Assembly: GCA_021297815.1 (NCBI GenBank) | Contig: JAJTGK010000010.1 | Span: 1-61,172 of the forward strand | Source: Planctomycetaceae bacterium | GTDB lineage: Bacteria; Planctomycetota; Phycisphaerae; Phycisphaerales; SM1A02 | Reading direction: 5' to 3' | DNA: 61,172 bases | Shown: piece by piece, positions 1-61,172 of the stretch | How positions within the stretch are numbered: position 1 is the stretch's first letter | Layout of the letters: the number at the start of each line of letters is the position of its first letter | Position numbers and translations under genes: made by a program | Notes under the pieces: generated by a model | The model's input: only the letters and a program-made list of their open reading frames with translations | Database searches by the model: none | What the model was told of the DNA's origin: nothing

Positions 1-742
1 AGCTGTCGCCTCTTCCGTGGCCGCGGTGCTCGAGATGCAGCGCCACACGCCAGTACCCCTGCTGCCGCTGCACGCGCAGGTAGCGCGAAAGCCTATCCGC
101 GTGATGATGCCGCACCAGCGAATGCGCCGCGAAACCGAGGCGCTCGCCCGACTCGAGCACGCGGAACGCGAGCTCCGCGTCCTGGCCCTTCAGGTAGCGC
201 TCGTCGAAACCCTGCAGCCGCTCGAGCGTGGCGCGGCGGTACACCACATTGAAGGTCGCGAGGAAATCGACCTCGTCGCCCATGCGCGCATGCCGCACCT
301 TGATCTCCTCGTGGATCAGCCGCTCGAGCAGCGTCGCGTCGGGCGCGATGTCGTAGCTGCCGCCTGCGCCGCCGAACGCCGCGCCGCCGCCAGCCCGCTC
401 GAGCGCGGGCAGAAGCGCGTCGAGCGCATCGGGCGCGGCCACGCAGTCGCTGTCCACGAACCATACGAGCGGCGTCGTGGCGGCGCGCCAGCCGATGTTG
501 CGCGCCGCGCCCGCGCCGCGCCCGCCGCTTGCAAGCACCTCGATGCCGCGCCGCTCTGCTTCGGCGCGCGTGCCATCGCGAGATCCGTCGTCGACAAGCA
601 CGATGCGCGCGAGCCGCGAGCCCGCGCGCCGCTCGACCGCGAGCGCCGCATCGAGGCAGGCCCCGATCGTGCGCATCGCGTCGCGCGCAGGGATCACGAG
701 CGTCACATCGCGTCGGTCCATCGTGCCGCCTTCATCGCCCAT
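1..742 (-). CDS. Family 2 glycosyltransferase (partial, runs off the window)
   Basis: The reading frame is open from an ATG at 742 to the left edge of the window, so about 247 residues of the N-terminal part are present and the C-terminus is missing. The protein opens with a beta strand typical of GT-A folds (VTLVIPARDA, about residues 13-22), has the nucleotide-sugar-binding VDDGSRDGT near residue 50 and a metal-binding-type FVDSDC near residue 86, all standard for GT2 enzymes that transfer a sugar from a nucleotide-sugar donor at the cytoplasmic face of the membrane. A second in-frame ATG lies at 721. The start overlaps the end of the upstream gene (stop at 732-734) by 11 bases, so the two are probably cotranscribed. 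Donor and acceptor cannot be told from sequence. The family call is firm. Confidence 0.85.
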   Translation of the reverse strand, partial: MGDEGGTMDRRDVTLVIPARDAMRTIGACLDAALAVERRAGSRLARIVLVDDGSRDGTRAEAERRGIEVLASGGRGAGAARNIGWRAATTPLVWFVDSDCVAAPDALDALLPALERAGGGAAFGGAGGSYDIAPDATLLERLIHEEIKVRHARMGDEVDFLATFNVVYRRATLERLQGFDERYLKGQDAELAFRVLESGERLGFAAHSLVRHHHADRLSRYLRVQRQQGYWRVALHLEHRGHGRGDS

Positions 743-2531
743 CGGACGGCGCCTCCTGAAGCGGTGAACGCCTCGACCGCGCCTCTGCAACTCCCGCCTC
801 GGCCGCGGCAAGCCTCGGGTCGACCGCAAGCGCCGCCTCGAACGCAGCCTCCGCGCCCGCGAAATCGCCTGCATCGAGCGCAGCCCGACCTGCGAGCACG
901 AGGTACCTCGCCTCGCTCGGCGCACGCTTCGCCGCGTTGCGATACGCCTGCGCCGCATCGGCATGCCGTCCAAGCGCACGCATCGCATCGCCGCGGAGTC
1001 CGTACACGCGCGCATCGGCCACCGTCGAGTTCGCCACCACATCGAGACGCGCGAGCGCCTGGTCCGCACGGCCCGCACGCATGTCGAGCACCGCGCGAAG
1101 GAACATCACATCGGGGTTTCCAGGCTGGATCTCCTCGGCGCGCGCGATGTCGGGCGCGGCAAGGTCGAACTCGCCGCGCGCCACGAGCAGCGAGGCGCGG
1201 TTCACGAAGCCGCGCGCATGCGCAGGCCGCCGCTCCACGACCTCGTCCCACAGCAGCACAGGGTCGCGATAGAGCGCGATCCTCGCCCGCGTCGCACTCG
1301 ATTCGAGGGCGATGGCCGCAAGCATCGCCGCCACGCACGCCGCCAGCACGCCCGTGCGCCGCGGCCATCCCACCAGTGCGGCCGCGCACGCGATCGCGAG
1401 CACGGCCAGCGGCAGATACATGCGCTGGTCCGCCGCGGGGTCGGCAAGCGGCACGATGCTCGTGGTCGGCGCAAGCAACGCAACAAACGCTACAGGAACG
1501 ACGGTCCACCACGCTCCGCGGCGCCATCCGACGACCGCGGCCACGGCAAGCGCCGCGAGCGTCGCGACCCCAAGCATCGGCATGAGCGACGGCGCGAGCG
1601 ACTCCGCGCCATGGTCGATCGACATTCTCGACGGGGCCACGCACATCGCGACATACAGCCCGACCGCCCGCACCTGTGACGCGGCGTACGACAGCGGCGT
1701 CGCATCGAGCACCCCTGCTCCGTACCCCGCAAGGCGGCCGTCGCCGCCGAACACGCCCTCGCCGATACCGAGCGAGAGCGGCAAGGCGATCAACACGAGG
1801 TTCGCGGCGTGCAATATCCAGCGCCGCTCGAGCGCCACGCGAAGCGAACCCGAGACCACGAACGCATCGACGGCGAGGAGCGCGATGGGCGCACCTGCCG
1901 CAGTCGGCTTCGAGAGCATCGCGAGCAGCGTGCCGCCCACGCATGCGGCCTTCATCCACACACGCCCAATTGCTGCGGCGCGCATCAACAGCAGCGCCGC
2001 GAGCAGCGTGAACAACGCGGCCAGCGACTCGGCGCGCTGGATCACATAGGTCGAGGCCGCCGTCGTGATCGGGTGCAACGCCCACAGCGCCGCCGCACCG
2101 AACGCCACGAGATCCGCGCGCGCCGCATCGGCGCCGATCGCACCGCGCGCGCGCAGCAGGTCGGCGCCGCGCCGCACGACGAGGTACACGAGCACCGCGA
2201 CAGCCGCATGAACCGCGAGGTTGACGAGGTGATAGCCCCACGGCTCGACGCCGCCCCACGCATGGTTCGCGGCAAGCGAGAGCTTGACGATGGGCCGCTG
2301 CGTGCCGAAGAGCCACGCAGCGCTCGCCTCGGGCACCGCGATGTCGCGCTCGCGCTCGACGATGTGCACGAGGTCGTCGAACACGAACCCCGCGTCGAGC
2401 GCGCCTCGATGCACCAGCGCGACCGCGGCCACCAGCAGCAGGCATCGCGGCCACGCCGACGGTGCGGCCTGTGCGGGTCGCGCGGGCAGGCTGCTCGTCT
2501 GGTTGGATGGCGAGTCGTCGGAGCCGCGCAT
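732..2531 (-). CDS. TMTC-like polytopic membrane protein with C-terminal TPR repeats
   Basis: A protein of about 600 residues. The first two thirds contain about ten hydrophobic segments. A luminal-type loop with FVFDDLVHIVE follows the first segment, and LWALHPI and YLPLAVL occur later; this pattern resembles eukaryotic TMTC proteins and their bacterial relatives, which are putative O-mannosyltransferases using lipid-linked sugar. The last third (about residues 430-590) is a row of TPR helices (HARGFVNRASLLVARGEFDLA and following), likely on the periplasmic side. The ATG at 2531 was chosen because the longer starts (2561, 2627) run into the divergent gene at 2560. It overlaps the next glycosyltransferase gene by 11 bases. 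Glycosyl transfer to protein is an inference from family resemblance and from the surrounding glycosyltransferase genes. Confidence 0.7.
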   Translation of the reverse strand: MRGSDDSPSNQTSSLPARPAQAAPSAWPRCLLLVAAVALVHRGALDAGFVFDDLVHIVERERDIAVPEASAAWLFGTQRPIVKLSLAANHAWGGVEPWGYHLVNLAVHAAVAVLVYLVVRRGADLLRARGAIGADAARADLVAFGAAALWALHPITTAASTYVIQRAESLAALFTLLAALLLMRAAAIGRVWMKAACVGGTLLAMLSKPTAAGAPIALLAVDAFVVSGSLRVALERRWILHAANLVLIALPLSLGIGEGVFGGDGRLAGYGAGVLDATPLSYAASQVRAVGLYVAMCVAPSRMSIDHGAESLAPSLMPMLGVATLAALAVAAVVGWRRGAWWTVVPVAFVALLAPTTSIVPLADPAADQRMYLPLAVLAIACAAALVGWPRRTGVLAACVAAMLAAIALESSATRARIALYRDPVLLWDEVVERRPAHARGFVNRASLLVARGEFDLAAPDIARAEEIQPGNPDVMFLRAVLDMRAGRADQALARLDVVANSTVADARVYGLRGDAMRALGRHADAAQAYRNAAKRAPSEARYLVLAGRAALDAGDFAGAEAAFEAALAVDPRLAAAEAGVAEARSRRSPLQEAPSDGR

Positions 2532-2559
2532 TTCCAGAAAGTCATGGTAGTGTGAGACC

Positions 2560-3291
2560 ATGCCGTCCGCGCCTGCAAGCGCCGATTCCAGCGTGCCTTC
2601 GATCGACCCAATGGTCGCGGAAGGCACCTGGGTCGTCGTGCCCGTCTACAACGAGGCGACGGCGATCGGCGGCGTGGTGGCCGAACTCAGGCGCACCTTC
2701 CCGAATGTGGTGTGCGTCGACGACGGAAGCACGGACGGCTCGTGGAAAGCCGTGCTTTCCGCCACGCCGCACGCGCTTCGCCACATGGTGAACCGCGGCC
2801 AGGGGGCCGCCATCCAGACAGGCACCGACTACGCCCTGCGGCGCGGCGCGCAGCGCATCGCGCACTTCGACGCCGACGGGCAGCACCGCGTCGAGGACCT
2901 CGTCACGCTCACCGAAGCCGTGGCGTCGGGAACCTGCGATATCGCCCTCGGCGACCGATTCTCGGGCGATGCCGCGGCGGTCCCTGCCGCGCGGCGCGCG
3001 CTGCTGCGAGCGGCCGTCGCGTTCCACCGCCTGACGAGCGGCATCGCGCTCAACGATGTGCACAACGGGCTGCGCGTCCTTTCGCGCCGCGCCGCCGAGC
3101 GCATCGAGATCACCGCCGACCGCATGGCGCACGCCAGCGAGATCATCGACCTCATCGCCGAAAGCGGCCTTGTCTACCGCGAGCTGCCCGTGCGCATCCG
3201 ATACACCGACTATTCCCGCGCCAAAGGCCAGTCGTGGGCAGGTGGCTTCCGCATCATCTTCCACTACCTTGTCGGCAGGATCCTCGGATGA
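2560..3291 (+). CDS. Family 2 glycosyltransferase, polyprenyl-phosphate sugar synthase type
   Basis: At 243 residues it matches the length of the soluble catalytic domain of dolichyl/polyprenyl-phosphate mannose or glucose synthases (DPM1/GtrB group). VVVPVYNEA opens the GT-A fold, VDDGSTDGS (about residue 54) binds the nucleotide, and FDADGQH (about residue 105) is the DXD-like metal site followed by the helix typical of this group. It would move a sugar from a nucleotide donor to undecaprenyl phosphate, giving the lipid-linked donor that the divergent TMTC-like membrane protein could use. No strong ribosome-binding site precedes the ATG at 2560; a second ATG at 2611 sits closer to the first strand and is a real alternative. 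The stop overlaps the next start (ATGA at 3288). Confidence 0.85.
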   Translation: MPSAPASADSSVPSIDPMVAEGTWVVVPVYNEATAIGGVVAELRRTFPNVVCVDDGSTDGSWKAVLSATPHALRHMVNRGQGAAIQTGTDYALRRGAQRIAHFDADGQHRVEDLVTLTEAVASGTCDIALGDRFSGDAAAVPAARRALLRAAVAFHRLTSGIALNDVHNGLRVLSRRAAERIEITADRMAHASEIIDLIAESGLVYRELPVRIRYTDYSRAKGQSWAGGFRIIFHYLVGRILG

Positions 3292-3653
3292 CGCCGTTCC
3301 AGATCATCCTCGTCGCCGTGCTCTCGCTGGTCGCGCTCGCGACCGTGGCGCTCGCGATGCGCGGCTCGATCGGCCGTCTCGCGGGGGTCGGCTGGCTTGC
3401 GGTAACGGGCGCGGGCATCGTGTTCGCGATCCGCCCGAACTGGACGACCGACATCGCGCATCTCCTCGGCATCAGCCGCGGCACCGACCTCCTGCTCTAC
3501 CTGCTCGTGCTGGCCGTGCTGCAGGGCTTCCTGCTGATCTACCTGAAGCTGCGGCGCGTGCGGCGCGAGCTCACGCTGCTCGTGCGCGAGCTCGCGATCC
3601 GCGAGGCGGAGCGGCGTGGCGACGGCGGTGCCGGCGACACGGAGCGACGATGA
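3288..3653 (+). CDS. DUF2304 small membrane protein
   Basis: A 121-residue protein with three hydrophobic segments (about residues 5-22, 30-48 and 66-88) and a charged, arginine-rich C-terminal helix, matching DUF2304 proteins in size and layout. Members are usually encoded directly after a DPM1-like glycosyltransferase, as here, and are presumed to anchor or regulate that enzyme at the membrane. The ATG overlaps the preceding stop in ATGA and its own TGA overlaps the next ATG at 3650, so translation is probably coupled in this run of genes. The biochemical role of the family is unknown. Confidence 0.75.
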   Translation: MTPFQIILVAVLSLVALATVALAMRGSIGRLAGVGWLAVTGAGIVFAIRPNWTTDIAHLLGISRGTDLLLYLLVLAVLQGFLLIYLKLRRVRRELTLLVRELAIREAERRGDGGAGDTERR

Positions 3654-4729
3654 CCGATGCACGCGACGCGCCAGAGGCGAGCGTCGTGGTCGCCGCGTGC
3701 AACCGCCGCGAGAAGACGCTCGCATGCATGCGCGCGCTTGTCGCACAGACGCACCGCGCCTACGAGATCATCATGGTCGACGACGGCTCGACCGACGGCA
3801 CGCCCGACGCGGTCGAGGAACTCGCGCGCACCGCGCGCGTGCCGCTGCGCGTGCTGCGCAACGGCCGCAACATGGGCGCGAATCCCAGCAGGAACCGAGG
3901 CGTGCGCGAGGCGCGCGGAGCGCTCGTCGCGTTCATCGACTCCGACTGCTACGCCGACGCCGAGTGGCTTGCAAGGCTCACGGCGCCGTTCGCCGACGCG
4001 CGCGTGGGCGCGGTGACGGGCCTCGTCGACGACACGCCCGCGACCAACGCATGGGAACTCGCCTTTCGCGGCACGCACCGCCTGCCGCGGCGCGGGCCCG
4101 TGGGGCGCGTCGTCATCGGAAACCTCTGCGTGCGCCGCGCGCTGCTTGCAGCCCACGCGCTCGACGAGTCGCGACCCACGCGGCGCCTCGTCGACGGCTC
4201 GCCCGACCTCGCGATCTCGGCGCGTTCCGACGAGGAAGGCCTGAACCTCGCGCTGCGCGCCGCGGGCTGGAAGGTGCTCGCCGAGCCGTCGGCACGCGCG
4301 GTGCACGACCATCCGTATTCGTTCCGCAGCCTGATGCGCCAGGCGTGGTTCGGCGGCCAGTCTGCGGCGGAACTCGTGTGGAAGTACAGGCTCGGCCCGC
4401 GCAAGGACCTGGCGCCGATCGCGCTCTTCGACGCCACGCTTGTGGCAGCGCTCATCGCGTGGCCGTTCGTGTCGCCGCTCGTATTCCTTGCGCCGCTCGC
4501 GGCGCTCGTTCCGCCTGTCGCGGCGATCTCGTACAACGAACTGCGCAACAAGGGCAAGACGCCCCTTGAACTCCTGCGCTCTGCACCCGCGCTGGCCGTC
4601 TACTACCAGGTCCGTCTCGCGGGCTACGCGCGGCGGCGCGTGGAACTGCTGTTCGGCCGGCGCACGATTGCGCGAGTCGCGCGCGACGAACTCGCGCGCG
4701 TGCTTCCGCGGCCCGAGGATCTCGCATGA
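3650..4729 (+). CDS. Family 2 glycosyltransferase
   Basis: A 359-residue GT2 enzyme. SVVVAACNRREKTLACMRAL (residues 10-29) is the first strand and helix; VDDGSTDGTPDAVEEL (about 43-58) binds the nucleotide; IDSDCYADAEWL (about 91-102) is the metal site. Residues after about 255 hold two hydrophobic segments, suggesting membrane attachment, as in rhamnosyl- and galactosyl-type transferases. It starts in ATGA overlap with the DUF2304 gene and ends in ATGA overlap with the flippase gene, so it belongs to one transcription unit with 2560-7435. The sugar added is not predictable. Confidence 0.85.
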   Translation: MTDARDAPEASVVVAACNRREKTLACMRALVAQTHRAYEIIMVDDGSTDGTPDAVEELARTARVPLRVLRNGRNMGANPSRNRGVREARGALVAFIDSDCYADAEWLARLTAPFADARVGAVTGLVDDTPATNAWELAFRGTHRLPRRGPVGRVVIGNLCVRRALLAAHALDESRPTRRLVDGSPDLAISARSDEEGLNLALRAAGWKVLAEPSARAVHDHPYSFRSLMRQAWFGGQSAAELVWKYRLGPRKDLAPIALFDATLVAALIAWPFVSPLVFLAPLAALVPPVAAISYNELRNKGKTPLELLRSAPALAVYYQVRLAGYARRRVELLFGRRTIARVARDELARVLPRPEDLA

Positions 4730-6219
4730 TGTCGCCGCGCGCACAGGACCACGCGCATCTCGCGCGGCGCACCACGCGTGGCGCTGCAACCATGCTGGCC
4801 GCGCGCTTCGCGAGCGCGCTTGCAGGTCTCGGCGCCACCGCCGTCCTCGCGCGCTTCATCTCGCCCGAGGAGTACGGGCTGGTCGCCATGGTGCTTGCGG
4901 CGATGGCGCTCGCGCGTGCCTTCGAGGAAGTCGGCCTTGGCGACGCGATGGTCCAGCGCACCGAGGTCACGGGCGCACAGATGTCGTCGCTCTTCTGGCT
5001 GAACACGCTGAGCGGCGCGCTGCTCGCGCTCGTGTTCGCGCTGGGTGCGCCGCTTCTCGCGACGATCCTCGGAGAAGCGGACCTCGCGCCGTTCGCGCGT
5101 GCGCTCGCGCCGCTCTTCCTGCTGTCGGCGCTCGGCGCGCAGCACCGCGCCTGGCTGCGCAGGCATCTCTCGTTCCGCGCGCTCGCGCTCGCAGCGTCGG
5201 GATCGGTGCTCGTGGGCGCCCTCGCGGGCATCGTGGCGGCGTTCGCAGGACTCGGGCCGTGGGCGCTCGTGGTGCAGCAGCTCGCGGCCGCGACCACGCT
5301 GCTCGCCGCAACCTGGGCGGCTTCGGGCCTGAGGCCCTCGCGGCCCGCGCTCGCCGAAGGACTTCGACCGCTGCTCGCCTACGGCGTCTCGCACACGGGC
5401 ACGCAGCTCGTCACTGCGGCGAGCCGCAACATCGACACGATCCTGCTCGGTCGCGTCGCAGGCCCCGCGATCGCGGGCGTGTACGACCGCGCGTTCCGCA
5501 CCATGGCGCTGCCTGCCACGCAGCTCAACCAGCCGGTGGCGAGTGCCGTCGTGCCCGCGCTCGCGCGGCTTCAGAACGACCCCGAGGGCTACCGCAGGCT
5601 CTATCGCGGCGCGATCGAATGCGCGGCGTCGATCGCGTTTCCCGCCGCGGTGTTCACCTTCGCCGCGGCGCCTGCGATCGTCGGCACGCTGCTTGGCGCG
5701 CAGTGGAGCGATGCCGCGCCGATCCTGCGCGCGCTTGCGCCGTGCGGACTCATGATGTCGCTCAACGCAGGCACCGCGTGGGCCTACCAGTCGCTTGGCC
5801 ACACGCGGCGGCAGCTGCAATGGACGATCCTCGGCTCGAGCGTCGCGATCGTGGCGATCGTCTGCGGCCTGCCGTGGGGCGCGCTCGGCGTCGCGATCGG
5901 GCTGAGCGCGGCGCGCGTGGCGATGCGGCCGTTCGGTGTCCTGTACTGCTTCCGCGGCACCTTCCTGAGCTCGCGCGACCTGATCGAGCCTTCGTGGCGG
6001 CCTGCGTGCGCGGCGGTCGTCGCGGGCGCGGCGGCGTACATCGTCGATCCCACGCAGCTTTCCGCACCGCTCCGACTCTGCGTGCAGATGTCGGTGTTCG
6101 TATTCGTCGCGCTTGCATCGATGGCGCTGATTCCTGGCGGCCTCGCGCGGCTTCGCGCCTCGCGCGCCATCGTGGCCTCGCTGCGCGCGCCGCGCACGGA
6201 GGCGACGCATGCCAATTGA
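4726..6219 (+). CDS. Wzx-type oligosaccharide flippase (polysaccharide biosynthesis protein)
   Basis: A 497-residue protein with about 12-14 hydrophobic segments spread over its whole length and few charged residues, the form of MOP-superfamily flippases (Wzx/RfbX, WzxC) that move lipid-linked oligosaccharides across the inner membrane. The N-terminal region (RRTTRGAATMLAARFASALA) and the glycine/proline-poor helices match that family. It is encoded between two glycosyltransferases with a 4-base overlap upstream and an 11-base overlap downstream, the usual context. Two ATG codons lie in a row at the start (4726 and 4729). The class is clear; the exact glycan is not. Confidence 0.88.
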   Translation: MMSPRAQDHAHLARRTTRGAATMLAARFASALAGLGATAVLARFISPEEYGLVAMVLAAMALARAFEEVGLGDAMVQRTEVTGAQMSSLFWLNTLSGALLALVFALGAPLLATILGEADLAPFARALAPLFLLSALGAQHRAWLRRHLSFRALALAASGSVLVGALAGIVAAFAGLGPWALVVQQLAAATTLLAATWAASGLRPSRPALAEGLRPLLAYGVSHTGTQLVTAASRNIDTILLGRVAGPAIAGVYDRAFRTMALPATQLNQPVASAVVPALARLQNDPEGYRRLYRGAIECAASIAFPAAVFTFAAAPAIVGTLLGAQWSDAAPILRALAPCGLMMSLNAGTAWAYQSLGHTRRQLQWTILGSSVAIVAIVCGLPWGALGVAIGLSAARVAMRPFGVLYCFRGTFLSSRDLIEPSWRPACAAVVAGAAAYIVDPTQLSAPLRLCVQMSVFVFVALASMALIPGGLARLRASRAIVASLRAPRTEATHAN

Positions 6220-7435
6220 CGGGCCCGCGCTGCGCATTCTCGTCATCGCGAGCCGCTTCCCGCTCGCCTCCGAGACCTTCGTCCGCGCGCAATGCGCGGC
6301 GCTCGTGCGCGCGGGGCACGAGGTCGACATCCTCTCGCTCTCGCAGGGCGACGGCGCGTGGAGCGCGGGCGACCTTGCCGCGGAGCTCCCTGCGCGCACG
6401 CGCTGCGCGCATCTCGAGCAGCCCGCCGTGCAGCGCATCGCGCTTGCACCGCTGCGCGCCGCGGCGTTCGCACGGCACGGCGTACTCGCAGCGCTGCGCA
6501 CGCTCGACCCGCGCCTCGGCTGGCGCTCGCGCAGCGGGCAGCTGGCAGCCATCGCGCATGCCCTGGCCGCACCGCGCCGCGTCGATCTCGTGCTTGCACA
6601 ATTCGGGCCGGCGGGCCTCGTCGCGATCGAGATGCGCCGCGCGGGCCTCGTGCACGGCCCGATCGCGACGGCGTTCTACGGCTTCGATCTCACGCGCGCG
6701 CTGCGTCGCTCGCCCGAGATCTACCGTGCGCTCTACGAAGAGGCGGTGCTCCTGCTACCGAACTCGCAGCATCTGGCGGGAATCCTGCAGGCAAACGGCG
6801 CGCCTGCGTCGAAGACATTCGTGCATCGCCTTGGCATCGAGCTCTCGCGGTTTCCCGCGGTCGACCGCCACGCACGCACTTCCCCGCCGATCGCGCTCGC
6901 CGTCGGAAGGTTCGTCGAGAAGAAGGGGTTCGAGCACGCGATCCGCGCCGTCGCGGCCGCAGGCGAGGCATCGACCTTCCGCCTGAGGCTGATCGGCGAT
7001 GGCCCGCTCCGACCACGGCTCGAGCAGCTCGTGCACGATCTTGGCGTGGCGCACCGCGTCGAGTTCGCAGGCTGGCGCACGCACGAGGAGGTCGCACGCG
7101 AGATGACCGCGGCCGATGCGCTGCTCGCGCCAAGCGTCGTCGCCAGCGACGGCGACATGGAGGGCCTGCCGCTCGTCGTCATCGAGGCGCTTGCGACGGG
7201 CATGCCCGTGATCGCGTCGCGGCATGGCGGCATTCCCGAGCTCGTCGCCGACGGCACGAACGGCATCCTCTGCGACGAGCGCGACGAACACGCGCTGGCC
7301 GCGGCGCTCGTCGCGCTTTCCGACCGCGACACCCGGATCGCGCTCGGACGAAACGCGCGCGCCGCCGTCGAGCGCGACTTCTCCGCCGATCTCCTCGCGA
7401 CACGACTTGTCGCGATGGCGCGCGCGCTCGGCTGA
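6209..7435 (+). CDS. Family 4 glycosyltransferase (GT-B fold)
   Basis: A 408-residue protein with a Rossmann-like N-terminal half (LRILVIASRFPLASETFVRA, similar to colanic-acid WcaL-type enzymes) and a conserved GT4 C-terminal half: AVGRFVEKKGFEHAIRA (about residues 230-246), then PSVVASDGDMEGLPLVVIEA (about 308-327), holding the glutamates that bind the donor ribose and phosphates. It overlaps the flippase gene by 11 bases and ends immediately before the convergent epimerase gene, closing the cluster. It is a retaining glycosyltransferase using a nucleotide-sugar donor, probably completing the repeat unit before export. Confidence 0.88.
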   Translation: MPIDGPALRILVIASRFPLASETFVRAQCAALVRAGHEVDILSLSQGDGAWSAGDLAAELPARTRCAHLEQPAVQRIALAPLRAAAFARHGVLAALRTLDPRLGWRSRSGQLAAIAHALAAPRRVDLVLAQFGPAGLVAIEMRRAGLVHGPIATAFYGFDLTRALRRSPEIYRALYEEAVLLLPNSQHLAGILQANGAPASKTFVHRLGIELSRFPAVDRHARTSPPIALAVGRFVEKKGFEHAIRAVAAAGEASTFRLRLIGDGPLRPRLEQLVHDLGVAHRVEFAGWRTHEEVAREMTAADALLAPSVVASDGDMEGLPLVVIEALATGMPVIASRHGGIPELVADGTNGILCDERDEHALAAALVALSDRDTRIALGRNARAAVERDFSADLLATRLVAMARALG

Positions 7436-8086
7436 TCACCGCGCCACGAACGCAGGCGGCCCGCCGATCGGCACCACCTCGACGCGGCCGACGCGATCCA
7501 CGCCCGCTCGCGCGAAGCCTGCCTTGGGCGCCACCATGGTCGCCGTGACCGTCGCGCGCACGCACTCGGGCATGGCTTCGCCCGTGTCGCAGTCCATCCC
7601 GCTCGGCAGGTCGATGCTGAGAACAGGCGCTCCGCTCGCATTGATCCACCGCACGAACGCAAGCGCATCGCCTTCGAGCGGCCGATCGAGGCCCGTGCCG
7701 AAGAGCGCATCGACGACGAGTTCGCCGCCATTCGCCGTGGTTTCGGCGCGAAAGCGCTCCATCGGCACCCCTGCGTTCCGCGCGCGCGCGCGCATGATCG
7801 CCGCATCGCACCCCTCGCGCGGTTCTCCAAGGAAGACGACGCGCACCTCGTGCCCGTCATGGCGCAGGAGTTCGGCGACCCGATATCCGTCGCCACCGTT
7901 CTGGCCCGATCCACACGCCACGGTGATGCGCGCGCCGGCCGCGCCACGGAGCATTCCACGCGCGATCCGCGCCACGCCATCCGCCGCGCGCTCCATCAGA
8001 GCGACGCCGGGAATGCGGAGCACCCGCATGCAGTGCGCGTCGTAGGCGCGCGCATCGCGTCTGGTGAAGGCAATCGGTGCGTCCAT
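7436..8086 (-). CDS. nnrE: NAD(P)H-hydrate epimerase (YjeF N-terminal domain only)
   Basis: A 216-residue protein covering the YjeF_N fold. ACGSGQNGGDGYRVA (about residues 58-72) is the substrate loop; VVDALFGTGLDRPLEG and SIDLPSGMDCDTGE carry the catalytic aspartate region and the cofactor-contact motif. It interconverts the R and S forms of hydrated NAD(P)H so that a dehydratase can repair the S form. In many bacteria it is fused to the dehydratase NnrD; here the C-terminal kinase-like domain is absent and no partner is nearby. The gene ends against the glycosyltransferase stop and is divergent from the lipoprotein at 8135, with less than 50 bases for both promoters. Confidence 0.88.
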   Translation of the reverse strand: MDAPIAFTRRDARAYDAHCMRVLRIPGVALMERAADGVARIARGMLRGAAGARITVACGSGQNGGDGYRVAELLRHDGHEVRVVFLGEPREGCDAAIMRARARNAGVPMERFRAETTANGGELVVDALFGTGLDRPLEGDALAFVRWINASGAPVLSIDLPSGMDCDTGEAMPECVRATVTATMVAPKAGFARAGVDRVGRVEVVPIGGPPAFVAR

Positions 8087-8134
8087 GCGTCGTTGCACGG
8101 TACGATGATCGTCCCGCGCCGACAACGCATGCAC

Positions 8135-9019
8135 ATGGCTTGCACCACACCACCCGACATACGACGAACGCCTCCGTGGACACGACGGCTTGCATGCACG
8201 CTCGCCGCGGCATGCCTGGCGCTGGCTCCGGCGGCGTGCGCGACGAAACCGCGTGCATCCGCAGCGCCCACCGCGATGCAGGAAGCCGTGACGCCGCCCG
8301 CGGTACCTGCAGCGGCCGACGCGAGCCCGCCCGCCGAGCGAGTCGCCGCGGCCCCCGACACCACTCGACCCGATGTCGCGCCCATCGATCCGCCATCGCC
8401 GCAGCAGCAGCCTGCAACGCCCGAATCTCCCGCGCAAATCACCGCGGCACCCGCCAGCGCCGAGCCCGAGGAGGAACGCGCGACACCGCGCCCCCGCCGC
8501 GGGCAGCTCGCGCAGGGCGATCTCGCGCCTGATTTCACGCTTGCATCTGCTGACGGCGCGACCTCGTACACGCTCTCCTCACTGCGCGGCAAGCCCGTCG
8601 TCCTCGTCTTCGGAAGCTGCACCTGCCCGCCGTTCGTGCGCTCAACGCGCGCCACGGGCGCGCTCTTCGAGCGCTACGGCCGCCGCGCGCACTTCCTCAT
8701 GGTCTATGTGCGCGAGGCGCACCCCACCGACGGCTGGGCCGTCGAGGGCAACCGCTTCAAGGTCGCACAGCCGACCACCCTCGAGCAGCGCCGCACGGTC
8801 GCGCAGGACTTCGTGAAGGAGATCGGCATCCGCATGCCGCTCGCGGTCGACACCATCGAAGGGTCCGCCGAGCAGCTCTACGACCCGTTCCCAAACCGCC
8901 TTGTCGTGATCGACGCCGAGGGCCGCATCGCGCACATCGGCGCACGCGGACCGCAGTCGACGCTCAACAGCGCGCGCGAAGTGCCTGCGGTGCTCGACGG
9001 GCTGCTCGGCCCGCGCTGA
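8135..9019 (+). CDS. Lipoprotein with iodothyronine-deiodinase-like thioredoxin fold
   Basis: The N-terminus is a lipoprotein signal with lipobox LAPAAC (Cys35), followed by about 85 residues of Ala/Pro-rich linker, then a thioredoxin-type domain (APDFTLASADG near residue 135). FGSCTCPPF (Cys162, Cys164) and YVREAHPTDGWA (His196) match the two signature regions of the deiodinase family; in vertebrate deiodinases the position of Cys164 is selenocysteine. Here it is TGC (8624-8626), an ordinary cysteine. The later RLVVIDAEGRIAHIG fits the family's last strands. It is probably an outer-envelope redox protein; bacterial members have unknown substrates and thyroid hormone is not implied. In-frame ATGs at 8105 and 8129 are alternatives; 8135 gives the cleanest signal peptide. 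Confidence 0.7.
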   Translation: MACTTPPDIRRTPPWTRRLACTLAAACLALAPAACATKPRASAAPTAMQEAVTPPAVPAAADASPPAERVAAAPDTTRPDVAPIDPPSPQQQPATPESPAQITAAPASAEPEEERATPRPRRGQLAQGDLAPDFTLASADGATSYTLSSLRGKPVVLVFGSCTCPPFVRSTRATGALFERYGRRAHFLMVYVREAHPTDGWAVEGNRFKVAQPTTLEQRRTVAQDFVKEIGIRMPLAVDTIEGSAEQLYDPFPNRLVVIDAEGRIAHIGARGPQSTLNSAREVPAVLDGLLGPR

Positions 9020-9033
9020 TCACACGCGCCCGT

Positions 9034-10506
9034 TCACCGCGTGCGGCGCTTGTCGTGCGCCTCGACGAGCGGCTTCCACGCCTCGTCGAACGCGAACTCG
9101 TAGTTGCGCCAGCGCCCGATCGACGAGCTGTTGATCGGCCTGCGCACCTGCTCGTGCGACAGCGTGAACACGGCGCGCGCGTTCTCCTCGGGCGAAAGAC
9201 ACCGCGCGTCCATCGACAGCCCCATGCGCGACAGGCAGCGCTCCACATGCCCCGCGGGGTCGGCGACAAGATCCTCGTACACGAGGCTTTCGTGCGGCAG
9301 GCCCACATGCGCGAGCATCGCGGGAAGAATCGCCCGCTCCGCCTCGATCGCACGGCGAATCGACGCAAGGCTCGCCGTCCAGCCGTCGTTGTACGGGTGG
9401 AAGTGCGACAGCAGGATGCTGATCGCCATGTCGCGCGGATCGCGCGCGACATGCAGGCACACGGCGCCAGGCAAGATCGCGCCCACCGCGGGCAGCATGC
9501 GCCACGCACGCAGCGTCTTGTCGAAGCTCCACGACGCGCCCTCGCGCCGCAGGCGCTGCGCGCCGTCGAGATAGCGCCGCTGGATGCGCACGAGGTCGTC
9601 GCGAGGAATCGCCGCAGCGCCGCGCGGCCAGCGGCCCGTCGCCAGAAGGTCGCCGAAGATCGTCTCGATGCCGTCGTACTCGCCGATCCCGCTGATCGCA
9701 GGGTGACGGTCGAGCATCTGCTCGAGCAGCGTGGTTCCCGACCGCGGCAGGCCCACGACCAGCGCCACGCCCTGCACGGGGTCGACGCGCGGCGCGGGCG
9801 GCGCGATGCGCTTCTCAAGCATCTCGCGGTGCATGCGCACGGGCATGAGGTGTCCTTCGAGGTCGAAGGGCGGCGTGGTGTCGGCGTGCACGCGCAGCGC
9901 AAGGTCGTACGCCTCGCGGTATCGGGCGCTTTTGTCGAGAAGTCCCACCGCCTCGAAGCCCGCCGCGCGGCGCAGCAGCGGGTTGCGCTCGCGCCCGAGG
10001 ATCGCGACGAGCTCGTCGATCGCCGCCGCAGGCTCCTCCTTCGACTTCATGCGCGCGGTCATCAGCGCCGCGCGCGGGTCGCGCATCCAGTCTCCGCCCT
10101 TCGCGAGCAACTCGCGCAGCTCGTCGCGCCTGTGCGCGAACCAGAGCACCTCGGCAAGCATCACGGCGGCTTCGTTCGCATACGGAGTCCGTTCGGCCGA
10201 AAGCCTGCGCAGGCGCTCGGCGGCGCGATCGGTGCGCCCGAGCCGCTGGTCGAGCATCGAGGCGACGAGCCGCGCCTGCGGATCCTGCGGCGCAAGCTTC
10301 AGCGCCTGCTCCGCATCGGCGTCGGCCTCGGCGATGCGTCCGAGCATGGCCGCCGCACGCGCGCGGCCAAGCCAGCCCGCCAGGCTGTGCCGCGACTTGC
10401 GCACCAGTTCGTCGGCCACTCGCCACGCCGCGGGCGCGTCGCCCACGCCGATCAGACGCTCGATCTCCTGCGCGGGAGGAAGGGCCGGCGGTTGATTCGG
10501 AGGCAC
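9034..10506 (-). CDS. TPR-containing sulfotransferase
   Basis: A 490-residue fusion. The N-terminal half (about residues 10-210) is made of TPR-like helical repeats (AWRVADELVRKSRHSLAGWL, then ADADAEQALKLAPQDPQARL). The C-terminal half is a PAPS-dependent sulfotransferase: VVGLPRSGTTLLEQMLDRHP (about 250-269) is the phosphosulfate-binding loop, and HVARDPRDMAISI is the 3'-phosphate-binding motif. Such fusions are widespread in planctomycetes and proteobacteria; acceptors are mostly unknown but may be peptides or glycans. The start is GTG at 10506. The ATP-grasp gene ends only 9 bases upstream on the same strand, so the pair is likely an operon. Confidence 0.87.
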   Translation of the reverse strand: MPPNQPPALPPAQEIERLIGVGDAPAAWRVADELVRKSRHSLAGWLGRARAAAMLGRIAEADADAEQALKLAPQDPQARLVASMLDQRLGRTDRAAERLRRLSAERTPYANEAAVMLAEVLWFAHRRDELRELLAKGGDWMRDPRAALMTARMKSKEEPAAAIDELVAILGRERNPLLRRAAGFEAVGLLDKSARYREAYDLALRVHADTTPPFDLEGHLMPVRMHREMLEKRIAPPAPRVDPVQGVALVVGLPRSGTTLLEQMLDRHPAISGIGEYDGIETIFGDLLATGRWPRGAAAIPRDDLVRIQRRYLDGAQRLRREGASWSFDKTLRAWRMLPAVGAILPGAVCLHVARDPRDMAISILLSHFHPYNDGWTASLASIRRAIEAERAILPAMLAHVGLPHESLVYEDLVADPAGHVERCLSRMGLSMDARCLSPEENARAVFTLSHEQVRRPINSSSIGRWRNYEFAFDEAWKPLVEAHDKRRTR

Positions 10507-10515
10507 ACCGAGACT

Positions 10516-11367
10516 CTACCCGAGCGGCAGCCCGAGCACGGCGCGCGCAAGCATGCCCGCCTGCGCAGGTGCTCGGTCGAGGAAGAGCGAAGGCTCGAGG
10601 ATCTCGAGCTCCATGAGCAGCGGCCGTCCGTCGGCGCCGCGCGCAAGGTCGACGCGCGCGTAGGCGAGTTCTCCGAAGCCAAGCGACGCGACATGCCGCA
10701 GGATGTCCTGTGCAAGCGCCCGCTCGTCGTCGTCAGGGTCGACGAGCCCGCGCGACTGCTCGGCGTCGCCGTTCCACCGCGCGCCCTTGTGGATCGCATG
10801 CGAGAACCGCCCGCCGAAGTGCACCATGTTCGTCTCGCCGTGCGACACGACCGACGCAAGGCACGGCTGTACGAGCAGGTCGCGCTCCGCATGCTCGAGG
10901 TGGTGGGCATGCACCGCCGCGAAGTCGCCGCGCGCCACGCGGATCGTGGCGAACGACCCCGCGCTCACCGCGGGCTTCACGACGAGCTCGCCGTGCCGCG
11001 CGAACATGGCGGCCCAGTCGACCTCTTGGCCCGCATGCACGAACTCGGTCGGCACGACCGAAAGCCCCTCGCGGGCAAGCGCGACCAGGTATCGCTTGTG
11101 CAGATTCCAGCGCAGCGCCTCCACGGGGTTCACGAGGCGCGTCGCGGCGGAGACCCTGTCGAGCCAGCCGAGGAACGCGCGAAGGCGCGCCACATAGTTC
11201 CATGTCGAGCGCACAAGCGCGAGGTCGTAGGCGCTCCAGTCGACGCGCTCGTCTTCCCAGGCCACGACCTCGGCCGACGCGCCGAGGTCCGCAAACGCAC
11301 GCGCCAGGATCGGAAGATCGGCGTCCGGCCGTGGCATCTCGGTGCAGGTGACGAGCGCGATGCGCAT
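10516..11367 (-). CDS. Orphan ATP-grasp ligase, resembling cyclo-ligase DcsG and RimK-type enzymes
   Basis: A 283-residue protein. The N-terminal part (IALVTCTEMPRPDADLPIL) and RSTWNYVARLRAFLGWLDRV resemble the pre-ATP-grasp domain of DcsG-type O-ureido-serine cyclo-ligases. ELVVKPAVSAGSFATIRV is the ATP-grasp beta-hairpin and glycine-rich loop; LLMELEILEPSLFLD near the C-terminus carries the Glu/Asn-type magnesium ligands (the second position is Ile, not Asn, which is usual in this subgroup). It would activate a carboxylate as an acyl phosphate and join it to an amine. No carrier protein or peptide gene is adjacent except the cotranscribed TPR-sulfotransferase, so the substrate is unknown. 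Confidence 0.75.
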   Translation of the reverse strand: MRIALVTCTEMPRPDADLPILARAFADLGASAEVVAWEDERVDWSAYDLALVRSTWNYVARLRAFLGWLDRVSAATRLVNPVEALRWNLHKRYLVALAREGLSVVPTEFVHAGQEVDWAAMFARHGELVVKPAVSAGSFATIRVARGDFAAVHAHHLEHAERDLLVQPCLASVVSHGETNMVHFGGRFSHAIHKGARWNGDAEQSRGLVDPDDDERALAQDILRHVASLGFGELAYARVDLARGADGRPLLMELEILEPSLFLDRAPAQAGMLARAVLGLPLG

Positions 11368-11614
11368 CGGGGAATCGTAGGGTTTCTGCTGATTCGCGAG
11401 CCAAGCGGCGGGGCGAATGCCTGCATCTCGCAGATGCGTCAGAAGGTTGGAAAGACCTTGACCCGACGCTGCTTCACTTCATACTCTCGGCCTCTCGGAG
11501 GAGGGACGCCGCGCCAGGCGCGGCCAAGGGAACTTGCCTCCGAAGCCGGTCGCACCGCGCCTTGCGCGTGGTGGTCCTCGTCCGTGTCACGCACAGCCCC
11601 GCTTCGAGCACTCC

Positions 11615-12286
11615 ATGCAGATCCGAACCTCCGTCGCCGCCTCGCTCGCCTTCCTCGCAGCCACCGCCGCTCATGCCGCGATCGTCGGCTTTACCGAGAA
11701 CTTCACGACCGACAGCGCCAACTGGCGGAACGCGGGCGGCGTGACGCCGCTCACCTGGTCCGCCGCGGGCGGCCCGCTCGGTGGCAGCTTCGCCTCGAGC
11801 ACCTTCAACCTGAGCACCACGACCTCGGGCGGCTTCCCGCCGACGGTCATCCGCGCGCATGCGTCGTACCCCTCGTCGGGCGGCGCGTATGTGGGCAACT
11901 GGATCACCGAGGGCGCGACGGGCGTCGTGTTCCAGTTCCGCCACAACCTGCCCGAGGCCGTGTTCGTCACGGGTCGCTTCGCGAGCCCGCAGAACTTCCC
12001 AGGCGCCTCGGTGCTCTCGTCGGCCGCGGTGCAGGCGGGTGTCTGGACCACCGTGTCGTTCAACCTCACCGAAGGCAGCAACGACATCATCTCGCTCGGC
12101 GGCAGCACCTACGCGGCGATCTTCTCGAACATCGGCAACATGCAGTTCGGGTTCAATGTCTCGCCCACGCTCGCCGGCCAGAACATCGACGGCACCTTCG
12201 ACATCGCGAACTTCCAGATCGTGCCCGCGCCTGGCGCGCTCGCGCTCATCGCCCTCGCAGGGCTCGTCACGCGCCGCCGACGCTGA
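11615..12286 (+). CDS. Secreted protein with PEP-CTERM-like tail (VPAPG type)
   Basis: A 223-residue protein with a clear signal peptide (MQIRTSVAASLAFLAATAAHA, cleavage after AHA), a beta-rich middle of unknown fold (FTENFTTDSANWRN at the start recalls carbohydrate-binding-like modules) and a C-terminus of VPAPGALALIALAGL followed by TRRRR. That last segment has the parts of an exosortase or rhombosortase sorting tail: short motif, hydrophobic helix, arginine cluster. No Shine-Dalgarno sequence lies close to the ATG. The 247 bases upstream hold short hairpins (for example around 11510-11526) but no gene that I can support. Function unknown; surface location inferred. Confidence 0.8.
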   Translation: MQIRTSVAASLAFLAATAAHAAIVGFTENFTTDSANWRNAGGVTPLTWSAAGGPLGGSFASSTFNLSTTTSGGFPPTVIRAHASYPSSGGAYVGNWITEGATGVVFQFRHNLPEAVFVTGRFASPQNFPGASVLSSAAVQAGVWTTVSFNLTEGSNDIISLGGSTYAAIFSNIGNMQFGFNVSPTLAGQNIDGTFDIANFQIVPAPGALALIALAGLVTRRRR

Positions 12287-12303
12287 ACGACGCGCTGCCC
12301 GCC

Positions 12304-12932
12304 GCATCGTGCCGAGATCATTGGGTCTTGCGACCCAGTGGCTTGGCACTGGGTCGCCCTGTTTCCGAGTCTCGCGAGGGCGCGCGCGAAGCGCGGTCCT
12401 TCACCATGTCGATCCCGAGGACCGTCGGGCTTTGCCCGACGCATCGTGCCGAGATCGTGGGATCCTGCGACCCAGTGGCTTCGCACTGGGCACCCGCCGC
12501 GCACGGCGCGGCGGCGTCCTATGAAACAACCACACCGAGTGTCGTTCAGAGAATCCCTGTGAGAACCACCCGAATCGCCGTCGGCCGAAGGCCCGCGGTG
12601 TCGAGTGTCGTTCGGAGGATCCGCGTGGAAACCACCCGAATCGCCGTCGGCCGAAGGCCCGCGGTGTCGAGTGTCGTTCGGAGGATCCGCGTGGAAACCA
12701 CCCGAATCGCCGTCGGCCGAAGGCCCGTGGTGTCGAGTGTCGTTCGGAGGATCCGCGTGGAAACCACCCGAATCGTCGTCGGCCGAAGGCCCGTGGTGTC
12801 GAGTGTCGTTCGGAGGATCCGCGTGGAAACCACCCGAACCGCCGTCGGCCAAAGGCCGACGGGTGCCCAGTCCGCAGGCACTGGGTCGCCCCGTACTCCG
12901 ATCTCGCGAGGGCGCGCGCGAAGCGCGGTCCT
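12304..12932 (+). repeat. Mosaic of hairpin-forming intergenic repeats
   Basis: This gene-free stretch is built from repeated blocks. GCATCGTGCCGAGATC occurs at 12304 and 12441, each followed by a hairpin with stem CCCAGTG/CACTGGG (12334-12353, loop GCTTGG; 12471-12490, loop GCTTCG); a third copy of that stem, shorter, is at 12866-12885. A 30-base block starting CTCGCGAGGGCGCGCGC occurs at 12371-12400 and 12903-12932 and also folds on itself. GTCGGGC-TTT-GCCCGAC at 12424-12440 is a further perfect stem. The rest of 12287-12982 is the tandem array listed separately. The strand label is arbitrary. Confidence 0.8.
12535..12864 (+). repeat. Tandem array, five copies of a 66-bp unit
   Basis: Units begin at 12535, 12601, 12667, 12733 and 12799, each starting near TCGAGTGTCGTTCGGAGGAT. 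Copies 2 to 5 are almost identical; copy 1 is diverged. Each carries a small dyad GGCC-GAA-GGCC. Because 66 is a multiple of three, every frame stays open and spurious repeat proteins appear on both strands. There are no unique spacers, so this is not a CRISPR array. Confidence 0.9.
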
Positions 12933-12982
12933 CGACCGCTTCAAACCCGGCGATCCGTCACCGTGCCCCGCGTCATCCGTCG

Positions 12983-14683
12983 TCACGCGCCGCCGACAGC
13001 GGCCTCGAGTTCCCTGAGTTCCACCGCGGAAACTCGCTCGATCAAGCCCAGGCTGCGGTAGGTCTCGAGCTTCGACTCCGCCTCGAACCGCGCGTACATC
13101 GTGGTCGAATCGACGATGCGCTTGCCGAGGATCTCCTCGAGCTGCGCCTGCGTGTAGGTCGGCTTCACCGCCGCCGTCGACTTCGTGCCGTACTGCTGCA
13201 GGTTCGACGCAAAGATGCCCGCCGCGCTGACAGGCAGGAAGTCCTCGTAGCGCAGCCCCTCGTAGTCGACGAACCCGCCGCGCACGAGCTCCATCAGGTC
13301 GGTCGTCGGTAGCGCGCCCGACTTGCCCGCCGCGATCCCCTTCGGCGTCGCGACATACCGCGCATACACGAGCTTCGCCGAGATCAGTTCAGGCAGCGTC
13401 TTCGGGAACGCCGCGAACGGCCTCGCATACAGCGCCTCGTACGCGGCCATGTCGCGCTTCGGCAGCCCCGGATCCTTCTCGCGCGCCGCATCCGCCTCGG
13501 CCAGGCACGCGTCGTACATCGCACGACCCGCGGGCGTGCACGCGTAGAACCGCTCCTCGATCTCGCCGAACCGCGCGGTGTGCGTCGACTGCACGACCGA
13601 ACCGTCGACCTCGGCGAACTCGACCGGCTCCGTCAGCGCCTTGTACGCATCCTGCCGAAGGAGGACGGGCGTGTCCTCGCTCGGCCCTTCGGTGAAGTCC
13701 TTGAACCCCGCGTGCTTGAGCTCTGCCAGCGCGAACTCGGATCCCGCAAACCTGCGCACGAGCGCGCCCGCCGCCGCCGCGACATCGGCGCTCGACACGC
13801 TGCCCGCGCGGTACCGCGCGATCTCCTCGAGCGGCACATGCTTGAAGTGCAGCTTCATGAAGTCGTGGTCCGCCTGCTTCATGAGCCGCGCGAGCACCGT
13901 GCGCGCGCGCGCCCCGAACCACGCCGCATCGACCTCGCCGAGGCAGTGCTTCATCGCCGCCGTGTACAGGTCCATGCAGAAGGTGTTCGGCGTCAGGTGG
14001 TTCAGGTGGTGCGACTGGAAGCACGCGATGTCGGCCGCGATCTTGAAGCCCGCCGCCGACAGCTCCTTGTACAGCGCATGGTCGCGCGCCTTGCCCGTCC
14101 ACTTGAAGATGCGGTCGGTGCACTCCTTGATCAGCGCCTCGCCGTCCTCGCGGCCGAGGCCGCCCTGCCGCTCGGACTTCTCGATGAGCTCCTTCGCGCG
14201 GTCGCTGAACACGGTGCGCTTCGCAAGCAGCGCCTCGATGCGCGCCTTCGTCGCAGGGTCGAAGTAGTCGGTCATCAGCACCGAGCTGAACACGCGGTGC
14301 TCGGGCCGATGCACCGACCGGAACGCCGTCGCGATGATCGGCTGGCTCTTCGAGCCGACATTCGTCATGTCGTAGAAGTTGTGCGGCTCCATCGCGAAGC
14401 AGCCGAACAGCCGGCCGATCCAGCGGTACTCGTCGGGCCTGCCGATGCGGATCGCGCCGTGGCGCTCGCCGCTCGTGCGCTCGAGCTCCTCGCCCGACAT
14501 CGCGAAACCCACATGCAGCCGCGACAGAAGCCCGCACACCGTCTCGTTGCACGCCTTGTTCACGAGCAGCGCGCGGTCGTACAGCGGAACCTCCTTGCCG
14601 AACATCGCGCTCAGCGCCGCGAAGAGGCGGTTCTGCATGTCCAGCTTGCTTTCGAGCGCGGTGCCAGCGGCGAAGGTCGTCAT
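12983..14683 (-). CDS. DUF1338 family, 2-oxoadipate dioxygenase/decarboxylase-like enzyme
   Basis: A 566-residue soluble protein. RHGAIRIGRPDEYRWIGRLF (about residues 88-107), followed by MEPHNFYDMTNVGSKSQ and IIATAFR, is the conserved core of the HglS/YdcJ family, and QSHHLNHLTPNTFCMDLY supplies a second conserved histidine motif; family members bind one iron or other metal through two His and one Glu. Near the C-terminus YEDFLPVSAAGIF is another family signature. HglS converts 2-oxoadipate to D-2-hydroxyglutarate in lysine catabolism; no lysine-catabolism gene lies nearby here. The protein is about 100 residues longer than the Pseudomonas enzyme. The start at 14683 is chosen for the upstream GAGGAAA at good spacing. 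Confidence 0.8.
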   Translation of the reverse strand: MTTFAAGTALESKLDMQNRLFAALSAMFGKEVPLYDRALLVNKACNETVCGLLSRLHVGFAMSGEELERTSGERHGAIRIGRPDEYRWIGRLFGCFAMEPHNFYDMTNVGSKSQPIIATAFRSVHRPEHRVFSSVLMTDYFDPATKARIEALLAKRTVFSDRAKELIEKSERQGGLGREDGEALIKECTDRIFKWTGKARDHALYKELSAAGFKIAADIACFQSHHLNHLTPNTFCMDLYTAAMKHCLGEVDAAWFGARARTVLARLMKQADHDFMKLHFKHVPLEEIARYRAGSVSSADVAAAAGALVRRFAGSEFALAELKHAGFKDFTEGPSEDTPVLLRQDAYKALTEPVEFAEVDGSVVQSTHTARFGEIEERFYACTPAGRAMYDACLAEADAAREKDPGLPKRDMAAYEALYARPFAAFPKTLPELISAKLVYARYVATPKGIAAGKSGALPTTDLMELVRGGFVDYEGLRYEDFLPVSAAGIFASNLQQYGTKSTAAVKPTYTQAQLEEILGKRIVDSTTMYARFEAESKLETYRSLGLIERVSAVELRELEAAVGGA

Positions 14684-14810
14684 CGTGGTTTCCTCATCAG
14701 GCCTCGTGAAGTCCCGTGCGAACGCCTGTATCGGCAAGAATAGCCCCCGCGGCCCCGCGCGGATCCACGAAACGCCGATCGCGGCGCGACGGGCGGCGGT
14801 CCGTCCGCGC

Positions 14811-16940
14811 CTATCGGTCGATGCCCGCAAGATCGAGGAAGAACGCGTGCTCCCGCGCGATGCCCTTCAGGCGCTCGAAGCGGCCCGAGTTGCCCCCGTG
14901 CCCCGCCTCCATGTTGATCTGGAACAGGAACGGATTCGCGTCGGTCCGCAGGCGGCGGCAGCGCGCCACATACTTCGCAGGCTCGAAATACTGCACCTGC
15001 GAGTCCCACAGGCCCGTGGTCACCAGCATCGCGGGGTAGTCCTTCGCGCGCAGGTTGTCGTACGGCGAGTACGACAAAATGTAGTCGTACGCCTCCTTCG
15101 ACTCGATGGGGTTGCCCCACTGCGTCCACTCGTTCGTGGTCAGCGGAATGCTCGCGTCGAGCATCGTGGTCAGCGCGTCGACGAACGGCACGCCGAGCGC
15201 GACGCCGCGGTAGCGGTCGCCCGCCTCGTTCACCACGGCGCCCATCAGCAGGCCGCCCGCGCTCGCGCCCTTCGCGAAGACGAGCGACGGCGCGCCCCAC
15301 TTCTCGCGCACCAGGAAGTCGGTCGCGTCGACGAAGTCGTTGAAGGTGTTCCGCTTGCGCAGCAGGCGGCCGTCCTCGTACCAGTCCTGCCCGAGGTCGG
15401 CGCCGCCGCGGATGTGCGCATACGCCACCGCGAATCCGCGGTCGAGGAGCGGCAGCCACGACATGCCGAAATCCGCATCCTGCGGAAACCCATACGAGCC
15501 GTAGCCGTCGATCACGATCGGGCATGTGCCGTCGTGGCGGTAGCGGTCGCGGCGCCACGCGATCGACACGGGAATGCGCTTCCCATCGCGGCTCGGCGCC
15601 CACACACGCGCGGTGTCGTACAGCGACGCGTCGAACCCAGGAACTTCCTGCACCTTGCGCACGGTGCGCGCGCCCGTCGCAAGATCAAAGTCCACCGTCG
15701 TCGGCGGCGAGACCATCGTCGAGGTCACCACGCGCACGCACGGGCTCGCAGCATCGCGGTTCTCGCCGAGCACCGTGGTGAACGCAGGTGCGTCGGCCGC
15801 AAGCCGCGCGCGCTCGGCGCCGTCCCAGCCGATCACCCGCACCTGCGAGTTCGCAAGCACGCGCTCCTGCAGCGCGATCGCGCCCTCGAGGAGCGCGAAG
15901 TCGTCGAGCGCCGCCTCGACGCGGTGCGGCACGAGCTCGCGCCACGACGCCTCTTCGGCCACCGCCGCATCATCGGCGCTGACGAGCCTGAAGTTGCGCG
16001 CGCCGAGGTTCGTGCGGATCACCCAGCGCCCGCCGAGATGATCGGCGTAGTTGCGCACGCCGTCGCGCCGCGGCAGCACGACGCGCGGCATCGCCTCGGG
16101 CTGCCCGCGCGGCACCGTGCGCAGTTCGTTCGTATCGAAGCCATCGCTCTCGATCAGGACGAACTCGTCGGACGCACTCGGCGAGATCTCGATCGTGAGC
16201 TCCTCGTCCTTCTCCTCGTAGACCAGCGCGTCCGACGCGACAGGTGCCCCAAGCGCGTGCCTGAACACGGGCCCCGTGACGAGCAGCACGGGGTCCTGCC
16301 GCACATAGAAGAGCGTGCGCCCGTCCTTCGACCACACCACGGGCTCGAGCACGCCCTCGATCTCATCAGCCAGCATGCGGCCCGTCGACAGGTCGCGCAC
16401 GCGCAGCACATGCGTGCGGCGGCCGCCTCGGTCCTCGGTCCACGCGACAAGCCTGCCGTCGTCCGACACCGCGTACGAACCGAGCGCGAAGTAGTCGCGT
16501 CCCTTCGCAAGCTCGCCGCAGTCGAGCAGCGTCTCGACCGCCGCCGCGGCGTCCTGCTCGCGCGGCGAGCCGCGGCGCCGCAGGATCTTCGGATACTGCC
16601 CGCCCTGCTCGAACGCCGTCCAGTACCACCAGCCGCGCTCGTACGCGGGCACGCTCGAATCGTCCTGCTTCAGTCGCGCGATCAGCTCGCCCGTCACCGC
16701 ACGCTGCAGCGGCGCGAGCCGCCGCATGTAGCCGTCGGTGTGCGCCTGCTCGGCCTCGAGGTGCCGCATGATCTCGGGCCGCTTGCGCTCGGGGTCGTCG
16801 TCGCGCATCCAGTAGTACTCGTCGACGCGCGTGCCGTGCCGGCTGCGCACCTCGAACGGCCGCATCTCCGCCACAGGCGCACGAGGTGAAGAGCAGGATG
16901 CGGCAAGCGACGCGAGCAGCACGACGAGGAGGCGCTTCAT
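14811..16940 (-). CDS. ptrB: Oligopeptidase B-like S9 family serine peptidase, lipoprotein
   Basis: A 709-residue protein: lipoprotein signal (lipobox SLAASC, about residue 16), seven-bladed propeller, then an alpha/beta-hydrolase domain. DEYYWMRDDDPERKRPEIM near the N-terminus is typical of oligopeptidase B. The catalytic serine is Ser560 in KGASAGGLLMG; the aspartate lies in TTGLWDSQVQYFEP and the histidine in EAGHGGNSGRF. It would cut short peptides after Arg or Lys in the periplasm or outer membrane. The ATG at 16940 was preferred to the GTG at 16949. The gene lies downstream of the dockerin protein gene on the same strand, but a strong terminator separates them. Confidence 0.88.
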   Translation of the reverse strand: MKRLLVVLLASLAASCSSPRAPVAEMRPFEVRSRHGTRVDEYYWMRDDDPERKRPEIMRHLEAEQAHTDGYMRRLAPLQRAVTGELIARLKQDDSSVPAYERGWWYWTAFEQGGQYPKILRRRGSPREQDAAAAVETLLDCGELAKGRDYFALGSYAVSDDGRLVAWTEDRGGRRTHVLRVRDLSTGRMLADEIEGVLEPVVWSKDGRTLFYVRQDPVLLVTGPVFRHALGAPVASDALVYEEKDEELTIEISPSASDEFVLIESDGFDTNELRTVPRGQPEAMPRVVLPRRDGVRNYADHLGGRWVIRTNLGARNFRLVSADDAAVAEEASWRELVPHRVEAALDDFALLEGAIALQERVLANSQVRVIGWDGAERARLAADAPAFTTVLGENRDAASPCVRVVTSTMVSPPTTVDFDLATGARTVRKVQEVPGFDASLYDTARVWAPSRDGKRIPVSIAWRRDRYRHDGTCPIVIDGYGSYGFPQDADFGMSWLPLLDRGFAVAYAHIRGGADLGQDWYEDGRLLRKRNTFNDFVDATDFLVREKWGAPSLVFAKGASAGGLLMGAVVNEAGDRYRGVALGVPFVDALTTMLDASIPLTTNEWTQWGNPIESKEAYDYILSYSPYDNLRAKDYPAMLVTTGLWDSQVQYFEPAKYVARCRRLRTDANPFLFQINMEAGHGGNSGRFERLKGIAREHAFFLDLAGIDR

Positions 16941-16956
16941 GGCGCGCACGATACGC

Positions 16957-16997
16957 GTTCAAAACGACGGCGGCCGCGGATTGCTCCGCGGCCGCCG
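16957..16997 (-). terminator. Rho-independent terminator of the dockerin protein gene
   Basis: A perfect 13-bp stem CGGCGGCCGCGGA (16968-16980) with loop TTGC and its complement at 16985-16997. On the minus strand it is followed by TCGTTTTG. It lies 26 bases past the stop of the gene ending at 17023. Confidence 0.85.
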
Positions 16998-17022
16998 CCG
17001 GATTCAGACTGACGAGACTCGA

Positions 17023-18972
17023 TCAGCCCCACGCACCGAGCAGGATGCTGAGGTCGGCGGCGTTGGTCGTGCCATCGCCGTCGATGTCGGTCGAGCCCGA
17101 CTGGCCCCATCCACCGAGCAGGATGCTGAGGTCGGCGGCGTTGACCACGCCGTCGCCGTTCAGGTCGGCGGGGCTGCCCTGCGGCGGACCGTCGATCTTC
17201 AGGATGCCCGAGAGGGTCGCCGTCGCCTGGTACGAACCCGCGAGGATGTAGTAGGTCGTGCCTGCGACGAGGTCCTGCGCCAGCGGGAAGCCCGCGAAGG
17301 TGCCCGTCGCGCCGCCGTTGGTGGCATCGATGAAGCTCGCGAGGTTGCTCGTCGTGCTGCCCGCGATGAGGCACGCGTCGTCGTTGTACGCGATCGCCTC
17401 GAAGCGCGAACCCACGCCCGGGCAGACATCGCCGATGGCAAGCATCGTGTCGCCCGTCGCGCCGCACAGGCTGATGCTGTACGCGCCCGTCGTCGCGGGA
17501 GTGAACGCGAACCACACGGCCTTGTTCACCGTCGCGGTGGTCGTGCCCGCGAGGTTCGACTTCACGGTCTGCGCGACCGTGCCCGTGTTCTCGAAGACAT
17601 TGTCACCGAACACCGCGTCCGCGGCATCGACGCACGCCGGCAGCGGCGGCGGGACCACCGTCACCGAGAGCGGCGACGGCAGCGAGACCTTGGCCGAGTC
17701 CGAGCCGATGATGAAGTAGTACGGAATCGAGGCGATCAGGTCGACCGTGACTTCCGCCGAGTTGCCGCACGCGCTGTCATTGCAGGCGAGCGGGGTGGCG
17801 AGCGGGTCGCAGCTGTCGGTCACCGCGATGCGGGTCTTCTGGCCCGCGGCGCAGGTGCTGATCGTGTACGAGCCCGACGCGGTCGGCGTGTACTTGAAGT
17901 AGTTCGCGCGGTAGATCGTGAAGCCGCAGCTCGTGCCCGTGAGGTCGAGGTTCTGCGCCGTGGTCTGGTTCAGCGCGAGCGAGTTCGTGCCGTTCGTCGC
18001 GGTGGGATTCGTCGAATCGCAGCCGTCGTACCACGGCGTGACCTGCACGCCGTACGGCGAAGGCAGATCGACGCCCGAGACCGCGCTGCCGAGCACGATG
18101 TAGTAGTCCGTGCCGGCCGTCGCCGCGAGGGTGATCGTCTGGCCCGAACCGCAAGCGGTGCCGCACGCGATCACGCTCGAGCCCGCCGCGCATCCGCTCA
18201 GGACCGCGATGCGCGACGCCGAGGCGCCCGCGCAGGTGCTGATGTCGAAGTTGCGGGTCGAAGGCGCGGTGAACTTGTAGTAGTTCGCCTTGTAGATCGT
18301 GCCGCACGAGGTGGTCAGGTCGGCGATATCGGTGTTGCGCACGAACAGATTGTTCGAGCCCGACGACGCGGTGGGGTTCGTGGGCGCGCAGGGGTCGTAC
18401 GGGCCGCTGCCCGCGCCCGTGTCGCCGACGGTGATCGCAACGCCAGGAGCCGTCTCCCAGGCGATCTCGGTGATCGTGCGGTCCGCGCCGCTGATCGAGG
18501 CGCCGATCTGGAACTTGCCCCAGCCGTAGTGCGTGCCGCCGTCCGACGCGATGAAGCGGAAGCCGAAGTAATTCGACGCATTCAGCTGCCAGTTGCCCGC
18601 CGCCGCGCCAACGACCACCGCGCCCGAGCCGAAGCTGCCCGAAGCGCTCACGATCGTGCCGATGGGCAGGTTGCCCGCCGAGCCCGTGGTGATGCCCGGG
18701 TAGCGCATCATGCCCGTGCCCGTGGCGTTGAACCAGGTCAGCGAGGTCGCCGAGTACGGGTTGATGTCCCAACCCGCGACCGCGGAGGCGGCCGAGCCGG
18801 TCGCCAGCGTCTCGACATTGATGTACAGGCCATCGATGTTGGCGGGCACGACCCAGTTCACCGCGGTGTACTGGACATCGGCCACGGCCGTTCCTGCGGT
18901 CACCACGGCAACGGCCGCGAAGTGACGCGCCACACGCTGCGCAAGCAGCGAGCGCTTCTCTGAATTCGACAT
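17023..18972 (-). CDS. Secreted protein anchored by GC-type dockerin repeats
   Basis: A 649-residue exported protein with a signal peptide (about residues 1-31, ending TAVADV). The first about 190 residues form one beta domain that begins VQYTAVNWVVPANIDGLYIN and ends ITEIAWETAPGVAI, a form common in planctomycete exported proteins. Three homologous beta domains of about 125 residues follow (each with pattern YKFTAP or KYTPTAS or AFTPATT, then a conserved ISTC or ISLC), resembling pre-peptidase C-terminal domains. The protein ends with two dockerin-like repeats, ADLNGDGVVNAADLSILLGG and DIDGDGTTNAADLSILLGAW, each a calcium-binding loop plus helix. An AAGGAG lies 7 bases before the ATG. Role unknown; it probably docks to a surface receptor. 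Confidence 0.85.
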   Translation of the reverse strand: MSNSEKRSLLAQRVARHFAAVAVVTAGTAVADVQYTAVNWVVPANIDGLYINVETLATGSAASAVAGWDINPYSATSLTWFNATGTGMMRYPGITTGSAGNLPIGTIVSASGSFGSGAVVVGAAAGNWQLNASNYFGFRFIASDGGTHYGWGKFQIGASISGADRTITEIAWETAPGVAITVGDTGAGSGPYDPCAPTNPTASSGSNNLFVRNTDIADLTTSCGTIYKANYYKFTAPSTRNFDISTCAGASASRIAVLSGCAAGSSVIACGTACGSGQTITLAATAGTDYYIVLGSAVSGVDLPSPYGVQVTPWYDGCDSTNPTATNGTNSLALNQTTAQNLDLTGTSCGFTIYRANYFKYTPTASGSYTISTCAAGQKTRIAVTDSCDPLATPLACNDSACGNSAEVTVDLIASIPYYFIIGSDSAKVSLPSPLSVTVVPPPLPACVDAADAVFGDNVFENTGTVAQTVKSNLAGTTTATVNKAVWFAFTPATTGAYSISLCGATGDTMLAIGDVCPGVGSRFEAIAYNDDACLIAGSTTSNLASFIDATNGGATGTFAGFPLAQDLVAGTTYYILAGSYQATATLSGILKIDGPPQGSPADLNGDGVVNAADLSILLGGWGQSGSTDIDGDGTTNAADLSILLGAWG

Positions 18973-19058
18973 GTTGAACTCCTTCTCTCCTCGTGCGATC
19001 GACGGCTGCTCCGACACGGGGACGACCCGCGCCAGAAACTTGGCAACCCTCCGAACCG

Positions 19059-19086
19059 AAGTTACGACACTTTTACGCAGATTCAA
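19059..19086 (-). promoter_or_regulatory. Possible promoter for the dockerin protein gene
   Basis: On the minus strand TTGAAT (19086-19081) and TAACTT (19064-19059) are 16 bases apart, about 90 bases before the ATG at 18972, in a locally AT-richer patch. The rest of the 337-base divergent gap (18973-19309) holds the GAAGGAG of the subtilase gene and no other feature that I can support. Weak evidence, pattern only. Confidence 0.3.
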
Positions 19087-19309
19087 ACGGAACAGCCTGC
19101 ACAAGCCTCGAAATCCCAACCCTCTGCCATCCCGAGGACCTCGCGCCCTTGCACACGCCAGGAGGGTGTCCACCCCATCGCAAATGGTTGCGTTCAAGGC
19201 CTTTGCGCTTGGCAAGGCCGCTGCCGGCAGTAGGATCGCCCGACACCCCGCGCCTCGGGCGGCCCCGCTGGAAGGGCCTTCCGCTGCGAACCCCGAAGGA
19301 GTCCCCTCC

Positions 19310-21229
19310 ATGTCGTGGATGCCCCGCTTCCTTTCGAAGCCCGCCGCTCTCGCCGCCGCGCTCGTCGCCTCGGCCGCTCCGGTCGCCTTGGGCCAGGACG
19401 CACCCGAATCGATCGATGCCCTCCCGCTCTCGAAGCAGATCCTCGAGGCGAACCCCGACCTTCGCTACGACCCGACCAGCGTGCTCGTGAGGTTCAGCGC
19501 GCGCTCCACCGACGCCGAGCGCAGCGCCGCGATCGCCGCCGTCGACGGCAAGGTGCTCGAGCGCTTCGACATCGTGCCCGGCCTCGTCCACCTCTCCGTG
19601 GGCATCAGCGTCGAGAAGGCGCTGCTCGAGCTCACGATGTCCGACGCCGTCGACTACGCCGAGCCCGACTGGGTCCGCCGCGCCGACGCCGTGCCGAACG
19701 ACCCGAGCTTCAACAACCTCTGGGGCATGCGGAACATCGGCCAGACCGTGAACAACGACGCGGGCGTCGCGGGCGCCGATAGCCGCGCGCACCTCGCATG
19801 GGATGTCTTCACGGGCGACCCGAACTTCGTGATCGCCGTGATCGACGACGGCACGAACAACACGCACCCCGACCTCGCCGCCAACATCTGGTCGAACCCC
19901 GGCGAAACCGCTGGCAACGGCATCGACGACGACGGCAACGGCCGCATCGACGACACCTGGGGCTGGGACTTCTACTCGGGCGACAACAGCCCCTACAACA
20001 CGAAGCATGGCACGCACACCGCGGGCACCGTCGGCGCGGTAGGCAACAACGGCGTCGGCGTCGCGGGCGTGATGTGGCGCTGCAAGATCATGGCGCTGCG
20101 CTTCCTCGGCCAGAACGGCGGATACACGAGCGACGCGATCCTCTGCGTGCAGTACATGACGCAGAAGGGCGTGAAGGTCTCGAACAACTCGTGGGGCGGC
20201 GGCGGCTACTCGCAGGGACTCTACGACGCGATCAACGCGACCAGGAACATCGGCCATGTCTTCGTCGCGTCCGCCGGAAACAGCGGCGTCAACAGCGACA
20301 CCAGCCCCGCGTATCCAGGCGCATACAACCTCGACAACATCATCAATGTCGCGGCCACCGACAACAACGACGGCCGCGCCTCCTTCTCGAACTACGGCGC
20401 GAGCTCGGTCGACATCGGCGCGCCAGGCGTGAACATCCTGTCGACCTACGGAACCTCGAGCTACTCGTACCTGAACGGCACCTCGATGGCGGGCCCGCAT
20501 GTCGCGGGCGCAGCCGCGCTCGTCTACGCCGCGAACCCGAACTACACCTACACGCAGGTCAAGAGCCGCATCCTGTCGACGGCGCGCCCAGTGTCGTCGC
20601 TTTCGGGCCGCTGCGTGACGGGCGGCGTGCTCGATGTGCAGGCCGCGCTCGGCGGACAGGCGCAGAACACGGCGCCGACGGTCACCATCTCGTCGCCCGC
20701 CAACAATGCGGGCTTCGCGCAGGGCTCGAGCATCTCGTTCTCGGGCAGCGCGAGCGACACGCAGGACGGCTCGCTCACCGCGTCGCTCTCGTGGAGCTCG
20801 AGCCTGCAGGGCGCGCTCGGCACGGGTGGCTCGTTCTCGCGCAGCGACCTCGTGCTCGGCACGCACACCATCACGGCGAGCGCCACCGACTCGGGCAGCC
20901 TCACCACCGTCGCGACGGTCGTCGTGACGGTGAGCGATCCAGGCGCCGTGCCCCCCGCCGCGCCAAGCGGCGTCTCGGTCACAGGCGGTGTCGGCTCCGC
21001 AACGGTGCGATGGACCGACAACTCGGCAAACGAGACGGGGTTCGAGATCAAGCGCCAGACGCGCGTGGGCAACTCATGGTCGACCGAGACCGTGGTGGGC
21101 ACCGTGGGCGCGAATGTCACGGAGTTCGTGAACTCGACTGCGGCCGGCAAGTACCGCTACGCGGTGCGTGCGGTGAACGCCTCGGGCGCCTCCGCCTGGA
21201 CGGCCTGGGTCCAGGTCACAGTCAACTGA
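19310..21229 (+). CDS. Subtilisin-like serine protease (S8) with C-terminal Ig/FN3 module
   Basis: A 639-residue preproprotein. The signal peptide ends at VALGQD (about residue 29); an inhibitor I9-like propeptide follows (VLVRFSARSTDAERSAAIAA to AVDYAEPDWVRRA). The catalytic domain has Asp179 in AVIDDGTN, His233 in HGTHTAGT and Ser392 in NGTSMAGPHVAGAAAL, so the triad is complete. From about residue 450 come an Ig-like domain (APTVTISSPANNAGF) and a fibronectin-III domain ending AWTAWVQVTVN. This tail of about 190 residues is closely repeated at the end of the next gene. GAAGGAG lies 9 bases before the ATG. Secreted protease for external protein breakdown or processing of surface proteins. 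Confidence 0.92.
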   Translation: MSWMPRFLSKPAALAAALVASAAPVALGQDAPESIDALPLSKQILEANPDLRYDPTSVLVRFSARSTDAERSAAIAAVDGKVLERFDIVPGLVHLSVGISVEKALLELTMSDAVDYAEPDWVRRADAVPNDPSFNNLWGMRNIGQTVNNDAGVAGADSRAHLAWDVFTGDPNFVIAVIDDGTNNTHPDLAANIWSNPGETAGNGIDDDGNGRIDDTWGWDFYSGDNSPYNTKHGTHTAGTVGAVGNNGVGVAGVMWRCKIMALRFLGQNGGYTSDAILCVQYMTQKGVKVSNNSWGGGGYSQGLYDAINATRNIGHVFVASAGNSGVNSDTSPAYPGAYNLDNIINVAATDNNDGRASFSNYGASSVDIGAPGVNILSTYGTSSYSYLNGTSMAGPHVAGAAALVYAANPNYTYTQVKSRILSTARPVSSLSGRCVTGGVLDVQAALGGQAQNTAPTVTISSPANNAGFAQGSSISFSGSASDTQDGSLTASLSWSSSLQGALGTGGSFSRSDLVLGTHTITASATDSGSLTTVATVVVTVSDPGAVPPAAPSGVSVTGGVGSATVRWTDNSANETGFEIKRQTRVGNSWSTETVVGTVGANVTEFVNSTAAGKYRYAVRAVNASGASAWTAWVQVTVN

Positions 21230-21249
21230 GACGGCTTTCCTGAGCATTC

Positions 21250-21282
21250 GACGGGCGCGGCGATCTCGCCGCGCCCGTCTTT
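21250..21282 (+). terminator. Rho-independent terminator after the subtilase gene
   Basis: A 14-bp stem GACGGGCGCGGCGA (21250-21263) with a 2-base loop and its complement (21266-21279), followed by TTTCATT. It begins 20 bases after the stop codon. Confidence 0.8.
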
Positions 21283-21416
21283 CATTGCGTCCGATTATCA
21301 CAGGCCCACCGCGCACGCTTCGTGTTTCGCAGCCCTTTGCAGACGAAGTCTTTGCGCGCGCCCCTCGGCCCTACCTTCTCCCCGTCGCTTCGTCCGCGAC
21401 GAGGAGTTTCCAGAGA

Positions 21417-23989
21417 GTGAATGATCCGGGCCTTCTGTGCCGTTTCGGAGCGCTGCTCCGTGCGTTCTCGCGCCATGCCGCGGCCGTTGTCGCGCTGAGC
21501 GCGGCCGCGCTGCTCGCAGCGCGCGCGCCTGCGCAGTCGACCGATCTGATCATCTCGGAGTATGTCGAAGGCTCGAGCAACAATCGTGCCATCGAGATCT
21601 ACAACGGCACGCTGTCCAGCGTGAACTTCACCGCCGGCGCCTACCGCCTCGCCATCTACCGCAATGGCGCCGCCTCGCCGTCATCGATCATCTCGCTCAG
21701 TGGAACCCTGCCGAGCAACGGCCGCTGGGTCGTCGTGAGCGCAAGTGCGGGCAGCACGCTCCTCGCCCGCGCCAATCAGACCGCGTCGAACAGCCAGTTC
21801 AGCTTCAATGGCGACGACGCCATCGTGCTGATCAAGGGTGCGACCAACGCGGTCGTCGATGCCTTCGGCCAGACGGGCTTCGACCCGGGCACCGCGTGGA
21901 CCGCAGGCGGCGTGACCACGGTCGATGTCACGCTCGTGCGCAAGCCGACGATCTGCGCGGGCGACATCATCGCGAACAACGCGTTCAACCCTTCGCTCGA
22001 GTGGACGCAGTTCCCGATCGACACCTTCACCAACCTCGGCTCGCATGTCGCGAACTGCATCGACCTCTGCCCGAACGATCCGAACAAGACGCAGCCAGGG
22101 CTCTGCGGCTGCGGCGTACCCGACACCGACAACGACGGCGACGGCACGCCGAACTGCTTCGACGGCTGCCCGAACGACGCAGGCAAGACAGAGCCGGGCG
22201 ACTGCGGATGCGGTGTACCCGATGCAGACTCCGACGGCGATTTCCTGCCCGACTGCGTCGACGGCTGCCCGAACGATCCGTTCAAGTTCTCGCCTGGTCT
22301 GTGCGGCTGCGGCGTGACCGACATCGATTCCGATGGCGACGGCACGGCGAACTGCCTCGACGGCTGCCCGAACGATCCGGGCAAGACGCAGCCAGGTCTC
22401 TGCGGCTGTGGCGTGCCCGACACCGACACCGACGGCGACGGCACGCCCGACTGCAACGACGGCTGCCCGAACGACCCGACCCGAACCGCACCACCGCGGC
22501 AACCTGGTACCTCGACGCCGACGGCGACGGCTTCGGCGACCCGAACGCCACGCTGCTCGCGTGCAAGCAGCCCTCAGGCTATGTCGCGACCGCGGGCGAC
22601 CTCTGCCCCGCCGATCCGCTCAAGCAGGCGCCTGGGCAGTGCGGCTGCGGCGTGCCCGACACCGACACCGATGGCGATGGCACGGCCGACTGCAACGAAT
22701 CGAAGCCCCAGCTGCGGCTGTGGGCCGACAACCCCGCGGTCCGCGCGGGCGGCACGCTCGTGGTCACCGTCGCGATGACCGACCTCGACGACGCCGCGGT
22801 GGGCGCGCAGTTCGCGCTGCACTTCGACGAGACGCGGCTTGCCTTCGCCACCGCCGAAGCGCTGGCGACAGGTCCGATGCCGCGTGAGATCTACGAGTCG
22901 GCCGACAACATCGCCGGAACCCTGATCTACGCGCAAGGCGTGAACGACGGCGCCGCGGGCACCTCGGCCGCGGCCGACCTCGCCGAACTCCGCTTCACCG
23001 CGCTCGAAGACCTCGCGGGCCTCGACGGCTGCGACATCACGCAGCTCGTGCGGTTCGCCGCCGTGCCGCCCGTCAGCACGCGCGTCGCCAACGCGAACGG
23101 CCAGCCCATCGCCGTGCTCCTCTTCGACCTCGGGCCCGTCGATGTCGATGTCACCGCGCCCGTCCTGTCGGGAGTGCCCGCGAACATCAGCGTGCCCGCG
23201 ACCTCGTCGTCGGGCGCCTTCGTGGCGCAACCGTCGGTGACGGCCTCCGACAACTGCGACCCTGAAGTCTCGGTGACGCTCTCGATCGTCTTCCCGAACT
23301 CCTCGACCTCGTCGTCCTGGCCGCTGGATGGAATCTTCCCGATCGGCACGACAAGCGTCTCGTGGAGCGCGACCGACGACGCAGGCAACACCACGACCGC
23401 CGCACGCACGATCACCGTCGTGAACGCCGCGCCCGTCGTCACCATCACCTCGCCCGCGCCGAACAGCCAGTTCTTCCTCAGCACCGCGATCACCTTCAGC
23501 GGAACCGCGATCGACAACGAGCAGGGCAACCTGACCTCGATCCTCGTCTGGACCTCGAACCTCCAGGGCCCGATCGGCTCGGGCGGCTCGTTCACCCGCA
23601 GCGACCTCGTGATCGGCACGCACACGATCACCGCAAGCGCCACCGACATCACGGGTGCCGTGGGAAGCGCCTCGATCCAGGTCATCGTGCTCGACCCAGG
23701 CGCCTTCCTGCCCGCAGCCCCGACGAACCCGAACGCGACCGTCTCGGGCAGCGTGGTCACCGTGACCTGGACGGACAACGCGAACAACGAGCAGTTCTTC
23801 GAGATCCGTCGCCAGCAGCGCCTTTCGAACGGTGGCTGGGGCAACGAGGCGATCGTCGGCACCGTGGGCGCGAATGTGACGAGCTTCTCGCAGTCGCCTG
23901 GCGCTGGACGCTGGCGGTACTCGGTGCGCGCGGTCAACGCCGCAGGCCCCTCGAGCTGGACCGCCTGGGTTCAGATCAATGTGAACTGA
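21417..23989 (+). pseudogene. Secreted lamin-tail / cohesin-like / HYR / FN3 protein, frameshifted by a 5-bp tandem duplication
   Basis: The gene starts at GTG 21417 with GAGGAG upstream and has a signal peptide ending APAQS. Domains in order: a lamin-tail-like domain (LIISEYVEGSSNNRAIEIYN), five or six thrombospondin-3-like calcium repeats of the form DTDNDGDGTPNC, a cohesin-like beta sandwich (LRLWADNPAVRAGGTLVVTV), a HYR domain (TAPVLSGVPANIS to ASDNCDPEV), then the same Ig/FN3 tail as the subtilase before it. The frame changes inside the fifth calcium repeat: ACCCG is present twice in tandem at 22474-22483, and removing one copy restores GCPNDPNRTTAATWYLDADG in frame. As written, the first frame ends at 22778 and the second half is open to 23989. 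Mutation, phase-variable tract or sequencing error are all possible. Confidence 0.85.
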
Positions 23990-23996
23990 GCGGCGT

Positions 23997-24401
23997 TCAC
24001 GCCGTCTGCGTGAGCAGGTAGGTCACGATCGCACCTCCAAGCACGAACCGCACCGCGCCGCGGATCGCGACGACGCTCGGGGTGAGCGGGAATCGCCGCA
24101 CGAGCGCCGAGTAGACCTCGGGCACGATCATCACGAGCGCGCCGAACGCAGCCGACGCCCAGCCGAGCACGGTCACGATGACGCGCGCGTCGGCGACCCA
24201 GAGGTTGTGGCTCAGGCCGACCGCGAGACCCATGAGCAGCGCATAGAGCCCCGTGAAGAACGGCGTGAGCGGATGGCGCATCACCCCGCTCACGATGCCG
24301 ATCCAATGTCGGGCGCGCAGCATCAGGCTCGTGCCCACGACCAAGAGGGCGATGGCGAGGAACCACTCCACGATCTCGTAACGGTTCAGTTCCGCAAGCA
24401 T
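23997..24401 (-). CDS. Small four-helix membrane protein, unknown
   Basis: A 134-residue protein with four hydrophobic segments (about residues 10-28, 44-66, 72-96 and 112-131) and few charges. An AAGGAGG lies 7 bases before the ATG, so it is well expressed on paper. It is convergent with the lamin-tail gene, the two stops being about 10 bases apart. I recognise no family; size and layout recall DoxX-like or DUF-type membrane proteins but no motif confirms this. Confidence 0.7.
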   Translation of the reverse strand: MLAELNRYEIVEWFLAIALLVVGTSLMLRARHWIGIVSGVMRHPLTPFFTGLYALLMGLAVGLSHNLWVADARVIVTVLGWASAAFGALVMIVPEVYSALVRRFPLTPSVVAIRGAVRFVLGGAIVTYLLTQTA

Positions 24402-24677
24402 GATTGGCCTCCTTCGGGTGCAGCCCCACGCTAGCGGCGCGGGGCACGATCGTCGCCTTCGCGGCGAGAAGCGTCCGAAGAAGCGGGAACTTCCCCCGAG
24501 GAATCCGTCGAGCGCGGGCCCCGCCGCACGTTGCCTTCGAAGTCACCTCGCGGCAGCGCTCGGCCTGCCTCGCCACTCCCCGCACGAAGACCGAGGCGAG
24601 GAAAATTCTGAGAATCACCGTACGGCGAACTATCGACGGCACTCCCCTGCGTAGAGAATTCCTAAGGAGCCCTGCCC

Positions 24678-26351
24678 ATGCACCCAGACCATGCCGCCAC
24701 CGTCTCCCGTCGCCGCATCGCCGCCGCGGTCTGCACGCTCGCCATCTCGGCGATCGCGTCCGCCAATGGCGTGACGCAGCTCACCTACGCCTCCAGCTCG
24801 ACGGTCGTCAACGGTGTGCGCTACTTCCACACCGACATCTTCGCCGAGTACGCCACCGAGTGCGAACGCGCGCTTCTCGTGTGGGACATGGACAGCACGA
24901 TGATCAACGCGGGGCCGCTCTGGCACCGCTCCTACCCCGACACGCCCGCGACCATGAAGCCGCTCGCCTATGACGGCAGCGATCCACTGTTCGCGTACGA
25001 CTCGTTCATCTGCATCGGTGGCCGAGAGCAGGTCGATATCTCAGGCCTCTACTGGCTCACCCCCGACTTCCAGGACGGACTGGTCACGGGCACGGGCTCC
25101 GACATCGGCGGCGTCTTCCTCGTGCCGCCGATCGGCCAGTGGAGCTTCGCAGGCCCCGACCGCAAGGTGCGCGTCGCGCGCTTCACGCTGCACGAATCGA
25201 ACTGGAACCCCGACGCGGCGATCTGGTTCTCGTTCCGCATGGCATCGGGCGAGGCGGCACCTGGAAACCCGACCTTCGACACCCTGCAGATCACCGCGCC
25301 CTTCACCCTGCTGCCCGAGTCAACGACGGCGACGCCCGTCGACGAGCCCTCGCCAGAGCCATACTGCTGGCAGGAGAGTTCGGGTGGCGGAGGAGGTGGC
25401 GGCGGAGGTGGTTCGGGCGGCCCGCCTGGCGGCATTCCGAACCCCGATCCCGCCGACTTCGACTTCGACCTCGACGGCAAGTCGGACCTGATGTGGCATC
25501 TGCCCGCGGGCGGAAACACGGCGCGTTGGCTGATGGATGGCATCGTCCGCAAGGGCGGCGGCGCATTCCCGTGGTCGACCTTCGGCGGCTTCCAGGTGCT
25601 TGGCACGGGTGATCAGAACGACGATGGCATGCCCGAGGTCGTGTTCTGGCATCCGCAGGGCCGCTGGGTCATCCTCTGGTCGATCGTGGGTAGCCAGCGC
25701 ATCGCGAACCCATTCATCGGTGACTGGTCGGCCACCAGCTGGACGCCCATCGCCGTGGGCGACTACACGGGCGACGGCCGCATCGACCTGCTTGAGCGCT
25801 TCGGCGGCATCTACTACCGCGTCACGCCGCTTGCGAACTACCGCACCTTCGCGGCTGGGCCTTCGTTCACCCTTCCCGCGGGCCACACCTATGTGACCAC
25901 CGCCGATGTGACGGGCGACGGCATCGCAGAGCTCATCCTGCGCGACGGCGTCAACCGCTACCACGCCATGGTCTCGGTCTACGGTGCTGGCGGCGTGCTC
26001 ATCTCGATGAACCCCGCGCCCGTGCCTGCCGACTGGCGGCTTGCGGGTACGGGCGACCTCGACGGCGACCACGACGACGACCTGGTCTGGCACAACCCGA
26101 CCAACGGCGAGGTGCGCGGCTGGCTCATGCAGGGCGGCATGCGCGTCGAAGGTGCGGTGATCCGCACGGGCGTCGCGCCGCAGTTCGAGCTGGTGTCCGC
26201 CTGCGACACCGACGGCGACGGCGACGACGACCTCTTCTGGCGCGACATCTCGAGCGGCAATGTGTTCGGATGGCGCATGGACGGCCTTGTGCGCGTCGAG
26301 GGCGGGTTCGTCCGCAATGTGTCGCCTGCGTGGAAGGTCGTCAACCGCTAG
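24678..26351 (+). CDS. Secreted VCBS/FG-GAP-like repeat protein
   Basis: A 557-residue exported protein. The signal peptide ends at AIASANG (about residue 29). A globular domain of about 200 residues follows, rich in aromatic residues (VRYFHTDIFAEYATECERAL). A linker with a run of ten glycines (about residues 236-246) leads to a beta-propeller-like region of repeats with the calcium-type loops DFDLDGKSDLMW, DQNDDGMPEVVFW, DYTGDGRIDLL, DVTGDGIAELI, DLDGDHDDDLVWH and DTDGDGDDDLFW. Such repeats occur in surface adhesins and integrin-like propellers. AAGGAG lies 8 bases before the ATG. Binding partner unknown. Confidence 0.8.
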   Translation: MHPDHAATVSRRRIAAAVCTLAISAIASANGVTQLTYASSSTVVNGVRYFHTDIFAEYATECERALLVWDMDSTMINAGPLWHRSYPDTPATMKPLAYDGSDPLFAYDSFICIGGREQVDISGLYWLTPDFQDGLVTGTGSDIGGVFLVPPIGQWSFAGPDRKVRVARFTLHESNWNPDAAIWFSFRMASGEAAPGNPTFDTLQITAPFTLLPESTTATPVDEPSPEPYCWQESSGGGGGGGGGGSGGPPGGIPNPDPADFDFDLDGKSDLMWHLPAGGNTARWLMDGIVRKGGGAFPWSTFGGFQVLGTGDQNDDGMPEVVFWHPQGRWVILWSIVGSQRIANPFIGDWSATSWTPIAVGDYTGDGRIDLLERFGGIYYRVTPLANYRTFAAGPSFTLPAGHTYVTTADVTGDGIAELILRDGVNRYHAMVSVYGAGGVLISMNPAPVPADWRLAGTGDLDGDHDDDLVWHNPTNGEVRGWLMQGGMRVEGAVIRTGVAPQFELVSACDTDGDGDDDLFWRDISSGNVFGWRMDGLVRVEGGFVRNVSPAWKVVNR

Positions 26352-26376
26352 TCGACGCGCAACGCACAACGATCAC

Positions 26377-26408
26377 GGGGCCTGGCTCACGCCGGGCCCC
26401 TTTCGCTT
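26377..26408 (+). terminator. Rho-independent terminator after the VCBS-type gene
   Basis: A 10-bp stem GGGGCCTGGC (26377-26386), loop TCAC and GCCGGGCCCC (26391-26400), then TTTCGCTT; it begins 26 bases past the stop. Confidence 0.75.
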
Positions 26409-26435
26409 GGTCGCGCCCCATGCGCGGTGCGCCGA

Positions 26436-27419
26436 TCAGCCGTAGATGCCGTCCATCGGGTCGCCCGCGTCCTCGGCATCCGATTCGCCGCCCTGCGTCG
26501 CGAGCTGCGTGCCGACAAGCAGCAGGATCGTCAGGATGACCGCGCCCAGCACGCGCCAGAAGGTCGTCGCCTCGCGCGAGGGCGCACGGCGCGACAAGCC
26601 TGTGAACATCGCGCCACCGAGCGGAATGAGCGCGACCACGAGCCACGACCATGCGGGCAGCCCGATCATGTCGTACGCGCGCCCGCACGCGGCGCAGAGC
26701 GCGGCGAGCACGCCGAGCACCACCGCGAGCGCACCCGACGCCTCGATCGGCGCGGCGTCCTTGGTCAGGCGGCCGCCCGCGAACCCGAGCACGCCGATCG
26801 CGAACGCGCCCACGCTGACCGCGGCGCACATCACCGCAAGCGACGCGAAGCCCGACATGATCGATAGCGCCGCAAGCGACGCGAACACGAGCCACGCGCA
26901 CCACATCGCGCCAGTGCGCGCGAACAGCATGAACCCAAGCGTCGAGCATGCGGCGACCGCGGCGACCATCGCCTCGCCGCCCGCCGTCGCACGCGGGAAA
27001 TCAACCACGAACACCGACGCCGCCGCCACGACCACCGCACCCACGACGCCGACAACCCGCTCGGCGCGCCGCGACGCAAGCGCCGCCTGCAGCGCCGCAA
27101 GCACGGGCCCGACCACGGCAAGTCCCGCGGCCACAAGCCCGAGCCGATGCCAACGCTCGATCGGCATGCCGTCGCCCTCGAGCGTGACGAGCTGCCGCAG
27201 CAGCGCCTCGATGCCGAGCTCGCGCGTGAAGCTCACCGTGAACGCGATCGCCACCGCGAACGCCACGCAGCACTCCACCGCCGCCGCACGCCTGCGCAGC
27301 GGCCCGAATAGCGCGGGCGCCGCAGCCACCACGCCGACGATCGCAGGCAGCACGACCACGCTCAACGCGTAGTCCACGGTTTCGTTCACGAGCACGGTCG
27401 GGTCGGCGGCTTCCTGCAT
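26436..27419 (-). CDS. Polytopic membrane protein, unknown
   Basis: A 327-residue protein with about ten hydrophobic segments and an acidic C-terminal tail (ESDAEDAGDPMDGIYG). No catalytic or transport motif is visible and I do not recognise the family. It ends about 60 bases from the convergent VCBS-type gene and begins 12 bases after the stop of the YceI gene on the same strand, so the two are probably cotranscribed. Confidence 0.65.
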   Translation of the reverse strand: MQEAADPTVLVNETVDYALSVVVLPAIVGVVAAAPALFGPLRRRAAAVECCVAFAVAIAFTVSFTRELGIEALLRQLVTLEGDGMPIERWHRLGLVAAGLAVVGPVLAALQAALASRRAERVVGVVGAVVVAAASVFVVDFPRATAGGEAMVAAVAACSTLGFMLFARTGAMWCAWLVFASLAALSIMSGFASLAVMCAAVSVGAFAIGVLGFAGGRLTKDAAPIEASGALAVVLGVLAALCAACGRAYDMIGLPAWSWLVVALIPLGGAMFTGLSRRAPSREATTFWRVLGAVILTILLLVGTQLATQGGESDAEDAGDPMDGIYG

Positions 27420-27431
27420 GCGTCCTCCCGA

Positions 27432-28067
27432 TCAGCCCTTCGGCTTGGCCACATCGCCCTCGAGCGCGATCACCATCTTCACTTCGCTCCCGAGCGCGCC
27501 CTTCGGCGCGTCGATCCCCCACTTCATGCCGTAGTCGGCGCGGTTCAGCGTGAAGGTGCACTCGAACCCGACCTTCTGCCCCGTCGGCGCCTTGCCGATG
27601 CCCGTGACCACGCAGTCGACCTCGATCGACTTGGTCACGCCGCGCAGCGTCAGGTCGCCCGTCACCGCGTAATGGCGCTCGCCGATGCGGCGCGCGGCGG
27701 TCGACTTGAAGACGATCGTCGGGAACTCCGCCTGGTTGAAGAAGTTCGGCCCCTGCAGGTTGCCGTCGAGCTTCGCGCTGCCCGTGTCGACCTTGTCGAC
27801 CTGCGCGGTCACCTCGAACGACGGCGCGGCGCTGTCGTCGAGCGGCCACTGCGCGCTGCCCGAAAGTTCGTTGAAGCGGCCCCAGAAGTAGCCCGCACCG
27901 AGGTGCTGGATGCGGAACACCGCCATCGAGTGCACGGGGTCGAGCGTGATCGCGCTCGGCGCCACGGCTGCGGCGGCGGGCGCGGGCGCCGCGTCCTGCG
28001 CGTGCGGCGCGGCGGCAAGGAGAAGCGCGGAAGCGACGGACGCGGCGGCGATGGTGGTGTACTTCAT
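27432..28067 (-). CDS. YceI family periplasmic lipid-binding protein
   Basis: A 211-residue protein: signal peptide (MKYTTIAAASVASALLLAAA), an Ala/Pro-rich linker, then the YceI beta-barrel (LDPVHSMAVFRIQHLGAGYF to the C-terminus). Conserved features are the HS motif at the start, FNELSGSAQW, FFNQAEFPTIVFKSTAARR, GDLTLRGVTKSIEV and NRADYGMKWG. Members bind isoprenoid or amide lipids in an extended pocket and are exported. AGGAAA precedes the ATG. It is divergent from the lipoprotein at 28152. Confidence 0.9.
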   Translation of the reverse strand: MKYTTIAAASVASALLLAAAPHAQDAAPAPAAAAVAPSAITLDPVHSMAVFRIQHLGAGYFWGRFNELSGSAQWPLDDSAAPSFEVTAQVDKVDTGSAKLDGNLQGPNFFNQAEFPTIVFKSTAARRIGERHYAVTGDLTLRGVTKSIEVDCVVTGIGKAPTGQKVGFECTFTLNRADYGMKWGIDAPKGALGSEVKMVIALEGDVAKPKG

Positions 28068-28151
28068 CGTGTTTCCTGCGGTTGAGCGCGAAAGGACCCT
28101 GCGGGCGCGACGGCCTGGCGCGCATCCTACGGGCCGAAGTACCCTCCCGCC

Positions 28152-28709
28152 ATGCGCACGCCCGCGGCCATCGCGATCCCGCTGTTCGTCGCCGCGTGTG
28201 CGGCTCCTCCCCACGCGGCGCCACACGCTGACTCTGCGGCGTTCCCACGCGATTGGCTCGGCTCGTGGAGCGGAACGCTGCTGTCGCACACGCCCGACGG
28301 CGCGGCCAAGCCCTTCACCATGCGCCTCGACATCGCGGCAACCGCGGACCCATCGCGGTTCTCGTGGACGATCACCTACGAGGGCGACGAAGTCACGCAG
28401 GTGCGTCCGTACGAACTCGTGGTGCGCGACGGTCCGACAGGCGACCATGCGATCGACGAGCGCAACGGCATCGTGCTCGACATGCGCTTCATCGCCGGCG
28501 CACTCCACTGCGCGTTCGACATCGCAGGCTCGCGCGTCACGGTGCGCGAGGAACTGCTGCACGACACGCACGGCGCGCGCATCGATGTCGAGATGACCAC
28601 GGTCCGCGACGCGGATGCTCGCACCACGGGCACCGCAGGCGAAGTGCGCACGCTCGCGCCCGTCAGCGTGCAGCGGGGCTCGCTGCGGCGGGCGCCTGCG
28701 GCACGCTGA
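28152..28709 (+). CDS. Putative lipoprotein, unknown function
   Basis: A 185-residue protein with a short lipoprotein signal (MRTPAAIAIPLFVAACA, Cys16). The mature part begins with a lipocalin-like pattern (WLGSWSGTLLSHTPDGAAKP, then MRLDIAATADPSRFSWTITY) suggestive of a small beta barrel. No named family recognised. Its last 47 bases overlap the end of the convergent sialidase gene. Confidence 0.65.
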   Translation: MRTPAAIAIPLFVAACAAPPHAAPHADSAAFPRDWLGSWSGTLLSHTPDGAAKPFTMRLDIAATADPSRFSWTITYEGDEVTQVRPYELVVRDGPTGDHAIDERNGIVLDMRFIAGALHCAFDIAGSRVTVREELLHDTHGARIDVEMTTVRDADARTTGTAGEVRTLAPVSVQRGSLRRAPAAR

Positions 28710-29826
28710 CGCGCCGCATCACGATGCGCGTGTACCCCGCGCCCTCGTACACCACGCCGATCTCGGCGGGCGAAAGCCGCACGGGAACGCTGTAGGCAAA
28801 GCCGCCTGGCTCGATCTCGGTCTTCTCGCTCCACGAGCGGCCGTCGTCGCGTGAGAACCACACCGCGCCCTTCGCACGGCGCGTCTCGCTGTCGCAGCCC
28901 GTGAACACCACGACGCCATCGCCAAGCGCCAGCACGCCGCCCATGCAGGTCGGGTCGGGCAGCTCGGGAACATCCGCGAGCACGCTCCAAGTCGCGCCGC
29001 CATCGATCGAAGTCGCCGCCTTCCTCCGCTTCGCACCGAGGTGCTGGCGCGCGTTCAGCACGACCGCACCGTCGGCACGCTCGAACATCTGCACCTCGTT
29101 CGCAACGCCCTTTGCATCGTCCGGCGCCACCTCGCCCGCACGCCACGACTCGCCCGCATCGTCGCTGTACGCGGCATACACGCGCCAACGGTCGAACGGC
29201 CCCTCGTTGAACGGCATGATCACCCGGCCCTTGTGCGGCCCGCGCGACAGCTGGATGCCGACGCCAGGCCCCGTCGCGGTGCTCGTGGCACCCGTCGCGC
29301 GCTTCACGCCGCGCGTCACCTCGCGCGGCGCGCTCCATGTCGCGCCGCCGTCGTCCGAGTGCATCACCATCGTGCGGCACACGCGGTCGGGCCCGTCGGG
29401 CGATCCATAGCCCTCGACGACATGGTGCTCGCCCATGTTCTCGGGGTACGACTGGAACATCAGCAGCACGCGGCCCGCACGCGCGCCCTCGTGCAGCTCG
29501 ACCACGCACGGGTTGTTCAGCGACCTTCCCGCGATGTCGGCCAGCACGCGCACGGGCGACCAGGTCACGCCGCCGTCGTCGCTCGAGCGAAGCACGAGGT
29601 CGTTGTCGGTCACATCGGCAAGCTGCGGGCGGCCCTCCGCGAAGACAAGCAGCCGCCCCGCGTGCGCGCCATGCTCGAGCCTCGTCGCCGCGGGGATGCG
29701 GTACACGGGGTAGCCGCCCTGACCGCCGATGAAGACCTCGATCGGCGCGCCGACGGGCGGCGGCGAGGTCGAATGGTCGCGGGCATGCACGAAGATCGAG
29801 ACCGCAGCGAGAAGCGCATGAAGCAT
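28663..29826 (-). CDS. Exported sialidase-like (BNR repeat) glycosidase
   Basis: A 387-residue protein with a signal peptide (MLHALLAAVSIFVHARDH). GGYPVYRIPAATRLEHG holds the YRIP motif of sialidases, whose arginine is one of the carboxylate-binding triad. Five Asp boxes are visible: SSDDGGVTWS, SDDGGATWS, SDDAGESWR, SIDGGATWS and SRDDGRSWS, one per propeller blade. VYEGAGYTRIVMRRVS near the end carries the conserved Tyr/Glu/Arg region. It would remove terminal sialic or related nonulosonic acids from external glycans. The start at 29826 was chosen because it gives the signal peptide; the frame is open further upstream. Confidence 0.85.
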   Translation of the reverse strand: MLHALLAAVSIFVHARDHSTSPPPVGAPIEVFIGGQGGYPVYRIPAATRLEHGAHAGRLLVFAEGRPQLADVTDNDLVLRSSDDGGVTWSPVRVLADIAGRSLNNPCVVELHEGARAGRVLLMFQSYPENMGEHHVVEGYGSPDGPDRVCRTMVMHSDDGGATWSAPREVTRGVKRATGATSTATGPGVGIQLSRGPHKGRVIMPFNEGPFDRWRVYAAYSDDAGESWRAGEVAPDDAKGVANEVQMFERADGAVVLNARQHLGAKRRKAATSIDGGATWSVLADVPELPDPTCMGGVLALGDGVVVFTGCDSETRRAKGAVWFSRDDGRSWSEKTEIEPGGFAYSVPVRLSPAEIGVVYEGAGYTRIVMRRVSVPQAPAAASPAAR

Positions 29827-30053
29827 GCACGCAGTATGCCCCAAACGACCCGCCTTGATGCACGAGGCGAGCGGCGAAGCCACGCGCAGATCGAGGCGAG
29901 CGGCCCCTCGGCGGTGCCGAGCACCCACGCAGACCATTCGAAACAAGTCGAATCGTTGCGCCGAACCCTTCCATCACGCCCCGCGTGTGGCATCCTGTGA
30001 AACGCCCGCGGCAGAGGCGACGAACGCTCCGACCCATGCAGGACCTGCGACCC

Positions 30054-31357
30054 ATGCGATTCTCCGTCACCACCGCCCTTGCCTCCGCGCTCTTCGCCTC
30101 CGCCTGCGCCATGCACGCCGCCGCGGACAACTCGCTGCCCGGGCCATTCGTCGTCTCGCAGCGCACGGTCACGGTCACTCGCCCGAACTCGACCACCTTC
30201 AGCGCGCAGATCCGCTACCCCGCGACGGCGACCACAGCGAGCGCGCCGTTCAACCCCACCGCTGGCCCCGCGCCCGCGATCACCTTCGGCCACGGGTTCC
30301 TTTCCGCCGTCGACCTCTACGACTCGACGATGGACCACCTCGCGAGCCATGGCTACATCGTGATCGCGACCACGAGCGGCGGCGAGCTCTTCCCGAACCA
30401 TGCGAACTACGCGCTCGACATGCGCTACTGCCTCACCTGGCTCGAGCAGCAGGACGCGCTCAAGTCGAGCTGGCTCTTCGGCGCCGTCGACCAGAGCGCG
30501 TTCGGCGTCTCAGGCCATTCGATGGGCGGCGGCGCATCGGCGCTCGCCGCGGCGGCCGACGCGCGCATCAAGGCGCTGTGCACGCTCGCGGCCGCCGAGA
30601 CAAACCCGTCGTCGAGCTCCGCGATGACGAGCGTGCAGCGTCCGTCGCGCTTCATCGTGGGCAGCCAGGACACCATCGTGCCGCCGTCGACGACGGCCGC
30701 GCAGTACAACGCGTGCGATGCTCCGCGGCAGACCGTCAACATCGCATCTCGCGCGCGGAGCAGCTCGCGAAGACCCGTGCGCTCATGCTCGAGTTCTTCG
30801 ACGCACATCTGCGCGCCGACGCCGAGGCGTTCTCCACCGTGTGGGGCGCGGGCGCGCAGGTTGCCGGCACCTCGATGGTGCGCGACGCGCGGACGGGCGC
30901 GTCGCTTGCCAGCGCGAGCCTGTCGGGTCCCGCGGGCACGCCGCTGTCGACCACGCTCACCATCGTGAACAACGGCCCCGATGCCACGGCCTTCGCGCCG
31001 CGCGCCGCGGGGCCCGCACTCGCGGCATTCACGCCCGCGGTCAGTGCCGAGATCGGCGCAGGCCAGTCGGCCGTGTTCACCGTCACGCTGTCGTCAGGGT
31101 CGCCCGCCTCAGGGTCGATGGCGATCGACTGCATGCGCACCCGTGATGGCGCGGGCGCCTCGCTCGGCCTCGCCGTGACCTTCACGGAATCCTCGAACCC
31201 CGCCGACCTCGATGGCAACGGCACCGTCGACGCCGCCGACCTCGCGACGCTGCTCGCCGCATGGGGCGCGTGCACGGGCTGCCCCGCCGACCTCGACGGC
31301 AACGGCACCGTCGACGCCGCGGATCTCGCGATGCTCCTGGCCGCCTGGGGAACCTGA
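30054..31357 (+). pseudogene. Secreted alpha/beta hydrolase with GC-type dockerins, frame disrupted and catalytic-His region missing
   Basis: The first frame (from 30054; ATG at 30036 also possible) has a signal peptide ending MHAAADN and a dienelactone-hydrolase/lipase-like domain: TFGHGFLSAVDLYDSTMDHL is the oxyanion region and GVSGHSMGGGASALAAAA holds the nucleophile elbow. It reads to PRQTVNI at about 30745. The homologous sequence then continues in another frame from ISRAEQLAKTRALMLEFFDA, through a CARDB-like domain, to two dockerin repeats (DLDGNGTVDAADLATLLAAW twice) and a stop at 31357. The loop that normally carries the catalytic histidine between these parts is absent, so more than a single-base change has occurred; ATC flanks the junction on both sides. 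Inactive as written unless this is an assembly error. Confidence 0.8.
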
Positions 31358-31391
31358 GCAAACGCCGCGGCTCGACGCGCGGCGACGCTCG

Positions 31392-34300
31392 TCAGCCGCC
31401 CGCGCGGACCGGCATCGCCTTCACGCGCTCGGAGAGCGACGACATGGCTTCGGCGAGGCGCCGAGACGCATACGGCGTCGACTGCAGCATTTCGCGCGCC
31501 CTCGCGAGGACTCCCTCGGCGTCATTGCGGCGTCCGAGCGCCGCGAGCGCCTCGGCTTCGGCGAGGAGCCGCGTGGGAGTGGCCGCGCCAGCGCGCGCGA
31601 GCTCGAGACCTTCGGCCGCCTTCCCCGACGCGACAAGACACCGCGCCAGCGTCGTCTCGACCGAAGGCTTCTGCGCCGCGGGTGCGGTCACGAGGGCTCG
31701 CCGCGCGAGCTCCACCGCGCGCTCAGGCGACGCACCGCGGTTGCGAAGCGCGTCGGCCTCGTTGTTGAGCGCAAAGGTCGCGGCAAACGCCGCCGCACCA
31801 TTCGCAGGCTGCCCGCCCTTCGTCGCAGCATCGGCGCCCTGAATCGACGCGAGGAACGCCGTACGCGCCGCATCGGTGACGGCCGCATCGCCCGATGCAA
31901 GCGCCGCGGTCAACGCCGCCGCGAGCGCCTCGGGCGACTTCTCGTCCGACGAAAGCACCGCGCGCGCAGCGCGCGACGCCGCCTCGCTCGCCGCCTTGTC
32001 TTGCGGGGCGCGCTGCGCGACCAGCGCGGCGATCTCCGCGATCATGCGGCGCGTCACGCCAGGACGCATCTCGAGTTCGGCAAGCAGCCCCGCAAGCGGC
32101 GCGCTCTCGAGCATCGGTGCGATGCGCAGGAGCGACGCCTCGGAACCACCCTGCACCGCCGCCTTCATGTCGCCGCGCAGCGCGAACGCCTGCGCACGCA
32201 GTTCGCGCGTGCGGCCCTTCGCGGCAGGGTCGACGATCGCGTCGAGCTGCAGGATCGCCTTCGCGCCATCGCCGCGAGCGGTCTCGAGCCGCGCGGCGGC
32301 CTCGCGCAACGAGGGCTCGAGCGCGCCGATCGAGAGAAGGGTCGATGCCGCGCGCTCTGCGTCCTTGAAACGGCCCGCATCGGTCAGCGCGGCGATCGCA
32401 TCGACGCCGAGGCGCAGTTCACGCGGGAGCGCAGCGAGTGCCTCCGTCGCCGCGCCGGCCGCCACGGCTGGGTCGCCCTTTCGTTGCGCCACGCGAATCG
32501 CCGCGATCCATCCGGCCCAGTCGTCCTTGGCCGCACGAGCGCGCGCGAGCGCCTCGGCGGGCTGGATGTCTTCCATGCGTTCGGAGTAGGTCGAGACCGC
32601 AAGCCGCACGCGGGCGGCCGCATCCTTCCCCTCGCTCGACTCGATGCGCCCGATGGCCACCGCAGAAAGCGTCCCCCGCCGCAACGCCACATCGCGCAAA
32701 TACCCCGCCACCCGCGGCTCCTTCGCGTCGATCGCGTCGAGCGCCAAGGCGAAGTCCGCTGCGTTTCCCGACTCCTCGGCGAGCCGCGCCGAGTCAAGCG
32801 CGCGCTCCACGGGGTCCGACACTCCACCCGCAAGGCGCAGCGTCTCGCGCGCCGCGTCGACCTTCCCAAGGAGCTTCTGCACCGTCGCAAGCGTCTGCAG
32901 GGTGAGCGGCCATGAGCCGCTGCGCGAAAGCGCGGTCTCGAGCAGGCGCTCGCTGCGCGCGAGGTCACCCGACATCGCGAGCGTGCGGCCCGCGAGCGCC
33001 ACATCTTCGTCGAGCCCCGTGACTTCCGCGATCCGAATCGCCGAGTCCGCGGCCCGCTGCACCTGACCCGCGTCGCAGAGCGCCGCGACCACGAGCCTGC
33101 GCGCCACCACATCGCCGCCCGCGGCGCCGAGCAGTTCCTCGGCAAGCGACGCGAGCAGCGACTGGTCGCCTTGCGCGAGAAGGAGCGCACGCCCGAGATA
33201 GTCGAGCCGCGACACATCGAGGCGGAACGCCTGGCGCATCAACTCGACCGCCGAGGCGATGTTGGGCGGCTTCGCGGCGGCAAAGACCTCGGCCATCACG
33301 ACGAGCAGCTGCGGATCGTTCGGATTCTCGCGCCGCACCTCTTCGGCGACGAGCAGCGACTTCTCCATCGGATACCCCGTGGGGTCGATGAGCGTCATGC
33401 GCAGGAGGCCGAACGCATACGGCAGCCCGCCGCCCTGCTTCTCAAGTGCTTCGAGCGCCTTGCGGGCGAGTCCCGGGTTCGTCGCCACCACACGCGATGT
33501 CATCGTGGCCGTCGCTCCCTCGGGCAGCGAACGCTCGAAGATCGCGGCTGCCTTGTCGGCGACGAGGCGGTCGGCATAGAGCCCCGCCTTCGCGATGTTG
33601 GTCCGATCGCCGCCCGCGGCTGCAAGCAGCGCGTCGAGGCCCTTGAGCGGTTCGTCCGCGAGCTCCGCGGCCACCGCGTCGACCTCGGCGATCAGCCACG
33701 GATCCGCCTTCACGGCGCGCAGCTTCTCAGCCGCCAGCCGCGCGGGTGAGGGGTCCTGCAGGCTGCGGCCGAGCCCGTCGCCGATGCGCGCGATGGTCCG
33801 CGCGTCGGCCTGGCCGAGCGAAGGATCGGCCATCAACGCCTTGGCCGCCTCGCGTGCCTCCTCGCGCGCACCGCCGATGAAGAGACCCTCGATGGCGACG
33901 CGACGCCCGTCGACGGGCGTCTGTCGATCCGCAAGCACCTGACGCAGTTCGTCGAGAAAGGCCTTCACATCGCGACCCGCGGCCAGGCCCGCGAGGCGCA
34001 TCTTCGACTCCGCCTCGAGCGCGAGCACGCGCAGCTCGGGGTCGCCGCCCGATTGCCGAGCGAACTGTCGCGCGCCTGCGGCGGCCTCGCCAAAGCGGCC
34101 GCTGTCGAGCAGCGTTCGGATCATCAGGAGCGCGGCAGGCCGCCACTGCCCCTCGGAGACGAGATACGCATCGCGCGCGGCGGCAGCGGCGGCGCCCGCA
34201 TCGCCCGCATCCGCAAGCATGCGCGCGCGACGCATGTCGTACACGGCCACAAGCAGCGGATCGGCTCCGCCGTCAAACGCGCCGACCCGCAGCGCACGCG

Positions 34301-35459
34301 GTACGGCGCCTGATCGGAAGGACTCGAGCAGCCTGCTGCGCCACTCCGCCTCGATCGTCGACGGCTCGGGCGAGTAGCCCTCGAGCGCGGCGATCGCCGC
34401 GTCCCGATCTCCGCGGGCGACGACCAGCGCGCAGCGCAGCGCGGCCTTCAACGACTCCGCGCGTTCGGCCGCATCGGGGTCGGCGGGCGCCGCAGCCGCG
34501 GCGATACCGTCGACGATCGCCTCAAGACCATCGGTGCGACCCGCGAAAAAGCGGTAGCGGAGATCCTCGCGGACGAGCGCGAGATCGTCGGCGGCGACCT
34601 GCCTGCCCGCCTCCAGCGCGCGGCAGGCGTCGTCGATGCGTCCAAGACGCACGAGCAGACGCGAGCGGTACCGCGCCTCATCGGCCGTCGCAGGCTTCCA
34701 CGCCTCGTCGAACGGCGGGTCGAGCGTGACGGCATCGGCCCCGAGTTCGTCGAAGACGATCGCGGCCCGAAGGTCGCGCAGCACCCGCGGAGAACCCGGC
34801 TCGGCGATCCACGCGTCGACGAACGCCAGCACCTCGCCAGGCTTCGCGCCGCTGCGGGTCATGGCGTCGATGCGCGCGGTACGCAGGCCGATGTCCGCAG
34901 GGCTTGCACGAATGGCGTCGTCGAGCAAGGTGATCGCGTCGGTGTACTTGCCGCGCAACAGCAGCGTGCCGACAAGCGCCTCGAGCGCCGCGGGGTCCGT
35001 TGGGTCGATGTCGAGGATCTGCCGCGCGACATCGGCGGCCTCGACGAACTGCTGCGAGTCCATCAGCACCGCGAGGAGCTTGACGAGCGTTTCCTCGCGC
35101 GGAGCACCCGCAGACAGCGCCGTGCGGTAGATGCCCGCAGCATCGCGCAAATGCGCGCCCTCGAGCTTGGGCACGCGACGCCGCGCCTCGGCGAAGACGA
35201 GCAGCAGCTCCGCGTCCTCGCGATTCGCAACGACCGCGGTGCTCAGATCGGGCAGCGCGGCCTTCCAGTCACGGCGCGCCGCCGCCGCCATGCCTCGCTC
35301 GCGCGCCGCTTCCGCCTGCATCGAACGCCACGCCTTGCGGCCGAACCACGCGCCCGCGACGAGAGCCACGAGCACCGCGATGCTCAGTGCGAGCCGAATG
35401 AGCGAACGCCGTCGGCGAGCGCGCCATGAACTTCCCGAACCAGAAGCATCTGCATGCAT
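31392..35459 (-). CDS. Very large TPR-repeat membrane-anchored protein
   Basis: A 1355-residue protein. One transmembrane helix near the N-terminus (SLIRLALSIAVLVALVAGAW, about residues 19-38) after a basic stretch would leave the remainder in the periplasm. The rest is almost entirely alpha-helical TPR/HEAT-like repeats, e.g. EAADVARQILDIDPTDPAAL and GKYTDAITLLDDAIRASPAD, with alanine-rich helices to the end. No enzymatic motif is seen. Such proteins act as scaffolds for envelope complexes or exopolysaccharide systems (PelB/BcsC-like helical parts), but no beta barrel or polymer genes adjoin. It is convergent with the dockerin hydrolase gene. Confidence 0.8.
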   Translation of the reverse strand: MHADASGSGSSWRARRRRSLIRLALSIAVLVALVAGAWFGRKAWRSMQAEAARERGMAAAARRDWKAALPDLSTAVVANREDAELLLVFAEARRRVPKLEGAHLRDAAGIYRTALSAGAPREETLVKLLAVLMDSQQFVEAADVARQILDIDPTDPAALEALVGTLLLRGKYTDAITLLDDAIRASPADIGLRTARIDAMTRSGAKPGEVLAFVDAWIAEPGSPRVLRDLRAAIVFDELGADAVTLDPPFDEAWKPATADEARYRSRLLVRLGRIDDACRALEAGRQVAADDLALVREDLRYRFFAGRTDGLEAIVDGIAAAAAPADPDAAERAESLKAALRCALVVARGDRDAAIAALEGYSPEPSTIEAEWRSRLLESFRSGAVPRALRVGAFDGGADPLLVAVYDMRRARMLADAGDAGAAAAAARDAYLVSEGQWRPAALLMIRTLLDSGRFGEAAAGARQFARQSGGDPELRVLALEAESKMRLAGLAAGRDVKAFLDELRQVLADRQTPVDGRRVAIEGLFIGGAREEAREAAKALMADPSLGQADARTIARIGDGLGRSLQDPSPARLAAEKLRAVKADPWLIAEVDAVAAELADEPLKGLDALLAAAGGDRTNIAKAGLYADRLVADKAAAIFERSLPEGATATMTSRVVATNPGLARKALEALEKQGGGLPYAFGLLRMTLIDPTGYPMEKSLLVAEEVRRENPNDPQLLVVMAEVFAAAKPPNIASAVELMRQAFRLDVSRLDYLGRALLLAQGDQSLLASLAEELLGAAGGDVVARRLVVAALCDAGQVQRAADSAIRIAEVTGLDEDVALAGRTLAMSGDLARSERLLETALSRSGSWPLTLQTLATVQKLLGKVDAARETLRLAGGVSDPVERALDSARLAEESGNAADFALALDAIDAKEPRVAGYLRDVALRRGTLSAVAIGRIESSEGKDAAARVRLAVSTYSERMEDIQPAEALARARAAKDDWAGWIAAIRVAQRKGDPAVAAGAATEALAALPRELRLGVDAIAALTDAGRFKDAERAASTLLSIGALEPSLREAAARLETARGDGAKAILQLDAIVDPAAKGRTRELRAQAFALRGDMKAAVQGGSEASLLRIAPMLESAPLAGLLAELEMRPGVTRRMIAEIAALVAQRAPQDKAASEAASRAARAVLSSDEKSPEALAAALTAALASGDAAVTDAARTAFLASIQGADAATKGGQPANGAAAFAATFALNNEADALRNRGASPERAVELARRALVTAPAAQKPSVETTLARCLVASGKAAEGLELARAGAATPTRLLAEAEALAALGRRNDAEGVLARAREMLQSTPYASRRLAEAMSSLSERVKAMPVRAGG

Positions 35460-35639
35460 GCGAGCATCATCCCGATATCAACGAGTTCATGCGCTGTCGA
35501 CACACGCGCGTTCGAGCGCGATGCGAGCGGCGTACATCTCACGCACTCATGGTCTCGATAACCCCACAATTACGGACCTAAGGAAGAATCCCTCTCTCGT
35601 CAATGCGGAACTCAAAATGCAAAATTGAACGCTGTCGGA

Positions 35640-35669
35640 TGTACACCTGTACAAATTGTCGGCTATAGT
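35640..35669 (+). promoter_or_regulatory. Possible promoter with a TGTACA dyad
   Basis: TGTACA-CC-TGTACA (35640-35653) forms a near-perfect dyad; TATAGT at 35664-35669 lies 18 bases after the first TGTACA, as a -10 element would. The flanking 150 bases are notably AT-richer than the rest of the window. The remaining 35460-35723 interval holds no gene I can support. Confidence 0.35.
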
Positions 35670-35723
35670 TGGGCTTGGTGGAAGGCGCCGAAGCGCCTGG
35701 AAATCTTGTTGGATGGAGAAATC

Positions 35724-36380
35724 ATGAGAAAGATGATCGCATCGACGGCGGCGTTGCTTGCTGCAAGCATCGCCTGTGCGGACACCATTAGCTTCTCGGG
35801 TGAAGATCTGGCCACGGAGAGCATCGCGTCCTTCACGGGCTCGATGACGTGGAACTACGGCGGCAGCGGCGAGGGCACCCTCGTCGTCAGCCTCACGAAC
35901 ACCTCGAACCCGAGCAACGGTGGTTTCCTGACTGGCTTCGTGTTCAACACGGCCTTCTCGGGTCCGAACCTCACCCTGTGCAACGCGCCGAACGCGTCGT
36001 GGCTCATCCAGCAGAATGCCTCGGGTTCGCCCTTCGGCACCTTTGACTGGGGCGCCGCGCTCGGCGGCAACTTCCTCGGCGGCGGCAACCCCGCGGCGGG
36101 AATTGCTGTCGGCGATACGGGAACCTTCACCTTCTGCGTGAAGGGCGACGACTCGATCCTCTCGGGTCTGTCGGCCGCGTCGTTCTTCGACGGCGACTGC
36201 ACCTGCGAGCCCGGCGAGGAGAATCGCTATCCGTTCGCGGCCCGCTTCCGCGGCTTTGCCGACGGCGGCTCGGACAAGGTCATCGCCTGTCCGCCCTCGG
36301 TCGTGCCGGTTCCGATGCCCGTGGCGCTCGCCGCCGCAGGCCTCCTCGGCGTTGGCCTGATGCGTCGCCGCATCAAGTGA
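35724..36380 (+). CDS. Secreted protein with VPVPM-type PEP-CTERM-like tail, paralogue A
   Basis: A 218-residue protein with a signal peptide (RKMIASTAALLAASIACAD), a beta-rich body and the tail VPVPMPVALAAAGLLGVG followed by LMRRRIK. Four conserved cysteines appear in LTLCNAPN, FTFCVKG and DGDCTCEPGEENR, with a fifth in IACPPS, so disulfides are likely. GGAG precedes the ATG by 6 bases. It is about 65-70 percent similar by eye to the next gene along its full length. It has its own terminator and probably its own promoter. Family unknown; surface structural protein inferred. One of only two ACGT tetranucleotides seen in the window lies in this gene (35847). Confidence 0.85.
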   Translation: MRKMIASTAALLAASIACADTISFSGEDLATESIASFTGSMTWNYGGSGEGTLVVSLTNTSNPSNGGFLTGFVFNTAFSGPNLTLCNAPNASWLIQQNASGSPFGTFDWGAALGGNFLGGGNPAAGIAVGDTGTFTFCVKGDDSILSGLSAASFFDGDCTCEPGEENRYPFAARFRGFADGGSDKVIACPPSVVPVPMPVALAAAGLLGVGLMRRRIK

Positions 36381-36430
36381 GTCGCCCGCGAAGGCGCCTC
36401 ATCCAATTCTGACCTACCGCGAAGAATCAC

Positions 36431-36468
36431 GACGGGCCCTGGCAGCTGCCAGGGCCCGTCTTGTATTT
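36431..36468 (+). terminator. Rho-independent terminator after paralogue A
   Basis: A perfect 15-bp palindromic stem starting GACGGGCCCTGGCAG (36431-36445) with its complement at 36446-36460, followed by TTGTATTT. Confidence 0.85.
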
Positions 36469-36504
36469 GTAAGTCTCGTTCGTGAATGCTTTTATATTCT
36501 TGAC

Positions 36505-36532
36505 TTGCAAACGGTCGGAATGACTGCATATT
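36505..36532 (+). promoter_or_regulatory. Possible promoter of paralogue B
   Basis: TTGCAA (36505-36510) and CATATT (36527-36532) with a 16-base spacer, 55 bases before the ATG, in an AT-rich interval; an overlapping TTGACT (36500) is an alternative -35. Pattern evidence only. Confidence 0.3.
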
Positions 36533-36587
36533 TGGAACAGTCAGTTCGACCCTCGTCATTGGATCGACTGCAACAGGAGTTCCAAAC

Positions 36588-37247
36588 ATGTACGGTGGAA
36601 GCGCATTTGTTCTTGCAGCGGCTGTGGCGGGTATTGCCTCAGCGGACACGATCACCTTCTCGGGCGCCGATGTCTCGACCGAGGGAATCGCCGCGTTCTC
36701 AGGGTCGATGAATTGGTCGTACTCGGGTGGCGGCAGCGGAACGCTGGTCGTCAACCTCTCCAACAACTCGCCCCTCGCGAACGGCGGATATCTGACCGGC
36801 TTCGCGTTCAATGTGGTGCCTGGCGCGTTCAGCCTCTCGCTCTGCGGAGCTCCGAGCGCTGCGTGGCAGACCCTTCAGAATGTCTCGGGGTCGCCCTTCG
36901 GTACCTTCGATTGGGGCGCGGCGCTTGGCGGAGACCTGCTCGGCGGTGGTGGCAACCCGAGCGCGGGTCTTGCCGCTGGCAACTCGGCGACCTTCACCTT
37001 CTGCGTCGATGGTTCGGACAGCCTGCTCGCGGGTCTCTCGGCCGCCTCGTTCTTCGACGGCGACTGCACCTGCGAGCCTGGCGAAGACAACCACTACCCG
37101 CTGATCGCCCGCTTCCGCGGCTTCAACAATGGCATGTCGGACAAGGTCGTTGCCTGCCCGCCGTCGGTCGTCCCCGTTCCGATGCCCGTCGCGCTCGCCG
37201 CGGCCGGCCTCCTCGGCGTCGGCTTCATGCGCCGCCGTCTGAAGTGA
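36588..37247 (+). CDS. Secreted protein with VPVPM-type PEP-CTERM-like tail, paralogue B
   Basis: A 219-residue paralogue of the gene at 35724. They share TISFSG/TITFSG at the mature N-terminus, NGGxLTGFxFN, SGSPFGTFDWGAALGG, LSAASFFDGDCTCEPGE and the tail VPVPMPVALAAAGLLGVG followed by FMRRRLK. The signal peptide is unusual in lacking a basic N-terminal region (MYGGSAFVLAAAVAGIASAD). AGGAG lies 8 bases before the ATG. The cysteines of paralogue A are all present. The tandem copies with separate terminators look like a recent duplication kept for dosage or for forming mixed polymers; function unknown. Confidence 0.85.
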   Translation: MYGGSAFVLAAAVAGIASADTITFSGADVSTEGIAAFSGSMNWSYSGGGSGTLVVNLSNNSPLANGGYLTGFAFNVVPGAFSLSLCGAPSAAWQTLQNVSGSPFGTFDWGAALGGDLLGGGGNPSAGLAAGNSATFTFCVDGSDSLLAGLSAASFFDGDCTCEPGEDNHYPLIARFRGFNNGMSDKVVACPPSVVPVPMPVALAAAGLLGVGFMRRRLK

Positions 37248-37282
37248 CCCTGCATCAGGCCGCTTCACCATCTACCAAATGC

Positions 37283-37318
37283 CACAGGGCCGGCGATTGC
37301 CGGCCCTGTGTCGCTTTT
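37283..37318 (+). terminator. Rho-independent terminator after paralogue B
   Basis: An 11-bp stem CACAGGGCCGG (37283-37293), loop CGATTG and CCGGCCCTGTG (37300-37310), then TCGCTTTT. Confidence 0.85.
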
Positions 37319-37376
37319 GCCTTGCATGTCGCACCGCGCAACGCCACGGCTTCGATGCCAATGGCGCACGCGGCGC

Positions 37377-38669
37377 TCAGACGAGTCGATACTCACCCGG
37401 GCGACGCACGACGGGCATGGGTGCCTCGCCGGGAATCTCGATCTTCGCGGGGAAGAGGTTGAGCTTCGACTTCGTGGTCATGAAGTCCCAGGTCGCGGTC
37501 TGGCCCGAGTAGGCCGCCTCGCGCCCCATGACCGCCATCATCGAGGCCTCGGCCGTCTGCCGCAGCTCGACGATCGGGCGCCCCGCCACGACCGACTCGA
37601 CCAGCGCGCGATGCTCCTCGCGGTACGCCTTGCCGATGTCGCCCTTCGTGCTCCACAGTTCCTTGCCCGAGCGGTCGACGATGCGCGACCCGTCGTTGAA
37701 GGCGCGCAGGGTGGCGATGCCCTTCGAGCCGTACACCACATTGTCGAACGCGTTGTCGCTGTTCGGCCAGTGGCGGCAGTTGAACGAGCAGATGCGCCCG
37801 CCATCGAACTCGTAGTCGACGGACATCGAATCCCACATCTCGCTATCCGCGGGGCGGTTCCAGCGCCCGCCCGATGCGAAGGCGCGCACGGGCGGTCCGC
37901 CCATCACCCAATGGATGATGTCGATGTTGTGCACCGCCTGCTCGGCGATCTGGTCGCCCGAGAGCCAGGTGAAGTGCATCCAGTTGTAGATCTGGTACTC
38001 CATGTCGCTCATGCCGGGCTTGCGCTCGCGGTACCAGATGCCGTTCGAGCAGTAGCGGGCGGTCATGCCGACCACCTCGCCGATCATGCCGTCGCGGATC
38101 CGCTGGATTCCCTCGACGAAACTCGCCTGTCGGCGGTACTGGGTGCCCGTCACGATCGCGGTGCCCTGCGACTTGGCGATGTCGTGCGCGGCGCAGCAGA
38201 TGTGGTAGCCCGCGGTGTCGACGCACACGGGCTTCTCGGCGAAGACATGCTTCTTGGCGGCGACGGCCGCGGCGATGTGCAGCGGGCGGAAGCCCGGGCA
38301 TGTCGCCAGGATGACGACATCGACGCCCTCGACCTCGAGCGCCTTCTTGTAGCCGTCGAGGCCTGTGAAGATGCGTTCGTCGGGCACATCGACGCGCTCG
38401 CCATGCGCTTCCTTGAGCGCGTCGCGCAGGCCCTTCGCGGCCTCGGCCTTGAGGTCGACGAGCGCCTTGATGCGCACATTGGTGTTCGCGGTCAGCGTGT
38501 CGTTCGCGGCGCCCGAGCCGCGGCCGCCGCAGCCGATCACCGCGACGCCGAGCTGGTCGCCCGACTGCCGCGGCGCGCGCCATGCGCCAAAGCCCGTGGG
38601 TGCAATCAGACCCGCAGCGCCGATGGCCGCGGTGGTGGCGAGGAACTCACGACGGGAATGCTCTGGCAT
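37377..38669 (-). CDS. Tat-exported Gfo/Idh/MocA family oxidoreductase
   Basis: A 430-residue protein with a twin-arginine signal (HSRREFLATTAAIGAAGL), so it is exported folded with its cofactor. GVAVIGCGGRGSG (about residues 33-45) is the NAD(P)-binding glycine motif; AEKPVCVDTAGYH is the conserved EKP motif of the family. NIDIIHWVMGGPP contributes to the substrate-binding domain. Planctomycetes have many such Tat-exported paralogues; they act on sugars or sugar derivatives. AAGGAG lies 6 bases before the ATG at 38669. It ends about 60 bases from the terminator of paralogue B and follows no operon. Confidence 0.88.
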   Translation of the reverse strand: MPEHSRREFLATTAAIGAAGLIAPTGFGAWRAPRQSGDQLGVAVIGCGGRGSGAANDTLTANTNVRIKALVDLKAEAAKGLRDALKEAHGERVDVPDERIFTGLDGYKKALEVEGVDVVILATCPGFRPLHIAAAVAAKKHVFAEKPVCVDTAGYHICCAAHDIAKSQGTAIVTGTQYRRQASFVEGIQRIRDGMIGEVVGMTARYCSNGIWYRERKPGMSDMEYQIYNWMHFTWLSGDQIAEQAVHNIDIIHWVMGGPPVRAFASGGRWNRPADSEMWDSMSVDYEFDGGRICSFNCRHWPNSDNAFDNVVYGSKGIATLRAFNDGSRIVDRSGKELWSTKGDIGKAYREEHRALVESVVAGRPIVELRQTAEASMMAVMGREAAYSGQTATWDFMTTKSKLNLFPAKIEIPGEAPMPVVRRPGEYRLV

Positions 38670-38759
38670 ACGGCGCTCCTTGTGCGATGCACCGCGCAGC
38701 GCGCGGTGCGCGCCAAGATACCGCGCGCGCAGCACAGGTTGCGCCTTCGCGCCGAAAGT

Positions 38760-41700
38760 TCAGTGCGATCCGTGCGCAGCAGGCTCCGCGGCGGGGTGCG
38801 CTCCCGGCGGCTTCGGACGCCCGAAGAGCTTCTCGCGCGCGCCCATGAGCATCACGAACAGCGTGGGCACGACGATCTGGTCGACGACGACGGCACCCAG
38901 CATGCCGCCAAGCACCACCGTGCCGATCGAGCGGCGGCTCATCGCGCCCGCGCCCGTCGCAACGACGAGCGGCAGGATGCCGAGGATGAACGCGAAGCTC
39001 GTCATCAGGATCGGCCGGAGGCGCAGCTTCGAGGCGTTGACCGCCGCGTCGCGCACCGACTCGCCCGAGTAGTACCGCTCGGCGGCGAACTCGGTGATCA
39101 TGATGGCGTTCTTCGCCGCAAGGCCGACGAGCATGACGAGGCCGATCTGCGCGTAGGTGTTCAGCGCGATGCCCGTCAGGTGCAGCGCGATGAGCGCGCC
39201 GAGCACGGCGAACGCGACCGCGAGCAGCACATTGAACGGCAGTACCCACGACTCGTACTGCGCGGCGAGCAGCAGGAACACCGCGACCAGCGAGAGCCCG
39301 AAGATGATACCCGCGTATCCGCCCGACTCGATCTCCTGATAGGTGGTGCCCGTCCACTCGTAGGTGAAGCCCGCGGGAAGCGTTGCCTTGGCGACCTCGT
39401 CGATCGCCTTGATGGCGTCGCCCGAGCTGAAGCCCTTCGCGGGGCTGCCGTTCACCTGGATCGTGTTGAACAGGTTGTAGTGCGTCGCGTTGTCGGTGGC
39501 GACGCCGAGCGACAGCTTCGCGATCGCCGACATGGGCACCATGCCGCCCTGCGCGTTGCGCACATGGATGTTCATGATGTCCTGGACACCCATGCGCTGC
39601 AGCGCCTCGGCCTGCACCATCACATTGTAGACCTGCCCGAACATGTTGAAGTTGTTCACGAACGACTGGCCGAGGTTCTGGCCGAGCGAGGTGTACACAT
39701 CGGAGAGCGACACGCCGAGCGCCTGCACCTTGGTGCGGTCGATCTCGACGCGCACCACGGGCACGCTGTCGGTGAAGGGCGAGTTGATGCCCGTGAGCTC
39801 AGGGCGCTTGCGGGCCGCGTCCATGAACTCGCGCGCGACCTTCGAGAACTCGTCGAACCCGACGCCCTGCGAGTCCTCGAGCTGCAGCTGGAAGCCGCCC
39901 GCGTTGCCGAGGCCCGCGATGGGCGGCGGAGGCACGGGGAAGACGATCGCTTCGGGAACCGCGCGCAGCTTGGGCAGCGCGCGCTCGATGATCGCCCGCG
40001 CGTTCTCGGTGCGAGGGTCGCGCTCCTCCCACGGCTTGAGCACCGCGATGAGGAACGCGGCGTTCGTCTGGCCCGTGCTCGTGAAGAGGTTGAATCCCTC
40101 GATCTGCAGCACATTCACGACCGCGGGGTCCTCGGCGACGAGGCGGCGCGCCGTCTCCGACACCTCGACCGTGCGCCGCAGGCTCGAACCTGGTGGCAGC
40201 TGCACGCCGACGAAGTAGTAGCCCTGGTCCTCGTTCGGGATGAACGCCGTCGGCGTGCGCGCCAGCATGTAGCCGATCGTGCCGACCGCCATGAGGAACA
40301 CCGCGGCCACGATGTACCAGTGCTCGCCGAACCAGTGGATCACGCGGCCGTACTCCTCGCGCAGGCCGTCGAAGAAGCGGTTGAAGAGGACGAACGGCAC
40401 GAACTTCGTCTCGGTCTTGCCCGGCTTCAGGAAGATCGCCGCAAGCGCGGGCGACAGCGTGAGCGAGTTGATGCACGAGAGCGCGATCGAGAACGCGATC
40501 GTGAGCGCGAACTGGTTGTAGAGCTGGCCCGTGATGCCCGGCATCAGCGCCGCGGGGATGAAGACCGCGAGCAGCACGAGGCTCGTGGCCACGATGGGGC
40601 CCGTGACCTGGGCCATCGCGTTCACGGCGGCCTGGCGCATGTCGGTCACGCCGTTCTCGACCTGGTGGTAGACATTCTCGACCACGATGATCGCGTCGTC
40701 GACGACGAGGCCGATCGCAAGCACGAGGCCGAGCAGCGTGAGCGAGTTGATCGAGAACCCGAACGCGGCCATGACCGCGAAGGTGCCGACGATCGAGACG
40801 GGGATCGCGATCATCGGGATCAGCGTGGCGCGCCAGTCCTGCAGGAAGATGAAGATCACGATGAGGACGAGGATGGCCGCCTCGACGAGCGTCTTCACGA
40901 GTTCGTCGAGCGACGCCTGCACGAAGAGCGTGGTGTCGTAGGCGACCTCATGCGTCACGCCCGGCGGGAACATGGGTGACAGGCGCTCGATCTCCTCGCG
41001 CACGCTCTGCGCGACATCGAACGCGTTCGCATCGGGGAGCTGGTACACGCCGATCAGCGCGGCGCCATTGCCGTTGTAGTGCGAGGTGCTCGAGTAGAGG
41101 TACGAGCCCATCTCGGCGCGGCCGACATCGCGGACGCGCACCACCGCGCCGTCGGCGCCCGTGCGGACCACGATGTCCTCGAACTCCTCGACGGTCTGGA
41201 GGCGGCCGTCGGTGGTGAGGCTGAGGACGAACGACGGCCTGCCCTCGCTCGGCTCGGCGCCGATCGAACCGATGGCGGCCTGCTTGTTCTGGGCCTGCAC
41301 GGCGCGCACGACATCGGCCGAGGTCATGCCCATCGACGCGAGCTTCGCGGGGTCGAGCCAGACGCGCATCGAGTACTGCTCGAGGCCGAACACGGTCACC
41401 GTGCCGACGCCTGGCAGGCGCGCGAGCGCGGGGGACACGGCGATGTCGGCGAGGTTCGTCAGGTAGCGCGAGTCGTACGAGCCGTCGGGCGAGCGCAGCG
41501 CGGCGACGATCGTCATGTTCGACGCCTGCTTCGTCACCGTGACGCCGAGCTGCTGCACCTCCTGCGGGAGCTGCGAGAACGCCTGCTGCGCGCGGTTCTG
41601 GACATCGACCGCGGCGATGTTCAGGTCGTAGCCGACCTCGAAGGTGCAGGTGATGATCGACTGCCCCGTGTTCGTCGAGTTCGAGCTCATGTACAGCATG

Positions 41701-41921
41701 CCCTGCACGCCGTTGATCTGCTGCTCGAGGGGGCTGGTGACGGCGTTCGCGACCGTCTCGGCGTCGGCGCCGTTGTAGACGGCGCTGACCTGCACGGTCG
41801 GCGGCACGATGTTCGGGAACTGCGCGATCGGCAGCGTGAACATCGTCGCGATGCCCGCGAGGAGCATGATGAGCGCGATGACCGTCGCGAAGATCGGGCG
41901 CCTGATGAAGAAACTCGACAT
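38760..41921 (-). CDS. RND efflux pump, inner-membrane permease (HAE1 family)
   Basis: A 1053-residue protein, the usual length for AcrB/MexB/OqxB homologues. It begins MSSFFIRRPIFATVIALIML, has TM1, a large periplasmic loop with porter motifs (SPLEQQINGVQGMLYMSSNS), then TM2-6, including GLVLAIGLVVDDAIIVVENV, which holds the paired aspartates of the proton relay in TM4, and a second half with the same arrangement. It is the third gene of an operon (outer-membrane factor, adaptor, pump) with 8 bases between adaptor stop and pump start; AGGAG precedes the ATG. It would expel drugs, solvents or lipids using the proton gradient. Confidence 0.93.
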   Translation of the reverse strand: MSSFFIRRPIFATVIALIMLLAGIATMFTLPIAQFPNIVPPTVQVSAVYNGADAETVANAVTSPLEQQINGVQGMLYMSSNSTNTGQSIITCTFEVGYDLNIAAVDVQNRAQQAFSQLPQEVQQLGVTVTKQASNMTIVAALRSPDGSYDSRYLTNLADIAVSPALARLPGVGTVTVFGLEQYSMRVWLDPAKLASMGMTSADVVRAVQAQNKQAAIGSIGAEPSEGRPSFVLSLTTDGRLQTVEEFEDIVVRTGADGAVVRVRDVGRAEMGSYLYSSTSHYNGNGAALIGVYQLPDANAFDVAQSVREEIERLSPMFPPGVTHEVAYDTTLFVQASLDELVKTLVEAAILVLIVIFIFLQDWRATLIPMIAIPVSIVGTFAVMAAFGFSINSLTLLGLVLAIGLVVDDAIIVVENVYHQVENGVTDMRQAAVNAMAQVTGPIVATSLVLLAVFIPAALMPGITGQLYNQFALTIAFSIALSCINSLTLSPALAAIFLKPGKTETKFVPFVLFNRFFDGLREEYGRVIHWFGEHWYIVAAVFLMAVGTIGYMLARTPTAFIPNEDQGYYFVGVQLPPGSSLRRTVEVSETARRLVAEDPAVVNVLQIEGFNLFTSTGQTNAAFLIAVLKPWEERDPRTENARAIIERALPKLRAVPEAIVFPVPPPPIAGLGNAGGFQLQLEDSQGVGFDEFSKVAREFMDAARKRPELTGINSPFTDSVPVVRVEIDRTKVQALGVSLSDVYTSLGQNLGQSFVNNFNMFGQVYNVMVQAEALQRMGVQDIMNIHVRNAQGGMVPMSAIAKLSLGVATDNATHYNLFNTIQVNGSPAKGFSSGDAIKAIDEVAKATLPAGFTYEWTGTTYQEIESGGYAGIIFGLSLVAVFLLLAAQYESWVLPFNVLLAVAFAVLGALIALHLTGIALNTYAQIGLVMLVGLAAKNAIMITEFAAERYYSGESVRDAAVNASKLRLRPILMTSFAFILGILPLVVATGAGAMSRRSIGTVVLGGMLGAVVVDQIVVPTLFVMLMGAREKLFGRPKPPGAHPAAEPAAHGSH

Positions 41922-41929
41922 GGCGCTCC

Positions 41930-43177
41930 TTACTTGGCTTCGGGTGCGGCGGCCTCTTCGACCTTCGCACCGGCGGTGAGCTTCTGCATGCCCGCGCTGA
42001 CCACGCGGTCGCCGGCGGAGAGGCCCGCCGACACGCCGACCATCTCGCCGTCGCGCACGGTGGTCTCGATACGCACATTCTCGACGGTGTCGTCCTGCTT
42101 CACGCGCCAGACGAAGAAGTCGGTCTCGCGCGCGACCAGCGACTGCATGGGGATCATCACGACATTGGGGATCTCGCCGAGATCGACCTGCACATTCGAG
42201 TAGGTGCCCGGGCGGAACGCGCCGTCGGGGTTCGGGAAGGTCGCCCGCAGGAGGATCGTGGAGGTCGACGGATCGACCGTGTTGTCGGAGAAGGTGACCG
42301 TGCCCTTCGCGACGATCGTCGAGACGCCGCCGTACTGGATCTCGGCGGCGACGGGCCCCTTCTCGAGCTGCGCGCGGATCGCGGGCCACTCGGTCGCCGA
42401 CGGCGAGAACTCGACATACATCGGGTCGAGGCTCATCGCGTGGTTCAGGACGACCGTGTAGCCGGGGCCCACCATCTGCCCTTCCGACACGGCGCAGACG
42501 CCGATCATGCCGTCGACGGGCGAGGTGATGGTGCAGTAGGAGAGGTTGAGCTGCGCGGCGTCGACCTGCGCCTGCGCGGCCTTGACCGACGCGGCGGCGG
42601 CGGCGCGCTGCGCGGTCGCGGCGCCAACGGCGGCCTCGGCCACTGCGAGCGTCGACTGCGCCTGCTCGAGCTTCGACTCGTACTGGTCGAACGCCTGCTT
42701 CGAGAGCGCTCCCGAGGGCACGAGCGGGCGGTTGCGGTCGACATCGCGCTGGGCGAGGTCGCGCGCGGCGCGCGCGCCTGGGACCTGCGCCTGCGCCTGC
42801 AGCAGCGCCGCGGCGGCCTGGTCGACCGAGGCCTGCGCCTGCGCGAGCGAGGCACGCGCCTGCTCGAGCGCGACCTCGAAGGGCCGCTTGTCGATCGTGC
42901 AGAGCACATCGCCCGCCTTGACGCTCGCGCCGTCGGGCGCGACCTGCTTGTCGAGGAAACCCGCGACGCGCGCCGAGATCGCGACCGACGACACCGAGGC
43001 GGTGTTGCCTGGGTAGGTGCGGGTGCGGCGCACGGCGCGCGCCTCGGCGACCGCGGTGCGGACGGAGACGGTCTGCGCGGCTGCGGGCGTGGCCACCGCC
43101 TCGGCGGGCTTGCCGCACGAGGCGGGAACGACGGCGCTCGCAAGGCATGCGAGCGTAAGTGAGGTTCGGACGATCAT
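41930..43177 (-). CDS. RND efflux periplasmic adaptor (membrane fusion protein), lipoprotein
   Basis: A 415-residue protein with a lipobox-like signal (SAVVPASCGK, Cys21). The barrel-sandwich hybrid is split around a long alpha-helical hairpin: RARVAGFLDKQVAPDGASVK-type lipoyl half (about residues 70-90), the hairpin rich in Ala/Gln (about 105-210), and TITSPVDGMIGVCAVSEGQM as the second half. A beta-barrel and a membrane-proximal domain follow. The ATG overlaps the outer-membrane factor stop by 4 bases (ATGA), and AGGAG lies upstream. It bridges the permease and the outer-membrane channel. Confidence 0.92.
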   Translation of the reverse strand: MIVRTSLTLACLASAVVPASCGKPAEAVATPAAAQTVSVRTAVAEARAVRRTRTYPGNTASVSSVAISARVAGFLDKQVAPDGASVKAGDVLCTIDKRPFEVALEQARASLAQAQASVDQAAAALLQAQAQVPGARAARDLAQRDVDRNRPLVPSGALSKQAFDQYESKLEQAQSTLAVAEAAVGAATAQRAAAAASVKAAQAQVDAAQLNLSYCTITSPVDGMIGVCAVSEGQMVGPGYTVVLNHAMSLDPMYVEFSPSATEWPAIRAQLEKGPVAAEIQYGGVSTIVAKGTVTFSDNTVDPSTSTILLRATFPNPDGAFRPGTYSNVQVDLGEIPNVVMIPMQSLVARETDFFVWRVKQDDTVENVRIETTVRDGEMVGVSAGLSAGDRVVSAGMQKLTAGAKVEEAAAPEAK

Positions 43178-44691
43178 GGCTGTTGCTCCTCGCGCGCGGA
43201 CCGCGGATCTGCGGCGGCCTGCGTGCTGCGATTCTCCTGCGACTCCTCCCAGCCGCCGCCGAGGGCGCGGCAGAGGCCGATGTATCCCTGCGCGGTGGCG
43301 CCTCGCGCCTCGACCGCGGCGTTCTCGGCGTCGAGCGCCGACCGCTGCACATCGAGCAGCGTCGTGACATCGGTCACACCTGCGTCGAACTGCTGCGTGG
43401 CGATGTCGAGCGCGCGCTTCGCGCTGGCGACGGCGCTGTCGGAGCGTCGCTGCGACTCGCGCGACAGCACGAAGTCGCCGACCGACGCCGAAAGGTCGCC
43501 GATCGCGCCGAGCACCGCGCCGCGGTACTGCTCGAGGGCGGCTTCGGCGAGCGCCTTCTGCTGCGCGATCGCGCTGTCGATGGCGCCGCCCGTGAAGATG
43601 GGCACGCTGATCGACGGGCCGAACGAGTACGCCTTGTTCGCGATTTCGCCGAGGCCCGACACATTGTTGGATGCGATGTAGAAGTTCCCGCCAAGGATGA
43701 TGCGCGGCAGTCGCGCGGCTTCGGCCACGCCGACCGTCGCCGTCGCGGCCACGGCCTTCTGCCAGGCGGCGCGCACATCGGCACGGCGCTCGATGAGCGA
43801 GGCGGGCAGCCCGATGCCCATCGCGACGGGCGGCTCGGGAATCGCGCCGGCCGTGGCGAGCATGGCGGCGATGTCGTCGGGCGTCGCTCCGCAGAGCACG
43901 GCGAGCGAGGCCTGCGTCGAGCGGATGGCCGACTCGACGCCAGGAAGCTGCGCCTCGACCGCATCGACCTGCGCGTCGGCGCGCGCGAGGTCGAGGCCCG
44001 AGGTCGTGCCCTGGTCGAAGCGCGCGCGGATCGCGTCGCGCGTGCTGCTGAACGCGGCGATGTTCGAGCGGAGCACCTCGCGCTGCGCCTCGAGCATGCG
44101 AAGCTGGACATAGGTCGCCGCGACCTGCGAGCGCACCGACACCAGCGCGTCGCGCATGAGCTCGACCTGCGACGCGGCGTCGGCCTGCGCGGCCTCGACC
44201 TGCCGTCGCACGCTGCCCCACAGGTCGATCTCCCAGCCGGTCAGGCCTACGCCATAGGCGTACATGTCGTACGGGTCGACCTTCACGCCAGACGCCGCGA
44301 GCTGGGCGATGTTCGTCTTCGCGCGCTGGTACTGCGCGCCGCCGCCGATCTGCGGCCAGAGTGCGGACTCCGCCGATCCGACCGACGCGTATGCGGCGCG
44401 CACGGAGGCGAGCGCCGCGGCGAGCGTCGTGTTCGACGCCTCCGCACGCGCCACGAGGGCGTCGACCGTGGGGTCGCCGAAGCGCGTCCACCATCGCACG
44501 AGGTCGGGGGCGTCGTTCGTGATGTCGGGCGAACCCGCGGACGGGACGGCCGACGCCACGGGCGGCGCGACCGTGGGCGGAGCGTCAGGCCCGAGGCGAC
44601 AACCCGCGATGCAGCACAGCACGGCCGCGGCTGCGACGGTCTGCGCGCGCGACCACCGCCATGGTCGCGGGAGAAAGCCATGAGAAAGCAT
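43174..44691 (-). CDS. RND efflux outer-membrane factor (NodT/OprM type), lipoprotein
   Basis: A 505-residue protein with lipobox LCCIAGC (about Cys31). Two OEP domains of long amphipathic helices and beta hairpins are visible: PDLVRWWTRFGDPTVDALVA starts the first, GIGLPASLIERRADVRAAW is the conserved mid motif of the NodT subfamily and FTGGAIDSAIAQQKALAEAA starts the second. It is the first gene of the three-gene efflux operon and overlaps the adaptor by 4 bases. Encoding the outer-membrane channel first is less common than the adaptor-pump-channel order. Confidence 0.92.
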   Translation of the reverse strand: MLSHGFLPRPWRWSRAQTVAAAAVLCCIAGCRLGPDAPPTVAPPVASAVPSAGSPDITNDAPDLVRWWTRFGDPTVDALVARAEASNTTLAAALASVRAAYASVGSAESALWPQIGGGAQYQRAKTNIAQLAASGVKVDPYDMYAYGVGLTGWEIDLWGSVRRQVEAAQADAASQVELMRDALVSVRSQVAATYVQLRMLEAQREVLRSNIAAFSSTRDAIRARFDQGTTSGLDLARADAQVDAVEAQLPGVESAIRSTQASLAVLCGATPDDIAAMLATAGAIPEPPVAMGIGLPASLIERRADVRAAWQKAVAATATVGVAEAARLPRIILGGNFYIASNNVSGLGEIANKAYSFGPSISVPIFTGGAIDSAIAQQKALAEAALEQYRGAVLGAIGDLSASVGDFVLSRESQRRSDSAVASAKRALDIATQQFDAGVTDVTTLLDVQRSALDAENAAVEARGATAQGYIGLCRALGGGWEESQENRSTQAAADPRSAREEQQP

Positions 44692-44764
44692 GCGCGGGAT
44701 GCTACCGTGCCTGCGTCACGATCTGTGGGAGTGGTGGGCCGAAGCGCGAAGATGACGCGGCGCG

Positions 44765-45209
44765 TCACTCGACGTCGGCGAGGCTCTTGTAGCGGATGTT
44801 GGCGAGCGCGATGTCCATGCCCGCCATCAGGCCCTTCTGCTGGCCGACATAGATCGCAAGCCCCTCGCGGAACGGTGCGGTGGCCGTCGCGCCCTCCTCG
44901 GCGGCGACAGCCGTCGCGGCCACGCTGCCGCGCCACGCGTCGTCCTTGAAGGCACGGAAGGTCTTGTCGTCTTCAAGGAGCATGAGCATCTTGAAGCCCT
45001 GCGCGCCGATCTGCAGGCCGATGGAGCCCTTGTTGAGCACCGCCCAGCCGACCTGCTTGCCCGACTTGTCGTAGACCGCGCCGCGGCCGAACGAGCCGCC
45101 GACGATCAGGCCGGCCTGGCCGACGCTCGGGAAGACGATGTAGGCGGCCGACGAGTTGATCTGCGACTCGCATGGCGGCGGCGGTGATGGCGAGGATCGT
45201 GTTCTTCAT
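44765..45209 (-). pseudogene. SYLF (Ysc84-like) lipid-binding protein, truncated and frameshifted
   Basis: The ATG at 45209 has AGGAG upstream and begins a signal-like sequence MKNTILAITAAAM. The SYLF domain itself reads in another frame: QINSSAAYIVFPSVGQAGLI, GGSFGRGAVYDKSGKQVGWA, then NKGSIGLQIGAQGFKML to a stop at 44765. About 30-50 residues expected between signal and domain are missing and the frame changes at the junction near 45168-45180. SYLF proteins are exported and bind phosphoinositide-like lipids or participate in stress responses. The last codons contain ACGT (44772), the second of two in the window. Possible real deletion or assembly collapse. Confidence 0.75.
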
Positions 45210-45315
45210 GGTCGTTTGCTCCTGTTGAAGCGGGCGGAGTGTAGCGAGGGGCTTCCACGACGCGCATCGGGCCGCGCGATTCCTGCGAAAGTGCGGAAAG
45301 CATCCGCGAGGAACC

Positions 45316-46437
45316 ATGCCCAGCCTGCTCGACCCGATCGACCTTCCGTTCCGCGGCCCGATGCCGCTCCTCTGCCCGAACCGCGTCTTCATGGCACCGC
45401 TCACGCGCCAGCGCGCGCGGACGCCCGGCGATGTGCCGGGCGACCTGCAGGCCGAGCACTATGCGCAGCGCGCGTCGTTCGGGCTCCTGATCAGCGAGGC
45501 GACGCAGATCTCGCCCGAAGGAAAGGGCTATCCGAACACGCCTGGGATCTACTCCGAGGAGCAGGTCGAGGGATGGCGGCTGGTGACCGAGCGCGTGCAT
45601 GCGGCGGGCGGGCGGATCTTCCTGCAGCTCTGGCATGTCGGGCGCGTGAGCCATGTCGTGCATCAGCCGGGCGGACAGCCGCCGGTCGCGCCTGTCGCGG
45701 TGCGCTCCAAGGGCTTTGTGAGCATGCGGCACCCCGACGGGCGCCGAGAGCGCGTCGAGGCGAGCATGCCTCGCGCGCTGGCGACCGAGGAGATGCCGCG
45801 CGTGGTCGCCGACTTCGCGCACGCGATCAACTGCGCGAAGGCCGCGGGTTTCGACGGCGTCGAGGTGCATGCGGCGAACTCGTACCTCATCAACCAGTTC
45901 CTATCGGGGTCGCTCAACACGCGCGACGACGCGTGGGGCGGCGAGATCGAGAACCGCATGCGGCTCTTGCTGCATGTGGTCGATGTCGCGGGCGAGGCGT
46001 TTTCGTACTCGCGGGTCGGCGTGCGGCTGTCGCCGATGGGAAGTGCGAACGACCTGCCCGCGCACCATGACGACGAGGAGCTCATGCGGCGGGTCGCGGA
46101 GGAGCTCGGCAGGCGGCGGCTCGCGTACCTGCACCTGTTCAACCACTACTGGGCGAAGGAGCGGTGGAACGGTCCGTTCAGCGCGTCGCTGTGCCGCGAG
46201 ATGCGGGAGCGCTTCGCGGGGCCCGTGGTGCTGAACGGGTATGGCGCCGATGTCACGGCGGCGCAGGCGGACCTCGACGCGGGGCTCGGCGATGCGGTGG
46301 CGTTTGGACGGCTTGCGATCTCGAACCCTGATCTGCCCGAGCGGCTTGCGGTGAAGGCGGAGCTTGCGGCGTGGGACGACACCTCGTTCTACGGCGACGA
46401 CGGGCGGGGATACAACGACTATCCGCGCATGGCGTAG
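45316..46437 (+). CDS. Alkene reductase of the Old Yellow Enzyme family
   Basis: A 373-residue (beta/alpha)8 flavoprotein. NRVFMAPLTRQRA (about residues 22-34) binds the FMN; QLWHVGRVS and GFDGVEVHAANSYLINQFLS (about 178-197) hold the histidine/asparagine pair that binds the substrate carbonyl; VVLNGYGADVTAAQADL and DAVAFGRLAISNPDLPERL are the phosphate-binding and C-terminal motifs. NemA-like enzymes reduce activated C=C bonds using NAD(P)H. It is divergent from the SYLF gene with about 105 bases between starts and is followed by the repeat block at 46.5 kb. Confidence 0.9.
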   Translation: MPSLLDPIDLPFRGPMPLLCPNRVFMAPLTRQRARTPGDVPGDLQAEHYAQRASFGLLISEATQISPEGKGYPNTPGIYSEEQVEGWRLVTERVHAAGGRIFLQLWHVGRVSHVVHQPGGQPPVAPVAVRSKGFVSMRHPDGRRERVEASMPRALATEEMPRVVADFAHAINCAKAAGFDGVEVHAANSYLINQFLSGSLNTRDDAWGGEIENRMRLLLHVVDVAGEAFSYSRVGVRLSPMGSANDLPAHHDDEELMRRVAEELGRRRLAYLHLFNHYWAKERWNGPFSASLCREMRERFAGPVVLNGYGADVTAAQADLDAGLGDAVAFGRLAISNPDLPERLAVKAELAAWDDTSFYGDDGRGYNDYPRMA

Positions 46438-46494
46438 CGGTCGTGATGGACGGCGGCGCGCGGGGTTCCGCGATCTGCGCCGAGGTGCGGGAAT

Positions 46495-46796
46495 CCACCA
46501 GGCTTCGCATGGTGGCACCCGGGGGAGGCAACTCCACTCTGGTGGATCGTGGCCACGGCTACGCCGTGAAGGTTGGTTTCCGTTGTCCGTGGATCGCCTC
46601 ACGGCGTAGCCGGGGCCGCAGACTCCTCAACCACACCGCGCCCACCCCGGGTGCCACCATGCGAAGCCTGGTGAGCGTGCTCCACCTCACGGCGGAGCCG
46701 TGGACGCAAACTCCACAACCACACCGCGCCCACCCCGGGTGCCACCATGCGAAGCCTGGTGAGTGTGCTCTTTCTCACGGCGTAGCCGTGGCCATG
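46495..46796 (+). repeat. Cluster of GCTNNGC-loop hairpins
   Basis: The gap 46438-46850 has no gene that I can support. It contains at least seven short hairpins with related loops. CCACCA-GGCTTCGCA-TGGTGG (46495-46515) is an inverted copy of CCACCATGCGAAGCCTGGTG at 46654-46673 and 46742-46761. CACGGC-TAC-GCCGTG lies at 46554-46568, and reverse forms with GGCGTAGCC or GGCGGAGCC lie near 46600, 46690 and 46780. They resemble the hairpins at 12.3-12.9 kb in loop sequence. Confidence 0.75.
46629..46770 (+). repeat. 54-bp direct repeat, period 88 bp
   Basis: 46629-46682 and 46717-46770 are identical except for one base (GAGCGTGCTC against GAGTGTGCTC). Each copy starts AACCACACCGCGCCCACC and contains a CCACCA/TGGTG hairpin. 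The 34 bases between are also similar in part. Confidence 0.85.
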
Positions 46797-46850
46797 CAGA
46801 ATCGCACAGCGCTGCTTGCAACCGCTTCTCCGCCCTGCTTCACTTGACTC

Positions 46851-48251
46851 ATGTCGTCGAACGCCGTGCTCAAGGAAACCACCAGCCGCTGCCCCGTGTG
46901 CTTCGCGGCGGTCGCGGCGCGCGTCGAGCGGTGTGCCGATGGCGCCACGGTGATGCGGAAATCATGCGCGGCGCACGGCGAATTCGAGACGATCCTCGCG
47001 ACCGACCCCGCGCGCTACTACGACGCACGCGGCGCAGGCGGCAGCTGCTGCGACGACGCGCGCGGCTGCTGCGCGCCCGCGAACCCCGCGGCCTCCGACC
47101 CATTCGAGCGGCTCTCGACCTGCATCGCGCTGATCGAGATCGTCGAGAGCTGCAACCTGACCTGCCCCACCTGCTACGCGGCAAGCCCCCATGGCGTAGG
47201 CGACGACCTGCGCTTCACGCCTTCGCGCGAGGTACGCCAGCGCATCGCAGGCGTCGTCGCGCGCAAGGGCTTCATCGACATCATCCAGCTGTCGGGCGGC
47301 GAACCCACGCTGCACCCCGACTTCTTCGAGATCCTCGAGTGGTGCATCGCGCATCCGAAGATCGGCTACATCCTCGTCAATACGAACGCCGTGCGCGTGG
47401 CGACCGACGCCGTGTTTCGGGAGCGGCTCGCCGAGATCCGCCGCGCGCGCGGCAAATTCGAGCTCTATGTGCAGTTCGACGGCGTGCAGGAGGCGGGCCA
47501 GCGCGAGCTCCGCGGCGCGGACCTGCGCAGGATCCGCGAGCAGGCCATCGACGGCGCGGGCGCACTTGGCGTGCCGAGCACGCTTGCGATGACCGTGACC
47601 GAGGAAACGCTAGGATTCCTCGGCGAAACCCTGCGTTTCGCCATCCCCCGCCGCCATGTCCGCGGCATCTCGTTCCAACCGCGCTTCACAAGCGGGCGGA
47701 TCGAGGTCGAAAGCTCCACCCTGCCGATCGCGCGCAGCGCCGCGCGCCCGCTCTCGGTCGGCGACATCGTGCACGCGCTCGCGTCGCAGGCCCCTGAGTT
47801 CGTGAGCGCCGCCGACTTCACGCCGCTCCCCTGCGGCGACCCGAACTGCCACACGATCGGCTATGTGCTGCGCACCGCGAACGGCACGGTGCCCCTCTCG
47901 CGCCTCGTCTCGCTCGACGCGCTGCAAGGGTTCCTCGCGAACCGCGTCGACTACCGCCTCGAGGACCTCATGCAATGCGGCTGCGAGACGGAGCCGCTCG
48001 GCGAGATCCTGCGCGCCCTCGAGGCGTCGCACGGCACGCTCGGCGCCGACGCGCCGTTCCGCATGTTCATCAAGCCGTTCATGGACGCGTGGACCTTCGA
48101 CCAGGACCGCATCGACCGCTGCTGCACGCATGTCATCCGCCCCGATGGCTCGCTCGACAGCTTCTGCCGCTACTACCTCGAGGGCGGCGAACCCGCGTTC
48201 CGCGCGCGCGCGGCGCAGTCAGACGCGCCCAACGCCGCCGAAGTACGCTGA
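46851..48251 (+). CDS. Radical SAM protein resembling archaeal tetraether lipid synthase (Tes)
   Basis: A 466-residue iron-sulfur enzyme. The N-terminus has CPVC (residues 14-17) and further cysteines (about 44, 65-66, 73-74), a rubredoxin-like metal site. The radical SAM motif is Cys101-Cys105-Cys108 in ESCNLTCPTCYAAS, followed by the GGEP motif (LSGGEPTLHPDFFEIL). The C-terminal part has LPCGDPNCHTIGYVLR, MQCGCETE and RCCTHVIRPDGSLDSFC, giving auxiliary cluster ligands. This arrangement (N-terminal site, radical SAM core, cysteine-rich C-terminus with PCxxPxC) is that of the MJ0619/Tes family, which joins or modifies lipid alkyl chains. A lipid role here is inferred; related uncharacterised proteins occur in many bacteria. 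Confidence 0.75.
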   Translation: MSSNAVLKETTSRCPVCFAAVAARVERCADGATVMRKSCAAHGEFETILATDPARYYDARGAGGSCCDDARGCCAPANPAASDPFERLSTCIALIEIVESCNLTCPTCYAASPHGVGDDLRFTPSREVRQRIAGVVARKGFIDIIQLSGGEPTLHPDFFEILEWCIAHPKIGYILVNTNAVRVATDAVFRERLAEIRRARGKFELYVQFDGVQEAGQRELRGADLRRIREQAIDGAGALGVPSTLAMTVTEETLGFLGETLRFAIPRRHVRGISFQPRFTSGRIEVESSTLPIARSAARPLSVGDIVHALASQAPEFVSAADFTPLPCGDPNCHTIGYVLRTANGTVPLSRLVSLDALQGFLANRVDYRLEDLMQCGCETEPLGEILRALEASHGTLGADAPFRMFIKPFMDAWTFDQDRIDRCCTHVIRPDGSLDSFCRYYLEGGEPAFRARAAQSDAPNAAEVR

Positions 48252-48270
48252 CCCCGCGGGCACCGCACCG

Positions 48271-48885
48271 ATGGAACCGACGCACCCTCCGACCACGCCT
48301 CCCATCGAGCACACGGCGAGCGCCACGGCGCCGACGCGAATCCTGCCCTTGCTTCGGCCGCACAAGGACCCGCACTGCATCGAATGCGGATTCCTGCTGA
48401 AAGGCGCGGCGCCCGCAGGCACATGCCCCGAGTGCGGCACAACCTACGACGAGGTCTCGAGTCGCGAGCTCATGCAGCCGCCTTCGGTGGGCGGCTCGCT
48501 GCTCTATGTCGGGTTGCCGCTCATCGTCGGCGCAGTCGTGCTGGCCTGGGCGCTTGGCCTTGGTTCTGTCGCCGACTCGGCTCCGACCTATTCGGGCGGC
48601 AACTCCTACAGAACGCGCACGGTCCCGTGGATGCTCATCGGGAGCATCGGCATCGGGACCATCGGCGTGCCGCTCTGCCTCGCATGGTTCAGTGTGCGCG
48701 TCTTCCGCCTGCAGGGCGCGATCATGAAGCACGCCATGCCGCGCAACATGGCGGTGCGCGGCGGCGCGCAGACGCTCGGCTGCCTCGGCTCCACGGTGGC
48801 CACGCTCGCGATGGCCGTCGGACTCATCGCGACCGTGGTAGGCATTCTGCTGTCGATCGCGTGTCTCATCGGGACCGGCGGCTAG
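48271..48885 (+). CDS. Membrane protein with N-terminal CxxC zinc ribbon
   Basis: A 204-residue protein. After a Pro/Thr-rich leader comes CIECGFLLKG, then CPECGTTY, a CxxC...CxxC zinc ribbon (about residues 37-60) on the cytoplasmic side. Two or three hydrophobic segments follow (about 79-98, 118-140 and 175-198). Short zinc-ribbon membrane proteins of this design are frequent in Phycisphaerae and have no known function. The ATG is 19 bases after the radical SAM stop, so cotranscription is likely. Its end overlaps the convergent MgtC-like gene by 4 bases. Confidence 0.75.
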   Translation: MEPTHPPTTPPIEHTASATAPTRILPLLRPHKDPHCIECGFLLKGAAPAGTCPECGTTYDEVSSRELMQPPSVGGSLLYVGLPLIVGAVVLAWALGLGSVADSAPTYSGGNSYRTRTVPWMLIGSIGIGTIGVPLCLAWFSVRVFRLQGAIMKHAMPRNMAVRGGAQTLGCLGSTVATLAMAVGLIATVVGILLSIACLIGTGG

Positions 48886-50183
48886 GCAAGCGCGACGCCC
48901 ACCGCAGCAACCGACGCCGCGACGGCAAGCGCTGGCAGCACGCGCATGAAGAGCGCGCGCGTGCCCGCCCAGCCTGCCACGAACAGCTTGAACGCCGTGT
49001 TGACCGCGAGCGCAAGGAGCGTGGCGCGTGCGGCGGTGCTCGCGTCGAGCGTTCCGTCGAAGACCTCGCGCGCGGAGCTCATCGCGATCGCGTCCATGTC
49101 GGTGACGCCCGAGAGCGCGGCCACCGCGAAGAACGCGCCCGTTCCAAGCCACGCGAGCGACGCCTTGGTGACGAAGCGGATGAGCACATAGATACCTGCG
49201 AACGCGATCGCCGAAGTCAGCTGCGTCGGGTTGCGCGGCTTGGGCAGCGTTCCCACCGCGGCATGCCCGCGCACGGCGGCGCGCAACGACACGAACCCAC
49301 CGAGGAGCGTGACCGCCGCGACGCCCGCAAGCCACGGCCAGAGCCGCGCGAGCGCCATAGGCGACGCGATGCCGACGAGCACGACGAGCCGCAGCGGCAG
49401 CACGCCGCACGCGAGGAGCGACATCGCCGCGGCCGCCGTCTCGCCGCCTTCCTCACGGGCGCGGCGGGCGGCGCCCACGGTGGTCGCGGTGCTCGATACG
49501 AGCCCTCCGAGGAGCCCCGTCGCGAGGAGACCCGCGCGCGGACCGAGCATCGCCTGCGCGAGGTACCCCGCAAGGCTGAGCGACACGACAAGCACCACGA
49601 GCAGCCACGCCGCACGCGGGTTGATCGCCTCCAGCGGGTCGATCGCGCGGTCGGGCAGCACGGGCAGGATGACGAGCGCCACGAGCACGAAGGTCGCGAT
49701 CGCGCGCACATCCTCGTGGCCGAGCCGCCTGATCATGGCGTGCAGCGGATCGCGGATGTAGAGAAGCAGGAAGAGCACGCCCGACGCAACCACCGCTGTC
49801 ATGCGGTCGCCCATGACGGCGTAGCCGCCGAGCAGCACGGTGCACACGAGCGCGAACGCGGTGGTCAGGCCGACATCGCGCTGCGAATCGCGCTCGGGGT
49901 CCTCGGTTTGGGCGCGCGCGCGCCCCGCGGTCGCGATGCCGCCCGCGACACCCGCGATGCCAGCGACGAGCGCCACGGCGAGCAGCATCCACGGCGTCGA
50001 TCCCGCAGGGTTCAGCAGCGCGGCGAGCCCTCCCCCGAGGCCCGCAAGCCCGAAGGTGCGCACGCCCGCCACCGTGTCGACCTGGCGCTCGCGCTCGAAG
50101 CCGACGAGAAGCCCCACGCCAAGCGCGATTCCGAGCGAGACGAGCTCGCCCGACGCGAAGGTTGGTGAGCCCGCGGCGCCCAT
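48882..50183 (-). CDS. MgtC/SapB and DUF4010 domain membrane protein
   Basis: A 433-residue polytopic protein with about 12 hydrophobic segments. The N-terminal third (GIALGVGLLVGFERERQVDT, AGVRTFGLAGLGGGLAALL) has the MgtC signature around the conserved RTFGL stretch. The rest (LLATGLLGGLVSSTATTVGA to the end) is the DUF4010 domain, which contains the TDMDAIAMSS motif. MgtC-like proteins help bacteria grow at low magnesium or acidic pH; the function of this fused type is not established. No regulatory element was seen upstream. Confidence 0.87.
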   Translation of the reverse strand: MGAAGSPTFASGELVSLGIALGVGLLVGFERERQVDTVAGVRTFGLAGLGGGLAALLNPAGSTPWMLLAVALVAGIAGVAGGIATAGRARAQTEDPERDSQRDVGLTTAFALVCTVLLGGYAVMGDRMTAVVASGVLFLLLYIRDPLHAMIRRLGHEDVRAIATFVLVALVILPVLPDRAIDPLEAINPRAAWLLVVLVVSLSLAGYLAQAMLGPRAGLLATGLLGGLVSSTATTVGAARRAREEGGETAAAAMSLLACGVLPLRLVVLVGIASPMALARLWPWLAGVAAVTLLGGFVSLRAAVRGHAAVGTLPKPRNPTQLTSAIAFAGIYVLIRFVTKASLAWLGTGAFFAVAALSGVTDMDAIAMSSAREVFDGTLDASTAARATLLALAVNTAFKLFVAGWAGTRALFMRVLPALAVAASVAAVGVALA

Positions 50184-50221
50184 GCGACGAGTCTATCGGC
50201 CTACCTCGCGACGGCCGCGCG

Positions 50222-50258
50222 AAGAAAAGCCCCCGCGTCGCCAGAGGCTTCGCGGGGG
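50222..50258 (-). terminator. Strong terminator-like hairpin with no obvious upstream gene
   Basis: Read on the minus strand, CCCCCGCG (50258-50251), a 13-base loop and CGCGGGGG (50237-50230) are followed by CTTTTCTT. It lies between the start of the MgtC-like gene (50183, also minus) and the start of the oxidase gene (50480, plus), so no known gene feeds it. The rest of 50184-50479 shows no reading frame that I can support. Confidence 0.65.
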
Positions 50259-50479
50259 TTCTGAGGAGAGAAGAGAGAGAATCGCGCCTGCGTGCGGTCC
50301 CTGCGCACGGCTGGCCGGCCTGGTCGGGCGCGGCCGCAGGGTGTCGATGTCCCGTCGACGGCCCCTGCACCTATATCTACGCGCGCCGTGGGCGAGTCTC
50401 TCAGCCCGATCGGAGAATCGTCGAAAAACCCGCTGCGCGCAGGCCGCACCCGCGCCGCGGGGCGCGGTAGGCTCATCGA

Positions 50480-51577
50480 ATGGCTTCTCCCCGTTTCCCA
50501 GGTGCCGACATCGCGGCGCGTGTCGCCGCCTGCGTCTCGCTCGCAGACCTGCGTTCGCTGGCCGAGCAGGCGATCGAGCGCACCGCGTGGGACTACTACC
50601 GCTCGGGCGCGTGGGACGAGGCGACGCTTGCGGCCAACGAGGAGCGCTGGCGGCGGTTCGAGATCCACTACCGCGGCATGGTCGATGTCTCGCAGCGCTC
50701 GGGGCGCACGGTGCTCTTCGGTCGCGAGATCCCCTGCCCGCTGCTGGCGGCGCCGACCGCGATGCAGCGCATGGCGCACCCCGATGGCGAGTGCGCGACG
50801 GCGCGCGCATGCGGCGCCGCGGGGCTGCCGATGTGCCTGTCGAGCCTCTCGACCACGGCGCTCGAAGAGGTTCGTGCGGCGACCGACGGGCCGCTCTGGA
50901 TGCAGGTCTACATCTCGAAGGACCGCGGCTTCACCAGGTCGCTCATCGAGCGGGCCGACGCCGCGGGCGTCGAGGCGTTCGCCGTGACCTGCGACACGCC
51001 CGTCTGGGGCGTTCGCGACCGCGATATGCGCAACGGCTTCCGCGTGCCCGATGGGCTGCGCATCGTGAACCTCGAGCGTCCGGGCGGGCCGACGGGGCAT
51101 GCGGGCGTCGGCATCGGCGGCGCGCTGTCGTGGACGATCGACGACACGCTGACCTGGCGCGATGTCGAGGCGCTTGCAGGGTGGACGAAGCGCCCCGTGC
51201 TCGTGAAGGGCATTTGTAGGCCCGATGACGCACGCGCGGCGATCGGGTCGGGTGCGCGCGGCGTGTGGATCTCGAACCATGGAGGTCGCCAGCTCGATGG
51301 CGCGCCCGCGACGGCCGATGTGCTCGGGGCATGCGCCGCCGAGGCGCGCGGCCGCGCGGCGGTCGTGGTCGATGGCGGCGTGCGGCGCGGCACCGACATC
51401 GTGCGGGCGCTTGCGCTCGGCGCCGATGCCGTGGCCGTGGGCAGGCCGATCCTCTGGGGGCTCGGTGCGGGTGGCGAACTGGGCGTGCGGCGTGCGCTCG
51501 ACATGCTGCGCACCGAGTTCGAACTCGCCTTGGCCCTTGCGGGAGTGCGGAACTGCGACGAGATCCGTGCACTTTGA
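50480..51577 (+). CDS. FMN-dependent alpha-hydroxy-acid oxidase/dehydrogenase
   Basis: A 365-residue TIM-barrel flavoprotein. YYRSGAWDEATLAANEERW (about residues 40-58) and APTAMQRMAHPDGECATARA bind the flavin. The catalytic histidine is His267 in SNHGGRQLDGAPAT, with the neighbouring Arg binding the substrate carboxylate; VVVDGGVRRGTDIVRALALG and ADAVAVGRPILWGL form the phosphate site. Homologues oxidise L-lactate, glycolate or mandelate; the exact acid cannot be fixed from sequence. It is unusually preceded by the orphan terminator region and followed closely by the phosphodiesterase-like lipoprotein. Confidence 0.9.
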   Translation: MASPRFPGADIAARVAACVSLADLRSLAEQAIERTAWDYYRSGAWDEATLAANEERWRRFEIHYRGMVDVSQRSGRTVLFGREIPCPLLAAPTAMQRMAHPDGECATARACGAAGLPMCLSSLSTTALEEVRAATDGPLWMQVYISKDRGFTRSLIERADAAGVEAFAVTCDTPVWGVRDRDMRNGFRVPDGLRIVNLERPGGPTGHAGVGIGGALSWTIDDTLTWRDVEALAGWTKRPVLVKGICRPDDARAAIGSGARGVWISNHGGRQLDGAPATADVLGACAAEARGRAAVVVDGGVRRGTDIVRALALGADAVAVGRPILWGLGAGGELGVRRALDMLRTEFELALALAGVRNCDEIRAL

Positions 51578-51606
51578 TCGGATCTGGTGAAGCGGGCGAT
51601 TCCGTG

Positions 51607-52716
51607 ATGGAGAGACGGCTGCGCTGTACCTTGGCGGGAATGCGTGTCGTCGCCGCTTTCGCAGTGTCTCTCTCCCTGCTTGGCTGCGGAGGCGGATCGC
51701 CCGCACCGCAGGCCCAAGCGCAACCCGCCGCACGCGGCGCCACGATCGAGCATGTCCTCCTCATCAGCGTCGACGGCCTGCGGCCCGAGCTGCTTTCGCC
51801 GCCGTTCGTCGGCCGTCTGCCCTCGTTTTCGCGGCTCATGGCCGGCCCGCACACGCTCGACGCCCGCCCCGACCCCGATATCACGGTGACGCTGCCGAAC
51901 CACCTGAGCATGCTCACGGGGCGCCCGGTCCTTGGTGAGGGGGGACACGGTTGGACCGACAACGACGACCCTCCCGCCGCAAAGCACGGTGGCACGATTC
52001 ATGCACGGAAGGGTTCGTACATACCCAGCATGTTCGACATCGCGCACGACCGCGGCGTGGCGACGGGAGTGTTCGCGACCAAGACGAAGTTCTGGCTGCT
52101 CGAGCAGTCGTACTCGGCGGCGGCGGGTGCCGTAGACACCGTGGAGCCCGACCACGGCAAGGCGAAGATCGACATGTTCGTGCATGCGCGCACCAGCCTC
52201 GGGCTGGCCGAGCATGTCTCCGACCACCTGCGGCGCGCGCGCGGCGCCACCCTCGACTTCGTCCATTTCGCCGCGCCCGACGCGGCGGGCCATGCCGACG
52301 GCTGGACGCTCGAAGCGGGCTCGCGCTATGTGTGCGCCGTCGAGGAAGTCGATCGCGCGCTCGGAGAGATCCTCTCGGCGATCGACGCCGACGCGGACCT
52401 CTCGGGCAGGACCGCGATCGTCCTGACCGCAGACCATGGCGGTGGTGCCCCTGCCAAGACCCACACCGACCGCTCGGCGCCGATCAACTTCCGCATCCCG
52501 CTCCTCATCTGGAGCGGCGACCGCGCGGCGAGCGACCTGCTGGCCGCGACCCCCTCCCGACCTCGGCCAGCTGCCGACACGAACCCCTCCGTGGCCGAGC
52601 CAGCACAGCCGATCCGTAACGGCGACGCCGCGAACATCTGTCTGTCGCTTCTCGGGTTACCACCGCTTCCTGCGCCGGCCTACGGCGGCGTCGATGCGGT
52701 CTGGGCAGCCCGCTGA
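51607..52716 (+). CDS. Alkaline-phosphatase-superfamily phosphodiesterase/pyrophosphatase, lipoprotein
   Basis: A 369-residue protein. The lipobox is LSLLGC (about Cys27; if the ATG at 51640 is used the signal is 11 residues shorter). LLISVDGLRPELL holds the first metal-binding aspartate, DPDITVTLPNHLSMLTG carries the Thr nucleophile region (PNH motif), FVHFAAPDAAGHADGWT has the second metal site Asp/His and LTADHGGGAPAKTHTD the third. This set is typical of type I phosphodiesterases/nucleotide pyrophosphatases (NPP). It would hydrolyse phosphodiesters or pyrophosphates outside the cytoplasm. It follows the hydroxy-acid oxidase by about 30 bases. Confidence 0.87.
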   Translation: MERRLRCTLAGMRVVAAFAVSLSLLGCGGGSPAPQAQAQPAARGATIEHVLLISVDGLRPELLSPPFVGRLPSFSRLMAGPHTLDARPDPDITVTLPNHLSMLTGRPVLGEGGHGWTDNDDPPAAKHGGTIHARKGSYIPSMFDIAHDRGVATGVFATKTKFWLLEQSYSAAAGAVDTVEPDHGKAKIDMFVHARTSLGLAEHVSDHLRRARGATLDFVHFAAPDAAGHADGWTLEAGSRYVCAVEEVDRALGEILSAIDADADLSGRTAIVLTADHGGGAPAKTHTDRSAPINFRIPLLIWSGDRAASDLLAATPSRPRPAADTNPSVAEPAQPIRNGDAANICLSLLGLPPLPAPAYGGVDAVWAAR

Positions 52717-52854
52717 GCCTGAAGCAGCGGTTCTGCATCCAGCAAGCGAATTATTCTCGGAACCTTGCGCGACTGTCGATCTGTGTTTTCAGCGTGAAGT
52801 TCGGTCGAGCGATTTGGAGACGCCTCGAAGGGCGTTAGATTGACCGCAAAGGGT

Positions 52855-52942
52855 CAGTGGGCTTTGCCCGCTGATAGTAGTACTTCCACTCGGGCGGGAA
52901 CCCGAGCGGTTGAAAAGGGTCGATCCAGAGCGGGAACTCTGG
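52855..52942 (+). promoter_or_regulatory. Three-hairpin leader, two with identical CGGGAA loops
   Basis: Ahead of the gene at 52969 lie three consecutive stems: CAGTGGGC-TTT-GCCCGCTG (52855-52873), CTCGGG-CGGGAA-CCCGAG (52889-52906) and CCAGAG-CGGGAA-CTCTGG (52925-52942, extendable by TCGA on both sides). The second and third share the same 6-base loop, which contains GGA. A GGA-rich ribosome-binding region (GAGGGAGTTAGGAAA) follows. No gene lies in 52717-52854. Confidence 0.55.
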
Positions 52943-52968
52943 GTCGAAAAACAGAGGGAGTTAGGAAA

Positions 52969-53619
52969 ATGGGTATCTCGTTGCGCGCTGCCGCTGCTGC
53001 GGCAGGTTGCGCGTTCGTCGCCGCTGGCGCCGCGAACGCTGCGTTCGTCTATTCGTCCGCAAGCCGCTCGGTTGACATCACCGTCAACTCGGCGGTCGTT
53101 GACTCCGAGTCGACCACTGCCTTCGGCGGCTGGTTCGGCACGGCCAATGCCAACAGCGACGGCTACAGCGCCCTCGCGCAGCAGGGCTCTGGTCTCAGCT
53201 CGCTTGAGATGAGCCTGGTCGGCTCGGCTTCGGCCGATGCCGTGGCCACTGCCGCGATCGTGGCGCGCAGCACGGCCGACATCAGCTTCATCGCAAGCGC
53301 GAGCGAGTCGATCTCCTGGATCGCGAGCCTCGGTGCGGGCAGCTCGGGCGGCGCCACTCCTGGCGCGCTCGTCGTGCGCGTGACCGACTCGACCACGGGT
53401 TCGGTGATCCTCGCCTTCTCGGGTCCCACCGCGGGCTCGGGCTCTTTCAGCGTGGTGAGCGGACGCTCGTACCGCGTTGAGGTGAGCGCGATCGCAGCCG
53501 TTCAGGGTGGTGGCCTCTCGGCCGCCAACTACTCGGTCGGCTTCTTCGCCCCCGTCCCCGCGCCTGGTGCCATCGCGCTCCTCGGCCTCGCGGGCCTCGC
53601 GGGCCGTCGCCGCCGCTGA
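52969..53619 (+). CDS. Secreted protein with VPAPG-type PEP-CTERM-like tail
   Basis: A 216-residue protein with a signal peptide (MGISLRAAAAAAGCAFVAAG, cleavage near ANAAF), a Ser/Ala-rich beta body without cysteines and the tail VPAPGAIALLGLAGLAGRR followed by RR. GAGGGAG and AGGAAA lie before the ATG. The 5' untranslated region carries three hairpins (52855-52942), suggesting post-transcriptional control. A strong terminator follows. Family unknown; a surface or matrix protein is inferred from the tail, which it shares with the genes at 11615, 35724 and 36588. Confidence 0.82.
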   Translation: MGISLRAAAAAAGCAFVAAGAANAAFVYSSASRSVDITVNSAVVDSESTTAFGGWFGTANANSDGYSALAQQGSGLSSLEMSLVGSASADAVATAAIVARSTADISFIASASESISWIASLGAGSSGGATPGALVVRVTDSTTGSVILAFSGPTAGSGSFSVVSGRSYRVEVSAIAAVQGGGLSAANYSVGFFAPVPAPGAIALLGLAGLAGRRRR

Positions 53620-53681
53620 TCGGCCGCATTTGAACATCGGGCGGCCCCATCCAGCCGCCTTCCTGCTCCCCAAAAGCAGAC

Positions 53682-53722
53682 GCGCGCACGGTTTTCCGCT
53701 CCGTGCGCGCGCCTCTTTTTTT
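53682..53722 (+). terminator. Rho-independent terminator after the VPAPG protein gene
   Basis: A 10-bp stem GCGCGCACGG (53682-53691) with its complement CCGTGCGCGC (53701-53710), then GCCTCTTTTTTTCT. Confidence 0.9.
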
Positions 53723-53766
53723 CTATGCCTGAGGTGGGTTCGGACCCTGAACCTCGGGCGTACCCG

Positions 53767-54954
53767 TCACTTCGTGCTCGTCAGGAAGCGATGCGACATG
53801 CGGTGCGTGTAGGTCTGGCCCGGGCGCAGCACCACATTCGGCCACGCGTCCTTGCCCTGCTTGTTGATCGAGTCGGGGAAGGCCTGCGTCTCGAGGCAGA
53901 GCGCGCCGTTCTTCTGGTACACCGCGCCGCCCTTGCCAGGGATGCCGTCGAGGAAGTTGCCCGTGTAGAACTGGATGCCCGGCTGGTTCGACCAGATCTG
54001 CATCGAGCGCCCCGACTTCGGCTCGATGAGCACGGCCGAGAGCCACATGCCGTCCGACTGCGGCTTCTGGTCGAGCACGAAGTTGTGGTCGTAGCCGCCC
54101 GGGTCGTCCTTGGTGGCGGGCATCTTGGCGAAGTCCTGGCCGATCGGCTTGATCGAGGTGAAGTCGAGCGGCGTGCCCTTCACGGCGGCGATCTCGCCCG
54201 TCGTGATCAGCGTGCCGTCGACGGGCGTGTAGCGCGCCGCAGGGATCATGAGCATGTGCCCGAGGATGTCGCCCGCACCGTGGCCCGCGAGGTTCCAGTA
54301 GCTGTGGTGCGCCATGTTCACGACCGTCGGCGCGTCGGTGGTCGCCGACATGGTGACATCGAGCGTGTTCTGCGGCGTGAGCGCGTACACGACCTTCGCG
54401 TCGACATTGCCCGGGTAGCCCTCCTCGCCGTCCTTCGAGCGGTAGGTGAACTCGACCGTGGCGACGCCGTTCACGACCTTGCCCTCGCCCTTCCAGACGA
54501 CCTTGTCGAAGCCCTTCACGCCGCCATGCAGGTGGTTGGCGCCGTTGTTGGTGGCCAGCGTGTACTCCTTGCCGTCGATCGAGAACTTGCCGCCCGCGAT
54601 GCGGTTGGCGCAGCGGCCCGCGGTGCAGCCGAAGTACTGCGTGCGCGCGACATAGTCGGCGGCACTCTCGCGGCCGAGCACGACATCGGCGACCTTGCCG
54701 CTCGCATCGGGCACCTTGAGCGACACGACGATCGTGCCATAGTTCGTGATCTCGGCCTCGAGGCCGTTGCCGTTGCGGAGCGTCCAGAGGTGGACGGGCT
54801 TGCCGTCGACTTCGCCCCAGCCCTTCATGTCGACCGTGCCGACGGCCGCCTGCTTGGCGGCGGGTGCGGGCTTGACCGCGTCCTGCGCGGCGGCGACGGC
54901 GACGGCGGCGATGGCAAGCGGAATGGCGAGCGACAGCGTGTTGGGCAGGGACAT
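53767..54954 (-). CDS. galM: Exported aldose 1-epimerase (galactose mutarotase)
   Basis: A 395-residue protein with a signal peptide (MSLPNTLSLAIPLAIAAVAV). The mutarotase fold follows: LRNGNGLEAEITNYGTIVVS, the first catalytic histidine in NNGANHLHGGVKGFDKV, the second in NMAHHSYWNLAGHG and the catalytic glutamate in CLETQAFPDS near the C-terminus, with PGGYDHNFVLD between. It interconverts alpha and beta anomers of aldoses outside the cytoplasm. Its place at the end of a sugar ABC transporter operon suggests that it supplies the correct anomer to the binding protein. It starts 35 bases after the permease stop. Confidence 0.92.
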   Translation of the reverse strand: MSLPNTLSLAIPLAIAAVAVAAAQDAVKPAPAAKQAAVGTVDMKGWGEVDGKPVHLWTLRNGNGLEAEITNYGTIVVSLKVPDASGKVADVVLGRESAADYVARTQYFGCTAGRCANRIAGGKFSIDGKEYTLATNNGANHLHGGVKGFDKVVWKGEGKVVNGVATVEFTYRSKDGEEGYPGNVDAKVVYALTPQNTLDVTMSATTDAPTVVNMAHHSYWNLAGHGAGDILGHMLMIPAARYTPVDGTLITTGEIAAVKGTPLDFTSIKPIGQDFAKMPATKDDPGGYDHNFVLDQKPQSDGMWLSAVLIEPKSGRSMQIWSNQPGIQFYTGNFLDGIPGKGGAVYQKNGALCLETQAFPDSINKQGKDAWPNVVLRPGQTYTHRMSHRFLTSTK

Positions 54955-54989
54955 GGTGGCTCCGTGTGGTGTCAGGTGCGGAAGTCGTC

Positions 54990-55979
54990 TCAGGCGGACG
55001 CGGCGGCGCCCGTCCGCTCGAGGCGGCGTGCATTGAATCGGCGAATCAGCTCGTCGGCCGCCACTCCCACGAGGAGCACGGCGCCGATCACCGCGAACTC
55101 GAGCTGCGACGACAGCCCGACGAGGATGATCGTGTTGCGCAGGACCTGCAGCGTCGCGGCGCCCACGACCACGCCGATCACGCTGATCTCGCCGCCGCGC
55201 AGGCTGCAGCCGCCGAGGACGGCCGCGGCGATCGCGTAGAGCTCGTAGAAGTTTCCGAAGTCCGAGGGCTGCGCGCTGCCGATGTCGAAGATGAACAGCA
55301 TGCCGCCGAAGCCCGCGAGCAGGCTGCACGCGACATAGCTCATGGTCACCAGCCACGCGGTCGGAACGCCCGAATAGCGCGCGGCGCTCTCGTTGCGCCC
55401 CGTCGCGAGCAGCCAGCGCCCCCACACCGTGCGCGAGAAGAAGAGGCCGATCAGGACCGCGAGCACGATCATCGGGATCACGGTCGATGGGATGCGGTAG
55501 TTCTCGATGCCTGGAATCGCGAACTTGGTGAGCGCGATCGCGCGGACCTCGCCGAATTCGCCCATGAAGCCCTGGGTCTGGTCGCCCGTCATCCAGCGCG
55601 CGATGCCGCGGTAGAGGAGCAGGCCGCACAGCGTGACGAGGAACGGCTGCAGCCGCAGCCGCGTGACGAGGAGCCCGTGGCAGAGCCCGATGAACGCGCT
55701 CATGAGCAAGACCGTGGGGATGACCTGCGCAGGTGCCCACTCGTGCTCGACGAGCAGCCACGGCGTCATGATGCCCGCGAGGCACACCACCGAACCGATC
55801 GAGAGGTCGATGCCGCCCGTGACGATGACGAGCGACGCGCCGAGCGCGAGGATCGAGTACAGCGCCGCGCGCTGCGTGAGCTGCATCAGGTTGATGCCCG
55901 TCAGGAAGTTCTCGCCGAAGATGCAGGCGACGATGAAGATCGCCGCGAAGATCCCGATGATGCCGAGCGCCTTCTTCAT
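54990..55979 (-). CDS. Ribose-type sugar ABC transporter, permease
   Basis: A 329-residue protein with eight to ten hydrophobic segments, matching the RbsC/AraH family (BPD_transp_2). ALGASLVIVTGGIDLSIGSV (about residues 45-64) is the family signature, and AIAAAVLGGCSLRGGEISVI is the loop that meets the ATPase. The ATG overlaps the ATPase stop in ATGA (55976-55979). With the ATPase and binding protein it forms a CUT2-class importer for a pentose or hexose. Confidence 0.92.
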   Translation of the reverse strand: MKKALGIIGIFAAIFIVACIFGENFLTGINLMQLTQRAALYSILALGASLVIVTGGIDLSIGSVVCLAGIMTPWLLVEHEWAPAQVIPTVLLMSAFIGLCHGLLVTRLRLQPFLVTLCGLLLYRGIARWMTGDQTQGFMGEFGEVRAIALTKFAIPGIENYRIPSTVIPMIVLAVLIGLFFSRTVWGRWLLATGRNESAARYSGVPTAWLVTMSYVACSLLAGFGGMLFIFDIGSAQPSDFGNFYELYAIAAAVLGGCSLRGGEISVIGVVVGAATLQVLRNTIILVGLSSQLEFAVIGAVLLVGVAADELIRRFNARRLERTGAAASA

Positions 55980-57511
55980 GCGTGTTCCTTGGCTCCGTGC
56001 GCGGCCGAGCCGCCTGTCGCGAGGTGCATGATGGCGACTTCGCTCGCCTCGTGGGCGGCGAGTTCGCCCGCGACCGTTCCCTCGTGCATCACGAGGATGC
56101 GGTCGGCGAGGAGCAGGACCTCCTCGAGCTCGCTCGACGCGAACACGACCGCGCTGCCCGCGTCGGCGAGGCGGCGGACCTCGGCGTGGATTTCGGCGCG
56201 GGCGCCCACATCGACGCCGCGGGTCGGCTCGTCGAGGAGGAGCACCGCGGGATCGATGGCGAGCCACCGCCCGATGACCGACTTCTGCTGGTTTCCGCCT
56301 GAAAGCGTCTGCACGCGCCGCGCGGGGTGCGGCGGCCTCAGCTGCATGCGGTCGATCATGCGGGCGACCAGGCCGCGCTCGCCGCGCCGGTCGACGAGGC
56401 GCGCGCGGCTCGAACGGTCGACCCACGCGAGCGACATGTTGACCGACACCGCGTCCTCGAGGAAGAGCCCGTTGCGCGCGCGGTCCTCGGGCACGATGGC
56501 GATGCCGCGGCGCACGCGCACGCTGGAGCCGCCCGTCACCTCGAGGCCATCGACGAGCACGCGCCCGCCGTGCGGCGATACGCCCGCGATCGCCTCGAGC
56601 GCCTCGGTGCGGCCCGCGCCCACGAGGCCCGCAAGGCCCACGATCTCGCCCGCGCGGACCTCGAACGACATGGGCGCGCGCCGCCGATGCGCGCTCACGA
56701 GGCCCTCGACGCGCAGCCGCACGGGCGCCGCGCCGTTTGCCGCGCGCCGCATCGATGGCGCGATGTCGCGACCGACCATGAGCCGCTCGACCATCGCGCG
56801 GTCGTACTCGCCGCGGGCGAGCTCGCCCGTCTTGCGGCCGTCGCGCAGCACGACCACGCGGTCGGCGATGCGCATCACCTCGTCGAGATGGTGCGACACG
56901 AACACCACCGCCACGCCGCGCGCGCGCAGCGCCGACATGATCTCGAGCAGCCTGTCGGCCTCGCGGTGCGTCAGGCTCGAGGTCGGCTCGTCGAGGATCA
57001 GGATGCGCGACTCGGTCGAGAGCGCCTTCGCGATCTCGACGAGCTGGCGCTGCGCGATCGGCAGCGACCCGCACGGCGTCGACGGATCGACATCGAGCCC
57101 CACGAGGTCGAGCCAGCGCCGCGCCTCGCGCCGCATGCGCCGCGTGTCCATCCAGCCAAGGCGCGACGGCTCGCGCCCGAGGTAGATCGAGCCCGCGACA
57201 TCGAGGTTCTCGGCGAGGTTCAGCTCCTGATGGACGAGCGCGATGCCCGCCTTGGTCGCGCCGCGCACGCCGTCGAGCTCGACCGCGCGCAGCGCGCCCG
57301 ACGCATCGGCGACCTCGAGCGAACCATCGCTCGGCTGCACCACGCCCGAGAGGATCTTGAGCAGCGTCGACTTGCCCGCGCCGTTCTCGCCGACGATCGC
57401 CAGCACCTCGCCGCCGCGCACATCGGCGTCGATGCCCGCAAGCGCCGTCACGCCCGCATAGCGCCGGCCGACGCCGCGCACGCGCAGGAGAACGGGCTTC
57501 TCGTCAGGCAT
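55976..57511 (-). CDS. Ribose-type sugar ABC transporter, duplicated ATPase
   Basis: A 511-residue protein with two ABC domains in one chain, as in RbsA. The first has Walker A GENGAGKST (about residues 41-49), the signature-like SLPIAQRQLVEIAKAL and Walker B RILILDEPTSSL with H-loop VSHHLDE. The second has the degenerate Walker A LVGAGRTEAL, the signature LSGGNQQKSVIGRWLA and Walker B VLLLDEPTRGVD, the usual asymmetry of this subfamily. It powers import through the permease. It is located between the binding protein (21-base gap) and the permease (4-base overlap). Confidence 0.93.
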   Translation of the reverse strand: MPDEKPVLLRVRGVGRRYAGVTALAGIDADVRGGEVLAIVGENGAGKSTLLKILSGVVQPSDGSLEVADASGALRAVELDGVRGATKAGIALVHQELNLAENLDVAGSIYLGREPSRLGWMDTRRMRREARRWLDLVGLDVDPSTPCGSLPIAQRQLVEIAKALSTESRILILDEPTSSLTHREADRLLEIMSALRARGVAVVFVSHHLDEVMRIADRVVVLRDGRKTGELARGEYDRAMVERLMVGRDIAPSMRRAANGAAPVRLRVEGLVSAHRRRAPMSFEVRAGEIVGLAGLVGAGRTEALEAIAGVSPHGGRVLVDGLEVTGGSSVRVRRGIAIVPEDRARNGLFLEDAVSVNMSLAWVDRSSRARLVDRRGERGLVARMIDRMQLRPPHPARRVQTLSGGNQQKSVIGRWLAIDPAVLLLDEPTRGVDVGARAEIHAEVRRLADAGSAVVFASSELEEVLLLADRILVMHEGTVAGELAAHEASEVAIMHLATGGSAAHGAKEHA

Positions 57512-57532
57512 CGCCGTGGGCGCAGGGCGCGG

Positions 57533-58603
<1,071 letters not shown>

Positions 58604-58637
58604 GGGGTTCTCCTCAGTTCTCTCTGGCACGACGCGG

Positions 58638-59402
58638 TCAGCCGACCGTCATTCCGCCGTTCACATGGATGTCCTGGCCTGTCACGAAGTTCGAGCTCTC
58701 GCTCGCAAGGAAGACGACCGTGCCCGCGAGGTCCTGCGGGATTCCCCAGCGGCCCATCGGGATCAGGCGGCGGTAGCCCTCCTTCTCGTGCTCTGGGTCG
58801 TTGGCATGGCGCTCGACGGGGATCCAGCCTGGCGCGATCATGTTCACGGTGATGTTCCACGGCGCGAGCTCGTTCGCCATCGAGCGCGACCAGCCGATCT
58901 GCCCGCCCTTGGCGGCGACATAGGCGCTGAACGGCGCGACGCCGCGGTTGAAGACCTCGCTCGTGATGTTGATGATGCGGCCCCAGCGCTGCGCCTTCAT
59001 GTGCGGCAGCACCTCGCGCGACAGGAGGTACGGGCTCTTCACGAAGAAGTCGTACATCGACTGGTAGAACTCCCAGTCGTACTCCTCGATCGGCTTGAGC
59101 GGCTGCGCGGGGGTGGCGTTCGGGATGAGGATGTCGATCGGGCCGAGGTCGGCCGCGATCTGCGCGCAGAGCGACTTCACCTCGACGGGGTCGATCACGC
59201 TCGCGCGGTAGAGCCCGCCCTGGAAGCCCTCGGCGCGGTACTCGGCGAAGGTCTTCTCGGCCCACTCCTTGCCGTTCGCGTAGTTGAAGGCGACCTTGCA
59301 GCCCGCCGAACCGAGCGCAAAGGCCATCGCCTTGCCGAGACCCTTCGAGGAGCCGGTGACGAGCGCGACCTTGCCATCGAGACGGAAGTTCGGGGCGTGC
59401 AT
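58638..59402 (-). CDS. SDR family NAD(P)-dependent oxidoreductase
   Basis: A 254-residue classical short-chain dehydrogenase. TGSSKGLG (residues 16-23) is the cofactor-binding glycine motif, NATPAQ replaces the common NNAG, Ser148 lies in INITSEVF, and Tyr161-Lys165 in SAYVAAKGG complete the catalytic set. APGWIPVERHAN follows the usual PG motif. No cofactor specificity is certain. It lies 34 bases before the binding-protein start and 27 bases after the propeller protein stop, so it probably oxidises or reduces the imported sugar or its derivative. Confidence 0.9.
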   Translation of the reverse strand: MHAPNFRLDGKVALVTGSSKGLGKAMAFALGSAGCKVAFNYANGKEWAEKTFAEYRAEGFQGGLYRASVIDPVEVKSLCAQIAADLGPIDILIPNATPAQPLKPIEEYDWEFYQSMYDFFVKSPYLLSREVLPHMKAQRWGRIINITSEVFNRGVAPFSAYVAAKGGQIGWSRSMANELAPWNITVNMIAPGWIPVERHANDPEHEKEGYRRLIPMGRWGIPQDLAGTVVFLASESSNFVTGQDIHVNGGMTVG

Positions 59403-59429
59403 GGGCTCCGCAGAATAGCGGAATCGCCC

Positions 59430-61103
59430 TCAGTGGCCAGCGCGGATGGCCACGAGTTCGCGCGCCGAACGGTGGTAGAGCACGCCCCCCGCCGCCGATG
59501 GGCCCGACATCGACCAGCAGTCGCCGAGGGGCCCGAGGTCGTTGACCGCGACGAGCGCGCGCTGGTCGAGGTCCTCGGCCGCGATGTCGACGACATAGAC
59601 CGTGCCGAGCATGGTCGTGATGTAGAGGTGCCCGCCAAGCACGACCGGCGTCGGGAAGAACGCGTCGATCTCCCAGCCGTCGGTGCGCGAACGGTCCTCG
59701 TCGGCGATCTCGACGCCGCGCGCGTCGACGGTCTTCGTGCGCAGCGGCTTGCCGTACAGGCGCGTGCCGTCGGCGGCGACGCCCACGGGAAGCTCCATGA
59801 TCTCGACGCGGCCCGTCTCGACATGCACGCGCCCGAGCGAGTATGCAGGCCCGCTGTGGCCCGCGGGCGCGAGGCCGTTGCGGCGGTTGTTCGTCGTGCA
59901 GAGGAACCAGTGGTATCCGCCCGCGACGAGGTTCGTGTGCCACTGCGGATGGATGTGGAGCCGCTCGCCTGGCGCGAGCGGGAACGAAGGGTCGGCGACG
60001 GCCGCGAGTTCGACGCCGACAAGCAGTTCGCCGGACGCACGCGTGAGATCGACCTTCCCCGACAGCGACTGCTCGCGCACGAGCGCGCCCGTCGCAGCAT
60101 CGAGCACGAGATGCGACTGCTCGCGGCCGTTGCGGAACCAGTACGCGAAGCGCTCGTCCGAATGCAGCGCATAGAGCGCTTCCCAACCGCCGTCATCGCG
60201 GAGTTCCCCCGTCGGCTCGAACATCCACACGCGCTTCCCGTTCGCAGGATCGATCATCGAGAGGCCCACCGGCCGCTCGGGCACATCGTGCGGGCCGCCG
60301 CGCCCGATCAGGATCCCGCGCGGACCAAGCACGGGCGTGCAGTAGAAGGTGCAGGATTCCTCGGAGATCCACGCGACCTTTCCCGTCGCGCGATCGATCG
60401 CATGCAGGTAGTTCCAGTCGTCGCGCGCCGCGTCGTAGCGCGGGTGGTCCTTCGCGATCGGCTCGATGGTGACGAGAAACTCGCCGACTGCGATCGGCTC
60501 GCACTGGCGGTTGAAGGGATAGGCGTCGGGCTGCGTGCGGAACTCGCGGCGCCACACCTCGTCGCCGTCGCGTGTGAAGCAGGCCATCGAACCCGAACTG
60601 TTGAAGAACCACACGCGGTCGTGGCTTGCGATGGGCGACCACGAGGTCGAGTCGCTGAACGCGTACATCTGCGGACTCGTGCGGCCGTGGTCGGCGCGCA
60701 GTTCACGCGACCACACCATCTTGCCCGTCGCGCGGTCGACCGCGTGGCACAGGATCGCGTTCGACTGCCGCGGCTTCGCAGGATCCTGCTCGGCGAAGGT
60801 CGTGAGATAGACGCGGTCGCCGACCACCGCGATGCCGCCCTGCCCCGCATTCGGCAGCGCGCACCTCCACAGGATGTTCTCGCCGCGCGCGACCGACCAC
60901 TCGGTCGCCACGCGCGCGTCGGGCGCGATCCAGTTCGCGTGCGGGCCCGCGGCCTGCGGCCAGGGCGCGTCGGTCGCGCACCCCGAAGCCGATAGCGCAA
61001 GAGATCCGAGTGCGGTCGCCCGCAGCGATGGCAGACATGCCGCCACAAAGCGCAGCCGAGCGAAGTCACGGGAGATGCAACGCCGCCATCGATGACGATT
61101 CAT
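59430..61103 (-). CDS. PQQ-like beta-propeller lipoprotein
   Basis: A 557-residue protein. The lipobox is LALSASGC (about Cys42). The rest is a series of PQQ-enzyme-like/pyrrolo-quinoline repeats, each with a W-type motif such as VDRATGKMVWSRELR, IDRATGKVAWISEES and IDPANGKRVWMFEPT, forming a propeller. The cofactor-binding residues of true quinoproteins are not evident, so it is probably a structural or binding propeller as in BamB. It is the first gene of the six-gene operon. The final 69 bases of the window (61104-61172) hold its upstream region and nothing else recognised. Confidence 0.82.
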   Translation of the reverse strand: MNRHRWRRCISRDFARLRFVAACLPSLRATALGSLALSASGCATDAPWPQAAGPHANWIAPDARVATEWSVARGENILWRCALPNAGQGGIAVVGDRVYLTTFAEQDPAKPRQSNAILCHAVDRATGKMVWSRELRADHGRTSPQMYAFSDSTSWSPIASHDRVWFFNSSGSMACFTRDGDEVWRREFRTQPDAYPFNRQCEPIAVGEFLVTIEPIAKDHPRYDAARDDWNYLHAIDRATGKVAWISEESCTFYCTPVLGPRGILIGRGGPHDVPERPVGLSMIDPANGKRVWMFEPTGELRDDGGWEALYALHSDERFAYWFRNGREQSHLVLDAATGALVREQSLSGKVDLTRASGELLVGVELAAVADPSFPLAPGERLHIHPQWHTNLVAGGYHWFLCTTNNRRNGLAPAGHSGPAYSLGRVHVETGRVEIMELPVGVAADGTRLYGKPLRTKTVDARGVEIADEDRSRTDGWEIDAFFPTPVVLGGHLYITTMLGTVYVVDIAAEDLDQRALVAVNDLGPLGDCWSMSGPSAAGGVLYHRSARELVAIRAGH

Positions 61104-61172
61104 GTCGTCAGGCTACTCGGTCTGCCCGAACTTCGAGCCAGCGACTCACCTGGTGCCATCGCCCATCGAGCA

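What the first reader, a model, noticed from the sequence alone, without database searches (positions are those of the whole stretch)
1..61172. Near-complete absence of the tetranucleotide ACGT, enforced through synonymous codon choice
Reading the whole window for ACGT, I found only two copies, at 35847 and 44772. At about 68 percent GC, base composition alone predicts about 180. Codon use shows active avoidance: Asp is almost always GAC, but before a Val codon it is GAT (for example VDVDV at 23138-23152 is GTC GAT GTC GAT GTC, while the nearby Asp before Leu is GAC). Likewise His, Asn and Tyr before Val are CAT, AAT and TAT, and Thr before T-starting codons is ACC not ACG. One exception lies in a low-GC duplicated gene and the other in a broken gene. 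This suggests long-term selection against the palindrome, such as a restriction system, a damaging modification or a reserved protein-binding signal.
Basis: partly seen in the sequence, partly recalled or inferred. Interest (0 to 1): 0.8.

Follow-up and report, generated by a model that had tools for sequence, protein, structure and literature searches.

The report
Genome nearly purged of ACGT
This water bacterium has lost almost every copy of the four-letter DNA word ACGT from its genome by using alternative spellings of its genes, as have several of its relatives, most likely because an unidentified DNA-cutting defence system made each copy slightly harmful.

Summary
Stretches of 20 other contigs of the same 3.03-Mb MAG (Phycisphaerales relatives) hold 9 against 658. 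Intergenic DNA and all 16 flanking contexts are depleted too. In 28 of 80 related loci the ratio is below 0.25, and sister species differ sharply.

Selection fits better than mutation: Thr-ACG before T becomes ACC, not ACA, and 7 of the 12 strongest avoiders lack C5-cytosine methylases. In 11 avoiders the 16S gene keeps 3-6 copies while 3 kb of flanks have 0-1, so a copy is costly, not lethal.

Best reading: a present or past ACGT-specific restriction-type system, not identified. The published ACGT methylases that I found are m5C. All 12 strongest avoiders carry a conserved amino-methyltransferase (P0001), but so do 77 of the other 139 genomes, and its substrate is unknown. Outside the order three avoiders lack it. 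No endonuclease was found.

The parts
1..61172 (.). whole window: ACGT almost absent (3 against 191 expected)
35847..35850 (.). residual ACGT inside predicted ORF 35733-36380 (+); the longer ORF 35625-36380 has no Pfam match
44772..44775 (.). residual ACGT inside ORF 44765-45040 (-), 91 aa, weak Ysc84 match
23138..23152 (+).

Best explanation
ACGT is kept out of this genome by weak but persistent selection against the double-stranded DNA word. The most likely source is a long-resident (present or recently lost) ACGT-specific type II-like restriction system, in which rare failures of protection make every extra site slightly costly. Shown here: depletion in coding and intergenic DNA, purging by synonymous choice, recurrence in related species, and tolerance of sites in 16S genes. 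Inferred: that the agent is a nuclease, and that it is or was paired with a protecting amino-methyltransferase. The conserved methyltransferase P0001 (G000:C13:3783-4700, minus strand) is only a candidate. The nuclease was not found.
For: Depletion in window and genome. Coding 8/754 and intergenic 4/88, three of those four inside one repeat locus. All 16 flanks depleted. Between sister species 7 of 265 aligned ACGT sites kept, against 33-60% for 15 control tetramers; the 21 pairs share loci. Frame-resolved Thr ACG|T became ACC 17, ACA 7, ACT 2, and stayed ACG 4. Scaled selection of 6.5 (Asp/Asn/His/Tyr before GT) and 5.5 (Thr before T) under a mutation-selection reading. In 11 cleanly counted avoiders the 16S gene keeps 3-6 ACGT (4.6-7.1 expected) with 0-1 in 3 kb of flanks. 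Sister species differ: L113 0.00, L119 0.82, L116 0.88; L132 0.02, L144 0.76, and avoidance needs 16 changes on the P0001 tree (13 forced by well-supported branches), as gain and loss of a second gene would give. Rusinov 2015 (PMC4687349; abstract and passages): only orthodox type II systems cause avoidance as a rule, and traces remain after loss. P0001 is in all 12 genomes with GACGTC/CTGCAG below 0.1, with 89 carriers among 151 (Fisher p 0.0015, not corrected for kinship).
Against: No restriction endonuclease was found. P0001's neighbours that have a Pfam match are housekeeping, transport or metabolic genes; several tested neighbours have no Pfam match. 77 of the 89 P0001 carriers are not among the strongest avoiders. 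Outside the order, G203 (0/25), G157 (0/9) and G156 (9/47) are low in ACGT without a P0001 match at 1e-30. P0001's predicted fold matches generic methyltransferases, with Trm11 tRNA methyltransferase among them, so DNA as substrate is not shown. Only about 10% of the own genome (317,881 bases) was read, and the MAG is 88% complete.
Confidence: 0.55

Rival explanations
1. Mutational decay: a C5-methylase marks ACGT, and deamination turns it into ATGT or ACAT, as reported for M.Hpy99XI in Helicobacter pylori.
For: Raw fates are rich in ATGT (65) and ACAT (52): 117 of 192 single changes. Precedent PMC10423294 (passages). PF00145 is present in 5 of the 12 strongest avoiders.
Against: In the Thr frame ACG|T becomes ACC, not ACA: the ACA share of non-ACG codons before T (5.1%) does not exceed the rest (3.1, 10.1 and 3.0% before A, C and G; Fisher p 0.39 pooled), and ortholog fates agree. 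In NAC|GT, C>T is the sole silent change, so it says nothing. PF00145 is absent from 7 of the 12 strongest avoiders, including the five with fewest GACGTC.
Confidence: 0.05
2. The methyltransferase P0001 methylates ACGT, and the mark itself is slightly costly (for transcription, repair or binding), so sites are purged without any nuclease.
For: All 12 strongest avoiders in the order sample carry P0001; of 39 readable non-carriers only G067, with 3 sites against 9 expected, had o/e below 0.5.
Against: Closely similar P0001 occurs in sister species with and without avoidance; three distant avoiders lack it; its substrate is unknown; PMC4687349 (abstract) ties avoidance to orthodox type II systems.
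Confidence: 0.12
3. ACGT is a reserved protein-binding signal, or part of a mobile near-palindromic repeat, that must stay rare elsewhere.
For: 7 of 17 residual sites in 317,881 bases of the own genome lie in a 55-bp near-palindromic interspersed repeat.
Against: The other 10 sites are scattered, 9 of them in predicted genes. The repeat's core words were seen elsewhere in the fetched loci only as single hits in L007 (own genome) and L139. That known binding signals are not depleted to 1% is recalled, not tested.
Confidence: 0.1
4. RNA-level avoidance: a sequence-specific ribonuclease cuts ACGU in mRNA.
For: Depletion is somewhat stronger in coding than in intergenic DNA (0.011 against 0.045).
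Against: Intergenic DNA is nearly as depleted once the repeat is set aside; the strongly depleted words ACGT, CCGG and CTAG are palindromes, which an RNA target need not be; 16S genes keep ACGT, although folded rRNA may be shielded.
Confidence: 0.07
5. Artefact of binning, assembly or composition.
For: The genome is a MAG of 180 contigs.
Against: The same word is depleted in separately deposited MAGs; second-order and synonymous-codon nulls; the other CG-centred tetramers except CCGG are at 0.77-1.39.
Confidence: 0.01

Closest known systems
Restriction-site avoidance by orthodox type II R-M systems (Rusinov et al. 2015, PMC4687349; abstract and passages seen)
   Same: Short palindrome depleted genome-wide; patchy among relatives; may persist as a trace of a lost system.
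   Different: Much stronger: o/e 0.01-0.02 by my Markov measure, where that study calls avoidance at a Kr of 0.78 or less (a different index). No endonuclease and no proven cognate methylase found here.
Helicobacter pylori M.Hpy99XI / ACGT (PMC10423294; passages seen)
   Same: Same word; lineage-specific loss of sites, largely silent in coding DNA.
   Different: There m5C, with loss skewed to ATGT/ACAT; here no C5-methylase match in 7 of the 12 strongest avoiders and no excess of the deamination product where another silent change exists.
MaeII of Methanococcus aeolicus (PMC10113651; passages seen)
   Same: A restriction system that cuts A^CGT.
   Different: Its methylase is m5C; here PF00145 has no match in the own MAG, which is 88% complete, nor in 6 more of the 12 strongest avoiders.

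Membership tests
Orthodox type II R-M system specific for ACGT | Recognition palindrome depleted in the host genome | tested here: met
Orthodox type II R-M system specific for ACGT | Cognate DNA methyltransferase present | tested here: inconclusive
   P0001 is in all 12 strongest avoiders of the order sample, but its specificity and substrate are unknown; second candidate P0003 is in 33 of 151 genomes, avoiders and non-avoiders alike
Orthodox type II R-M system specific for ACGT | Restriction endonuclease next to the methyltransferase | tested here: not met
   none recognised near P0001 among the neighbours given to Pfam; several neighbours have no Pfam match, and an unlinked endonuclease is not excluded
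Orthodox type II R-M system specific for ACGT | Methylation and cleavage at ACGT | not testable with these tools
   no reads or proteins available
m5C ACGT systems (MaeII, Hpy99XI type) | C5-methylase (PF00145) present | tested here: not met
   no match in the own MAG (88% complete) and in 7 of the 12 strongest avoiders, the own MAG included; present in the other 5
m5C deamination decay | Lost sites become ATGT/ACAT even where other silent changes exist | tested here: not met
   the raw, frame-blind fates alone would have suggested it
Reserved binding signal | Remaining sites at conserved positions | tested here: inconclusive
   7 of 17 own sites lie in one repeat family; conserved placement across avoiders was seen only inside 16S genes

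The most novel reading that the evidence does not exclude
Phycisphaerales carry an ACGT-directed modification and restriction system of a new layout: a widely kept amino-methyltransferase (P0001) embedded among housekeeping genes, with an unlinked nuclease gained and lost so often that sister species range from none to nearly full avoidance, driving some genomes to a few GACGTC copies in about 3 Mb (2 in G113, at least one of them in its 16S gene).
Probability: 0.22. Interest if true: 0.75.

Novelty: new member of a known kind. Interest (0 to 1): 0.57.

Why it matters
It is a very strong case of word avoidance (about 1% of expectation) with natural replicates: closely related aquatic Planctomycetota that do or do not avoid ACGT. 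That makes a causal-gene search by comparison practical, gives an estimate of the very weak selection that such a system imposes, and supplies codon-usage evidence that separates selection from deamination. It also shows that codon choice in these genomes is partly dictated by a DNA-level constraint.

Tried and rejected
C5-methylase system and deamination: contradicted. Endonuclease linked to P0001: genes of 80 named loci plus the own one were clustered without an avoider-specific neighbour (76-77 of these 81 gave a called P0001), low-GC gaps in four avoider loci read by eye, neighbours given to Pfam, further contexts listed; none recognised. P0001 on plasmids and phages: only relatives of at most 46% identity over part of the query; in viral contigs none. 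Second methyltransferase P0003 (C130; phmmer best match M.BseCI): in avoiders and non-avoiders alike. EVE-domain protein P0002 on C130: no PADLOC match, no PDB match below E 0.7, no relative in the loci held at that time; not followed further. PADLOC scans gave mostly type II methyltransferase models for P0001 and P0003, and weaker type IIG, type I, BREX and DISARM methylase models. Phylum-wide GACGTC counts mislead at low GC: G236, G383, G445 and G463 look low by count but have ACGT o/e of 0.65 or more. Fold search of P0001: generic methyltransferase fold. (16S word, 3 mismatches) was too loose to use; one search replaced it. Gene calls in scripts come from a simple codon-usage caller of my own, not a standard program. 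The MTase-carrier labels and the counts were copied by hand into. The tree label test compared avoiders only with intermediates; one search repeated it against all other rows. Papers: 0 hits for ACGT + tetranucleotide + avoidance + restriction-modification and for Phycisphaer + palindrom + avoidance; 5 for ACGT + underrepresented + tetranucleotide + genome + bacteria (listing only). Two environmental methylome papers searched for Phycisphaer: no occurrence in PMC6329791 or PMC9516812. Searches were seen as listings, apart from the papers cited here.

Full report
Observation. The window has 3 ACGT (24528, 35847, 44772) where a second-order Markov model expects 190.9 and base composition 171. 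Shuffling synonymous codons inside each of 46 predicted genes gives 161.8 (sd 7.4, lowest of 500 shuffles 135) against 2 in those genes. CTAG (4/39) and CCGG (93/454) are also low in the window.

Genome. The window is contig C134 of a 3,032,785-base MAG in 180 contigs, 88% complete. Contigs C1-C20, each to at most 20 kb (238,738 bases), hold 9 ACGT against 658 expected, o/e 0.014; CCGG is 382/1812. Coding DNA gives 8/754 and intergenic DNA 4/88; three of the four intergenic sites lie in one repeat locus. All 16 flanking contexts are depleted, so the avoided word is ACGT itself. Whole-genome GACGTC is 24 against 1591 for the reversed control CTGCAG. Relatives found through a methyltransferase (P0001) are mostly titled Planctomycetota, Phycisphaerales or Phycisphaera; several records are unnamed bacteria or carry other names (Kuenenia, Limnohabitans, a cyanobacterium). 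I infer that the MAG belongs to Phycisphaerales.

Codons. On 299,910 bases, Asp, Asn, His and Tyr before GT are spelled with T 597 times and with C 5 times, against 585 to 3254 before GA, GC and GG, a 664-fold shift; Thr before T shows a 240-fold shift away from ACG. Read as mutation-selection balance this is a scaled selection of about 5.5-6.5, which is small per site.

Not deamination. If m5C deamination removed ACGT, Thr ACG before T should become ACA. It becomes ACC: ACA is 5.1% of non-ACG Thr codons before T and 3.1, 10.1 and 3.0% before A, C and G (p 0.39 pooled). Between sister species 7 of 265 aligned ACGT sites are kept, against 33-60% for 15 control words. The raw fates are mostly ATGT and ACAT (117 of 192 single changes; 66 further sites changed at more than one position), which alone would favour deamination. 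Resolved by frame, NAC|GT allows only C>T silently (T 87, C 2), while Thr ACG|T went to ACC 17, ACA 7, ACT 2 and stayed ACG 4 (13 of the 21 pairs). The pairs share loci and are not independent. C5-methylase family PF00145 has no match in the own MAG and in 7 of the 12 strongest avoiders (own MAG included), among them the five with fewest sites; 65 of 151 genomes have it, 5 of the 12 included.

Not lethal. One search covered 27 chosen genomes for 16S; 20 matched, and 7 (the own MAG among them) did not. Of the 16 loci with a full-length match, 12 are from avoiders; 11 of these could be counted cleanly and keep 3-6 ACGT in 16S (4.6-7.1 expected), with 0-1 in 3 kb of flanks. The three non-avoiders have 5 each in 16S and 5-9 in the flanks. 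Two shorter loci (G120, G048) were counted with flanks and are set aside. The partial 16S matches of G125, G028, G037 and G023 were not counted.

Relatives. In the 80 best of 305 loci around P0001, 28 have ACGT o/e below 0.25; 13 of these have none at all, and three of the 28 have fewer than 10 expected. On the tree of 76 P0001 proteins, avoidance (28 rows against 48) needs 16 changes, 13 of them forced by well-supported branches; shuffles need 22.8 on average and none of 500 was as low, so avoidance is clustered but has switched many times. Close neighbours differ: L113 0.00, L119 0.82, L116 0.88; L132 0.02, L144 0.76; L140 0.05, L155 0.50. GACGTC across 151 genomes of the order falls to 2, 3, 4 and 16 copies in G113, G131, G092 and G040.

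Candidate methyltransferase. The own MAG has one PF01555 protein, P0001 (306 aa), with the two halves of the family in swapped order. It is strongly matched (E below 1e-58, next best 2e-9) in 89 of 151 genomes (tally). All 12 genomes with a GACGTC/CTGCAG ratio below 0.1 carry it (Fisher p 0.0015, not corrected for kinship). At ratio below 0.2, 18 of 20 carry it; the two others, G066 and G093, are low-GC genomes with sampled ACGT o/e of 0.79 and 0.77. In samples of at most 20 kb, 8 of 40 carriers are below 0.35, while of 39 readable non-carriers only G067 (3 against 9 expected) is below 0.5; a fortieth, G016, read as N. Carrier samples were taken around P0001, non-carrier samples elsewhere. Against this: 77 of 89 carriers are not in the strongest class; and at phylum scale (392 genomes, 76 with P0001 at 1e-30) the avoiders confirmed by o/e outside the order are G222, G360 and G492 with it and G203, G157 and G156 without it. 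One search read 20 genomes picked mostly for low counts, ten of them non-carriers. P0001 lies beside a DHH phosphoesterase and a FAD synthetase in L136 (that DHH cluster is in 37 of 81 loci) and beside transport genes in other loci. No endonuclease was recognised among the neighbours given to Pfam, several of which have no match. P0001's predicted structure (mean pLDDT 78) matches generic methyltransferases, Trm11 among them, so a DNA substrate is unproven.

Other candidates. In 15 strong or fairly strong avoiders, all P0001 carriers, PF01555 finds further methylases in 12 and none beyond P0001 in G000, G037 and G087; PF07669 hits 11 of 15. The own PF07669 hit is P0003 (532 aa, C130), with a relative of 41% identity in G087; the family is in 33 of 151 genomes at 1e-12, avoiders and non-avoiders alike. 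An EVE-domain protein, P0002, lies close by.

Verdict. Selection against the DNA word is established as far as sequence can. A restriction-type cause is the most likely, because the depleted words are palindromes, the status switches between sisters, and orthodox type II systems are the documented cause of such avoidance (PMC4687349, abstract and passages). The nuclease and the protecting methylase are not identified. The published ACGT systems that I found are m5C (PMC10113651 and PMC10423294, passages) and do not fit.

Noticed in passing
window 1-61172 and contigs C1-C20 of the same genome: CCGG is depleted about five-fold (93/454 in the window; 382/1812 in the contigs), in all flanks, and not always together with ACGT in relatives (G102: ACGT 0.02, CCGG 1.07).
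   Followed up: partly
L014:5933-6120 and L239:7814-8010 (own genome, C12 and C130): A 55-bp near-palindromic interspersed repeat (50 of 55 positions match its reverse complement; one of four copies diverged) carries 7 of 17 residual ACGT sites in 317,881 bases of the own genome; it looks like a REP-type element (label recalled).
   Followed up: partly
L239:966-1802 (own genome, C130): 278-aa protein with a C-terminal EVE domain and an N-terminal half that resembles a PD-(D/E)XK nuclease (motif recalled), near a gamma-class methyltransferase: a possible modification-dependent restriction enzyme.
   Followed up: partly
L222 (G203), L221 (G157), L223 (G156): Distant Planctomycetota low in ACGT without a P0001 match; G203 and G157 also avoid several other palindromes in small samples.
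   Followed up: no
L054 (G057), L104 (G026), L237 (G113), L050 (G087): Other strong palindrome depletions in relatives: GGCC 0.14, GCGC 0.14, AATT 0.18 and AATT 0.13.
   Followed up: no
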